Assembly (NCBI RefSeq): GCF_036417845.1
Contig: NC_090011.1
Coordinates: forward strand, 1,488,001 to 1,552,000
Direction of reading: 5' to 3'
Length of the DNA stretch: 64,000 nucleotides
Source: Apteryx mantelli
Lineage: Eukaryota > Chordata > Aves > Apterygiformes > Apterygidae
Shown here: positions 1 to 64,000 of the stretch, one piece after another
Layout of the letters: each line of letters starts with the position of its first letter
Numbering within the stretch: position 1 is the first letter of the stretch
Position numbers and translations under genes: made by a program
Notes under the pieces: generated by a model
Told to the model about the DNA's origin: nothing
What the model saw: the letters and a program-made list of their open reading frames with translations, nothing else
Databases searched by the model: none

Positions 1-1598
1 CATAAGGGATCCAGTAGGAAATGGAGGTTCTCAACAATATTAGTTTAAAGTGAAGTCATGCACAATCTTGCACACTGGCTTTCTGAGATCCCGGTTTAGC
101 CGGATGCACCTTCCCCACCCCCTAAGAATGAGAAGGTGAATAAGATATATTTCTTAGCTCTTTGCTAATTTGTGAGAGTAGTGAACAGTGGAATAGTGTC
201 ATGACCCCTACCTTCATTTCTATTGATGAGTCTCCCTTAAAAGGAAATCAGAACAGAAGACAGAAGATTCCAGTTATTACCCCTACATTCACCAAAGCAA
301 ATCATAGCAGCAAAACTTGAAAGGTGCCTATATGAGTTGATCACCCAGGTGTCCTATACAGTCCATGAAGAGACAAAGTCACTTCCAGGGACAATTCCAC
401 CTTCCCTCTGCCCCCTGCTTTCCACCTGTCTCATAAGAGAACAGATGCCTCCTCAAGTTGCTCTCTGATGAAAAATGAAGGTGTAGGACTAGATTCACTT
501 GCCCATTCATAGGTATTCAGAGCCTTTTGGGTATACTAAGAGATTCCAGGTAGCCACATGGATCTACAGGGGAGGCAAGCAGGGTATCTTAGGATATCTG
601 AAATGGCATAGGACATCTGAAATGGCACTCATATGCTTATATCTGTGCAAATGAGTCCTGAACATTGGTGATAACAGGAGTTTAGACACCTCATATATAG
701 ACACTGGTACTTGGATGCCAAAATTTAACTGTTGCAATCTTGAGGTAAATTGTGACTCTCAGTTAGGATGTCTACATGTAGGCGCATAAAACCTATATAT
801 TTAAGCTCCCAGTACAGTCAAAAGAGATCTAATGAACACAGCCAGCACAGTGTGCAGCACTGTTTGGGTGACCAGTTGCAAACGTCTTCTCTAAGGTGAG
901 CAGAATTACTCTGAAGTTTTCATTGACTGTGTTGACAGGGGCAGGATTTGTTTGCCCAGGCTGTGGAGTGTGCTGCCACTGAGATGTACTAGGGTATTGG
1001 AGACATCCTCCAAGACGGCAGATATGACACATAACTTACTGTCTTCTGAAGACAGTAAGTCTGGAGGCCAGGAAGGATATAACACTGTCTGCAGTGAAAC
1101 TAGATGTTGGAGCCACTGAATTTGTCCCTAGATCTCCATTAATTACAGGGAGGGGCATGGCCATTTCAGTCTGCAATTAGGTCAAATTGAATCCCACTGT
1201 AGCTTTTTTAATGAGGACTTGAAACCTTTCACACCAACTCTGTGTAGGTGCCTTGATCACAGATGGTGTATCCAAGATCTTGAAGGAGGACTGTGCTGCT
1301 TATTCCTATTCATCTCCTATCCCAATTCCAGACCACACGCTTACCCTAGATAGTTTAAACAATATGAAAAAAGCATCAGTTTAAATCTTACCTCTATAGG
1401 ATGAGTCTCAGGCACATGCAACACTTGCAAAATCTCTCATACACCATTTAGCTCATTATTTACAGCAGCTGTGAAATTATAGTTTTACCCCACATTTCTT
1501 TGAACACTTGCACTGAACACATACTTGGACACCCAAAAAAGTGTTAACAAAGACATCTACAACTGTCAAACTTTACTTTGCTCTTGCCCACATTTTAC
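1..1598. other. No recognised gene
   Basis: I see no exon with a convincing domain in this stretch. Around 640-800 there is a loose pattern of 'tagacacc' and 'tctacatgtaggcgc' words, also seen in weaker form near 2740-2770, 26680-26900 and 48400-48440. This may be an old, decayed interspersed repeat, but I cannot name it. Confidence 0.4.
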
Positions 1599-2050
1599 CT
1601 CTTTCAGGATCTTTTGAATGGAATCCTGTAAAAAGACCAGAAATAATATGAAATTACACAGTGGAGGCGAAACAGCTTAACAATAATTCCTTCCAGGCTG
1701 AACCTGACTTCACTGCCACAGCCAGGAGAAAGTGTGCCTGTTCCACCAAAGTTGTCAGGGACTTCCCTGGGCCTTGGTACGCTGCACATGATCTGGTGGG
1801 ACAGATGGTCTCTCCAGGCTGAATTTTTAATGTCAAGCTTACCCTTACCCCTTGTGCAGAAGGAAGGGGGTGAAAATTGGAACCAGGGCCACTTTTCATG
1901 TCTTGGCCCAGGCCAATGACCAGTGCCCACATGCCACCAGGAAAGGATGGGGAGAGTGAACCTTGGCTCCAACACCGTAGCATCTGCAATCATTCATTGT
2001 TCACCTGTCAAAGTGTGAACCAGTTGCTCCTGGCTAACCCACCAGTCTCT
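1599..2050 (-). pseudogene. Decayed IgV-type receptor exon plus small cytoplasmic-type exon
   Basis: Read on the minus strand, about 2050-1714 has the length and layout of a V-type Ig exon. It starts with WVSQEQLVHTLTGEQ, has an SWWHVGTGHW stretch where the conserved Trp lies, then GKLDIKNSAWRD and IMCSV before an FGGTGTL G-strand-like motif. The start resembles the NKp30 (NCR3) V domain, known to begin with a VSQ strand and end in a GxGT motif. The first canonical Cys is missing (IADATV), there is a stop just before it, and the best G-strand continuation shifts frame, so it is probably dead. A possible donor lies at 1713-1712. A 27-bp phase-1 exon (1625-1599, GFHSKDPER) follows, with acceptor and donor consensus. 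The NKp30 comparison is from memory; any V-set receptor is possible. Confidence 0.4.
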
Positions 2051-2151
2051 CCTGAAAGCCAAGCCAATCAAGATGGGATGAAGGCAGTGGAGTTTGGCTT
2101 CATGTTATAAGTACACACACAACCTACTAATGTGGGAGAAAATGTCCATAC

Positions 2152-2268
2152 CTGAGCAGTAGCAAAAGAGGAACACAATGGCAAAGAGGATGAGAATGCA
2201 GGCTATAACAGCAAGAACTATCAGGATGATATGGTCAGTTTGGATCCATCTGGATATATCGGGATTCT
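2152..2268 (-). CDS. Membrane-spanning exon of an Ig-superfamily-type receptor (orphan or partial)
   Basis: A 117-bp minus-strand exon is bounded by a good acceptor (polypyrimidine then CAG) and a donor (CAG|GTATGG), and is phase 1 at both ends. It encodes ENPDISRWIQTDH followed by about 22 hydrophobic residues (ILIVLAVIACILILFAIVFL) and FCYCS, a typical single transmembrane segment. Symmetrical phase-1 exons are usual for Ig-superfamily receptors. The signal-type exon 770 bp upstream (3105-3042) is compatible in phase and strand, but I find no Ig exon between them. The V-like remnant lies on the other side. Either the V exon was lost or two neighbouring gene copies have been rearranged. Probably a pseudogene fragment. 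Confidence 0.5.
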
Positions 2269-3041
2269 CTGGGAAAAAAGACAAGATATGGTCTGAAATC
2301 TTTGAAAGTACACATTGCCAAGACTCATCCACTCAACAGACAACTTATTTATTTGATAAATGGCATTCATGGGGTATTGAGATAATTTTTGTGTTTCCCA
2401 AAATCTGAAATAAACACCATGCAAACTGTCCCAGTGTGACTGCATGCAGCTACAGTAGGGTGAATTAGAGTAGCCTAGTGAGCTGTCAGAGCTTTGCATG
2501 CAGTGCTCATGGGATGGAGGAGGTGGTAGAGTACAAGAACTTTTAAGCCACGGAGTGGAGATGTGGCTGGGAAGAAGAAAGAAGAGGATGAAGAGAGGCA
2601 AAAAGAGAGAAGGCAGGACCAAGTTCAAAGTCCCAAGGGAGGGCTGGAGAGAGCCGCCTTTGTGGCTGGGAAGAAGGATCCTTCTGAGTTCTCCTGGGCT
2701 AGAGCCCAGGCCATCAAGCCTAGAGCAAGCAAGCATCAAGTAAATATGCTTAAATGTAGGAGCCTAAATGCAAGTGTTCAGATGTGATCTTGAAGCAGGA
2801 TTCAGTACAAGACCCACTGGAAACCCATGTCCTTCTGTAGAGGATGCCACAGGGAAAGTGCAGTACTTGACAGGACCTCAAATGACATTAGATGCTTCAC
2901 TTTAAGCAGCCAAAGTCAGCCCTTACAGTACTGTCTCCCACCGCGGACAATAGAGGATGACTGCAGGCAAGAATAAGAACAAAGCAAGCAAATGATGGAT
3001 GTCGTGAGTGCTCTGAGAAGGTACAAAGATGAGACATTTAC

Positions 3042-3105
3042 CTGCACAGGAGACCTGGAACAGAAGCTTGACACAGAAGAAACGCCACAACCCAAGACTG
3101 TTCAT
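3042..3105 (-). CDS. Signal-peptide exon of a putative Ig-type receptor
   Basis: On the minus strand an ATG at 3105 opens MNSLGLWRFFCVKLLFQVSC followed by A and a phase-1 donor (GCAG|GTAAAT). The hydrophobic core and the small residues before the splice site fit a secretory signal peptide, and phase 1 matches the membrane exon at 2268-2152. No Ig-domain exon could be found between the two exons. Taken alone, a 64-bp exon is weak evidence. Confidence 0.4.
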
Positions 3106-3684
3106 CTGCCCCACTGTTTCTTGTAATGCTCTTGATAAATCTGATCTGAAAGGTAAACTGGAGTAAACATGAGCAGTTACACATATGGCCATAGAGTCAC
3201 TGATTTTGTGGCACTGCTACACTAAGCCCTGGGTGCCCCATTTCCTTTGTAACTTTATGTTCCAGAAATGCATGAGTAGCAAATTGCAGGATCTTCTTTG
3301 CTGATGTGATGGGTCTTGTTTATAACTGAGCTAGTTGTCTCCATTGCTTTTCTAGTCAATGGAAAGAAGCAGACACTTTTAGGCAGAAGGAAGGAAACAT
3401 ATCAAATCCCAAGAAAATGTATGGTGGGGTAGCTGGACTGAAAAACCTTTTTTTCTATTGACAATAACAGAGTTGGGGTGAGAAGCTCTCCCCTGTGGTC
3501 ACTCTGCCTGGACTCAGCTTGCAGAAGAACAGACCAAAATTTATCTAGCTACATGGACTTGGAGTTTCAATTCATGTTGTAGGCAATGGAGACTAGGATA
3601 CAGCTGTCATACTGTTGTCATTTGAGATGCCCAGGACTCCAGCTGCCACTCCAGAAGGGTGTGAGTTTCCCATGGGTCCTATGC

Positions 3685-5480
3685 CATAGACATGCAGGGA
3701 TGGAGTCAGGAAAGCCAAAGCTCAGCTGAAGTTGAAACTAGTGAGGGACATGAAGAGCAACAAGACAGGCTTCTGTAAGTGCATGGACTGCAAAAAGAAA
3801 GCTAAGGGAAATATGGCTCAGTGCTCAGTGGAGTTGGGACCTAGTGACAAAGGACATGAAAAAGCTGAGATACTCAGCACTTTTTTTTTCTCCTTGGTTT
3901 TCACTGGTACGGTGTGCTTTCTGGCCTCCTTGGTTGCCAGACTTAGTAGCAGACTCTGCAGGAATGAAGTGCAATCCAATACAATTAGACACACAAGCTC
4001 ATGGGACCAGACAGGATGTATCTGAAGGTGTTGAGAGATCTGACCAAAGCCACAGTGAGGCTTCTTTCTATTGTCATGACAATCAGAGGAGGTTCCTGAG
4101 GACTGAAAGAAGGCAAGCATCACACCAGTCTTTAGGAAGGCCAGGAAGGAGGACCCAGGAATCTAAAGGCCATTCAGCCTCACCTCAGTCCCTGAGAAGA
4201 GGAAGGAGTAAATCCTCCTCAAAGCCAAGTCCAGGCACATGAAGAACAAATGTGTGTGATGGTGGTGGTGGCCGGGGGCGGGGGGGGGGGGGGGGGGGGG
4301 GAGGCAGTCTGCATGGATTTACCAAGGACAAACCATACCTGACAATCTGGATTGCCTTCTTTTTTGCTCTATGGATAAGGAAAGAACAGCAGGTGCTGTA
4401 TACCTTGACTTAAGCAAGGCCTTAGACATGGTCTCTAATAATATCTTTGTAGCCAAACTGAGGACCTATGGACTAGATAAGTGGATGATAAGATGGCTGG
4501 ACCATAGGGCTCAAAGGGTTGTGATCAGCGGTACCAAGTGCAGACAGAGGCTGAATACCAGTGGCGCCTGTCAGGGATTGACACTGGTCCAAAACTCCTT
4601 TCTTAATGACCTGGATGATGGGATAAAGTACACTATTTGCAGTTTTTCAGACAAGGACAAAGTTGGGATAGTGGTTGATATGTAGGAAAGAAGGTCTGCT
4701 CTTCAGAGGGACCTAGACAATCTGGAGAAATGGAGTGAGAGGAACCTTATGAAGCTCAACAACGGCAAATTCCAAGTTGTGTCCCTGGCACAGAATAAAC
4801 CCAAGCAATAGGACAGGCTGGAGGCCAACTTGCTAGAAAGCTGCTCTGCAGAAAAGGAGCTGTGGTTCCTAGTGGTCCACAAGTTGAACAGAAATAAGCA
4901 GTGTGCCATTGCAGCAAGGAAGGCCAACTGCATCTGCACTGTATTAGCAAGAGTGTAGCCGTAGGTAGAAGGAAGGTATTCTACTCAAATCATATCTTGC
5001 TGAATAGATTCTTCCACTCTAATCCACACCTGGACATTGTGTCTGTTTTAGGTTCAAGACAGACATTAACATACAGAAGCAAGTCCAGCAGAGTCGTCAA
5101 GATGGTTATGGGTGCCTGGAGCACATCATATATGAGGAGAGGCTGAGAGATCTGGCTTTGCCAGGAAAAGGCAAAGGGGAGCTTTTATGGCTGCTTACAG
5201 CTTATTAATGAGAGATGTAGAGAGGCTGGAGCTAGACTCCTCTTGGAGGTGCACAGTAAAAGGATGAGAGGCAATGAGAGCAGGTTGCCAACATTTCTTT
5301 TTCTCCATAAGGGAGCAGAACCCTTGATCAGGAACCACAGAGGTGGAAGAATCACCATTCTTGGAGGTATTCAAAACTCAACTGGACAAGGCCCTGAGGA
5401 ACCTGCTCTAACTACACCTGCTTTGAGAAAGAAGTTGGACTAGAGACTGGTGTCTTCCAACTTTAATTGTTCTGTGACTG
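3685..5480 (+). mobile_element. CR1 LINE, old 5'-truncated copy
   Basis: Plus-strand CR1 non-LTR retrotransposon. It contains decayed reverse-transcriptase coding sequence: AKAQLKLKLVRDMKSNKTGF near the start, and YLDLSKALDMVSNNI around 4400, matching the CR1 RT block 'LDFSKAFDTVSHNIL'. It ends with CR1 3' UTR (ctggacaaggccctgaggaa, ttggactagagactggtgtc) and a terminal 'ttctgtgact'. Many stops and frameshifts, so ancient and inactive. A pure G run near 4278-4300 sits in the middle and may be a later expansion or an assembly problem. The 5' limit is approximate. Confidence 0.85.
4264..4305 (+). repeat. G homopolymer tract
   Basis: A 'ggtggtggtgg' lead-in followed by an almost uninterrupted run of about 25-30 G inside the old CR1. 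It could form a G-quadruplex on the plus strand. Its length is unreliable in most sequencing data. Confidence 0.8.
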
Positions 5481-8400
5481 TCTGACGCTATATGTCATCC
5501 CCAGGTTGTGTCTCAGATTTTGCTTAAGCTCCTGAATCACACCTTAAGTGACCTAATCTGCAAGCAGAATTCAACTCATGAAGATGATAAGACCCAACAA
5601 AAGGAAAGGAGTTCCTGTGCCCAAGGCAGTCTCTATACAAGTTGATGATGACACCACCAGACACTGTGCTTGGACTTCTGCAGTAAGAATTGTAGCCGGC
5701 TGACAAAAGAAGCCAAAATCGCTCTAGGACCGGCAGCTGGAAGCTCATCAATCACCTCTGTTTAAGCATCTTGATCATAGTAAATGAGGTTAATTTTGGT
5801 GCACTTGATCCTGCCTTTCATTATAACTGGTCATGGCAACGCTGAGAGTATAAGGGAGACTTTCATCAGACATTTTGGTGTCCAGAGGGTGATATGTAAA
5901 AGCTATTTGATTTTCCATGGGGATTTTACTGATTGACTCTGTTCTGATGGCAGCGGCCATACATGTTAACAGAAATAAAACCTATGTTCTTGGTCACCTG
6001 TGACAAGATGAAATAATTAACAGAGCTAGTTTACCTTGTGATAAACCAGCTGTATCCTTCTACTGTGCAAACTTTTCTTCCTCATATTTGCTCTGCAAAG
6101 AGGGTGGGGTATATATTATGCTTCTCTCCTGTTTTCCTTAAAGTAGCAGTCAGCTATGCTACATTTTTACCATGTCCGTGTTGAAAAATGCTCCTCTTGA
6201 GGCACATACAACCCATTAATTTGAACTGGCCTGTTTATCACCCCTAGCTGCTTCTGAAGTTAAAACATTGATCTCTGCATACTCTAGGTTTGATTTCAGT
6301 CCAGTTGGTCTTACTGGCGTGGTATTAAGGCAACGGATCTGTATCGGAACTGCATTATGTAGCTCCAAATCAAAGCTTTGCATAGAAGAAAACAAAAGAA
6401 TGGTGGGATCAGTGAACTTTCATGTGGTGGATTTTGAAATGAAGCATTGTGTCGCCATGTTGATTCTCCTCTGAGGTACAAGAATTAAATTGAATCTATA
6501 TTTAGTCACCCAAATATATAGCATTCCAATAGTATTTAAAGACGATATAATTCAGGTGATTTTGAGTGGACTGTTAAATATGGAGAAACTATAGAAAACT
6601 GCTGAACTGCCAGTTGCTATGTTCAGTCATAGCAGAGTCTTGTTTACTGATGCTGAGATGTTACACAAAGAGCTTTGAAAGGGAAAACCTATGGTAAATC
6701 AAATTTTCTGGTTATTTTCACTTAATGTCTTTGGGTTTTTTAATCATTGGTAAAGTTGTTAATATGATCGTCATCAGTAACAGGGTTCATCTTTCCTAAC
6801 TTTGTAATCCTACATTAGATGCACCAGTTACCTAGATTCCTTTTATAAGTGCTCCTGGGGTGCGGTGACTCTCACGGTAAAGCAGACATGGAGATGACCA
6901 AACATGGGCTCCCTTTGAGACTGTCACAGACACAAGGCTGTTAAATATGACACAGAACTTGCAAGAGATCTTCCACTTTTTGGAGTGACAGCTGGAGGTC
7001 CCAGAAAGTATCCCATTGTGTCCAAAATCACATTAGATGCCTCTCCTCAGGCAAATGAATTTAGTGCCAAATCTACAGCTTCAGACCAAGCAGGATAACC
7101 CAGTGCATCTAAAATGTCACTAGCCTGCAGAATGGTAGCAGTGCAGTAGCAGCGACTCAACATGTTACCACATCTCTTCTTGCCCTGCAAAGTGGGGCTA
7201 GGGACCAGTCTGAGTGTAAACTCCTGAACTGCAGGCATAGACATTCAGACAGATGAATTACTCTAAGCCAAACAGAAACATTTAAAAATTGTGATTGCAA
7301 CCCACAGAAGCCAAAGAACAGAAACATTCATGATATCAAGTCATAGGTAAGAGGGAAATCAGAAAGACTGAAATGAATTTTGAAGAATTTACCTATACAG
7401 AAGCTGGTGAGCTCACACATTCACCTGGAATTCATCTTCCTGCTTTCTTCTAAATTCACCAGTCACTGCCCAGTTAAATGCCAGTACACACCAGAAAAAA
7501 AAGTTATGAGTCATGACAGGAACAGCTTGAACACGGATCTGCTCAGCCAAGGGAGGTGATTCTTTTACACAGCTATGACAGTATCTGAATGAAAAGCACA
7601 TCCTCTCCTTGAATAGTGACTGCAGTTCTGAGCCAACCACCTCAAATAAAGGACTGGCCCAGATTCACTGTAACTTCTGTATGTAAATTAACTGTATTAA
7701 GAGACCCCCTCAGTCAGAAAAGAGATGATGAAGGGGCATATGGTGCAGGTTTCTGAAATGCTGACTATCTGAGATAAAGAAGCATTCATTAACTATATCT
7801 TGCAATATAAAGAACAGGAGGGAGTTGAATGTTAACATTGGTTAAAAGAAAATTCCGAGCATCATGCAGTGAAAATGTGTACAAGACAGAATATTGCATT
7901 AGATAATAGGTTTGTCCAACTCATTATATCTTGTTTTACAATAGTTTTCAGCGTAACAGGAGAACTCTGCATTATCATCCTTTCTTGCATTAATGAAGCT
8001 GTCGCCTTCAACCTCTCCTTTTTTACATGCTGCCACATCAGACAGCATACATGAAGCAAAACAGGAATGCCTTCTTTTTTCATCCCTTCTTCCTTCTCTC
8101 CTAGCTGGAAGAAATTCAGTTTTATTTCTAGGGCACCTAGAAATACTTCTGGTATTGTATTTCAAGGAAGGAACAGCTGTGAGAAATGATAGTCAGGCAT
8201 GTCCATGGACAATCTAATAGCCCTCTTCATCCTGAGAGTGAGTTCATTCCTCCAATCTTGCTCTCAGAGCAACAACTTTAACACATTTCTAGACTGTATC
8301 ACACACTTAAGTGCATGAATCCTGTAAGAAAAAAATATATATATAAAGACTATTTCTTTCTATTGACTCTATCCACTCTGATTCAGCCTGGTCCTTTCTG

Positions 8401-11400
8401 TTTTTAGCAGTCTCTCTGTCTACACTGCAGGGCTCATGTGACTGGCCCTCCCCACCTGCCCTCAAACTAGATGCTTTTCTCAGTTCCCCATGCTCAAAAG
8501 TTTCAAAGGAACGTGTGATGTCCCACTCCTTCCAAAGAGTTCAACTAGACAGCACAGCTTAGGACAAGGCAAAGAGACAATATACAGAAGTTATGCAGCA
8601 ATATGCAAACATTCGTTTATATATTGCCACCAGCTGGCACATATCATATTGATTACAATGTCTGTACTGAGCAAACACTTTGAACAGTGTAATAATGATA
8701 CCTCTCAGTCATGTTTTTTATGGATTATGCTGAATGAAAACTTGAAATTCTTCACTGTACATTCATGGGAAATGCACATCCTCTCTGCTGCTTCAGCATT
8801 TGTTACACAGTACAAACACAAGAACAGCCCAAGGTATTTCATTGCCATTGCAGCTTGCACCATGTGATTCTATGTCCTTACCTACTGCTCACTAGTTATA
8901 TCTCAAGCAACTACATCAGCACTTAAACATAACATTACAGAAGACTCTCTTGCATTACAGGAACCCTTATTCTTTCCCTCAGAGTTTTCCCCTAAATATC
9001 TCATCTTTCTCCAGTTCTGGATTTTGGATGCAATTCTTTGCAGTTTTTTTGAATGCTCCCAACTTCTCATGGAAGCCACAAGACTCTGTGGGACAATTCT
9101 CTTCACCCCAAAGTCACATCTTCCCCTCTCTGTGGTGGCTGTAATTTTATGAGCGTTGCATGGAGACTTACTTCTAGATCACAGACCATGAGGTCAAATA
9201 CCTTCAGGGCTCATATCAAGCCCTGCTTGAGCTCACTGGGGACAACTCAGTGCAGTGAAGCCTCCCTGTGAGACCTATGTTTTCACACCTGCCAGTTAGA
9301 AAGTTTTAACTCATAACAGACATATTTTCTTGGCATTGTGCAGCACTGAGTTTTCCAACAGCATGTCTCACAGTGCCAAGCCGCAGATACCAAGGCATGA
9401 GCTCTGTCTTCTTGATCACACTCAACCACCAAAGATGACATTTTCCAAAGGCAATATGACTCCTTTTTGACACTATTTTCTTTAAACAGGGTCTGTCCAA
9501 GTCTCAAGGACCATGTGCTTGTTATTCCTGATGTAACTTTAAAACAAAGCTTTGGTCTTATGGTGAAAAACATGTGATCTTCAGGCAGAGCTACGCCCAA
9601 AGTTAATCTTTAATGCATTATCCTTTCTTTCAGTTCCACTGTCCAGAGTTCAACCTCTTTGCTCCATATAGTTAAGATGTGAAGATATTCCCTTCCCAAC
9701 AACAGGTAAAATCCAGTTTTAACTCTAGAATAAGATTTGCTTTTGCTGCTAAGGAATGGACATTCAACAGGTCATGCTGTTGTTTTAAACCTCTCAGATG
9801 ACCATCCAAGGACCTAATTGCACCTACAACACTCTTTCGTAATCCATCGTGCATATAGAAGGCAAGACATGATCTTCAGGCAGAGAAGTGACTTTCAGGC
9901 AGAAAAAAGCAGAATTTAAACCTCAGTACCTGATTCTTGTTTTCATTTTCCTTCTCTACAGTTACGTGCTTCTCTCCTGAAGGTGCGGGATGTATAACCC
10001 TTTGCCATCCTGCATGATTCAAATCCTAAATTTAGTTTCCCTGGCACAGAGGAAAAACGGCTATCCCATAGCATTATTCACCTTCCTTCACCAAAGAAGG
10101 TAAGAATCACTCTTTCAATTGTTTCACTTCCACACAAGCAGGAGACCCAGTGCTGCTGTAGGGGTGGAAAGGAACTACTCTGTTTCTTTCATCCAAGCTC
10201 TGCCCACAGGTGCCAGCAGCTTCCCACATCTCTTCAGGTGTAGTCAGCAAAGAATGGTGGGCGTCACTAACTTGTCTCTTCCTGGTAGGCTCACAGAGAA
10301 AAATAAATGGGACAGAGAGGATGGTCCTGTGGGGGACAACTGGACAAACTGGCCAGCTGTGTTAGGTCTTTTTTTCACCAAGTATTTCTGTTGTCTTCAC
10401 TATCATGATGTAAACTCAAGATTAGATGATAAAAATCATCCCACCCGATAGGTTAGCTGTGTCTGCAGAAATGTGAATGAAATTAAAAATTCATAATTAG
10501 TATTTTGAAAAATTACCTTAGATGCAGCAAACATCAAGTCTTCATGAAATTGTCTGAGTTTACCTGTTAACTTGTTCATATTAAAATTTTAGGATTCTCA
10601 AGGATCTCTAGGGATTTCATGCATGTTGCAATGTCAATGTTAACTCAACTCTGTTGTCTACTTTTCTGTTATAGCAATGATTATTCGTCTTAGTTGAAAT
10701 ATGTCACAGCATGTCTGCTTAGCAGTACATATAGCGCCAGGGGAATAAGAGAAGCAATGGCTTTTTTTTTGTAATGGCGTATTTTCACTCCTTTTTTCTT
10801 TGAAAATCACAGCCTTTGTCTCTTTCAGATCAACTACTAACCAATTTTCAGCAACCATTGTTTTTAACCTATCTATCTAATTCTTTGGGAATGTGTTTAT
10901 GATCTCTGAAGTTTTAATTCCACAAATGACATGACTTGGTGACTAGTGGGATTTCTTTTAGTCCCTCCTTGGATAACAAGAAATTTTAAAAGAAATAGAC
11001 ATAACAAAAACATCTCATTCTGCAGTGGAAATATTGCTGTTGCTAAACAAAGGTGGATCCATGTTCTGGGTGAAACTCATCTGTCCAGATATGGACAGGT
11101 ATAGTGCTTCTGTGCATGTCTGACCTTGCTCTCTACACTTTGATTTGCACTTTCTGCACAACCACATCAGCACAGTTCATCTCAGCCTTAGGTAGAAGTT
11201 GAAAATAGGGTGGGTGGAAGGAACTTCACTAAACTTAAAATGGGCCTAGGAGACTCATTCTGTAGTGAACACATGTAGAAGAGAGGATTCATTTGTCTAA
11301 ATATAGATATCTTGATACATTTTTGGCATTGCCAAGCATCCAGCTGGTGATCCAGATGGGAGTTTACAGTTAAATTTGCAAGTAAATTGAGACTTTGCAG

Positions 11401-12543
11401 TTAAACTGAGAATTTGCAGTTAAAAACAGATGAGTTGAATCCTTCCTCAGTTACTCCACTTGTGCTTACCTAGCTGGCCAAACAGGGCAGCTGCCTTTCC
11501 CAATGCAAGAATTAATGAAGTGTGAGATAGACTGACCTTTTCACTTGTGGCACATATGTGCCTGTTCTGGCAGCATCCATTTTAGTCACATCAGAAGTAG
11601 ATGTGAGGCCTGTTAACTGCCTGTTCTGGGATGCATTGATGTATTCAGACACTGCAGTGCAGGGTGATTAACGTCTGCTGAGAAGTCATCAGAATGCCCG
11701 ACCTTCCTTGCTGCTTGCTAAACACAGAATATTGAATGCTAATAAAGTAATAAAGATACTACACTGAAAGTGCTGCTATTGGAACTGAGATAGGGACAAC
11801 CAGGAACATAATGGAGATGTCAAAGTCCACAAACGGCAAAGAGGTCCAGAAACAGGGAAAGGCATGTTCTTTAGTGTAGTGCACCAAAGTTGACCCCGGT
11901 GTAGCTCCCTAAATTATATCAGGTTTGCATCAGAGCTGAATTTGGTCAGCTGTGTCAGTTATTTGCACTAAATCTTGAGTGAAGCCAAAAGGGTTGTTAA
12001 GGGGAGGCTGTTTCCACATCCTGCAATGTGATTGCTTTCAGGGAGCGGTATCAGTGAGATACCAAATAGCACAGCTTCCCCTTCCTCCAAGCCCAGGCAG
12101 GGAAGTGGGTAAAAGAGTCCCTTCCTCCTTTCCTTCCCCATCTCAGGACACTGACAGAGAGACTCACATAACCCAGATCAGAACTTTTAGTGTGTTAATT
12201 AAGGTGGCCATCTAATTTTTCAGCAAGCAGTGGGTGTTGGATTGAATTTTTCTCTCTCGCATACCCTGTCACAAATCCCTGGAAACATGTTAGACTGAGG
12301 AAAATTCTCAGAAACTGCAATGCTAATTGAAATCTCTGGAATGGCACAAGATTTCCTGGCTAATTCTTGACGACTAAACTCAACTGTTTAACTGATTTGT
12401 GCCTTCTGAACATGCAATCCATGATGAGTGCAATTTGAGAGATATTGAATGCATTTAGGACAGGATTTCCCATCTACGTATACTTCCCTTCTCTGTACAT
12501 TTCAGGTCAGCTGCATGACCATCCCACATGTGCAACTGTAGAC
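5481..12543. other. Long stretch without recognised genes
   Basis: No exon with a recognisable domain, membrane segment or consistent splice phases was found here. The longest open frames (8490-8867 plus, 10119-10451 plus) look compositionally random and have no family resemblance. The phrase 'gatcttcaggcagag' occurs at about 9570 and 9870, a small local duplication. A candidate 5' UTR acceptor (ttcag|gtcagctgc) lies near 12506, just upstream of the butyrophilin-like start codon. Confidence 0.5.
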
Positions 12544-15500
12544 ATGGAGAAGAGGAGATGGTTCTTGATCATTGTGGCACTCCTTACAGACATCCCTGTG
12601 TCAGGTAACACTTTCATCTGCTATTCTTTGCAGTCCTGATGGATTAAAGCCTGCAGGTGATCAGAAGTGTTCACCCTGAGGGTCATGATCTCCTGACAGG
12701 ACCTAATTTCAACTTCAAAACAAGCAGAGCTGTCCTGCCAGGTTGCTGATGGGGAACCCATCCCCTTCCAGCCTGAACTCATGCCCCTTGAGGGAGATGG
12801 GGAACCCCAACCCAACCCAGCTTTGCCACATCTATTCCTCCTGCAGCACAAATAGCATTTCCCCTTCTGCATAGGCAGTTTGCATTGGCATAGCTCCCCT
12901 CGTTGCTGGTGACACAAGGCTGGAATGGGTCCAGGCAGGCTGGACAGCTCGTTAAAATGTTTCTGTATATTCTTTTATGCATTTTTTTCTTATTCCTCAA
13001 AATAAACATTTTTAAAAATCCATGATTTTATCAATCAGATTAGTTTCTCCCTCTTCTTCTCCACTTTAGCCTTTCCTTTTCCCCACCGTTCCCATTTTAC
13101 CACAGAGAAAAGCAGAGAGTGAGAAAATACATGAATGCTCCAAAACAAAATCCTCTTTTATAAAAGTGAAAAAAAGCATCTTAACCATTTTCATTGAACC
13201 ATTAAAAATACTTTCCTTAGTTTTTCCCAAATGGACAAGTTCTCAGAAACATCCCATGGGCTTATGTTCATAGTTTGATACATTTTGTTTGTGATCTATT
13301 GTCTCTTAGCCAGAACGAGCATTAACAGAAGGGACCAAAATCGTTAGTGAAAACAATGACTTTCAACTGTTCCTCACTCTCTGGGTTAGGGGATCAATAT
13401 CTGTCCCAGCCCTCAGTGTGTCCATCACACTGGTATGTATTCTGACTGTTTTCAGACAGATACTCACTCAATTTTTGCTCTTACAGAAAATTTTGAAGTC
13501 ACCTCTCCCCAGACCATAACAGGGTTTGTCGGCCAGGACATAGTCCTTCCCTGCCAGATCTCTTCCTCAAAGCCACTGGACAGTATTGAAGTGCAGTGGA
13601 AGAAAATCACAGCTGGGCAAATAGAGAATGTCCACCTATACAAACAACAGAGTGGTGACATGCCAGGACCAAAATATCGTGGGCGAACTGCATTGCCAAA
13701 GGATGGATTTGCTTCTGGAAAAGTGTCTCTAACACTGAAGGGAGTCGAACCAGCAGATGAGGGAACATACAGCTGCATCGTGAAGTCCAGGGACTGGAGT
13801 GCTGATGCAACCACCACGCTCAGCACTGCAGGTTGGAGATTTTGTGGGCTGAGTGGGGAGGGTGAAAGAGTCTTTACAGAAGAAAAAAAGCTATCCGAAA
13901 GTCCACTGCCCCCAGTTGACTGTCCCTCATGTGACCCAACATGTCACCTCCCCAATCACATCACCCAGTGGGCCAAATGGCACTTGCCTTTTGATCTGAT
14001 GTGACACTTTAATTCTAAGTCAGAGTTAACAGAGAAGTCCATAAGAGGCTGGTAAGAATTGCACCCATGTGCCTCTCCCCAGGAGAGAAGCAGGGGCACC
14101 AGTGAGCAGACAGATGTGTGCCTATGCCCTGCAAGAACTAGTCCATGAAGTTGGCCAGCCACATAAGGGTCACGGTAGCCCTTGCTGTTCTGGGCAAGGA
14201 AGGAGCTCTTAACCCTCAGAACAGCTTCCCTGAGTCTTTAGGGAAAGACAGAGCCTAGATTTAGGCATGCATGATGACAGGCAGTTGCATTGCATGGTGC
14301 AACAGAGTGGTCAGGAATAGCTTGCTAAGGTTGCCAAGAGACTGGGCTGAGTTTCTATGCCAAAGGATGCTCTTCAGGCATCATCTGTGTACACGTATCT
14401 GTAATGTCAGGTGAAGCTAGTCAACCTGGATTCACTCTCCAGTCAAGGGATGGAGATCAGCATCTCCAGCGGGGATTAAACAGCCTTTCAGGAGGACAGA
14501 TGAAGAGCTCCCAGATGGTGCCCATTTCCCACTATTGACCAGGAGAGATGCCCAGGAAATCCTGCTAAGACTTAGGGGTCTAATTCAGAAATATGTGTGA
14601 CGCATTCCACAATGCCACACTGCAGATGTTTTGGTGCAGTCACTATGAGGTGTCAATCTATGAGGAGGTGCCAGGAAAACAGCAGAGCACACTTTGCTGT
14701 ACCACTCTCTGCTCCATACTTCCTTAAATGTGCACCAGGGACCTAATGACTCTGTAGGGGCAAGACTAAATTGTGGTGTGAAGCCACATATCTTCTCCCT
14801 GCCTCCTCCAAGCACACAGAGGGGAGCTGAGAGGCATGCCCATTCCACAGTATGGTGGGGGGGGTTGTGGGGGTTTTGGGTTTTTTTTTTTTTTGAGCCA
14901 GAGAAAAGTCAGTATATATGTTAGATATGATCTGGGTGAGATCCCAGAAAGAATATTTGAAGGCCTGGGTCACATACTGACAGACATTGGCAGGAAATTG
15001 AACCAAACTCTGGATTAAACAATAGAGTTGTGAATCCAAGACAGATCTGTTTTCATGGAAACACACTCCTCCCACTAACAAACTCTTTTGCCTTTAAGCT
15101 ACTGGCAAAATATCCCTCGAAATATTGGGTCCCCAAGGGCAAGGGGTCAAGCTGGCCTGCAGATCACATGGATGGTTCCCCAAACCTGTTGTCCACTGGG
15201 TTACTCAGAATGAGCAGAGCCTTTCTTCTGACACTGCAATACACCAGGACAGCAAACAACTCTTCAGTGTGCTGAGTCAAGCCACAGTTACAGGAGAGGA
15301 AATGGGAGAAGTCACCTGCCAAATCCTGAACACCTTGGTGCAGACAAAGGAGGAAGCTAGCATTCGCTTCTCAAGTGAGTCATTTATGCCTTGCAATCAT
15401 CCTGAGAAGTCTTTGCTGTGGCCAGATTCATTGTCCTTGAAGCCCTCTAAGGCCCTAAGTGACAGGGAAGATGACAGTTCTCCAGTCCAGCTAGAGGCAT

Positions 15501-18500
15501 CCCAAACCACCATTTGTAACTGTTAGCAGAATGGGTTGCACTGAAAATTGAGAATTTTTCTTCCCCTACGTGCTGAATATATCTCTAGAGAAGGCAGGCT
15601 CTGCCCCAGAGTGTATAGCTGCAACTGTTTTTCCCTGTGACTCTATAGGGAGTCTTCAGGTGGGTACACAAATCTAGATTGAGTAATGTTAGACAGTCAA
15701 GGTAATGAAGAAAAACACCATCCCATGAGTCTCAGACCACTGCTCACCCACCCATTTCTGAAACTCTTACTGCAACTCATTAATTAGCTTGTGTTTATGG
15801 ACACTTCTAACCTTTGCAATTCAGAAGATAACTGTCTGCTAATTCTGGGGTAGAATTCACTTCTCTGTTTCTCTCCCTCCAAAAGATGAGATTTTGTTTG
15901 AGTTTGTCAACTCAGCTCCAACTGTAATTCCTGGAGATGGACAGAAACAGTCCTGGAGAGATTCTTCCCACCAGTGTCAGACACCTCTCTTACCAGGGAC
16001 AATCCTCCCATGGACTTGTCTGAGCCCGAACCTTATCCCTGATATATTTGCCCAAAACGAAGACCTCAGTTCCAGATTTATGCAGTTTTCTGACTGGGGT
16101 ACAAGGTGTGATACTTTCCATGCGTGCACAGCCCAGATGGGACTGGATCCCACATCCTCTGTCCATCATCTCACTCATTTTCAATGGGGCAGGGAAGGAG
16201 GGGGCGGGGGGTTGTAGGGATCAGAGCCAGACTTTTTGACAGCAGGGATTCAGGGCTAAATGACACAAGGAGCAATAACTGACAAACTCTTTCCTGCAGT
16301 CCTTTTCATCTCCCATGCTCTACATCCCTCTGTGCTGCCACACTCCTAAATATATAGGAAAGACTGCATATTGCCAGGTGACACTCAGATATTTTGTTTT
16401 CAAAGGTGCTGCTTTTCCACAAACATCTCCTTGGTTGCCTGCCTTCTGGATATTATTTACCTTATTTGTCCTCTCAGTTGCTGCCAGTGCTTTTATGGTC
16501 TTTAAAGGTAAGGGGACTTTGTTATCTGCCTCACAAAAACCTACCCTTGAAGGGAAAAGATTCACTGAACTGTGGGGGTGGACACATCCACACATGGTGG
16601 GAAGATCAGCTGGTGATGTGGTGACATCACCAAGACTGTACAACACAGCTCCTGTCTCAGACATCCCTGCCTGAACAGATCACCCTAGAGAGTTCAGATC
16701 AGCCAGGGTTCAAAGTGGGTAATGGAGATTGCTGGCATAAAATGGCAAACTTTAAATGAAATTGAGATCTCTTTCTCTCTCTCTCTCTCTAAAAAGACGT
16801 GTCCAATATTCCTTAATCTTTACACCTCTCAGTAACTAAAATGGAATCTTTAAATAATGATCAATGATTCAACATGACCAACGACAGATTGGTGGCACAT
16901 GGACGAAGAGCTCATCCTGTTCATACAATGCAACATGGGTCTGTTCAATACCAGTTCTTCCTTTCTCCTTCCCTACCCCCAGCACGTGGTGGTCATATAC
17001 TCTTTTCAGCTACCCAACTTTCTAAAACATGCTCTAACAGATTCCTGATTTTTTTTTTGCCATACAATCCAAATATGTTCATCAATATCTCCTTCCTGAT
17101 ACTTTCAGAGTGTTTCAGTACTCACTTCATTTTATTATTTGAAAGTTATAGCAAAACAGAAGACTTCTAAGAAAACAGCTGCAGAAGAAGAGAAGTTAAA
17201 CATACAAGGTAAGGCAGATCTCTTTCTCCAAAGAGCTTGCTTTGATGCCCACTCACAGGCCCCTTTCCTCCTTCAGCTGGAGAGAGGTCTCCTTGCACTT
17301 GCAGAGGAAATCTAGGCTCAATCCTCTGACCTCAGCTGGAGAGTTTTTAAAGAAGTGAAAACAGACTCGCTCCTAACAAGCCATTTGGCTCACTAACATG
17401 CAGCAAAGGAAGCAGTGCCAGTTCCTTCTGCTGGAGATTTCCCTGCAAAGTGGCTTCCTGTCTCCGCAGGGCACACCTCGAGCCTGTGCATCCCAACAGG
17501 TCCCCTCAGCAACGGGTCTGCTGCACACACTCTTTCTCTCCCAGATCCCCTCTGCTCTCATCCCTTCCTCTGTTACATTTAGCAGGAGCCTGACCCTCTG
17601 GGCAAGGAAGCAGAGGGGTGGGTGTGAAATTGAAACATGCTCTGAGCATTTGACACAGTGGAGCTGGCAATTGGGCTCTTCTCACTTCCTTCACATAATT
17701 TTGGTCTCATGTCAGCAGTCGCTGCTGCCATATGGGGTGATCGAATGGCAGAAATCCCAAGATGAGGCCTGACTTTTCCTATGTGCATATTAACCATTGC
17801 CTCTCACTGGCTAGATTACAGCTATTCTGAGTGCTGAAGAGTGTTAGGGAAGCTGTTCAAGGCCTTTAACCGGGTTTGACTCTAGGTTTCCACTTTATCC
17901 AAAAGATACAAAATAATTCTTTATAAGATGATTTTATTAATATTGCAGCTTGAGCTGGGTGCCTCCTCCGAGGGACCCCGAACAGAAAATGCCCTGGATA
18001 TTTATACCCCTACAGGTTAAGTTCTTTGTCCATTCTCCAATTTGTTGCATCAATGATTGCTCAACAAGTAGTAGCTTCTTTGCTCTTGGTTGGTTTCCCC
18101 ATTGTCTCCAGGCAGAGTTATGGTCCTCACTGATCATTGTTGAAGCTGTTTTCTTACTTTCTTATCTCCTTGCTCCCTTCCTGTTCGAACTGGCTCAAGC
18201 AATTTCGGGAGAAGTTCAGCGATGTGTGGCCTTAGGCTTCAGTAAATTTAGCTACTAGTGCTAAGCAAATGCTATTATATCCAACAAGAGTGAAACCACG
18301 TTGTTCAGCTTTTTTCCAAACAGGACAGGGTAACCCTTCAGCATGGAGCCATCTGCAGGAAAGAGCCTGATTTTTGCAGGAGACAGATGTGAATGAGCTC
18401 AGGGCACTGGAGAAAAAGGACAGGTCCCTCTGGCACCCAGCAGTCCCTCCAGGAGCTGCCCAGCTGAACTAGGACTGCCACAGTCAGTCCAGTCCCCGCT

Positions 18501-21263
18501 GAAGCCCGTCCCTTTCCCTGGCACACAACTGTCCTGGGAAGATGTACCAGTTCATTATGTGCAAATACACAGAGGGAACCCGCAACTTGCTTCAGTAGTG
18601 TGTGACTCAAGAGACAATGTAGAGGTCAGGTGAGAGCTCACAAATCCATTAGCAGTCTGTCTATGACTCCACACCACTCAGAAGGACAGAGCCCTCCAAA
18701 GGCCGATCTCAGGCAGTGCCATGACCAGCTACAACCCACCAGTTTCAGTCCCCCACGTGCAGGTGTGTTGTGGGTGGCAAGCCATTACTCTGTAGCTAGT
18801 TCTTGTGTTGTTTCCCTTGCTGTACAGGATCAGAGAAGAATGTTTTGCACTCAGGTACAGTAAGATGAAACTTCACAGGGCTGGAAAGTCTGGGTTGGGT
18901 TTTCCCTCTGAGGAACAGGAACAGAAGAACATGGGTGCTGAGGTAGATGGCACCACTCATGTAGCCATCACCAAGTAATCTTCCCACTCTAGGCATCTAC
19001 TCTTCCTCACTGTTCCCCTCCTGCTTCCCTGACCCAAGCCACCCTCTTTTCCTTTCTCCTTTCTCTTTCATTGTCACAGTTAGGTCACACAATGGAAATT
19101 GGATGCAAGGTGGCTGCAGCTCAAAACTGGCTGGGGATTTTTGCCTTTGAAATCATTATGTGACCAAAATCTTCTCCTCTCCATCAGCCATCAACAGCAC
19201 TCATGTTGCATGAAAACCTGCCTACATTCCCTTTATGCCCTGACACATTGTTACACAGATCTGAGGCAGGGATGTCTTGAATTCCTTCTTCAAGTCCTCA
19301 ACATGGAAAGCAGATGTGTTTTTCTCCTCCTTCTGTTGCAGAAACTCGGGAGCTGGAGGAACAATGTGGTAAGTCACCATTTGCGGTACAAAAGGAAAGG
19401 GTGCTGCCATTGCTGAAGCCAGGGAAAAAAAAAAAAAGAAAAAAAGCACAACCCTCTCTTGTTGGTTCGGTGTGTGCCTATGGACAGAATCTGGCAGTAT
19501 TTGTCAAGCTATTATGACACAGTTGACAAAAACATTTTTTATCTCTTCTGTCCCCCTTCTCCTTGCCTCCCACGTGATTTCCCAATGAGAAGGGACAGCC
19601 AGTGTCAGTCTGAGATGCCTTCTTGTGCAAAGACAGAGCTGGCAAATCCTGAACAGTGTTTGAGATCCCCCTCTTATGGCAAATCAAAGAGAACTCTGCT
19701 TGCTGAGCAAACAGCAGCCCATAACACTCAGTGTTTCTGTTTCAGATTCACTAAGAAGCGAACTAGGTAAGTTCAAACATCTTCCATTTCTCTGCCTCTT
19801 CAAAAGTCAGTCTTGCTCCAGCTGGGAGCACCATCACCCCTTGATGCCACAGTCCTAGCAAAGCGTAGTCCAGAAGCAAACTTCTGCCCCATCTCCCTGG
19901 GGAGCTTGAGTGAGCCATGCTGGAGGAGAGATCAGTGACTCAAGATGGGAAGGAACCCCATTGCCTGCAGACTCCAGCTGCTAATTACACAGAGGAACAA
20001 AGAATGCTTTGGAGGCATATAATGCACTCCCTGAAGACTGGACTACTTCATATTCCTATGTGGGGAGGGTTTGCTCAGTTCTAAATACCATCAAGGAACT
20101 CCTCCTTTGTACCACACCACAGTTCTCCCTGCAAGGCAGGCCTCAGCCATGCCACATGCACACAGGATCACATTCCTACATTCCTGACTGATCCCAGGAG
20201 AGACAGTTTCTGTATTGCTTGTGGGATAACATCACTCAGGAGTAGACAGGCACTTCTCCAGCAACAAGGAAGGAAACTGGATCCAGCATGGGTATTCTTG
20301 CCTTTCAACACAGGACTTTTGATTTTGATTGTGTTTTCCTTTTTTAACAGAGTTCAGAAGGGCTCGAAGCTACATGGGTAAGTTTGTGGCTGTGGAATCA
20401 GACAGCAAGGTAGGAAGCTAAGGAAAGCTTCCGTAGAGCAGCAGGGTATGAACCAGGGCTGTGTGCCTCTTTGAAAACTTGAGGAAGACTATCAGTGCCT
20501 GCCAAATGGGCAAGTGGCATGACAGTCAGACTAGAAGCCACATCTGGACTCTAGCCTGACCTTGGAATGGAAGCTACCTTGCCTATCCTTTGTCTAATTG
20601 TCTCCTGTTCCCTCTTCTCATCCGGATCTCTGTCCCTTGGCCCGCCTGTAACCAGTGGTTCCTCCTGCTCTCTCCCCAGTGACCATCACCTTGGATACAG
20701 CATGCAAACACCCCGAACTCACTGTTTCTTCCGACCTGAGAACAGTCCAGCATGAGTCCCCAACCCAGGAGCCTTCTGTTGAGCCCCAGCTCCCCATCGT
20801 GGTGGCAAGGGAGGGCTTTGCCTCTGGGCAGCAGTACTGGGAGGTGCAGTTGTGGGACGGGCTGGACTGGGAGGTGGGGGTGTTGACAGAATCTGTGAGG
20901 GAGAACCTGAAAAAGGGAAGCTGGCAGGACCTCCCTGAGCATGGTGTCTGTTCACTGAGGAGGGTAAAGGAGAAGTTTTTGCCTGAGGAGGCCAACACTG
21001 TGATACAGCAGAGAACTGAAAAACCAACAGTGGTTGGGGTGGACCTGGACCTTTCACAGAGCACACTCTCCTTTTATGATGTTGCAGTTTCAGCCTCTAT
21101 CCTGAAAATTTCCATTGAAGAGTCAACAAAGTTTTACCCATTCTTCAGGCCAGGCCTTGGTAAGGCAGGAGAGAAAGGGAAACCCCTTAGCATCAACAAC
21201 AACACAGATTGGGATTTCCCACAAACATTTAAGAGTGATATGAGATTTGCAAAAGCCAGCTAA
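12544..21263 (+). CDS. Butyrophilin-like membrane protein (IgV-IgC-TM-coiled coil-PRY/SPRY)
   Basis: Nine coding exons give an uninterrupted frame of 501 codons plus stop: 12544-12604 signal (MEKRRWFLIIVALL); 13487-13831 IgV (LPCQIS, VQWKKI, ADEGTYSC); 15099-15374 IgC (VKLACRSHGWFPKP, GEVTCQI); 16406-16507 membrane (WLPAFWILFTLFVLSVAASA); 17146-17208, 19342-19368, 19746-19766 and 20351-20377, short charged exons of 63, 27, 21 and 27 bp; 20680-21263 PRY-SPRY (LDTACKHPEL, REGFASGQQYWEVQLWDG, WEVGVL, YPFFRPG). All introns are phase 1 with GT/AG ends, as is usual for butyrophilins and avian BG relatives. Approximate residues: signal 1-20, V 21-135, C 136-227, membrane 233-257, heptad region 262-307, SPRY 308-501. 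Family members are type I surface proteins in immune regulation; B30.2 can sense ligands inside the cell. It looks whole and functional. The exact orthologue (BTN1A1-like, Tvc-like or other) cannot be decided by eye. Confidence 0.9.
16768..16791 (+). repeat. (TC)n microsatellite
   Basis: A short run of 'tctctctctctctctct' in the intron after the membrane exon of the butyrophilin-like gene. Confidence 0.8.
17877..18286 (-). mobile_element. Solo LTR of an endogenous retrovirus in a butyrophilin intron
   Basis: Minus-strand LTR-like block: TATA-type 'gtataaatatcc', then a GC-richer start region (cggggtccctcggaggaggc), then 'aataaaatc' as polyadenylation signal and a short AT-rich U5. Ends are placed at TG...CA-type termini; no clear target duplication was found. 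No internal ERV genes flank it, so it is a solo LTR. It sits antisense in the intron between the first two cytoplasmic exons of the butyrophilin-like gene. Confidence 0.65.
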
Positions 21264-21580
21264 GCTGTAGTAAATCCTCCAGGCACCATGGAGAGGGAGA
21301 AGGGAAAGTGCAAGAGAGCAGCCAGAGCAGGACAGTGACATATCTGCTGTCTCCAACCAAACTCTGGTGGTGACAGTCAGGCAAGCTTGGACTGAGGGAT
21401 TCAGGAGGGCCGTGAGGTAGAGCTGTGCATGTCCTTTACAGTGCGATGCAACCCCTTGCCTCCCGAGAGGAGCCATCAAGAGCTATCAACCTGGACAAAG
21501 GGGCTGCACTAGCAGCCTCTGCAGCTACCTGTCTTCCTGTTTTCACTGTTCCCTGGTGTTTGTACCCCATGTCTCTCTTC

Positions 21581-21586
21581 ATTAAA
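21581..21586 (+). terminator. Candidate polyadenylation signal ATTAAA, butyrophilin-like gene
   Basis: ATTAAA lies about 320 bp after the stop codon. A canonical AATAAA at 22234-22239 is an alternative, longer 3' end. Confidence 0.45.
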
Positions 21587-21589
21587 TGA

Positions 21590-24500
21590 GAAGTGAAATA
21601 TGAAAAGACGGTTTGTCCTGTGGTGCTGACAGTTCTAGTGCTATGCACACTTATTAAGGGGGAGTCAAAGCCTGTTCCTGCTCAGATTATGTTAGACACC
21701 TGCATTTCAAAGTTCCTCTGAAAAGTAATTGCAGCTGTGTAGGCCTCCCCATGCTCTTTGCAGCCATTTAGCTGTTGCCTTTTGGTGTGTTAGGCATCCT
21801 TATAAGAAAGCATAGTGCCCCAGAAACGTGATGCTTCCATGAGGCGCTTCCTTCCTTGGTGCTCTTGGTGCTTGTTTGTGTTCACCACAAGAGCGAAACT
21901 GTTTCTTCCCCACAACACAATTGCAAGTGCACTTCTCCTAAGCTGAAAGAGAGTCCCAGCACTGGCAAGCACAATACGGACACAATAAGGCCAATGTGGA
22001 AGAGTCTGCTAGGGCGATTATTTGGATTTTTACTTGTCCCATGGCTCTCAACCACCCTTCCCACCTTCTGGCACACCACAGGAAGTACTAGAGACACATG
22101 GGGAGGAGTGAAAGACCTCTTTGGTATTCCAGTGTTCACACTTTGGGAGGCACATAGTCATTAGGTCAAATCAGAGTCACGTATTGGGGAGGTTGGAGAG
22201 GGCTGGTGGACCTATCAGGCTGCTCTGGCCCTGAATAAACATCCTGCTCTGTTCTCAGAAATGTTTAAACCCCAAGTTTCCCTATTATTTCTATTTGTAA
22301 AAGAACTAAGTCAGACACCCTGGATGTCTTTTTTTCCATAAATATTTTCAGTCCCAGATGTAGAATCACTTTCTGCAGCTGGTCTCCCAGCTAGTCTTCC
22401 CTCTTGCTGAGAATAGACCTCAGAAAGTCTAGCCAAAGAGCAAATCCCAACAGGAAGGGAGAGACAGATCACTGGCTGTTAGGTATTATAGCATGGTTGT
22501 ATCTTTTTCTATAATTGCTTCAGAGGGGTGCTTTGCACCACTTTTCCTTGCAAGCTATAAAAGGAGCATGGGAGGTTTTCAACAGCAGTTAGCTCTGACA
22601 TGACAGTGACAGCAGACCCATGCTGTCTGAATGCTGGTGACTCTTCTTTGAGGTAGACCTCAGAACTGTGGTCTCAGGCTGTCTGGTGTGTGATAAGCAG
22701 GTGTCCTTATAGAGGAAGTCATATCGCTGTACGGATTAACCACAACTATGTGAGCTTGTGTTATTAGAAGGGTTGTGTTTCTTTTTCTTAGTGGTTTTCA
22801 CAGCTTATTTTCTCATCAGTATAATTTTTCCAAACTGTGAGAGTGGATGAGGTTCTCTCGAGGGGGAGGGCTGAACATCGTGATGGTGACAGACAACAGA
22901 CAACTCTGGTCATGATGTAATTTCTTGATGTAATATCGAATAAGTGTGGTCTAATCTGAAACTACAAAAGTTAAAATGCTTTAATCCCAATCTTGTTGTT
23001 ATCTTCTGGGGTGGCACTGAGCTTATGGTAAAAATACCAGGGATTGACTCACCTGCCTCCACACAGACCTCTAGGGACATTAGAGATGCCATGGGCTACC
23101 ACCACGTGCATCCTCAGAAGGGTACAGATCTCCTCCACATGACACCTGCCAGACTCCCTAGCTGATTTCTGGTGCTCTGGAGCCTCTGTAATAGCAGTAG
23201 ACATCTACAGTTAAGCAAAGGAGTCCTGCCTTTTGCCAGTGCAGTCACTGGAGTTTAGGGTGCTGTTCAGCCTGACCAGCCAGTACATATCTACCTTAAG
23301 GTGCTGAATTGCTCTGGAAGCATTTTGGAGCAGCAACTATAGGCCAGGTGAGACATCCCAGTGCATCTCAGAGGACACTTCTAGAGAACCAGATCAAGCA
23401 CTTGGAAACTTACTTTAGGGCAAGCAGAATTTGCTGCCCAGTCTCTTTGTCTTTTACAGGTCCGAGCTGTTAAACAACAGATGTGTTTGGAAATGATTTA
23501 ATCATTAACACAGACAACAAAGTCAGTCCAAAATGAGGGTAAGCACAATATGGAGCTGAGGCCACACTGGTGATTAATGAATTTGACATTAAATGTAGGT
23601 AGGGACCATATGGGAATGATATTCAGATATTTTTATAAACTAAGTAGCTGACCTAAGGCTGAACGGACTCATCTACACTGACACTGATATTCAGAAGATC
23701 AAGAGAAGCTCTGACAGCTTCCTAAAGAATATGTTGTCTGCGGATGTGGGTATTAAATCTGAAGGAGAGATCTGGTGACTGGTTCTAAGCACCTAGATTT
23801 GAGGACTTTGCCTTCTTTTAATCCAGGTGGTTAATAAATGACCATTTGTTACAGCAATTAACTTGCTCAACACAAAGATTCCTTTCACCAAGCTACAGGT
23901 AAAGGCCATCATTAAAAGGAGTTTTGTCATTGTCTTTGGTATCAAAGTTCTCCATTGTCTTTGTGTTGAGCCTCTCCCAGGTCACTTTTACCAGTTACAG
24001 GGAAGACCTTAGAATTATATAAACTGCTTGAGCTTAAGCCACTCTCTCTAAGAAATGTCATGTCTCAATGAAATTACATTTTTCCTCAAAAATGTGCTGT
24101 GGCCCCTCTAAGACCATGTTCTAGACGACCCTGGGGAGATTTCAAGAAGGGCAAGAGATTCAGCAGCAAGTAGAGGCTTAGGGCTTGCATGCACATGGAA
24201 ATTTCTTGCTTGGTGCCTTTGCCGAATGTGTAAGCCAACCCTCCTTACATCAAACCAGATGTCTTCCAACAGCTCCAATTGACAGATGGATACCATAAAA
24301 CTTTAGTGTTGGCATAGGTAGCCAGTCCAAGTGACGGGCATGATTTATTCCAGTCCTACAGATTTAAATGCCCAGTCCTGTGAGCAACAGCATCATTGAC
24401 ATCACCCTATAAAGTGCTTAAGGGACACATGAAGTCCCTGAAACCTCCATCTGCTGCCTACTCTGTGGTCTTGGCATTACCAGAAAACTGCTCAGGATGG

Positions 24501-25189
24501 AAAGGTCTGTGGGAGATCATGCATTGCTTTGAGAAAGGTCTAGGAGTGCCCCGACCCTGGCAATGAGGTGAGATAGCAGCAGAGACATGACAGAAGCAGC
24601 ACAGTTTCACTTGGCTTAGTAATACATTGGTGAAATGTCACAGTGGAATAACTCCCTGCACAATGAAGTAGCTACTGTCAGAGCTAATAAAAGCACAGTG
24701 AGAGAAATTATATATAGATATATACATTTATATACAAGGCATGTGTTTGCATGTATGGATTAAGGGCGTGTGACTCAAAAGCTTTCCTGTGCACACAAAC
24801 CACTTTCTGCAACATGAACTGTGAAGATGCTGCAGCTAAGGAAGAAAGACCCTGCAGGTTATAGCCAATTTTGCAGATGTCTGTGACAAGGTGCACATTG
24901 TGCATTGGGGAGATGGTCCCACAGGCCACACAGTGACTAGTGACAAGGTTTCTCAGCAGAACGAAAGCTGTGGGTTTGCTACTCTCTGAGCCTTGAGGAA
25001 CAGGAGGATGCATCAGAGAGCACGAGCGGCTACTTGGCTGCCTGAAGATTAGAGGGAACTGCAAGAGCAACTTACCTCACTGACACCATGCAGCAGAAAG
25101 AGACCAAGAATGAGCCCATCCCTACTGGATCCCCACAGTGCTCATGATGAAAACCCAGACTAATGAGACTTTCACCACCTCTCCTGAGG
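21590..25189. other. Intergenic stretch, nothing recognised
   Basis: Apart from the candidate polyadenylation signal at 22234-22239, I see no exon, repeat family or RNA gene here. Open frames are short and lack domain signatures. A TA-rich simple-sequence stretch lies near 24705-24735. Confidence 0.5.
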
Positions 25190-27420
25190 ATGACGGTGCT
25201 GGGCATCTGCCTGCTCTGTAAGTATGGCGTGGATGGGCTGAGTTAGGCTTCATCACTGCTCCTGGACATGAGCTCTGTTCATGAATGGGACACTGTCACC
25301 CTCACTTGTGTAGTGTCTCCAGACATCCCTGTGACATGCGTTTTCTTCTGCCGATTTGGGAAGGAAATTGTGGTCCTTGCCAAGGATAAATCCAAGTTCT
25401 TCTTTGAGCAAACCTGGCAAGCATTCCCTTAAGGCATGGGGACATACTCCTGCCACTACCAGCACAAGGATGAGCAAAACCACGAGAGAAATTCCCTTCC
25501 TAGCAGTCCCTGGTTCCTGCAAGTTACAGCACCAGGTACGTGCAGGCACAGCTTGGCAGAGAGCAGGGTACTTGGAGAACAGAGAGAGAAAGGCAGAGTT
25601 TCAGGTGCAAAACCACCTGGATCATGCTGATGTTGTTCCTGCTAGAGCTCCCTCACAGCGTGAGTGGTTTTCCATCCTTTCTTTTCAGCCTGAGTAGGAA
25701 ATCTAATGGATAAATGTTTCATAGTGGCCCTGCTTTCCAAAAAAAAAGTCCTAAGGGACTGGGCTGTGTCCGTTTGAACACATCACTGAGCACCCACAGC
25801 TGATATGCTGCTTCTGCACAGCTGATATCTGGGTGCACACTGGATATTCAGGTTTGGCAGGACTAGAGGAAATGTGACCACCCCTCTCTCTCGATCATCC
25901 AGACAAATCTCCTGTCTCCAGTTACTCCTTTCTTGTCGTTCTGTTCAGTCATGAATTCGTACAGCACACTGAATGTAGTCACCACAAATGGCAGGAGACA
26001 TCTCACTCCTTTGGAAACCTCCAGGCTGTATTCTCAGTCCTGCAGACCCTTCTCTGTCACTACTTTTTAGCAGCTAATGCTCTCCCCCAACTCTGTGCTT
26101 TCTGCCAGCACCCTGGCTGCTGTCTGGTGCCTCTGGGCAGCTTTCTCATGCCCATAGCTTCTGCTAGGTCCTGTGTTTTCAGGCAGTTGCAAAGAAAAGC
26201 ACAAACCCTCAAGGCATACTCTTTTCTTAGGCTTTCCAGCCAGCCTGCGCTAGGGTTGGAGGTTTCTGTAAGGTCAGTAGTTGCTATGTTAAGAGACACT
26301 GAACACTTATTTTACTTCTGGTTGACAGATGCTTAGAGCCTTCCACACATGCTTGTACACATCTTTGAGTTCCCCCCATCAATGCCTTTCAGCACAATGT
26401 TATTGTGTAGGAAGCAGTCACATAGGGATGGATGATACATAAAAGAGAAAACAGTAGCTATGTAGGCAGGCAGAGAGATAAATACATAGAAAGAGGAACA
26501 TGAACAGGAAAAATGAGTGGGTGGATAGCTGGATTAGAGGATGGATCTGTTTATATTTTGTGGTCATTTTTTATTTTTGCCAATGAGAGAACATCTATCT
26601 CTGACCACATTTCAACTAGTGTTTTTCACTAGCAAGTCACTCTTGTCAGTATAGAAATAAGGGCAGGACTCTGTTGCTTAAAGATAGGTGTCTGGAGCTC
26701 CTGAAGATGCTCCAGGCATCCAGGACATCTGCATGGAGCTGGCAGATGTGGCAGCAGACTAATGGGACACTGCTGGAGCCAGGCAGGAGGCTAAAGAGTG
26801 CCTCAAGGGACACTAGATTTGTGGGTGTAGGTAACTGAATGTTATGTTATGTTACCTGAGTGTCTCAGGTCTCAGATGCCCATAGTCATCCCAAGCCCCA
26901 AGAAGTTGTGAGTAGCACTCATGCATTTTCAGGTGGGTGACTGAGATAATCTCTGAACAGAACATCCTCACCTCACAGAGTCTTTTACTGTATTTGATGA
27001 TACATGTCCAGTGCTAGCTGTGTCCTCCTTTGCCATGATATTAGATAATGCAGCTAAAAGATGTGCCCTCCCCTAAACTACAGCGTTCATCCTGTGAGCA
27101 TAGATCAGTGTGGAGTTTACACCTTCACTGAATTTGTGTCACAAAACCTCTCTAAGTGCTGCATCCTGTGACACCATTTCTGTGCATCAAACAATCCGCA
27201 TAGAAGAAATATGCACACACTGCTGGTTCATCAGATAATGAAATCCATAGCACAGCCCTGGCATGTGTGGTTCCACCACCTCTTCGTTTCCCTCCCACAT
27301 TGCAGTACTGGTACTGCAGTGTCTCTGGGCATCTGGGTGCTGGCTTTTTTCCTCCTGGTATCGGCACCTATCATTACCTGCTTGCTGAAGAGAAGGACTG
27401 TCCCTGTGCCTGACCAGTGA
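25190..27420 (+). pseudogene. Leukocyte-receptor-like one-Ig-domain membrane protein, probable pseudogene
   Basis: Three pieces in order. A start exon 25190-25217 (MTVLGICLL, phase-1 donor TCT|GTAAGT) resembles the short first signal exon of leukocyte-receptor-complex genes (KIR, LILR and chicken CHIR families split the signal peptide this way). An Ig exon of about 25270-25534 reads EWDTVTLTCVVS, CVFFCRFGKEIVVLAKDKSK, GTYSCHYQHKDE and WFLQVTAPG, then donor GTACGT. A last exon 27320-27420 encodes a membrane segment (SLGIWVLAFFLLVSAPIITC) and a short tail KRRTVPVPDQ. The Ig exon has an in-frame TAA between QAFP and GMGTYSC, so the main reading is broken unless that is a sequence error. The tail has no ITIM/ITAM and the membrane segment no charged residue. 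Family naming is tentative. Confidence 0.55.
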
Positions 27421-27932
27421 CCCTGGATGCAAGAAGGAGTATTAGTGAGCGAAAAAAACAGGGAATGGGAAGTCAAACAGAACTGTGCCTGACAGAACTC
27501 TCCCTGTAAAACAAACAAATGAACAAACTAAAGAAAAACCCTTAAAAACTGCTGACAGATCATATACAAGAGAATACCTAAATTAGACCGTGGACTTTCT
27601 CTCCCAGATGTATTCATAGAGTTTGTTTAAAATGCAATCAACTTATCAAAACTGCAAGAGTTAGGAAAATGCATACTAACTATGAAAAATTGTTTACCTT
27701 TCTATTACCATCGCAACTGCATGCAATTCTTCAATTACTTCTTTTAGAAAACTACATGTGCTAGCAGGAATGTTTCCCCTAGAAATGTACAATTCTCCAT
27801 CCGTAGGTATAAATTAAAAGATCTCTCTTACTCCTCAACCATCCTGACTATACACCTCTTTAATGACAAGACAGTAAGTAGTACTCTATAAAACAGCATG
27901 CGTATGTATGTATGAAGTCTATTATTCCATTT

Positions 27933-27960
27933 TCAGATACTTATTATGAATTATATCACC
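27933..27960 (+). repeat. 28-bp direct repeat, left copy
   Basis: A 28-bp word containing 'tattatgaattatatcacc' recurs with two mismatches at 44926-44953. The two copies enclose the whole 17-kb retroelement and CALHM-like block (copy A). It is too long for an ERV or CR1 target duplication; it could be an LTR-edge remnant or a duplication breakpoint. Confidence 0.7.
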
Positions 27961-28345
27961 ACGAGGAGGGGTCGCCCATGGGAAGCTGCTGGAGGTATGG
28001 GTCAGACAAACAGGCTGGACACACGGACAGGACTTCCCCCGCTGTTCGTAAGGGCCCCTTAAATCTACTAGAATTGTTTCCTTATCTCAACTGCGCTAAC
28101 CTCGAGCAGCTGCTGCCCGGGAAGCAGCTAGACGTTGTTGACAAAACGAAGTATGCATGCCTGGCCCTGATGGGAATTTGGTCAGTGTGTAGCATCATAA
28201 ACAGGGGCTGCTGCCACATACTCTGCCAGTCACTGACCCCTCGCCAGATCTTCCACAGGTGTTTTCACTACACTCTGCCCCTTGACTGACATAGACGTGG
28301 CATTGGTGCCACCAGTATGTGGACAAGGTTCAGACGTGCCTTTCC
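27961..28345 (+). other. Unassigned sequence, possible LTR remnant
   Basis: GC-balanced sequence between the 28-bp repeat and the start of the duplicated unit, with a 'cataaac' word, a pyrimidine-rich end and 'tggtgccacc' near 28305 that loosely recalls an ERV primer-binding site. It is absent from copy B. The LTR reading is a guess. Confidence 0.2.
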
Positions 28346-28349
28346 GGGA

Positions 28350-30745
28350 TTAGCCTAACTAAGAGCAAAGGTGTGCAGGCGACTAAACCATAGTGAATAT
28401 ATATATACATGTATATGTATATAGTAAATTATACCGTGCATGCATAGAGAACTAATCAGCCCAGAACCAGGAGCATAATGCATTTTCCCCATAGTCCGAA
28501 ATTCAACAGCCATGATGACAGTCACTGCCAGGGTTTGTCCCACACGGATTCTTTGGACTTTACATCGTGCAGTACTGGAAATAGGCTCTTTATCTTGTGG
28601 GTGTTGGGTTTGATGTGCTCACCACAGTTCCGTTGGTGTCCCAATTGCCATCAGTGCACAGGGTTAGGATGGAGGGCAGCAATGTCATGGCTCCACTCAA
28701 CAGATTCATCAGGTCACAGTTCTCTGGGCAACAGTTTCCTAGAGGGGCCATAGACTGGGACACTTTCCCCTTTGATTAGTGCCAGGTGGGTGTCTCCTGG
28801 CCCATCAGCAATGATTTCCCCTTCTGAGTGCTCAAGTTTAGCCAGTCACGCACCCACACAGCACACCCTGTAGACCCAAAACCTCCTGGGTGCTGGGTGG
28901 GTCGCAAGGAATCTGTTTCCTGGATAGTGGGGACACTTATCCACTCACATATCGGTTGGGCTATTTGATCTCTCAGAGCACATTGCAGGGGTTGGGATCT
29001 GGTGTAATGGATCGCAACTTCTGCCCCCTCAAGGTAGTTCGAGTCAATGACTCCTGCTTTGATGTCCACCCCCCTGGAGAGCTAGGCTATTACAGGGCAC
29101 CACGCGACCATAATACCCTTGAGGTGTGGTGATGGCCAACCACATACTCACAAGATGCTGGCTCTCTGGTTCAAGGGTTTTTTCTTTGTGCGGCAGTCAC
29201 AGATCCAAGCCTGCACTCCCGAGCATGGCTTGCCTAGGGAGGCAGTCTTGGAGGTGCAGCCGTTGCACTCTAAGCCCATGTGGCTGCTTGATGGATTCCC
29301 CTTTGAAACGAGCATACGGGGTAGAGCCACGCAGTGGGCGGTCACTGAGGCAGGCAGTTGCCTGAGAAATCCTTTTGCTCCAACCCATGAGGATACCAGG
29401 AGGGGACAATTTGCACAGCTGCTCTAGAGCAGTCCGTTCATTCGCTCTATCAATCCTGCCCTTCGCGGATGGTAGGGTATGTGATATGCCCAGGCGATTC
29501 CTTGCTCTCCGGCCCAATTTGGAATGTCATTCCCTCCAAAATGGGTACCCTGATCACTTTGGACTTCCACCAGGGAACCATATAACCCACTCAAGTTTTC
29601 TAATGCATAATGGTGTGAGCCTGGGGAGCTGCGGCACAGGAGTGGGTGTACAATAGACCGGAGCAGGCATCTACAGTGGTCAGGACATATCTGTGCTGCT
29701 GCCTCTCCCGTAAGGGTCCAATATCATCAGTTTGCCACATCTCCCCAGGCTTTTGCCCTCTGCGGATATAAGGCTTTTTGGTCCGCAACCGCTGCGCAGC
29801 TAAGCAAGTACAGAAGGGACAACACTGTCTGGCCTCTCTTTGTGCTGCTGGCAGCTCCCGCTCTGTGCACGCTGCCAGCGGGGCAGCAGGTGCTGCACGT
29901 CCCCCCCCTCCACCTTCCAGGCTGCTTGCTGCGCTTCCCCTCCCCCAGGGGCTGTGTGCGCTGCTCTGGCTGCAGCTGCAGACACTGCTCAAGCAGCTCT
30001 GCACTGGGTTTGCCATCCAAAAGTCCCCATGGCACACCGACTCGCAGCTGGTCTCAGAACATAGTGCCACGACTCACTCTTCTTTTTCTTTTTCTCATTT
30101 ACCCACCTGTTTCCTCAGTTCCTGTCTCCGCTAACAGAGGACGCCTCTGCTAACTGAGATAGCAGCACTGTGGCTTCCCCCACTGTACCAGTCCCACCCT
30201 CAATCATAGGTAGCAGCATCACTTTAAGATGGGGGGGCGGGGGGAAGGCAGTTCACAGCATCTTAGTCTGGATGGTTTTGCTCATGGGGATCTGATCTGG
30301 TCCGGTAAAGTCGGGGGAGTAAATTCCGGACAACATCCCTAGTTGCTACAGCTGGTTTATCCCTTGCTGCAATAGTAGCCTGCTCAGTGAGCCTATCATT
30401 GATGTCCACCCGAGTTGGCCTGAGCACACTAATATGCCTTAATGGCCCTGACCAACCTTGTTTCGGAGCCCCACATGCACCTGCTGCCCAGGGGCTCCAT
30501 TTGAAGCTTGGGCAGGTCCCTGCCCTGACAGCTCTTTTACCACACTTGGCTCCCGGCTCCCCATCCCGTTGGGAACAGCCTAACTGGCCTCCGGGCCTCC
30601 CCAGGGCCAACTGGGACCCTTCCCCTCCAGCCTGTCGAGCTTCCAGGACCCCTCATAAACAGTCTGAACACTTCCACCCTGGTCCAAGATCTCCAATGCC
30701 AAGTGCCTTTCCCAGTTCCCTGGCCCTACCCTGTTCCTGTGTCTT
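28350..30745 (-). mobile_element. Fossil ERV fragment, pol integrase region (copy A)
   Basis: Minus-strand retroviral pol. The zinc-binding and core regions of integrase are visible around 29850-29400 (VLTTVDACSGLLYTHS), followed by the distal part with RPLRGSTPYARF and a C-terminal stretch near 29069-28776. Further upstream at 30260-30400 is an earlier pol or linker stretch (DVVRNLLPRLYRTRSD). The integrase resembles that of the larger ERV at 37.9-44.5 kb. It is a fragment without gag or LTRs and is broken in several places. It predates the duplication that made copy B. Confidence 0.75.
30420..30617. repeat. Dispersed ~200-bp repeat, copy 1
   Basis: The block beginning 'tgagcacactaatatgcctt' and ending near 'caactgggaccc' recurs at 50129-50335 and 54508-54706, with a more diverged partial relative at about 54955-55060. 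Two copies are part of the duplicated unit; the one at 50.1 kb is separate. The family is unknown. Confidence 0.75.
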
Positions 30746-30747
30746 TC

Positions 30748-30872
30748 TTCATGCAGCAAGAACAGGGGATGAAGGAAGGCTGGAAGATCAAGCTCAGGAA
30801 AAATATAATTACTGCTGGAAACCAAATATAGGACACAATGTAACAAAGCTTTAATCCTGCCCGCTGAGGACA
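30748..30872 (-). pseudogene. CALHM-like exon 1 fragment (third paralogue)
   Basis: The minus strand encodes CPQRAGLKLCYIVSY, PAVIIFFLSLIFQPSFIPC and CMKKD, the middle of the same first exon found at 32220-31786 and 56595-56161. Its 'CYIVSY' and 'CMKK' are closer to the copy-B gene than to the intact copy-A gene 1.3 kb away. It is cut at the left exactly where the ERV pol block begins, and has no start codon context, TM3 or second exon. It is therefore the stump of a third CALHM-like gene removed by rearrangement. Confidence 0.7.
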
Positions 30873-31227
30873 TTGAAAGAACAGAGCAAAAGACCCCAAA
30901 TTCCTGGTATGCACTGAAGGGAGCTGAGATCCGCTTGGCTTGAAAAGCACAATAAAATGGGGCAGCAGGTTCAAATCCCTCTTAGTTTGTGATCTCCCTT
31001 TAATGGGGATGTAGATGCTGATGCTTGTGAAGCTCAGAAAGTTATGTTGCCGTAAGATGCTTAATAATTTGGACTTCCTTGCAAATGCAGACAATGTGGA
31101 TCTGCACCATTTTCAGGATTTCTCCTCCTCTTTGAGACCTGAAGATATTTCTTCCTCATTCTGTGCTTCAGGCAAAGGCAAAGCCTGAGAGGTTGAGATC
31201 CCCTAGGTGCTGCTTCATAGCTGTGAG

Positions 31228-32220
31228 TTAATGGATGCAGCTGCTGCTCTCAGAGGACAGGACAGTTTTGCTGTGGTGCACATCAGTGCTGGATGGTGGC
31301 ACCACATTTGAGGCTGGAGAATGGAGAACAGCCAACTCTTGCCCTTCATCGTTCCACAACTTTTTAGTAATACACTTCACAGTCTTCCCTGCATTTTCCA
31401 ACAGTTTTTTAAAATCTGTTTTTTTAAAAACTTCTGTAAGGAGAGGCTTGATTGTAGGCTCCAGGTGCTGCTTAATTATCTGCTGTGCAGTGTCTGTCGT
31501 GCTTTCTGTAATATATTCCTGTGTTCTTTCCTCTAATAGGAGCTCCAGCTCGTTTCTCCTATGTCCTTCTTCATCATTACAGCAGAACCAAAATGGGTAT
31601 ACAGTGTACAGGCCATAACCAACAACAAGAATAGTAAGAACAAACAGCCCCCAAACCTGAAAAAATAACAGATAAACAGAGAACAGATAAAATGGTTCCC
31701 ATAGTGACAGATCCCAGAGTCTTCACACAGAGAGAAAAAGGTGAAAAGTAAAGCACCTAAAATCCTAGATTCCTAGGGCTCATACCTGGGAGAGTATGTA
31801 CGTATCAGTCGGTGATTCTGTTGTTGTGTTCTGTCTTGTCTTTTGAGTGCTGTTTCCTTCATTTACTGGAATCACACAGTCAATGTATCTTCCATCCAAC
31901 AGCAGGATCACACACCAAAGTACAGCAGGTAAAAGTGCTCTGAAAATTAGATCAATTACCTGCGAAACTGAGTATTTCTTCGTGCAGCGAGCACAAGGGA
32001 TGAAGGAAGGCTGGAAGATCAAGCTCAGGAAAAATATAATTACAGCTGGAAGCACAAAATAGGACGCAACATAGTAAAGCTTTAATCCTGCCCGCTGAGG
32101 ACATTTAAACTCAGTCTCCATTATTTCTTCTACCACAATCATTATTATGGTATAGAATGGTACAGACAAAATATTATAATGCTTTTTCCAAGCACTGAAG
32201 AATTGCTTTCTGTCTGGCAT
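31228..32220 (-). CDS. CALHM-like four-pass membrane channel protein (intact)
   Basis: Two exons on the minus strand, 32220-31786 (145 codons) and 31656-31228 (142 codons plus stop), joined in phase 0 across a 129-bp intron with GT (CAG|GTATGA) and AG (TTTTCAG|) ends. The 287-aa product has four hydrophobic segments: VPFYTIIMIVV (about 20-30), SYFVLPAVIIFFLSLIF (about 52-68), LIFRALLPAVLWCVILLLDG (about 88-107), and VWGLFVLTILVVGYGLY at the start of exon 2. EFKCP after TM1, LLDGRYIDC after TM3 and the splice point just after an 'SQ' match the CALHM (FAM26) pattern, for example FKCPC, LLNGTFYEC and QSQ|ILGW in CALHM5 (recalled, not searched). CALHMs form large-pore channels for ions and ATP. 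The usual CPC is CPQ here, and the C-terminal tail is a long charged helix-like stretch. ATG at 32220 was chosen because copy B starts at the same codon. Confidence 0.75.
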
Positions 32221-32787
32221 ATTCTTCAGTGGTCGATACTCCACTAACTCAGAGGACGAGAGAATTCTTCCACGGCTTTATCTCGTCTTATTATACAATT
32301 CCTGTTGCCGTGACTGCAAATGATTAAACAGCAGACGAGAAACAAAAGTGAAAACACATCTGGTAATTAAACCTGGATATGCCTACCATCTTTTGTGTAG
32401 ATTAGAATTATATATTTGTAGCTTACGCTCATCTAATAAAGAAATTGCTGGTGAAATGACATACAGGGAGGAAACTTAATATGCATATGTTATTGAAAAC
32501 TGTGATAACTTTGAAACTAGATTATTTCACACAGTTGCACATTGGAAAACATTTTGGCAGTCAGGGCAGAAATCCAAAACAAGTTCTTGCAACGAATCCA
32601 GAGGTCAATCTTTTCATGACTGTCACTAACCAGTGCTATTGTAACACCAGGACAGGGCTATTACAGAGTGTTAGAAATATCTTTCTTCATTACTTTCTCT
32701 ACAACTCTAAGACACAAAGACAATTTTGGGGCTTGACGTTCTTGCTATAATTTTCTAATCCTATGGCCTCTTCTCACAGGTGTACTG

Positions 32788-33005
32788 TGATAGGATGGGA
32801 GGCAACAAACACAAGCTGGAATGGGAAATTCTGATTAGATGCAAGCTGTTTTGTGGGGAGGGGGTTGGGGTTTTTTCTTTTTTCTTTTTAACCATGAGGG
32901 TGGTCAAATACTGGAACGAGGTGAGAAATCTTCACCCTTGGAAGCGTTCAAGACTCTAGCAATCCGATCTAACTAGACCTACTTTGATCAGGAAGTTGGA
33001 CTACA
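32788..33005 (+). mobile_element. CR1 LINE 3' fragment
   Basis: Decayed CR1 3' end: 'gggaggcaacaaacacaagc', 'accatgagggtggtcaaata', 'gaagttggactacaggccct'. Absent from copy B at the corresponding place. Confidence 0.7.
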
Positions 33006-33007
33006 GG

Positions 33008-34606
33008 CCCTGGAGACCAGGGACAAAGTCCGAAGAAAGGAAGAACTTTGCTTGGTGGAGGAGGATTGGGTTAGGGATCACTTTAACATCCTGGACGTAA
33101 ACACATCCATGGGCTTTAACGGGATGCACCCACGAGTGCTGAGGGAGCTGGCGGATGTCATTGCTAGGCCACTCTCAATCACCTTTGAGAGGTCATGGTG
33201 ATCGGGAGAGGTGCCTGAGGACTGGAAGAAAGCAACTGTCACCCTGATCTTCAAAAAGGGCAGGAAGGAGGAGCCAGGGAAATACCGGCCGGTCAGCCTC
33301 ACCTCGACCCCTGGGAAGGTGATGGAGCAGCTCATCCTGGACACCATTTGCAGGCACATGGAGGACAAGAAACGTGATCAGGAGCACTCAGCATGAATTC
33401 ACAAAGCAGGAAGCATGCTTAACCAGACTGATAGCCTTCTGCCTGGCTGGGCAGATGAGGGGAGAGCAGTGGATGTTGTGTCCCTTGTCTTCAGCAAGGC
33501 TTTTGACACTGTCTCCCATAACATCCTCATAGGCAAGCTGAGGAACTACAGGCTGGATGAGTGAGGTGGACTGAAGACTGGTTCAACAGCCAAGTTCAGA
33601 GGGCTGTGATCAGTGGCAAGAAGTCTAGTTGGAGGCCTGTAGCTAGTGGTGTCCGCCAGGGGTCGCTACTGGGTCCAAGGCTGTTCAACTTCTCCATCAG
33701 GGCCAGGATGAAGGCACAGAGCGCACCCTCAGCAAGTTTGCTGCTGAGACAAAACCGGGAGGAGTGGCTGATACATCAGACAGCTGTGCTGCCGTTCCAA
33801 AGGCCATCAACAGGCTGGAGAAGTGGGCAGAGAGGAACCTCAAGAAGTTCAATAAAGGGAGGTGCAGAGTCCTGCACCTAGGGAGGAATAACCGCTTGCA
33901 GCAGTGCAGGCTGGGGGCCGACCTGCTGGAAAGCAGCTCTGCAGAGAAAGACCTGGGGGTCCTGGTGGACAACAAGTTGGCCATGAGCCAGCAATGTGCG
34001 CTTGTGGCAAAGAAGGCCAATGGTATCCTGGGCTGCACTGGGAAGAGCGTTGCCAGCAGATGGAGAGAGGTGATCCTTCCCCTCTGCTAAAAACCAGTGA
34101 GGCCACACCTGGAGTGCTGTGTCCACTTCTGGGCTCCCCAGTACATGAGAGAGATGGAGACACTGGAGCAAGTCCAGCAAAGGGCTACTACAATGATTAA
34201 GGGACTGGAGCATGTGTCACATGAGGAAAGGCTGAGAGAGCTGGGACTGTCCAGCCTGGAGAAGAGAAGGCTCCGGGGGGATCTCCTCGATGTGTGTAAA
34301 TATGTGCAGGGAGGATGTAAAGCAGACAGAGCCAGGCTCTTCCCAGTGGTGCCCACAGGGCAAGAGACAATGCGCACAAACTGAAACACAGCAAGTTGCA
34401 TCTGAACCTAAGGAAAAGCTTTGTTACCGGGAGGGGGACTGAGCATTGGAACAGGTTGCCATGAGAGGCTGAGGAGTCTGCATCTTTGGAGATATTGACA
34501 AGCCGTCTGGACAGGGTCCTGGGCACCCTGCTTGAGGTGACCCTGCTTGAGCAGGGGGTCGGACTAGATGCTCTTTAAAGGTCCCTTCCAACCTCAATCA
34601 TTCTGT
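33008..34606 (+). mobile_element. CR1 LINE with reverse-transcriptase region (copy A)
   Basis: 5'-truncated CR1. The RT region shows VPEDWKKATVTLIFKKG, GKYRPVSLTSTPGKVMEQLI, VVSLVFSKAFDTVSHNILIG and AINRLEKWAERNLKKFNKG, all classic CR1 blocks, followed by the 3' UTR (ggtcggactagatgctcttt) and terminal 'cattctgtgacc'. The reading frame is interrupted by stops and frameshifts, so inactive. The part from about 33550 on is shared with copy B (57330-58393). Confidence 0.9.
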
Positions 34607-34660
34607 GACCTCCAGAGGTCTTTTGCAACCCAAAGTATTCTGCACTTCTGTGATTTTTTT
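34607..34660 (+). mobile_element. Older CR1 3' tail
   Basis: A second, separate CR1 end (ccagaggtcttttgcaaccc, ttctgcacttctgtgat) directly follows the previous CR1, ending in a T run. The younger CR1 seems to have inserted into or beside the older one. Repeated in copy B at 58394-58450. Confidence 0.65.
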
Positions 34661-36258
34661 TTTTTTTTTTGCTTGCTGCTACAGGGTAAAGGGGAAAATG
34701 TAAGCAAGGGTGAGAACCATTGTAACACAAAGAGATAAGCAATGTGGTGCCATAAAGTTTGCCAAGATTAGGAGAGAGCTGCAAGCAAGTTTGAGCTGCA
34801 CTTCTACAGGCTAAGAACTGAAAATGCAGAGGTGGGAATTTCAAGAAATTAGGAAGAGTGCAGCTATAACTCAAATTTGAGAATTAAATCCCTTAGGCTA
34901 GAGGAAAAGGGGCAGTGTTCAGAGCTGCAGTGCATCTGTCTAGCAACAAGTCTAGCCAGCATATAGTAATCCCCAGCAGAAATTACTCTGAAGAAACTGG
35001 GCAGGAGAGGAATCGTGTTGGAACTCAGCTTTTTCCTGCCACTTGAACTTTTAAATGATGTCAGAATCGTGAGGATGGAAATGCACTGGGAAAACTGGTC
35101 CCCTGCCTCCTGCCTTTGTGAAATGACATCTGTGCCTCAGCTAGTCATCACATAACTCCTTAATATTTCATAGGGAGATGCAGACACTTTGGGGCAAACA
35201 CACTTCCCTAAACACAGGTGTTGCAGAGACCCAAGGGCTTCCCCCATGTTGTCACAAGGACTGCCAATGCTCGAGAAGAGCCCAGGTCTCACACAGGACT
35301 TATGGCACACCTGCCAGCCGAGTGAGGAGGTCTCAAGTCCTCTCAGAAAGCTCAAGGGTTGCTGAACAACAGCGTCAGAGGAAATGAATAAAAATCCAAC
35401 TGCAGGATGGGAATCCTATGTGGGAGATTTCAGTGATTAACACAGGATGGAGAGTGGGATTCACTCTCTAACTTGAGATGTCTCTAATTCAGATAGATAA
35501 AGAGTGAGCTAGGAAAGTCTGCCTCAATTTCTCTTTATTTGACAAATGTCACAGTAACAATTCCTAACCATGAATTTTGCCAGACTCTGAATTCAGGCTA
35601 ACAGGCAGTGGTTTATTTTGCCTTGAGAAAAAGGACATGCAATATAGCAACACATGAGAAGAAAAAGCGCTCGCAATCCTCCATGGAAGATTAGGTATCA
35701 GATAGGAGTTCTCTGCCCTAGCTGAAGCTATAAGAAGTCAAGGCCATTTCTGATGAAAGCTCACGCAATTGCTTTCAGTTTTTCTTTCTCGTCATTTTGA
35801 GCACAGGCTGCTTACTATCTGTTTTAAACTGGTGCCTTAGTTCTCTGTTCATCCATGCTGCCTAGTCTTGGCTTGCAATTAGGCTCAGAACTGTGCCCAT
35901 TTCTTGCCCAGAAGATGGACACCGACTGCCCCACATGTGGCTCTGTTTTTCCAGTGCAATCTCCACAGGGTACCCCAGCAGACCTGCGCTCTCTCAGCCC
36001 ATCCTTAATGCACATATGCATCATCTGCTGCTCCAGGTTGTGCACAGTCTGCTGCAAAGTGGCACCTTCATTCACATGCACAAAATCACTCAGCAGAGAC
36101 ACACGAGAAAGCACCCTTTCCTTCTCAACAGCCAAACTCCTTTGTTACTTCTGGAAGCCCACGCAGGCAGCTGGGGGATGCAGAGGAGAGTAATGCTGCC
36201 CATGAAAAAAGCCAAGATGGCTATGTCTGGCTGTGACGATGTGCTCTTTTCCCCACCC
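34661..36258. other. Unassigned part of the duplicated unit
   Basis: No recognised gene. On the minus strand near 36240-36090 a signal-peptide-like frame (IAILAFFMGSITLLCIPQLP) and, near 36135-36020, a heptad-like stretch (ATLQQTVHNLEQQMMHMC) stand out, and both are preserved in copy B (about 60117-59650). I cannot assign them to a family. Confidence 0.3.
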
Positions 36259-37058
36259 TGATGTGCTCTCTCCCTCTCAACCCGACCTCCCTGTAAACAG
36301 CCACGTAGACAGGGGCTAATAGAGCATGCACCAACGTCTAGCATGCAAATATGACTATGAGTCAATCATTCCCCCCCCATAAATAGGGGGCAGCCCAGAG
36401 CCCATTGAGCTCTCCTGCATGGCAGCGGGCTGCACTGCGGAACCTCCTCTTGAGCAGGGACGCCTCTCAAGGTTACTCTTCAAGGCTGAGAGATTCTGTA
36501 CCCACCACAGATCCTCTGTCACTGAAGGTAAGTGATCAATAGCATGCTGAACTTTTGCGAACTTCACAAAACTTTGCTGAGTTATGTCTTTGATTAATTG
36601 TGCACATAATCCCTTAGACATAAACCGTTGACCAAGTCTGAGACTAGGATCAGATCCAGCCGCACCCAGGCCCCTCTGAGGAGGAGTTTGGAAAGCAAGG
36701 GGGTCTAGTCCGAACCTCGTGACTCAACGGGAGGGTCCCCTTCACACATACTCCTTTAGACATGAACCGTTGACCAAGTCTGGGACTAAGATTGGATCCA
36801 GCCGCACCCAGGCTCCTCTCCAAAGGAGTTTGGAAAGCAAGGGGGTCCTTTCTGAACCTCGTGACTCAACGGGAGGGTCTCCATTGCACGTGCATCTGAC
36901 CCTGTCCTTCATGCAGTAAATAACTGAGTGAACCTTGCCAATCGAACCTCGTTAAATCATTCTTATTTACGATTGAACTTTGTTAGGTCACTGTCTTACT
37001 GCAGTAAACATAGTGCTGCTTCCCTCTTACGAGTGAAGTGCATCGCTCCTCCGTGACA
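36259..37058 (+). mobile_element. LTR-like block in plus orientation (copy A)
   Basis: A probable ERV LTR reading on the plus strand: U3-like start TGATGTG, TATA box 'ataaata' at 36379-36385, a start-site-like region about 25 bp on, a splice-donor-like AAG|GTAAGT near 36527, then a tandemly repeated block and a 'gtaaataac' polyadenylation-like word, ending near 'ccgtgaca'. Its direction is opposite to the neighbouring ERV, so it does not look like that element's own end. Limits are approximate. Confidence 0.45.
36612..36881 (+). repeat. Tandem duplication of about 130 bp, two copies
   Basis: Two successive copies (36612-36740 and 36752-36881), each running from 'ttagaca' and 'accgttgaccaagtct' to 'cgtgactcaacgggagggtc'. 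Also present in copy B at 60382-60650. Confidence 0.85.
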
Positions 37059-37916
37059 CTGGCCAAACACCTCTCATTGAGGAACTGGCAACTGGCTCTG
37101 TCTAGGGGAGAGAAGCACAAGGGCAGACCTCTTCCATATATGCAAAGAGTTGGTAGCAGTTTCAGCCCTCCAACCCTCTGCACTTACCTTTTTTAGCCAC
37201 AGGCCTCTCTATTCCTAGCTGCTGCTTTCAAATTCTCTTTCAAGCCCAGCTCAAACTGAGCAGAGCATCGTGAGGAAATGCGTCTTTTTTGAAGGAGCCG
37301 TATGGCTGATGTCGGGAAAAGCATCTCATTGCCAACTATAAGAGCCATTGCTGTAAACACATCGAGATGACCTGTGCAAACTCCAAGAGCAGAGAAAGGA
37401 GGACTTCAAACAGAGCTGTGTGCCAAAAATAGCACAGGCTATTTCTGAGCATGCAGAGTGAGCAGGAGGCAAACAGCTCGCTGCTGAGAGTTGTCAGAGA
37501 GCAGATGTGAGAAAGGGAGGGCATTTTCAGAGCAAGGTTGCTCTCGGGTCAGCAGCTGCGGTGCAAAGCAGTGGCTGGCCTGGGTTGCCAAGGTGCTGAA
37601 GTGCCGCTGCACCCTTCCTCCAAGGTGCGATCCACTGCCCTCTGATGGGAAGAGATGAGAGAGACCTGGCTCCTGGAGGCCCCTTTGAAAAGCCCTTCCC
37701 TGTAATGGCCCTCTGCACTCACATTTGTGCCTGTCACTTCCTTCCTGACCTCCTTCAGTTTGCAACCCCCTTCTCCACCCATGTTCTTCTAGGCAGACAC
37801 AAGTAGCCATGTGCAACGCACAAATAAGAGTCTGCTATATCACGAGCACACTGTAGGTGTATGTATTGCCTCTACACCTCCAGTGTTGCTGCTGCTAGGA
37901 TATGCCGCAAGGTCCT
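37059..37916. other. Unassigned sequence between LTR-like block and ERV env region
   Basis: No gene recognised. It could hold the far end of the minus-strand ERV (env end and U3), but I see no clear LTR landmark. The copy in unit B is nearly identical. Confidence 0.3.
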
Positions 37917-38550
37917 TCACTGCTCCGTCATAAAGGGAAGGATGCTTAAAGTAACATGACCTACAGTGCATGGGCCACCTGTGGCGTTGGCCAGCACATA
38001 GGTATACGCTGTAGTGCCACACAGAAGGAACCACCCGAATGGTAGTATAAGGTGAGCAGGCGCATAGGTAATATTCACAGTGTCATTACAAATTAACTGT
38101 GTATTGGTTACATTCCGCAGAACAGAGGAAGCATTTACAAAGCAAAAGCCAATATATGCTTTAGATATGTTAGCTATACGAAAAGAGTAAGGCCAAGGTG
38201 TTGTCTTTTGGGAAACAATGCCCAAATCGTATAAATTCATGAGAGTAACAGAAATATCAACTTTTTTTTTTTTTAATATAACTCTGCAATACCACGAGTG
38301 GAGCTGGTACACCTATGTAACACGTAGCTAAGACACCATTCACTGATCGCCCTCCTGCAATACAGGAAGCAGAGAGATTAGCTGATCTTTGTGTGAGCCA
38401 AATCCATGTATTCACATGGGAAGCTGGATGGTCTTGTAGATTAACGGCATCTGTTGTGGTCAGCAAGAGGCAACATCCCAACGGCAACTTACAGATGCCG
38501 GCATGATAACCTGTTGATGGGTAGATAGAAAGGCATGGTATCACCATCAG
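37917..38550 (-). pseudogene. ERV env-like surface region
   Basis: Downstream of integrase, a stretch with FGWFLLCGTTAYTYVLANAT and GGPCTVGHV resembles the 'W-LLCG-AY-LP-NW-G-C' block of gammaretrovirus-like Env surface subunits, with N-glycosylation motifs nearby (NASS, NVTN). Part of a broken element; no fusion-peptide or immunosuppressive-domain block was recognised. Confidence 0.5.
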
Positions 38551-38701
38551 GAAGAACTAGAGCAGTGACTCCTGGACCATCTGCTAAAACAGTGCCAGGC
38601 CGTTTTTCCTTTTGAGGAGTTAGCATGCACACACTGGCTAAAGAGTGTGTTGAGGGTGTTTGCTGAGCATGAGGCACTCCAGCACTGTGGATCAGAATTC
38701 C

Positions 38702-40180
38702 TCACAGTATCAGTGCTCCCTGTGAGACATTCACTGGTGTGGATACGGATACCTGGAAAGATAAATCTTGAGAAGAAGTCAATAAGAGTGGGGCTATTTG
38801 AACAGGTATCAAAGGTGTAAACAGCCATACACACTGTGAAGGGCAGTCGAGGCTTAAATGTAAGCTTATAACTCTTTGTTCAGTAATCGTGAGCTGCTCC
38901 GGTGTACAGAATTCTACCTCCCCGGAGGCGAATATGCAAGGGGCAATCCCCCTTTCCATTACAGATATCCGAGCAGGGATTGCTAGCGTCAGTTTGGCTT
39001 GTACTCGCTCATAGGGAGTAAGCATTCCAACACACCTATTGTTAAGCATAAACAGCGCTTGTGAGAGCATGCTCACCCACCCCCTTGACGTTTGCGTGGT
39101 GGTAAGTGTTTGGATTTGTTCTTTTAGCAGGCCATTCATTCTCTCTATTAATCCACTAGCTGGAGGGTGGTACGGTATATGCAAGACCCAGGCGATCCCC
39201 AAGTCCTTTGCCCATTCTTGTGCTACATGGCCTGCAAAGTGGGTACCTTGGTCACTCCGTATTTCTTTTGGTATACCGTAAGTATACATGAGTTGCTCTA
39301 AGCCCTGTACAGTAGAGGATTGATTCACCTAGGAGGTAGGATATGCGTACATAAGGCCTGGGTAAATGTCTGCAGCAGTTAATATATGCTTTTGTCCCTG
39401 TGAGGGGGGCAATGGGCCTACATAATCTACTTGCCAGCTTGCAAACGGTTGTTCGCCTCACTTCATGTGACCACAGATACTGGTGAAAGGCACTTTTGTT
39501 ATCTTCATACGAACGGGACAGTTAGCACGGGCTGTCTTATACCAATGTAGCACTAACATGGGATGGCCTGGTGATAGATCCCAAGCCTGCACTTTGATGG
39601 GGCCACGATGTCCTGATCGTTCATGCTCTTGCCAAGCTTGCTTTAACTCTGAGGCAGTTGCCATCTGATCAACTGCTGTATTATGTCGAGTTTCGAAGGT
39701 CTCCTGCTTCTGATGGGCGTCAACATGTCGCACAGACACAGCTTTAGCTTGCACAATGTCCCAAATCCTTTCCCACAAGGGGCTCCCCCAGAGTTCCTTG
39801 TCATGTATCTTCCACTGTGCGGTGGCCCATGCTGGTAACCAGGTTCGCAGACCCTTGTATAGTACCCAGCTATCCATATAGAGGTAGCGTGCATCTCCCT
39901 CATCGAGAGCTATAGCTGCAGCCTTTCATTCGGCCCACTGACTTGAGTATCCCACTCCTGAGGCAAAACAGATAGTATCCGTGGCAGGATTATGCACTAC
40001 AGAGCGCCACACTCGCTCTCCTGCCCAGGAATACACTGCACTGCCATCAGAAAACCAGGCCCACTCTCATTGCTCAGGAGACAACCTCTCAAAAGGAGGG
40101 GCCTCTTGGACAGGCAACAGCTCTGTTGGGGGAACAAGGGGGGCAGCCCCTCCAGCTCAGACAGTAGAGGCATGGGCTCA
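38702..40180 (-). pseudogene. ERV RNase H and integrase region
   Basis: RNase H-like text (EWAWFSDGSAVYSWAGER, YMDSWVLYKGLRTWLPAW, VSVRHVDAHQKQETFE) then integrase core (IRSDQGTHFAGH, GIAWVLHIPYHPPASGLIER) and its distal part (LTPYERVQAKLTLAIP). Part of a broken ERV; the copy at 62472-63960 is almost identical. Confidence 0.75.
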
Positions 40181-40190
40181 AAACGTACTT

Positions 40191-40521
40191 TGTCGGAGTG
40201 GGGGGAACGGGCCCGGAGTAACGACGGAGTCTCAATATGAGTATGGTCGTTCTCCCTTTATTAGAGCTTACACAAAGTATATATATCGCCAAGCAATACG
40301 CATGCGCTAGCAATAGTTACATGATTGGTTACAGTTTCTGTCCATACGTATAAAGCGGATACATGATTGGTGCAAGGTTGCTGTCCGCGCTCCATCGACA
40401 TTTATGGAACCTAGTTCCGTCCAGACTTGTTTACCAGTTTTGTGAATACCTTCTTTTGTAGTGCTCAAGGCCGCTGCAAGGCTTGCTCGGCCGCTGCAAG
40501 GCTCGCTCGCCTTGGCCTACA
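40191..40521 (-). mobile_element. Solo LTR nested in the ERV, alpharetrovirus-like
   Basis: On the minus strand: TGTAGG start, 'gcatgcgtattgcttgg' before a 'tatatatac' TATA region, 'aagctctaataaaggg' as polyadenylation signal, 'gagactccgtcg' in R-U5, and a CCGACA end. The layout and words resemble avian leukosis-type and related avian LTRs. About 331 bp with TG...CA ends; I could not see a clean target duplication. It interrupts the RNase H region of the older ERV. Confidence 0.7.
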
Positions 40522-40780
40522 TTCCTTCCCTTACCCTGAGAATGGGATTGCTCATCCCAGTCAGATCATGCCCTCTCTCGCTTAACCATTCCTCCACAGT
40601 ACTTTTCCTAACAAGCTTGCATGCAGGGTCCTTTCTCCCCACCTTAAACCAGGCTTGTAAATAGTGCTTCCATTTCCACTGAGCTGCAGCTTGGGCCACC
40701 CCCACGTGGGCCCTGACAGTATCATCCATCACCCATGCCTGAATGGGGATGGGGCTGTGTGCAGCCACTGGGTCACGTCC

Positions 40781-41366
40781 TGTGTTTTAGGCAAACACGA
40801 CCACTCCAATTGGTTTGCATACAATCCAATTTAATGGAATAATTGAGCAAGTTACAAGTAAGCAAAACAGCGCTGGGCAGCCAGGGAGTCTCCTGCTCTA
40901 CCAACGGCGCGTGCAATCCCCCCCCTCACAGTCTCCTTATATGCGATTCCAGTTCCGGGTATACGGGGCACTTCCTGTAACTTCTGCGGTTGCGCCGGCT
41001 GTTGCTAGGGGGTCTTCTTCAGCCGTCTGGTGGTCGTGGGGATGAAGGCTGGAGTCTTCCTCTGCATTGTGAGTGGTGACCCTCAGGTCACGCATATATT
41101 TTACGACTTCCGTGGTCATGCTATATTTCACAGTTGTGTGACATTGCCATCACCATATTAGGCTATCTAAACTAACATTGCCGCTTCGCTAGCTCAACTC
41201 AGTTATCTCAGGTGGGGTACATGCCCCCACCACAGGATGTAGGATGTTCCCACAGATGTTCCCAAGGCTGTTTCTCACTTTGGTGTAACAAATTAGCACA
41301 TATCACAATCCAGGATGTTCCCAAGGCTGTTTCTCACTTTGATGTAACAAATAAGCACATATCACA
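40781..41366 (-). mobile_element. Second solo LTR nested in the ERV
   Basis: On the minus strand, from TGTGATATGTGC at 41366 to about 40781: a U3 with a tandem repeat of about 59 bp (41257-41361), a TATA-like 'catataagg' near 40940, and 'attaaattgg' as polyadenylation signal near the end. It lies between ERV RT and RNase H sequences. A different family from the LTR at 40191-40521. The ends are estimates. Confidence 0.6.
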
Positions 41367-41369
41367 CTG

Positions 41370-42786
41370 TACCTCGTTCAGTATCCTGCAAAGCCCACAC
41401 CACAGCCAAATGCTGTTTTTCCAGAGGTGTATAATTTGCTACGGCCCCTTGCAGGGAACAGGAGCAGAAACCTATAGGTTCCCACCTTGCGTGGGCACAT
41501 TGCTGCCACAGCCCCCAAGACACTGTATCCCCCATAACCGTTACCTCCAGCTCAAAAGGTTGTCCCTCATGTGGAGTGAATAGTTCGCAATGTTGGACCA
41601 CCGCCTCCTTGCACAGGTCGAAGGCTTGCTGCTGTTCTTTAGTGCATTGCCACCGGCTACTTTTTTTGGTCAAACGCTGTGGTGGCCACATTCAATATGC
41701 TAAGTGGGGTATAAAGGTCTGCCAGAACCCAAAAGGCCCCCAAAAAGCTTGCAGTTGTCTTACAGCAGTGGGAACAGGGTACTGTTGAATAGTATTGCGC
41801 ACTTTCTCAGGGATAGCTTTCGTCTGCCCCCTCCAGACTGTCCCTAAGAATTGCACGCTGATGTCTTCCTAGGGTTTACAGCCCATCCCCGCTCCTGCAG
41901 GGTCTGTACCAGCAATGACAACTGCTCACTTACTCGTTCTTTAGAAGGTCCCATTATCAAAATATCATCAATATAGTGATGGATGGTACACTCTGTAAGG
42001 GGGGGGGGGAGGGAGATCAGCTGAGATCCTCTGGTGGCAAATGGTGGGGCTGTGTTTCTAGCCCTGAGGAAGGACTTGAAACGTATATTGCTTATTGTTC
42101 CGTGTAAATGCAAATTGATCTTGCGACTGCGGGGATATAGCGATAGAGAAGAATGCATTCACCAAATCCATGAGAGCTTTCCATTCCTGCAGATGTTTCC
42201 CTATGCCTTCCAGCAGAATTACTGTGCCAGGTACTACGGCTGCTAATGGTGGGGCAATTTTATTTAGCTCCCTGTAATCCACAGTCATACGCCATGAGCC
42301 ATCAGGCTTCCAAAGAGGCCACATAGGACTATTGAAAGCTGACAGGGCAGGGTGTATTATCTGAGTATGCAATAAAGCATCTCTAGTTTCCTGAATCTCC
42401 TTTTCCCCACCAGGAATTCCATATTACTTCACTTGCACCACAGTGGGGGGAACCGCTAAATCCACTGGCTCCCATTTTGGATACCCTCTAATCAAAGTAG
42501 TGGATCGCAACTGTGGTAACACAGGATTTTTTCCAAAGGAGAACAGTCCGTGCAGGATCTGAATATCTCTGCCCAGTAACACATCGATCCCCAAGAGGTA
42601 CTCGTCAATCGGTGCTAATAAAACTGGGGTAGAAAATGTGTGTGTGGAGGGGATTTTGCCAACTGCTAACATAACCACAGCCTGTGTCGCTGGGGTGGCC
42701 GACCCGCCCAACCCACGTATATGGGTAGTAGCCTTCCCCGGAGCTAGTGCGGTAACTTCTGCCCCGCTACCTACTAAAGCGAGCAC
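41370..42786 (-). pseudogene. ERV protease and reverse transcriptase region
   Basis: An aspartic-protease-type stretch (LVGSGAEVTALAPG, LLGIDVLLGRDIQIL) is followed by RT (FNSPMWPLWKPDGSWRM, FAFTRNNKQYTFQVLPQG, YIDDILIMG). This is the region used to assign class III. Part of a broken ERV. Confidence 0.75.
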
Positions 42787-42899
42787 AGCAATTTCTCCTC
42801 CAGAGTGCCAGCGAATTCACAGGGGTACATAAGGGCGTGGGTCCCCCCGCCCAATGATAAGCTTCAACGGACGCTCCTATTGCAGGGGACCCTCCTTCC

Positions 42900-44510
42900 C
42901 CTCACTGTCTCTTGGCCAGCAGTTTCCACACTGTAGCTGGAGCAGGAGGGGCAGTAGGCTGTGTTTGATATTGCTGATCAGCAGGTAACTGCTGCCACCG
43001 CTTGAATAAGTCAACAGTAGAAAGACCATTTATCTCAGCACGTAATACCCCTGCCTGCAGCAAATCAGTCTGCATCTGTCGCCTCGTTACCTTTCCACTC
43101 AATTTAGTAGTCCCTGCCGATTTTCTCGCCTTGGAATTCCGAGCTGCTCTCACTTGCTTAGTAGCTGGTTCACCAACAAGTGCCAAATCCCGTATATTGT
43201 TTACCAAAGCCCCCACTGTTCCAGTTGCAGGCATTACTGTGCCATCTAGTAACAGCTTTAAGGCACTTGAAGCCCCCCTTCACTGGGTTTTCATCTGCCG
43301 CATTATTTCCACACCATCCAGTCCTTCTTCATCTGCTAATCCAGTTACTACCCTTAGCTGTCACAACATGTTGATCTCTTCCTCAAAAGTACGCCACGCT
43401 CCCACTGTAGCGGCTAATTCACTTGTGGACAGGTAAGCACCTTCCACAGCGACGCCTAACTATTGATATAATGTTGGAGCTACAATAACATTTCCTGCCC
43501 CATCCTGCGCAGAAGTTAATTGGGTAAGATAACACTGTATTTGAGCATCAGTTGATAAAGGGGCTCATCAAATTCAGCTCCTCTCTTACGAGGCTAAGCG
43601 ATCCGGCACCTGCATCCCATGCTCTCACTAACCAGGCTAACAAGACTCCCCAGGCCGCTGCTGGAAAGCAGGTAAAAATTGACACAATTCCTTCGGGATA
43701 GTCGTCCTAGATTGCTCCACTGTATTCCCATCTACTTGCCTCTCCCCCTTCAGTTGCACAAGAGGTCGGACCTGGGGAGTAGCCGGTTCTCCTTCTAATC
43801 CAAATTCAATCTCCGAGTCAGATGAAGTACTCCAAATATTACCATCCCACTCCTCCAGGTCCCAGAAAGGTCTAGTTATTATTGCTCTCACCTGGGCAAC
43901 TGTAGTTGGGGCTTTACCATAGCGCGCATGGCGTTTGTTAGCCACTCGTAAAGCTCATCGCTCTACCCAATGGGTTAATTCCCGACTCTTTGCAGTTTGG
44001 CTCGTGATCAACTCCTGTGCTACCGCCTTCACGTCGTGCAAATCTCCATTCTCCTTCTCCAGATCTTTTCTTTGTGGCTGCAAAGACGATAGCTCATTAT
44101 CTAAGGCTCGAATGCCCGTCAACAGTGCCCACCCTAATCGTCTGGCTAGCTTCCAAGCTGCTTCCGAAGCAGCACGGAAGGGCATAGCCTGTAAAGCGGA
44201 TTCAGCCGCCTTCAGGGTAACATTTTCCCCCTGTGCCAACTCTGGCCAGTACTTGGGGACTGCCAGAGTGGCAAGCACTGCAGCTACCGGCCCCCTCCGC
44301 TCAATCTGGGGCCATCCTGGCAGCCGCAGGCGACCAGTCTGGCTAGCTTCCATTGCCTATCTACTCGACATTCTTCTGCGTTTTCCCATACACCCTTCAT
44401 ATAGATAGTCATGTCTTCCCAGACCCATGAGTCCCTCCTATTTGCAGGGTCAGATCTGCAGTGCTGGGCAAGAGAGGAGCAATGGGGAAATTTGCCTCTT
44501 GGGTTGATCA
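42900..44510 (-). pseudogene. ERV gag region
   Basis: Part of the fossil ERV. The visible stretch includes an amphipathic coiled-coil-rich part (ALDNELSSLQPQRKDLEKEN) and a basic C-terminal part (ARNSKARKSAGTTK) without an obvious CCHC knuckle, as is common in ERV-L gag. Broken. Confidence 0.55.
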
Positions 44511-44515
44511 CGGTT

Positions 44516-44925
44516 CCCTAATGTATCTTGCGGGGGGTCTGCTCACTGTGAGAGACCCAGACCCCATTGTGAAAGCAGACATTGGTGTGCTCAGCCCTCT
44601 CTGACCCAGGGGAAAAAGCAGGGACAGGCACCAAGAGAAGGCAGAGACAAAGGCCAGGCTTCTGCAGAGGACCAAGAAGACACTTTAATTCTCCTCTTTG
44701 TGGGAAGGCGCCTCTGGCCACAGATACGTGTCAGGGTTGTTCCCAGACGCAGCAAACTGGAGCGGACACTTTTTCTGCTGCTCCCCACAGCCGCTCAGAA
44801 AGCAGAGCCTGCAAGCTCACGACTGGAGCAGCGTGCTGCTAGAGACGAGCAAGCTGCCATGGGGTATGGCGTGTTGGGCGCCTGCCCCTGGTCCCCTCAC
44901 CATTGCATTGCTGCTGCTCTGCAAG
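44516..44925. other. Right edge of ERV block, possible leader or LTR remnant
   Basis: Sequence between the gag start of the minus-strand ERV and the right copy of the 28-bp repeat. It has no similarity to the LTR-like block at 36.3-37.1 kb. It may hold the ERV leader, but no primer-binding site could be fixed. Confidence 0.25.
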
Positions 44926-44953
44926 TCAGACACCTATTATGAATTATATCACC
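44926..44953 (+). repeat. 28-bp direct repeat, right copy
   Basis: Partner of 27933-27960 with two T/C mismatches; it marks the right end of the 17-kb block. Ordinary AT-rich intergenic sequence follows. Confidence 0.7.
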
Positions 44954-47398
44954 CGCACAGAACACACTTTGTTTGAAAGAAGAATGATAATATTAAGTGT
45001 TAATTTTATTTTTAATGTTTTCAGCAAAAAAACACTCGTGAAAAGCTACATTTCCTACATGCATTATCTACTGAAATAAGGAACAAATACTGCCTTAGGG
45101 AAGGCATGACAGCCAGGACAAAGAAGATTATCTGACTTTGAATTATATTTGTAGAAAGCAAGAGCTGTGACATTTAAATAGAGCTCGGCCAAATAGAACT
45201 TATTAGCATGATTGCAACATTAGGCTGTGCAAGGTCCTCTTTACATTTAATCCACATGTCAGGAATACGGGACAGGACTCTCTCATATGAGAAGTTTTAC
45301 ATAGGACATTTTAATTAATGAAGTCATGAGACTACGAGCTCATTGCTGCAGTACTAAAAACTGTTGTGTCAAAACAGAAATAATAAAATTGTCATTAAGG
45401 GAAAGAAAAAAGAAAGCTCTGGAAAACGTTAGGATAAAGTGAAAAGGTTATGAATGTAGGAAGTACAAGTTAAGGGAGGTGTATGAATTAAGATAAGCAG
45501 AGTGCCCTGTGCTGGCATCCGATATGCTGTCATATCAGCAAATTGCAGAGAACAAATAATTTCTAAAAGAATGCACAAGAACAGTCCAGTCTGACATGCA
45601 GAATGTCAAGCACTTGTGGCAGAAGGCATAGCAGGAGGATCGCATGGATAAACATGACTGGAAGTGTCAACATTGACTTGCATAGACCATATGTGGTCAA
45701 ACAATGCTGCCTGGGACAGGCTGGGAGGTTAGGGCTTAAAAACAAGATGCTATCGGTGATTTAAAGCTACAGTTTCTCTAGGTTAGGGGGTTTTGAGAGC
45801 TGGGATGAATCACAGCAGATTCTGGACATCAACAAAGTCTGGAGTTTGTGGCTTGCCCGACCAACTTTTACAGGTCTGGACCTAGGGAAACAAAGCCCAC
45901 AGACACGTGCTCACTGCTGTGTGTTGATATGGATGGTCAGCCACCGAGCAAGTTCAGGTCAGCTTAAGTTTTACGGAGCTGGCAATATCGGCTGCTGAGA
46001 ATTAAGGCATTAAGCAGCCTCCCGGAGGTTTTTCTGGGCAGGATTTAAAAAAACAGTTTTCCCCTCTGAAAATACCCTGGCTGCTTGGAATGGTCCATGT
46101 TTGACTCAAACCCTGCTTTAGAGCACGCAGAGCTGGAGGGGATGTATACTAATACGGTGGTCCCGTGGTCATGCATCTGCGTAACCACACCTCATAGTTA
46201 TGCCCTACAAACTGGGGCGCATCTTGTCCCCAGATCATGGAGGTCCTCATTCCTGCTGGACATGACACAGGAAAGGACAATCCCCACACAGCTCCTGGGG
46301 GAGGTGGCTCAAAGTCCCTGTCAGCTCAGGCTGCTTGAGAGCCTTGAACTGGTAATTTCTGGCAGGGCTGCCTCTGGCATGGTGCTAGGCTGTCCTCACC
46401 AGCTGCTCCAAGAGCAGAGAGGAGGACACCAGATCTGCGTGCCATTGACCAGGGATATCACCTGCCAACACCAGCAGCCTGTGTGTGAATAACACCGACC
46501 GAGAACTTGTTTGGTATTTCTCCAGGGCAAGCGATAGCAGTGCTTGGACCACACGGTAAAGAGAGGGTCCCTGCCCCAAGCAGCCAGAGTGCACGGCTTA
46601 CAGTGAGCAAGAAGGACTGGGAGATGTGAATCTGTTATTACTCCAGGGCTTCAGCTTGCTCAGGTTTCTGCCTTGCTCCAGTTTCTGCCTGGCCCTTGGG
46701 TTTAGGGCAACATTTCCCACTACACCTCTGGGCTGTCCAAACTTCCCTAGTAAACCTCTCTTTTCTATTTCTTTCTCCTATTCGGCTGCCCCTCCAGTGC
46801 TTCAGGAAACCGCAGCAGGAGACGGTCTGCAGGACTTGCGCTATACTAAGGAAGCTGGGCTCTTTCATGTTTTGCTAACCAGTTTCTCCACAGCTTTCTG
46901 AAAAACTGGCCTCCTGTTAAACTGAATACAGGGACAGTTTCACTTAGAAAGAGCTGTTATTGCCACCTCCTCAGAGTCAAGCCACATCTAAGAATGCAAA
47001 ATGCCCATCTTTTGGTCTTTTCTGTCACCAGAACAGGGCCTGATGGCATTTCACTGAATCACGCAGAACAACAAATGTGAGGAGGGTATCGATATTTTGG
47101 AAAGCTCTCAACTCAGGGGAGCTTTGGAGAGAAAAGACTGAGTTCTTACTCTATAATCTCAGATTCATTTCAGAAAAGTGAGCAACCCTTGCTGAGCTAG
47201 TCATCCTTTTCCTTGAAAGCAGAGCAGCTGCTATTTCAAGAATGCAGTCGGTCACATACTAGGAATTCCCATTGATCTCCCTCAGCTATAAAGATCCTGA
47301 ATCCACCTCTCTTTTTGGCCCCTGTACCTTCTCTCACCAAGCTGGAAGTCGTGACTGCTGCTGTCGCTGATAAGCTGTCCTTGTGCCTTTGATTCCAG
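44954..47398. other. Intergenic stretch, nothing recognised
   Basis: AT-rich to about 45450, then mixed. The 135-codon open frame at 46085-46492 (plus) has no domain, signal or splice context that I recognise. Confidence 0.45.
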
Positions 47399-49655
47399 AT
47401 GTGGCTCCAGCTTTGCACTCTGCTCGTCCTCCTGTCCCTGAGTGGGAAAGCCACTGCCCAAGCCAGCAACCTGCCTTCAGCCCTGAGGAGAATTGTAGAA
47501 GAAAGCATCTCGCCTCCAACAGGTACTGTGAGTTGCCGCCTCTAAAGGAAATCCGAGTCTATTCATGATGTCTGTAGCTTCTCAGGTGTATTAAGGGCAC
47601 AAGGCGAGATGTTTTGTTAAAGGAGAATAATTCCCGTTGAATCCTTCTGAATGGGAGCTAGATCCAGACTGAGAGATGATTGCATGTGGGCTAAGGGTCT
47701 ATCCTCCCATGATAAACTATTGCAGTGCAATCAGAGCAGTCAGTGGAGTGTAGACAAATATTCAGCTGATCCTAAAGCAAGCCTTCTGCCAGGACTTGGC
47801 TGTCAAAGCCAAGAAACCAATGCAAATGTGAATGGTTCACAACTGAAACAACTTCTCGAACCCCTAACTGGAAACATGGAAGGAGGTGTATTAACCTGAA
47901 AAAGCAATCCCACTCTGATTTCTGTATCCCCTCGTATCCCCTTCTCATTTCTCTGACTTCTGTTCTTACACAGACCACATCATTCACCAGCTTCTAAGAT
48001 CAGACTGAGTAATTTTGTCACCGCTTAATAAGACTGTTTTTTTCCCCGCTCAGGTCTTTTCTTTCATAACTCAAGGTTTCATAACTCAGCCCTAAATGAG
48101 GCACCTTAGACGCATACATTAAGGACTTAACTCAGGAGACTAGTAGCATATTTAATGCTCTGGGGTATCATTCCTAAACTGCAGCAGATGCTGCAGAAGG
48201 GCACAGCTCTCCTGTGGGTCCTGTATTATCTCAGTCAGCCCTGTGTTAATGTCTCAGATATCCTAGAGCATATCAACTAGCACCACATTCCTCTGTGAGG
48301 GCAACTGAACTATGTCCTTCAAGTAGGACTTGTAGCCAGATTCATGCCCCTAAGTTCAGTCCCCTATGGGTTTCCAGGGGTGGCAGGGAGATTCAGCCTG
48401 AGAGCAAGAGATGTAAATTTAGGCATCTAAATGCAGGCTCTTGCTGCAGTTAGGCCACCACTTAAAACACCATCAGAGCCAAAGGAGATATAGGACAGGA
48501 TCACGTCTGCCTTCCATAATTACACAAGAGTAAGGGAAGATTTCTGAGAAAAGGAATTCCCTGAAGAAGACACAGAGAGACCTTGAGGATGAGTGACAGT
48601 TCCCTGATGAGTGGGTGATGTCTCCGTCAGGACCAGTCACTCCACTCAGTTCCCACCTTGCTCAATGAAGATATAGTCAATGCATATACCAGTTCAGGGT
48701 GTGCCTCACCTACGCGATAGCAGACGCCAGCATTAAACCCAGTGAATTACTGCCTAAAAGAGCCTTTTTTTGCTACTGAATAGGAAGATGTGTCAGTGCT
48801 TGATGCAAAGCATTTCCCACTTCTCAGATGGGAAAATAATACATCAGTAGTTACATGAGATGAAAATCAGCTATGGGGATTACCGCCTCAAGGCCAGGAG
48901 AAATATCCCTGAGTGAAAGGATTACTTCCCTTCTGAATGTCTCATTCCTTTCAGCATCGATATCTTGTGCTTTCATGCTTGTCCGATTAGATGGCCAAAT
49001 CCTAAATAGCTGTGAATAGCTCAAGGAGAACGGCAGCATGCCAACGCTACCGTACTAATAGTGGTCCTTCTTCCCCTTTCTCTTCCCTTCAGCAGCATCT
49101 CCCCAGGGACAGGGGGAAGATCGTGAGGTGCTGGGGCACTCACCAGCGGTAAAACTCTCCAGTACAGAGGGAAAGGATTTTTCCATGCTGTCAGAGGTCA
49201 AAATAACTCCTCGGAGAAAACGCCAGTTATTTGGTTCGAACCTCAAATGGGTCACGTTCACAGGAAGGTTGCCTGAGTGGGCTGTGTCCAACTGGAACAA
49301 TTATGCCAAAAGACAAGAATATGTCTGCGCTGTGTCAGGTTGTGACACGGGATCCTACTCCCCAGAACGGGGCCCCTATTGTTACTATCCCTATGGAGAA
49401 AAAGAGCGGTCGTCCACTAATTTTAAGATCCTGGTAAATGAAGGCAACAGGGCATGGCTGGAATGGAGAAGTGCATCCTTTGGCAATGCACCGTCAAATG
49501 CCGTTAAGAGTTGCCCATGGGAAGATGTCTATGTGGGAAGAAACAAGTATGGTTTGGGGAAAGTGCATGGCCGCCACAGAGCTTTCTTTGTGGTCACTGA
49601 TGGCTATGAGTCTTGGTATAAATACTACGAAGTTTTGACTGTGAGGAGAGATTAA
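47399..49655 (+). CDS. Secreted DM9-domain protein, natterin-like (intact)
   Basis: Two exons, 47399-47522 and 49093-49655, joined in phase 1 (ACAG|GTACTG; TTCAG|CAGC), give 228 aa. Residues 1-21 are a signal peptide (MWLQLCTLLVLLSLSGKATA). Residues 22-85 form an apparent propeptide ending in the furin-type site R82-R-K-R85 before Q86. Residues about 92-228 are a DM9 repeat pair (DUF3421): LKWVTFTGRLPEWAVS, VCAVSGCDTGSYSPERGPYC, YVGRNKYGLGKVHGRHRAFF and WYKYYEVLTV. DM9 domains bind mannose-type glycans in studied invertebrate lectins. Fish natterins couple DM9 to an aerolysin-type pore domain; none is present here, so a lectin-like secreted role is the safer reading. Whole, with no break seen. 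AATAAA at 50030-50035 is a plausible 3' end. Confidence 0.85.
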
Positions 49656-50029
49656 GCGCATAGAGACAGGCAACTTGATAACAAATCATTTCGTCCTAAG
49701 ATAAACATCTGATACGTGTCAGATGCATGTTGTTTGCCTGTTTCTTGACATGAAGACGCTGAACCGGTGTTTTTTGATATGACATTGAATTGGTGTTTTA
49801 ACAGAAAGAAAATGTTCCCTTGATGCCATCCCCTGCGCTTGGTGGACACTCTTTGAAGATGCAAAATCAAGAATGCATTTCCTAATCTGCTTTGCTTTCA
49901 TCCACATGCTATTTCTACGTTTCCATTTATCGTACAGCAAGAGGAAAATCTAACAGATGTAACACTAGCTGTGTGACCCTTTACTACATAGCTCCGCAGG
50001 GTCCAACCTCTCCCTTTGACTTAGAAACA

Positions 50030-50035
50030 AATAAA
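50030..50035 (+). terminator. Polyadenylation signal AATAAA, DM9 gene
   Basis: AATAAA about 375 bp after the DM9 gene stop codon, just before the dispersed repeat at 50.1 kb. Confidence 0.55.
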
Positions 50036-50128
50036 GTAAGTGAAAAGCATGGTTGTTTGTCGAATCATTCTGCAGACAGAGCTAACAAAAAGAAACACCA
50101 CACTTCCATCTGGGTGATGTCAGGGCCC

Positions 50129-50335
50129 TGAGCACACTAATATGCCTTAATGGCCCAGACCAACCTTGTTTTGGACGCCCACCTGCACCTGCTGCCCAGG
50201 GGCTCCATTTGAAGCTTGGGCAGGTCCCTGCCCTGACAGCTCTTTTACCACACTCGGCTCCTGGCTCCCCATCCCTTAGGGAGTAGCCTGACCAGCCTCT
50301 GGGCCTCCACAGGGGCAACTGGGACCCTCTTAAGC
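50129..50335. repeat. Dispersed ~200-bp repeat, isolated copy
   Basis: High similarity to 30420-30617 and 54508-54706, but outside the duplicated unit. The flanks (before 'tgagcacac', after 'gggaccct') are unrelated to those of the other copies, so these limits approximate the element's true ends. Confidence 0.75.
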
Positions 50336-51648
50336 ATCTTGAATCAAGGGCTCGGAGCCATCAGAAGACAATAGCAATAGGCTCAGGGTGTGAAGGGGAT
50401 GGTGCTTGAACATGACTGAATTTAAGCTCTCTCCATCCCCCGCTATGAATCGCACCTAGAGGGTTTCTGCGCTCTCCCCAGGATCCCCCTCCTACCCATC
50501 TCCTGTCTCCAGCATCACCGTGTGCCTCCCCTTTCCTTGAGCAAGGATCTCTCAGAGTTCATCACGCAGCAGCCATCTGTGTTGGACACATCTCCCGCTG
50601 CACTACAAACCTCCTCCCACCCACTCCTCAGCAGGAAACAGTCCCCAGCTGCAGCAGCTACCTTGCAGGGCAGGCATCTTGCAAGCATTCCCTTTCTTCT
50701 TTGATGTATTTGGGCAGCCTCTGTGTTTAAGAGAGGCAAACCACAAAAGTGTGGACATGCCCTGCCCAACCACTTGCAAGCAGCATTTCCTGAAAGGGGA
50801 ATAAGCTTCTTTCCTCTGCTTTGGTGTGAGAACAACAGTCCCTAGAGAGCCCCAACAAGTCAGCTTTTTTTCTCATCACGTGCTACACAATCAGGAAGCC
50901 ACAGGGTGTGAAAAGCATATTGGAAAGGTATGGCCAAAAGGCCAAGGTGTGACGCTTTCTCTGCCTCTGACTCTAGCAGTGCCCAGCGCCATGGAGTTCC
51001 CCTTTCTGCTCCATCGAACTCAGCCCCCAGGTTCACCTTCATATTTCCCCTTTCCTCACTGTGGCTAGTGCACTGAGATACAAGAGACGGATGTTTTAGA
51101 AGCTCGAGGTTTACGCCAGAGAACATGTCTCAGAGCTGTTTCCAGGGCAGCATGAGTCCTTGCTAACACTGAGAGCTAAGGGTGTGTGCTAAGGATGGGT
51201 TTACTTTATCATTAGAAAATCTCATCGTGACAATGGTTACAGAGGATATCCTAGTTTGTAAATAGACCTTGGTCACTGTGAAATTTTAAAAGTCCCTGTA
51301 GTAGTGAGGCACAATGTAATTTTAAAGAATCCATTGAGAGTGACTGCTTACAATTACTTCCCCTCGAGGTTTCTGCATTATTTTCCATTCTCATCATTGC
51401 CTTCATTTATTTCCTGTAGACCATTTCTCCATGGTAGTACTGTTATAAGGAAAGGAACCAACAAAACTACAAGGCAACACACAAGAAGGTCCTCTTAGAG
51501 AAGGAAAAACAAGAAGGAAGAGATAGCACAGGAAAAGCTGCAGGGAGAACTTATTTCTCAACTCTGAAACCATATGCAGACTGTTATGGAAAATGAAAAT
51601 GCGCTCAAAGAAATGAGCAATGCTTCTCAGCCTGTTAGAAAGCAAACT
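50336..51648. other. Intergenic stretch, nothing recognised
   Basis: No exon or repeat identified between the dispersed repeat and the CR1 pair. Confidence 0.4.
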
Positions 51649-51929
51649 CACAGAATCACAGAATCACAGAATCGCTGAGGTTGGAAGGGACCTCTGGAGA
51701 TCATCTAGTCCAACCCCCCTGCTCAAGCAGGGTCACCTAGAGCACATTGCACAGGATTGCATCCAGGCGGGTTTTGAATATCTCCAGAGAAGGAGACTCC
51801 ACAACCTCTCAGGGCAACCTGTTCCAGTGCTCTGTCACCCTCACAGTGAAAAAGTTTTTCCTCATGTTCAGATGGAAGCGTCTGTGTTTCAGTTTGTGCC
51901 CGTTGCCTCGCGTCCTGTTGCTCGGCACA
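51649..51929 (-). mobile_element. CR1 3' end, minus orientation (left arm of inverted pair)
   Basis: Starts with octamer-type repeats 'cacagaatcacagaatcaca', the reverse of CR1 3' ends, then 'ggttggaagggacctctgga'. Very well preserved, so a young subfamily. It forms the left arm of an inverted repeat with 52183-52443. Confidence 0.9.
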
Positions 51930-52443
51930 GGTGAGGCCCCATCTGGAGTACTGCGTCCAGTTCTGGGCTTCCCAGTACAAGAGGGATGTGGCACTACTGG
52001 AGCAAGTGCAGCGAAGGGCCACAAAGATGATGAGGGGACTGGAGCATCTCTCTTATGAGGAAAGACTGAGGGAGCTGGGCCTGTTTAGCCTAGAGAAGAG
52101 AAGGCTGAGAGGAGATCTTATCAACGTGTGCAAGTATCTGAAGGGAGGGTGTCAAGAGGATGGGACCAGACTCTTTTCAGTGGTGCCGAGCGACAGGACG
52201 CGAGGCAACGGGCACAAACTGAAACACAGACACTTCCATCTGAACACGAGGAAAAACTTTTTCACTGTGAGGGTGACAGAGCACTGGAACAGGTTGCCCC
52301 GAGAGGTGGTGGAGTCTCCTTCTCTGGAGATATTCAAAACCCGCCTGGATGCAATCCTGTGCAATGTGCTCTAGGTGACTCTGCTTGAGCAGGGGGGTTG
52401 GACTAGATGATCTCCAGAGGTCCCTTCCAACCTCAGTGATTCT
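51669..52443. repeat. Inverted repeat, ~260-bp arms, ~254-bp spacer
   Basis: Arms 51669-51928 and 52183-52443 are near-perfect reverse complements. They could fold into a long hairpin in DNA or RNA. Formed by two opposed CR1 3' ends. Confidence 0.85.
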
Positions 52444-52447
52444 GTGA
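51930..52447 (+). mobile_element. CR1 3' end, plus orientation (right arm of inverted pair)
   Basis: A longer CR1 3' part. It encodes the end of the RT ORF ([62 protein letters not shown]), then the 3' UTR and terminal 'gtgattctgtgatt'. The last 260 bp are the inverse of the neighbouring CR1. Immediately after it, the duplicated unit (copy B) begins. Confidence 0.9.
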
Positions 52448-54830
52448 TTAGCCTAACTAAGAGCAAAGGTGTGCAGGCAACTAAACCATAGTGAATATAT
52501 ATATATACACGTATATGTATATAGTAAATTATACCATGCATGCATAGAGAACTAATCAGCCCAGAACCAGGAGCATAATGCATTTTCCCCATAGTCCGAA
52601 ATTCAACAGCCATGATGACAGTCACTGCCAGGGGTGGTCCCACACGGATTCTTTGGACTTTACATCGTGCAGTACTGGAAATAGGCTCTTTATCTTGTGG
52701 CTGTTGGGTTCGATGCGCTCACCGCAGTTCCGTCAGTGTCCCAATTGCCATCAGTGCACAGGGTTAGGATGGAGGGCAGCAATGTCACGGCTCCGCTCAA
52801 CAGATACACGGTTCTCTGGGCAACATTTTCCTAGAGGGGCCGTAGACTGGGACACTTTCCCCTTTGATTAGTGCCAGGTGGGTGTCTCCTGGCCCATCAG
52901 CAATGATTTCCCCTTCCGAGTGCTCCGGTTTAGCCAGTCACGCACCTACACAGAACACCCTGTAGACCCCAAACCTCCTGGGTGCTGGGTGGGTCGCAAG
53001 GAATCTATTTCCTGGATAGTGGGGACACTTATCCACTCACATATCGGTTGGGCTATTTGATCTCTCAGAGCACATTGCAGGGGTTGGGATCTGGTGTAAG
53101 GGATCGCAACTTCTGCCCCCTCAAGGTAGTTCGAGTCAATGACTCCTGCTTTGATGTCCACCCCACTGGAGAGCTAGGCTATTACAGGGCACCACGCAAC
53201 CATAATACCCTTGAGTGATGGCCAACCACATACTCACAAGATGCTGGCTCTCTGGTTCAAGGGTTTTTTCTTTGTGTGGCAGTCACAGATCCAAGCCTGC
53301 ACTCCCGGGCATGGCTTGCCTAGGGAGGCAGTCTTGGAGGTGCAGCCGTTGCACTCTAAGCACATGCGGCTGCTTGATGGATTCCCCTTTGAAACGAGCA
53401 TACGGGGTAGAGCCACGCAGTGGGCGGTCACTGAGGCAGGCAGTTGCCTGACAAATGTTTTTGCTCCAACCCATGAGGGTACCAGGAGGGGACAATTTGC
53501 ACAGCTGCTCTTTGAGCAGTCCGTTCATTCGCTCTATCAATCCTGCCCTTCGCGGATGGTAGGGTACGTGATATGCCAGGCGATTCCTTGCTCTCCGGCC
53601 CAATTTGGAATGTCATTCCCTCCAAAATGGGTACCCTGATCACTTTGGACTTCCACCAGGGAACCATATAACCCACTCAAGTTTTCTAATGCCTTAATGG
53701 TGTGAGCCTGGGGAGCTGCAGCACAGGAGTGGGTGTACAATAGACCGGAGCAGGCATCTACAGTGGTCAGGACATATCTGTGCTGCTGCCTCTCCCGTAA
53801 GGGTCCAATATCATCAGTTTGCCACATCTCCCCAGGCTTTTGCCCTCTGCAGGTATAACGCTTTTTGCTCCACAAACACTGTACAGCTAAGCAAGTACAG
53901 CAGGGGCAATGCTGCCTGGTCTCTCTTTGTGCTGCTGGCAGCTCCCGCTCTGTGCACGCTGCCAGCGGGGCAGCAGGTGCTGCACGTCCCACCCCCTCCA
54001 CTTTCCAGGCTGCTTGCTGCGCTTCCCCTCCCCCAGGGGCTGTGTGCGCTGCTCCGGCTGCAGCTGCAGACACCGCTCGAGCAGCTCTGCACTGGGTTTG
54101 CCATCCAAAAGTCCCCATGGCACACCGACTCGCAGCTGGTCTCAGAACATAGTGCCACGACTCACTCTTCTTTTTCTTTTTCTCATTTACCCACCTGTTT
54201 CCTCATTTCCTGTCTCCGCTAACAGAGGACGCCTCTGCTAACCAAGATAGCAGCACTGTGGCTTCCCCCACTGTACCAGTCCCACCCTCAATCATAGGTA
54301 GCAGCATCACTTTAAGATGGGGGGGCGGGGGGAAGGCAGTTCACAGCATCTTAGTCTGGATGGTTTTGCTCATGGGGATCTGATCTGGTCCGGTAAAGTC
54401 GGGGGAGTAAATTCCGGACAACATCCCTAGTTGCCACAGCTGGTTTATCCCCTGCTGCAATAGCAGCCTGCTCAGTGAGCCTATCATTGATGTCCACCCG
54501 AGTTGGCCTGAGCACACTAATATGCCTTAATGGCCCTGACCAACCTTGTTTCGGAGCCCCACATGCACCTGCTGCCCAGGGGCTCCATTTGAAGCTTGGG
54601 CAGGTCCCTGCCCTGACAGCTCTTTTACCACACTCAGCTCCCAGCTCCCCATCCTGTTGGGAACAGCCTGACCAGCCTCTGGGCCTCCCCAGGGCCAACT
54701 GGGACCCTTCCCCTCCAGCCTGTCGAGCTTCCAGGACCCCTCATAAACAGACTGAACACCTCCACCCTCATCCAAGATCCCCCTGCCAAGTGCCTTTCCC
54801 AGTTCCCTGGCCCTACCCTGCTCCTGTGTC
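52448..54830 (-). mobile_element. Fossil ERV fragment, pol integrase region (copy B)
   Basis: Duplicate of 28350-30745 with small differences. The integrase region shows SLVEVQSDQGTHFGGN and RAGLIERMNGLLKEQ. Broken in several places. It contains the second copy of the dispersed 200-bp repeat (54508-54706). Confidence 0.75.
54508..54706. repeat. Dispersed ~200-bp repeat, copy B
   Basis: Counterpart of 30420-30617. A diverged relative ('catagaccttaatggcccgg') follows at about 54955-55060. Confidence 0.7.
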
Positions 54831-55866
54831 CCCTGAAACAGCCCACTGACACCTCACAGCAGTTAAATCACTCTGCAGAAAGTCTCTTCTGCACCCAGAT
54901 CTCCATAAGGTGTGAGGACCCACCTTGCTGGGAGGGGAGGCTGCACCCAGGGCCCTGGGGGCACTCATAGACCTTAATGGCCCGGAGCAGCCTTACCTGG
55001 GGCCTCCACCCACGCACCCAGCAGCTCCGTGTAAGGCCCAGCAGCACCGTTTAAGCTCAGCCTGTGCCTTCCGGCCCTGTCTGAGCTATGCTGTAGCAGG
55101 AAGTCCTTCAAAACGCAGCAGCTTGTTCAGTTGGTAATTGTAGGCCCAGGGGGTGCCACAAAGAGGAGCCTCGCTCCCAGGTTGCCCTACACCTGCTGCC
55201 AAAAGCAGAATCTTCTTATTGCATTTCCTTGAAGGTGGCTGCACGAGTGACAGAGCGGCAACATTAGGTCTCGCAACACAGCGTGAGCAGGAGAAGGAGA
55301 AGGGATGGGCATCAGGGAAATCCTCCTGCAACCTCAGGCTCCTCTCTAGCAGCTGTTGTGTGCCGTTGCCAGTACGTGATGGAGGGAAAGGGAGGGAGGG
55401 GATACTGCCACCCAGCAGGCAGCCCCTGAAAGTCTCCTCCTTTCTCTCCTTCAGGCAGTGCTGCGTGATGGGTACTTCTGCTCTGGAGAAGTCGGGAGAC
55501 CTCCCAGCTTGCCTCAACCAAGCCTAAATAACCAGTGCCACCAGCATCATTGTTTGTTCTCCGTACCAGTTTGTAGCTGAGCAATGCAAGTTTCAGAAAT
55601 AGCATCAGGAAAACACACTCCACTCTGAAAACTGACCGTTGTGTGTCCCTCCCCCACCCCATCTTTTCTCACCAGCTTTGATGCAAAGGTGTTTGCAAGA
55701 TGCAAAGGCCAGTTTGGCTTTATACACTGTGTTAGAAAGAGTTTCGGTTCAGGAGACAATTTATGAACTAGAGCCATGCTACGGAAAGAACAGTGAGAGC
55801 AGGGTATTTTTCCAGCCCAGCTTCAATGTCCCACCCAAACATGTGTCACCATCCTCTCACACAAGG
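54831..55866. other. Sequence present only in copy B
   Basis: This stretch replaces the CALHM-like stump and spacer of copy A (30748-31500). No gene recognised; the minus-strand open frame 55517-55086 has no domain signature. It joins the CALHM-like exon 2 at about 55890. Confidence 0.4.
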
Positions 55867-56595
55867 TCATTCCAAGAGGTGTTCGCTGAATTCCTGTGGT
55901 CTTTCCTCTAATGGGAGCTCCAGCTCGTTTCTCCTATGTCCTTCTTCATCATTACAGCAGAACCAAAATGGGTATACAGTGTACAGGCCATAACCAACAA
56001 CAAGAATAGTAAGAACAAACATCCCCCAAACCTGAAAAAATAACAGATAAACAGAGAACAGATAAAATGGTTCCCATAGTGATAGATCCCAGAGTCTTCA
56101 CACAGAGAGAAAAAGGTGAAAAGTAAAGCACCTAAAATCCCAGATTCCTAGGGCTCATACCTGGGAGAGTATGTACGCATCAGTCGGTGATCCTGTTGCT
56201 GTGTTCTGTCTTGTCTTGTGAGTGTTGTTTCCTTCATTTACTGGAATCACACAGTCAATGTATCTTCCATCCAACAGCAGGATCACGCACCAAAGTAGAG
56301 CAGGTAAAAGTGCTCTGACAATTAAATCAATTACCTCCAAAACTGAGTTTTTCTTCATGCAGCGAGCCCAGGGAATGAAGGAAGGCTGGATGATCAAGCT
56401 CAGGAAAAATAAAATTACAGCTGGAAGCACAAAATAGGACACAATGTAGCAACGCTTTAATCCTGCCCGCTGAGGACATTTAAATTCAATCTCCATTATT
56501 TCTTCTACCCCAATCAAAATTATGGCATAGAATGGTACAAACAAAATATTATAATGCTTTTTCCAAGCTCTGAAGAACTGCATTCTGTCTGGCAT
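55867..56595 (-). CDS. CALHM-like protein, second copy with shortened C-terminus
   Basis: Exon 1 is 56595-56161 (145 codons, intact, same length and splice phase as copy A). Exon 2 is 56031-55867. It begins VWGMFVLTILVVGYGLY like copy A, but leaves the shared sequence after ELELPLEERPQEF, within the cytoplasmic tail, and stops 6 codons later (SEHLLE). The product would be 199 aa with all four membrane segments but without most of the tail, which in CALHMs helps channel assembly. There are several amino-acid differences from copy A (IIQPSFIPWARCMKKN against IFQPSFIPCARCTKKY). It could be a truncated active paralogue or a pseudogene in an early stage. Naming as for copy A. Confidence 0.65.
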
Positions 56596-56841
56596 TTTGT
56601 TCAGTGGTCAATACTCCACTAACTCAGAGGATGGGAGAATTCTTCCACGGCTTTCTCTGGTCTTATTATACACTTCCTGTTGCTGTGACTGCAGATGCCT
56701 AAACAGCAGAGAGGAAATGAAAGTGAAAACACATCAGGTAATTAAACCTGGATACACCTACAATCTTATTTGTAGATTAGGATAACATATTTGTAGCTTA
56801 CGCTCATCTAATAAAGAAATTGCTGGTGAAATGACATAGAG

Positions 56842-57329
56842 GGAAGACCTTGCATGCAAAATCCTCAGACAGCCCCTGAGGTGTCCTTGGGCACCTGAGA
56901 ATTTCAACAGGGGATAAATCTATGGCAGCAGATCTGGGATTTCTGCTATAGAACCGGTTTCAGGGAAGGGATCCCACTGACTGAAATTTAGAAGGTTAAG
57001 ACTCAATTTAGTAGTCCTGTATTTAGTAGCTTTTCAAATACTCCACAGGTTCCAAGACACCCAGTTAAGCCTTCCAAATGCTTCATGGGACCTGTGAGAG
57101 ACTTGTGCCCTGCTGCAGAGCTGTTCGCTTGACCTATTTTAGACATCTGCCCTAGAAGCACATGCTTCTAACCAAAAAACAAATCTCAACAGCTATTTCT
57201 TTTTCAAAACAGTGTTGAACCCTCCCCAGAGTCTATTTGACCATGCAACCACTCCTTTAAGTCACGGAAAAAGACAGCTCCTCCAGGTCTGTGAGTTAGA
57301 TAACCCTCACCTCTAACTGCACAAATAAA
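56842..57329. other. Sequence present only in copy B
   Basis: Occupies the place of 32470-33550 in copy A. No gene recognised. Confidence 0.4.
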
Positions 57330-58393
57330 TGCAGGCTGGATGAGCAGACAGTGAGGTGGAGTGAAAACTGGTTGAACAGCCAAGTTCAGAGGGCTGTGAT
57401 CAGTGGCAAGAAGTCTAGTTGGAGGCCTGTAGCTAGTGGTGTCCGCCAGGGGTCGCTACTGGGTCCAAGGCTGTTCAACTTCTCCATCAGGGCCAGGATG
57501 AAGGCACAGAGCGCACCCTCAGCAAGTTTGCTGCTGAGACAAAACCGGGAGGAGTGGCTGATACATCAGACAGCTGTGCTGCCGTTCCAAGGGCCATCAA
57601 CAGGCTGGAGAAGTGGGCAGAGAGGAACCTCAAGAAGTTCAATAAAGGGAGGTGCAGAGTCCTGCACCTAGGGAGGAATAACCGCTTGCAGCAGTGCAGG
57701 CTGGGGGCCGACCTGCTGGAAACAGCTCTGCAGAGAAAGACCTGGGGGTCCTGGTGGACAACAAGTTGGCCATGAGGCAGCAATGTGCGCTTGTGGCAAA
57801 GAAGGCCAATGGTATCCTGGGCTGCACTGGGAAGAGCGTTGCCAGCAGATGGAGGGAGGTGATCCTTCCCCTCTGCTAAAAACCAGTGAGGCCACACCTG
57901 GAGTGCTGTGTCCACTTCTGGGCTCCCCAGTACATGAGAGAGATGGAGACACTGGAGCAAGTCCAGCAAAGGGCTACTATGATGATTAAGGGACTGGAGC
58001 ATGTGTCACATGAGAAAAAGCTGAGAGAGCTGGGACTGTCCAGCCTGGAGAAGAGAAGGCTCCGGGGGATCTTACTGATGTGTGCAAATATGTGCAGGGA
58101 GGATGTAAAAGAGACAGAGCCAGGCTCTTCCCAGTGGTGCCCACAGGGCAAGAGGCAATGCGCACAAACTGAAACACAGCAAGTTGCATCTGAACCTAAG
58201 GAAAAGCTTTGTTACCGGGAGGGGGACTGAGCATTGGAACAGGTTGCCATGAGAGGCTGGGGAGTCTGCATCTTTGGAGATATTCACAAGCCGTCTGGAC
58301 AGGGTCCTGGGCACCCTGCTTGAGGTGACCCTGCTTGAGCAGGGGGTCAGACTAGATGCTCTTTAAAGGTCCCTTCCAACCTCAATCATTCTG
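57330..58393 (+). mobile_element. CR1 LINE (copy B)
   Basis: Duplicate of about 33550-34606 carrying the distal RT part and 3' UTR. The proximal CR1 part found in copy A (33008-33550) is missing and replaced by unrelated sequence (56842-57330). An older CR1 tail follows at 58394-58450, as in copy A. Confidence 0.85.
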
Positions 58394-60019
58394 TGACCTC
58401 CAGAGGTCTTTTGCAACCCAAAGTATTCTGCGCTTCTGTGATTTTTTTTTGCTTGCTGCTACAGGGTAAAGGGGAAAATGTAAACAAGGGTGAGAACCAT
58501 TGTAACACAAAGAGATAAGCAATGTGGTGCCATAAAGTTTGCCAAGATTAGGAGAGAGCTGCAAGCAAGTTTGAGCTGCACTTCTACAGGCTAAGAACTG
58601 AAAATGCAGAGGTGAGAATTTCAAGAAATTAGGAAGAGTGAAGCTATAACTCAAATTTGAGAATTAAATCCCTTAGGCTAGAGGAAAAGGGGCAGTGTTC
58701 AGAGCTGCAGTGCATCTGTCTAGCAACAAGTCTAGCCAGCATATAGTAATCCCCAGCTCTGAAGAAATGGGTAGGAGAGGAATCGTGTTGGAACTCAGCT
58801 TTTTCCTGCCACTTAAACTTTTAAATGATGTCAGAATCGTGAGGATGGAAATGCACTGGGAAAACTGGTCCCCTGCCTCCTGCCTTTGTGAAATGACATC
58901 TGTGCCTCAGCCACATAACTCCTTAATATTTCATAGGGAGATGCAGACACTTTGGGTCAAACACACTTCCCTAAACACAGGTGTTGCAGAGACCCAAGGG
59001 CTTCCCACGTGTCGTCACAAGGACTGCCAATGCTCGAGAAGAGCCCAGGTCTCACAAAGGACTTATGGCACACCTGACAGCCGAGTGAGGAGGTCTCAAG
59101 TCCTCTCAGAAAGCTCAAGGGTTGCTGAACAACAGCGTCAGAGGAAATGAATAAAAATCCAACTGCAGGATGGGAATCCTATGTGGGAGATTTCAGTGAT
59201 TAACACAGGATGGAGAGTGGGATTCACTCTCTAACTTGAGATGTCTCTAATTCAGATAGATAAAGAGTGAGCTAGGGAAGTCTGCCTCAATTTCTCTTTA
59301 TCTGACAAATGTCACAGTAACAATTCCTAACCATGAATTTTGCCAGACTCTGAATTCAGGCTAACAGGCAGTGGTTTATTTTGCCTTGAGAAAAAGGACA
59401 TGCAATATAGCAACACATGAGAAGAAAAAGCGCTCGCAATCCTCCATGGAAGATTAGGTATCAGATAGGAGTTCTCTGCACTAGCTGAAGCTATAAGAAG
59501 TCAAGGCCATTTCTGATGAAAGCTCCTGCAATTGCTTTCAGTTTTTCTTTCTCGTCATTTTGAGCACAGGCTGCTTACTATCTGTTTTACACTGGTGCCT
59601 TAGTTCTCTGTTCATCCATGCTGCCTAGTCTTGGCTTGCAGTTAGGCTCAGAACTGTGCCCATTTCTTGCCCAGAAGATGGACTCCAACTGCCCCACATG
59701 TGGCTCTGTTTTTCCAGTGCAATCTCCACGGGGTACCCCAGCAGACCTGTGCTCTCATCCCATCCTTAATGCACATATGCATCATCTGCTGCTCCAGGTT
59801 GTGCACAGTCTGCTGCAAAGTGGCACCTTCATTCACATGCACAAAATCACTCAGCAGAGACACACGAGAAAGCATCCTTTCCTTCTCAACAGCCAAACTC
59901 CTTTGTTACTTCTGGAAGCCCACGCAGGCAGCTGGGGGAGGCAGGGGAGAGTAATGCTGCCCGTGAAAAAAGCCAAGATGGCTATGTCTGGCTGTGACGG
60001 TGTGCTCTTTTCCCCGCCC

Positions 60020-60828
60020 TGATGTGCTCTCTCCCTCTCAACCCGACCTCCCTGTAAACAGCCACGTAGACAGGGGCTAATAGAGCATGCACCAACTAAG
60101 ATCCGTCTAGCATGCAAATATGACTATGAGTCAATCATCTCGCCCCCGATAAATAGGGGGCAGCCCAGAGCCCATTGAGCTCTCCTGCATGGCAGCGGGC
60201 TGCACTGCAGAACCTCCTCTTGAGCAGGGACGCCTCTCAAGGTTACTCTTCAAGGTTGAGAGATTCTGTACCCACCACAGATCCTCTGTCACTGAAGGTA
60301 AGTGATCAATAGCATGCTGAATTTTTGCGAACTTCACAAAACTTTGCTGAGTTATGTCTTTGATTAATTGTGCACATAATCCCTTAGACATAAACCGTTG
60401 ACCAAGTCTGAGACTAGGATCAGATCCAGCCGCACCCAGGCCCCTCTGAGGAGGAGTTTGGAAAGCAAGGGGGTCTAGTCCGAACCTCGTGACTCAACGG
60501 GAGGGTCCCCTTCTCACATACTCCTTTAGACATGAACCGTTGACCAAGTCTGGGACTAAGATTGGATCCAGCCGCACTCAGGCTCCTCTCAGAAGGAGTT
60601 TGGAAAGCAAGGGGGTCCTTTCTGAACCTCGTGACTCAACGGGAGGGTCTCCGTTGCACGTGCATCTGACCCTGTCCTTCATGCAGTAAATAACTGAGTG
60701 AACCTTGCCAATCGAACCTCGTTAAATCATTCTTATTTACGATTGAACTTTGTTAGGTCACTGTCTTACTGCAGTAAACATAGTGCTGCTTCCCTCTTAC
60801 GAGTGAAGTGCATCGCTCCTCCGTGACA
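60020..60828 (+). mobile_element. LTR-like block in plus orientation (copy B)
   Basis: Duplicate of 36259-37058, including the TATA-like box near 60149, the donor-like AAG|GTAAGT and the tandem 130-bp repeat (60382-60650). Same uncertainty about its limits. Confidence 0.45.
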
Positions 60829-61686
60829 CTGGCCAAACACCTCTCATTGAGGAACTGGCAACTGGCTCTGTCTAGGGGAGAGAAGCACAAGGGCAGACCT
60901 CTTCCATATATGCAAAGAGTTGGTAGCAGTTCCAGCCCTCCAACCCTCTGCACTCACCTTTTTTAGCCACAGGCCTCTCTATTCCTAGCTGCTGCTTTCA
61001 AATTCTCTTTCAAGCCCAGCTCAAACTGAGCAGAGCATCGTGAGGAAATGCGTCTTTTTTGAAGGAGCCGTATGGCTGATGTCGGGAAAAGCATCTCATT
61101 GCCAACTATAAGAGCCATTGCTGTAAACACATCGAGATGACCTGTGCAAACTCCAAGAGCAGAGAAAGGAGGACTTCAAACAGAGCTGTGTGCCAAAAAT
61201 AGCACAGGCTATTTCTGAGCATGCAGAGTGAGCAGGAGGCAAACAGCTCGCTGCTGAGAGTTGTCAGAGAGCAGATGTGAGAAAGGGAGGGCATTTTCAG
61301 AGCAAGGTTGCTCTCGGGTCAGCAGCTGCGGTGCAAAGCAGTGGCTGGCCTGGGTTGCCAAGGTGCTGAAGTGCCGCTGCACCCTTCCTCCAAGGTGCGA
61401 TCCACTGCCCTCTGATGGGAAGAGATGAGAGAGACCTGGCTCCTGGAGGCCCCTTTGAAAAGCCCTTCCCTGTAATGGCCCTCTGCACTCACATTTGTGC
61501 CTGTCACTTCCTTCCTGACCTCCTTCAGTTTGCAACCCCCTTCTCCACCCATGTTCTTCTAGGCAGACACAAGTAGCCATGTGCAACGCACAAATAAGAG
61601 TCTGCTATATCACGAGCACACTGTAGGTGTATGTATTGCCTCTACACCTCCAGTGTTGCTGCTGCTAGGATATGCCGCAAGGTCCT

Positions 61687-63960
61687 TCACTGCTCCGTCA
61701 TAAAGGGAAGGATGCTTAAAGTAACATGACCTACAGTGCATGGGCCACCTGTGGCGTTGGCCAGCACATAGGTATACGCTGTAGTGCCACACAGAAGGAA
61801 CCACCCGAATGGTAGTATAAGGTGAGCAGGCGCATAGGTAATATTCACAGTGTCATTACAAATTAACTGTGTATTGGTTACATTCCGCAGAACAGAGGAA
61901 GCATTTACAAAGCAAAAGCCAATATATGCTTTAGATATGTTAGCTATACGAAAAGAGTAAGGCCAAGGTGTTGTCTTTTGGGAAACAATGCCCAAATCGT
62001 ATAAATTCATGAGAGTAACAGAAATATCAACTTTTTTTTTTTTTAATATAACTCTGCAATACCACGAGTGGAGCTGGTACACCTATGTAACACGTAGCTA
62101 AGACACCATTCACTGATCGCCCTCCTGCAATACAGGAAGCAGAGAGATTAGCTGATCTTTGTGTGAGCCAAATCCATGTATTCACATGGGAAGCTGGATG
62201 GTCTTGTAGATTAACGGCATCTGTTGTGGTCAGCAAGAGGCAACATCCCAACGGCAACTTACAGATGCCGGCATGATAACCTGTTGATGGGTAGATAGAA
62301 AGGCATGGTATCACCATCAGGAAGAACTAGAGCAGTGACTCCTGGACCATCTGCTAAAACAGTGCCAGGCCGTTTTTCCTTTTGAGGAGTTAGCATGCAC
62401 ACACTGGCTAAAGAGTGTGTTGAGGGTGTTTGCTGAGCATGAGGCACTCCAGCACTGTGGATCAGAATTCCTCACAGTATCAGTGCTCCCTGTGAGACAT
62501 TCACTGGTGTGGATACGGAAACCTGGAAAGATAAATCTTGAGAAGAAGTCAATAAGAGTGGGGCTATTTGAACAGGTATCAAAGGTGTAAACAGCCATAC
62601 ACACTGTGAAGGGCAGTCGAGGCTTAAATGTAAGCTTATAACTCTTTGTTCAGTAATCGTGAGCTGCTCCGGTGTACAGAATTCTACCTCCCCGGAGGCG
62701 AATATGCAAGGGGCAATCCCCCTTTCCATTACAGATATCCGAGCAGGGATTGCTAGCGTCAGTTTGGCTTGTACTCGCTCATAGGGAGTAAGCATTCCAA
62801 CACACCTATTGTTAAGCATAAACAGCGCTTGTGAGAGCATGCTCACCCACCCCCTTGACGTTTGCGTGGTGGTAAGTGTTTGGATTTGTTCTTTTAGCAG
62901 GCCATTCATTCTCTCTATTAATCCACTAGCTGGAGGGTGGTACGGTATATGCAAGACCCAGGCGATCCCCAAGTCCTTTGCCCATTCTTGTACTACATGG
63001 CCTGCAAAGTGGGTACCTTGGTCACTCCGTATTTCTTTTGGTATACCGTAAGTATACATGAGTTGCTCTAAGCCCTGTACAGTAGAGGATTGATTCGCCT
63101 AGGAGGTAGGATATGCGTACATAAGGCCTGGGTAAATGTCTGCAGCAGTTAATATATGCTTTTGTCCCTGTGAGGGGGGCAATGGGCCTACATAATCTAC
63201 TTGCCAGCTTGCAAACGGTTGTTCGCCTCACTTCATGTGACCACAGATACTGGTGAAAGGCACTTTTGTTATCTTCATACGAACGGGACAGTTAGCACGG
63301 GCTGTCTTATACCAATGTAGCACTAACATGGGATGGCCTGGTGATAGATCCCAAGCCTGCACTTTGATGGGGCCACGATGTCCTGATCGTTCATGCTCTT
63401 GCCAAGCTTGCTTTAACTCTGAGGCAGTTGCCATCTGATCAACTGCTGTATTATGCCGCGTTTCGAAGGTCTCCTGCTTCTGATGGGCGTCAACATGTCG
63501 CACAGACACAGCTTTAGCTTGCACAATGTCCCAAATCCTTTCCCACAAGGGGCTCCCCCAGAGTTCCTTGTCATGTATCTTCCACTGTGCGGTGGCCCAT
63601 GCTGGTAACCAGGTTCGCAGACCCTTGTATAGTACCCAGCTATCCATATAGAGGTAGCGTGCATCTCCCTCATCGAGAGCTATAGCTGCAGCCTTTCATT
63701 CGGCCCACTGACTTGAGTATCCCATTCCTGAGGCAAAACAGATAGTATCCGTGGCAGGATTATGCACTACAGAGCGCCACACTCGCTCTCCTGCCCAGGA
63801 ATACACTGCACTGCCATCAGAAAACGAGGCCCACTCTCATTGCTCAGGAGACAACCTCTCAAAAGGAGGGGCCTCTTGGACAGGCAACAGCTCTGTTGGG
63901 GGAACAAGGGGGGCAGCCCCTCCAGCTCAGACAGTAGAGGCATGGGCTCAAAACGTACTT
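61687..63960 (-). mobile_element. Fossil ERV, class III-like, env to RNase H part (copy B, runs off the window)
   Basis: Nearly identical duplicate of 37917-40190: env-like region (62320-61687), integrase (63059-62700) and RNase H (63647-63228 and beyond). Broken like its twin. The remainder lies outside the window. Confidence 0.8.
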
Positions 63961-64000
63961 TGTCGGAGTGGGGGGAACGGGCCCGGAGTAACGACGGAGT
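63961..64000 (-). mobile_element. Edge of nested alpharetrovirus-like LTR (copy B)
   Basis: The last 40 bases match the start of the LTR at 40191 (tgtcggagtggggggaac) at the same insertion point. The nested LTR was therefore already present before the duplication. Confidence 0.75.

Follow-up and report, generated by a model that had tools for sequence, protein, structure and literature searches.

A tandem array of three duplicated units with a hybrid middle unit in the kiwi Apteryx mantelli

Background

Pairing of chromosomes out of register, followed by exchange, is expected to yield hybrid units. Tandem segmental duplications that have been reshaped by unequal crossing over or interlocus gene conversion show adjoining same-strand units, a hybrid unit and stepwise identity, and the kiwi array described here shares all three of these properties; unlike that general class, its halves are marked by two oppositely distributed retroelement insertions, which are clearer than identity alone. 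It illustrates a known process well. The window analysed was a 64,000 bp stretch of Apteryx mantelli (C34:1488001-1552000); window coordinates beyond 64000 refer to the flanking contig.

Organisation of the array

The first-pass annotation had described a tandem segmental duplication of two units in a retroelement-rich setting. The repeat is real and the setting was confirmed, but the repeat of about 24,000 bases is larger than described and is present as three tandem units, the third lying just beyond the window edge. The copies are long, adjoining and in the same orientation, and each contains more than one transposable element, as in a tandem segmental duplication. The parental types are designated P (unit 1) and Q (unit 3).

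27966-51649, plus strand: unit 1 (P), left edge placed by the flank 27966-28351, which recurs at 74720-75105
about 51650 to 64000 in the window, continuing outside it to about 74719, plus strand: unit 2 (hybrid, Q-like on the left and P-like on the right)
74720-87400, extended window coordinates: unit 3 (Q)

The right edge of unit 1 (51649) is the final base ahead of an inverted CR1 piece. Homology runs past the end of the window, reaching 51649 and 74528 in the two copies, and position 64000 is merely where the window stops. Self-BLAST of the window returned three colinear same-strand block pairs, each with a printed E-value of 0.0, in agreement with the shared order and orientation reported at first pass.

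28342-30743 and 52440-54830, same strand: block A pair, 95.8% identity by self-BLAST
31515-32472 and 55890-56847, same strand: block B pair, 93.1% identity by self-BLAST
33549-40230 and 57332-64000, same strand: block C pair, 98.3% identity by self-BLAST
28351-30743, plus strand: block A of unit 1
52449-54830, plus strand: block A of unit 2, with an integrase domain in this copy
33549-36883, plus strand: left part of block C in unit 1, beginning within a CR1

Aligned substitutions between units 1 and 2 numbered 79 in 2377 sites for block A, 66 in 958 for block B and 71 in 6653 for block C; block B contained zero gaps, against 18 gaps and 150 substitutions in blocks A and C together. The earlier impression of a near-identical right part and a more diverged left part was also correct: the best change point in block C fell at 36884, with a likelihood gain matched in 0 of 500 permutations, and 59 of 3270 sites differed at 33585-36883 against 9 of 3347 (0.27%) at 36884-40230. 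The description of the duplication as recent fits some tracts (0.2-0.3%) but not the left parts, which differ by 3.4-9.7% (block A 3.3%; exon 1 of a CALHM-like gene with its 5′ flank 9.7%, 59/611).

The first 2.06 kb of block A comes from a dispersed repeat of retroviral type, which has a minimum of 36 other matches at 81-86% identity (40 of 265 candidates were scored). We rejected the possibility that the blocks are independent repeat insertions, since their order is kept and the array copies of block A are 96% alike, compared with 81-86% for the 36 other listed matches.

Retroelement insertions and unit junctions

The spacers between blocks are non-homologous between units 1 and 2.

54831-55889, plus strand: A/B spacer, common to units 2 and 3 (11 of 1049 sites differ), without counterpart in unit 1
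56848-57331, plus strand: B/C spacer, common to units 2 and 3 (3 of 483 sites differ), without counterpart in unit 1

A CR1-bearing insertion occupies about 3.2 kb in unit 3 (extended coordinates 75106-78350), survives as a remnant in unit 2 and has an empty site in unit 1. At the unit 1/2 junction, an inverted CR1 piece occupies the place of approximately 3.3 kb present at the unit 2/3 junction.

28351-28352, no strand: empty site of the CR1-bearing insertion in unit 1
51931-52449, plus strand: CR1 3′ remnant bordering block A of unit 2 on its left
51650-51928, minus strand: inverted CR1-end copy, 7 mismatches in 267

The second insertion, a 6.5-kb retroviral fragment, is found in units 1 and 2 and is absent from unit 3, where the host flanks join around 380 bp that are single-copy in the genome.

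37897-44391, minus strand: truncated retroviral fragment with frames matching integrase, RNase H and reverse transcriptase

Its edges are consistent with the limits seen elsewhere in the family, where 37 of 38 matches start at query position 896 and 26 of 32 tail matches stop at 1093-1096. A solo LTR was rejected as an explanation for the missing fragment in unit 3, as the 380 bp match only themselves in the assembly, and an LTR-like direct-repeat pair sought in 35.5-46.5 kb was not found. A viral-contig scan with the integrase frame gave 4 pattern matches and no relative; an Rfam search at gathering scores gave 0 matches.

A hybrid middle unit

The three units, the markers that they do or do not share and a switch in affinity along the middle unit can be read directly. 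On the left, the CR1-bearing insertion, both spacers and a shortened form of the CALHM-like gene group unit 2 with unit 3, all being absent from unit 1; on the right, affinity joins units 1 and 2. The switch coincides with the place where the first-pass annotation saw divergence fall.

36114-37142, no strand: transition zone across which unit 2 passes from unit 3 affinity to unit 1 affinity; most of this zone is missing from unit 3

Counts of sites specific to the branches of units 1, 2 and 3 were 65, 14 and 19 in block A, 47, 12 and 7 in block B, and 36, 10 and 23 in the left part of block C, compared with 2, 0 and 8 at 37142-37896. At 44392-44930 the counts were 1, 7 and 6, which do not join unit 1 with unit 2 and count against the pattern. 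Units 1 and 2 differ on the right at 117 of 13851 sites (0.84%) and units 2 and 3 on the left at 113 of 7863 (1.44%); these post-event distances are of one order of magnitude, yet unequal. A hybrid middle unit stands between the two parental types in the correct order for unequal crossing over. The divergence of unit 1 (P) from unit 3 (Q) is uneven, at 3.7% in block A, 6.4% in block B, 2.4% in the left part of block C and 1.3% in two right-hand stretches, so a single duplication with a single crossover is insufficient to explain everything.

Genes carried by the array

The CALHM-like gene has two exons and a GT-AG intron, and units 1, 2 and 3 all retain the intron's splice motifs.

31786-32220, minus strand: exon 1 in unit 1, 145 codons
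31228-31656, minus strand: exon 2 to the stop in unit 1, 142 codons
56161-56595, minus strand: exon 1 in unit 2
55867-56031, minus strand: shortened exon 2 in unit 2, 54 codons followed by the stop, with an identical form in unit 3
30737-30878, minus strand: 142-bp exon 1 fragment, unit 1 only, with 17 mismatches to unit 1 and 16 to unit 2, sharing 7 bases with block A at its left end

Exon 1 matched PF14798 (CALHM) with 47 bits in unit 1 and 46 bits in unit 2, above the cut-off of 25, and the exon 2 frame alone was assigned no family. All seven CALHM-like matches in the assembly lie inside the array, and the closest proteins are unnamed bird and turtle proteins, 38-53% identical. The CPC of CALHM4 is replaced by CPQ or CPR in both kiwi forms and in six of the relatives. 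A polarity count drew on 6 of 8 relatives, leaving out P0007 and P0008, whose N-terminal parts do not align. Unlike in the CALHM family, the C-terminal part is missing from the copies of units 2 and 3; with regard to the four-helix CALHM fold with C-terminal helices, a structure model of a crane relative reached a mean pLDDT of 45 and was set aside. Literature searches found nothing joining CALHM6, birds and duplication, and, among the papers listed, nothing on this locus judging by titles and abstract openings, which is no proof of unpublished status.

Positive selection on the diverged exon 1 was rejected, the 5′ flank being equally diverged (28/252 against 33/434 sites); dN/dS in exon 1 was 0.87, with no significant rate difference (p = 0.67). 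The gap-free block B and the kept splice motifs are hints of a working short protein, and a pN about equal to pS among the copies counts against one. The gene birth proposed at first pass is weakly supported for the CALHM-like gene, given the lost C-terminal part and pN close to pS, but a natterin-3-like gene is duplicated with both exons, its other copy falling beyond the window edge.

47399-47521, plus strand: natterin-3-like exon 1 in unit 1
49086-49655, plus strand: natterin-3-like exon 2 in unit 1, with 0 of 570 differences from the unit 2 copy

The natterin-3-like frame has a DM9 domain (PF11901), the sole domain reported there, and the 174 residues used as the query match a natterin-3-like protein annotated in Apteryx mantelli at 100% identity. 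A more divergent relative (59%) is located at C34:1768072-1768524.

Origin of the array

The array probably arose by an old tandem duplication followed by unequal crossing over and patchy gene conversion. An ancestral stretch some 24 kb long would have been duplicated into P and Q, after which Q would have acquired the CR1-bearing insertion and the shortened CALHM-like gene, and P would have borne the retroviral fragment. Q on one chromatid would then have paired with P on another, and a crossover within the unit, between about 36.1 and 37.1 kb, would have produced P, Q-left/P-right and Q, with the hybrid in the middle. Units 1 and 2 may later have been homogenised in patches by gene conversion, the unit 1/2 junction may have lost its approximately 3.3 kb and gained the inverted CR1 piece, and the right end of unit 3 would have been lost afterwards. 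We infer crossing over rather than conversion, as well as the ancestral side of each insertion, the order of events and their dates; loss of the retroviral fragment from unit 3, for example, is an alternative to its gain.

Unequal crossing over gives rise to the arrangement P, Q-left/P-right, Q, which supports that reading over two successive tandem duplications, with units 2 and 3 as the younger pair, after which conversion from unit 1 replaced the right-hand half of unit 2 including the retroviral fragment. This alternative is possible but doubtful. In the right-hand comparison of units 1 and 2, patches of 0.2-0.3% amid others of 0.8-1.7% indicate that some conversion occurred. The partial gene conversion or stepwise origin suggested at first pass is upheld, refined to a recombinant middle unit. 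A single conversion, however, must span about 14 kb, and a review of experimental data (PMC3924818) puts most tract estimates at 50 to several hundred bp; many separate conversions would otherwise be required, with the order of the units a coincidence.

The unlike spacers between like blocks, the CALHM exon fragment with its 7-base overlap and the inverted CR1 piece could be read as scars of replication-based template switching that built the array. Both spacers are nevertheless common to units 2 and 3 and need a single origin, and divergence varies by part, so the array was not formed at once; template switching is accordingly an improbable source. Two haplotypes placed end to end by the assembler could account for the stretch at 36884-40230, whose divergence is at a level that alleles could show; 200 N occur in the flanking piece at 104-114 kb, and false duplications are described as common in older assemblies (PMC9516828). 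Against this, the window and fetched pieces contain zero N from -20 kb to 104 kb, leaving no gap between copies, the three units have differing junctions, and divergence of up to 9.7% is not allele-level throughout, in a bird whose heterozygosity is called relatively low (PMC9550048). Such an artefact is, from the sequence, very unlikely.

Implications

A comparison of two units alone misleads on both age and copy number. Two retroelement insertions with conflicting distributions make the array a legible, naturally occurring trace of what was probably unequal crossing over in a bird. The kiwi locus concerned contains natterin-like, CALHM-like and butyrophilin-like genes. There is a slim chance that the short CALHM-like form, whose frame is open in units 2 and 3, works as a new protein that might, for example, join or block full-length channels, and that the array is a copy-number-variable kiwi immune locus; our guess is that copy number may vary among these endangered birds.

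Three tandem units on C34

Self-comparison of the window bore out the three colinear block pairs of the first-pass annotation, which differ between units 1 and 2 of the array as follows.

Homologous blocks of unit 1 and unit 2 (window coordinates), with differing sites in the alignment
Block A: 28351-30743 and 52449-54830, same strand, 79 of 2377 sites
Block B: 31515-32472 and 55890-56847, same strand, 66 of 958 sites
Block C: 33549-40230 and 57332-64000, same strand, 71 of 6653 sites

The rightward drop in divergence that had been described also held, with a best change point in block C at 36884 (59/3270 differing sites in 33585-36883 and 9/3347 in 36884-40230), the likelihood gain being reached in none of 500 permutations. 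Block B was itself split, with 5/286 sites differing in 31515-31800 and 59/611 in 31801-32411, and the A/B and B/C spacers of unit 1 showed no homology to those of unit 2. A 142-bp tandem pair within 36603-37060 adjoins the change point, and 36900-37060 is part of a many-copy repeat (93-96% identity among the matches listed).

Homology between units 1 and 2 carries on past the window, to 51649 and 74528, respectively. When the CALHM-like protein was compared with the whole assembly, all seven matches lay on C34, where the window occupies 1488001-1552000, and corresponded to three two-exon genes and one fragment; the third gene sits in a third unit at 74720-87400 (extended window coordinates). 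A 908 bp segment of unit 1 (45787-46694) is missing from unit 2.

Affinities of the middle unit

On the left, units 2 and 3 share a series of markers. In unit 1 the flank directly abuts block A at 28351; in unit 3 the same flank (74720-75105, 94.3%) is followed by approximately 3.2 kb, the right part of which is CR1 by similarity, and then by block A from 78351, while in unit 2 the 3′ part of this CR1 precedes block A. The A/B spacer (11/1049 sites differing) and the B/C spacer (3/483) are common to units 2 and 3 and were not found in unit 1, both units have the same cut point and short tail in exon 2 of the CALHM-like gene, and gaps in which they agree against unit 1 were found as far as 35989. 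Unit-specific substitutions in units 1/2/3, read as branch lengths of three sequences with no outgroup, numbered 65/14/19 in A, 47/12/7 in B and 36/10/23 in the left part of C, which under a clock would make units 2 and 3 the closest pair there.

On the right, a truncated retroviral fragment (37897-44391) is present in both units 1 and 2; unit 3 retains its flanks (37142-37896 and 44392-44930) with just 380 bp in between, for which the assembly held no second match. The fragment's edges agree with the points at which family members elsewhere begin and cease to match: 37 of the 38 listed family matches outside the array start at query 896 (window 37895), and the 32 tail matches listed end at 44392-44395 (26) or 44411 (6). 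Among the best 40 of 1257 candidates, only the three units matched flank 37142-37896 over its full length. Unit-specific counts were 2/0/8 in this flank and 1/7/6 in 44392-44930, where units 1 and 2 are not grouped. The family has at least dozens of other copies (87-92% identity), many at C2:167.4-169.5 Mb. Judged by these markers, units 2 and 3 group together on the left and units 1 and 2 on the right, with the switch between 36114 and 37142, an interval most of which unit 3 lacks. Units 1 and 2 each carry a natterin-3-like gene with its two exons (window 47399-49655; L009, outside the window, 6279-8532), and exon 2 shows 0/570 differences between them; the window's exon matches an Apteryx mantelli protein at 100% identity over 174 residues.

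Of the two junctions, that between units 2 and 3 is the more complete. At the unit 1/2 junction approximately 3.3 kb is missing, with an inverted CR1 end in its place. Two CR1 ends stand head to head exactly at this junction (51648-52449), and the left arm repeats the right in inverted orientation with 7 mismatches over 267 bases (97.4%). Expansion of CR1-Y elements is reported in kiwi (PMC8665684).

Origin and age of the array

False duplications are described in PMC9516828 as showing gaps, halved read depth and discordance among linked reads. The gap test was negative for the array: there are no N bases in the window, in the 20 kb to its left or in the 40 kb to its right, and 200 N are present in L013 (104-114 kb, extended coordinates). 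Misplaced alleles are unlikely because divergence reaches 9.7% and the three units have unlike junctions. Unequal crossing over between a unit 3-type copy (Q) on one chromatid and a unit 1-type copy (P) on another would give P, a Q-left/P-right hybrid and Q, which is the unit order observed.

Distances since that event would be 117/13851 (units 1-2, right) and 113/7863 (units 2-3, left), of one order of magnitude and unequal. Patches of 0.2-0.3% adjoin patches of 0.8-1.7% between units 1 and 2, which points to gene conversion between them after the hybrid had formed. Divergence between units 1 and 3 is also uneven (3.7% in A, 6.4% in B, 2.4% in the left part of C and 1.3% in both right-hand stretches) and is not derivable from one duplication and one crossover; to account for it, continued conversion is assumed. 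At the kiwi rate in PMC9550048 (8.0e-10 substitutions per site per year, only an estimate according to its authors), block A would be about 21-23 million years old, the hybrid 5-9 million and the youngest tract about 1.7 million.

Neighbouring loci

To the left of the array, frames in 13390-21263 match V-set, butyrophilin-type C2-set and PRY/SPRY domains and suggest a butyrophilin-like gene. Further left (L016 and L017, about -20 to -11 kb, extended) lies a tandem array of near-identical copies (88-99%), spaced for instance 1339 or 2504 bases apart. To the right, at approximately 88-141 kb (L012-L015 and L018, including the 200 N), long repeats in both direct and inverted orientation cluster together, and several of them are 99.5-100% identical; among these, 97983-104000 pairs with 112524-106507 (6018 bases in inverted orientation, 100%) and 94001-102009 with 132011-124001 (99.5%). 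This cluster may reflect palindromic amplification or an assembly problem.

CALHM-like genes

CALHM6 acts in mouse macrophages (PMC10068325); any such role for the kiwi gene would be hypothetical. The unit 1 copy has 287 open codons and a GT-AG intron, and those of units 2 and 3 have 199 open codons and are without the C-terminal part. Over 192 common codons, pS/pN was 0.06/0.06 (units 1-2), 0.07/0.05 (1-3) and 0.02/0.02 (2-3). Eight relatives were found, all of them unnamed proteins: two from curlew and the others from crane, egret, penguin and sea turtles. Units 1 and 2 differ at 29 residues. A relative agrees with unit 1 alone at 14 of them and with unit 2 alone at 3 (sign test p = 0.013), with both units at 5 and with neither at 7. 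In known CALHMs, the CPC and loop cysteines form a second disulphide. CALHM4 has CPC, whereas CPQ or CPR stands there in the CALHM-like proteins of kiwi (31786-32220), other birds and turtles (P0001-P0006), and no cysteine was found in the loop before exon 2 in any of these.

The unit 1 copy looks like the conserved gene and the unit 2 and 3 copies like relaxed ones. The gene birth proposed in the first-pass annotation looks more like decay. Its tandem duplication stood, with a recombinant middle unit; its two copies became three, and its recent origin gave way to one that is old in part. The array is a set of three units, the middle one recombinant, and partly old: a kind of system already known.
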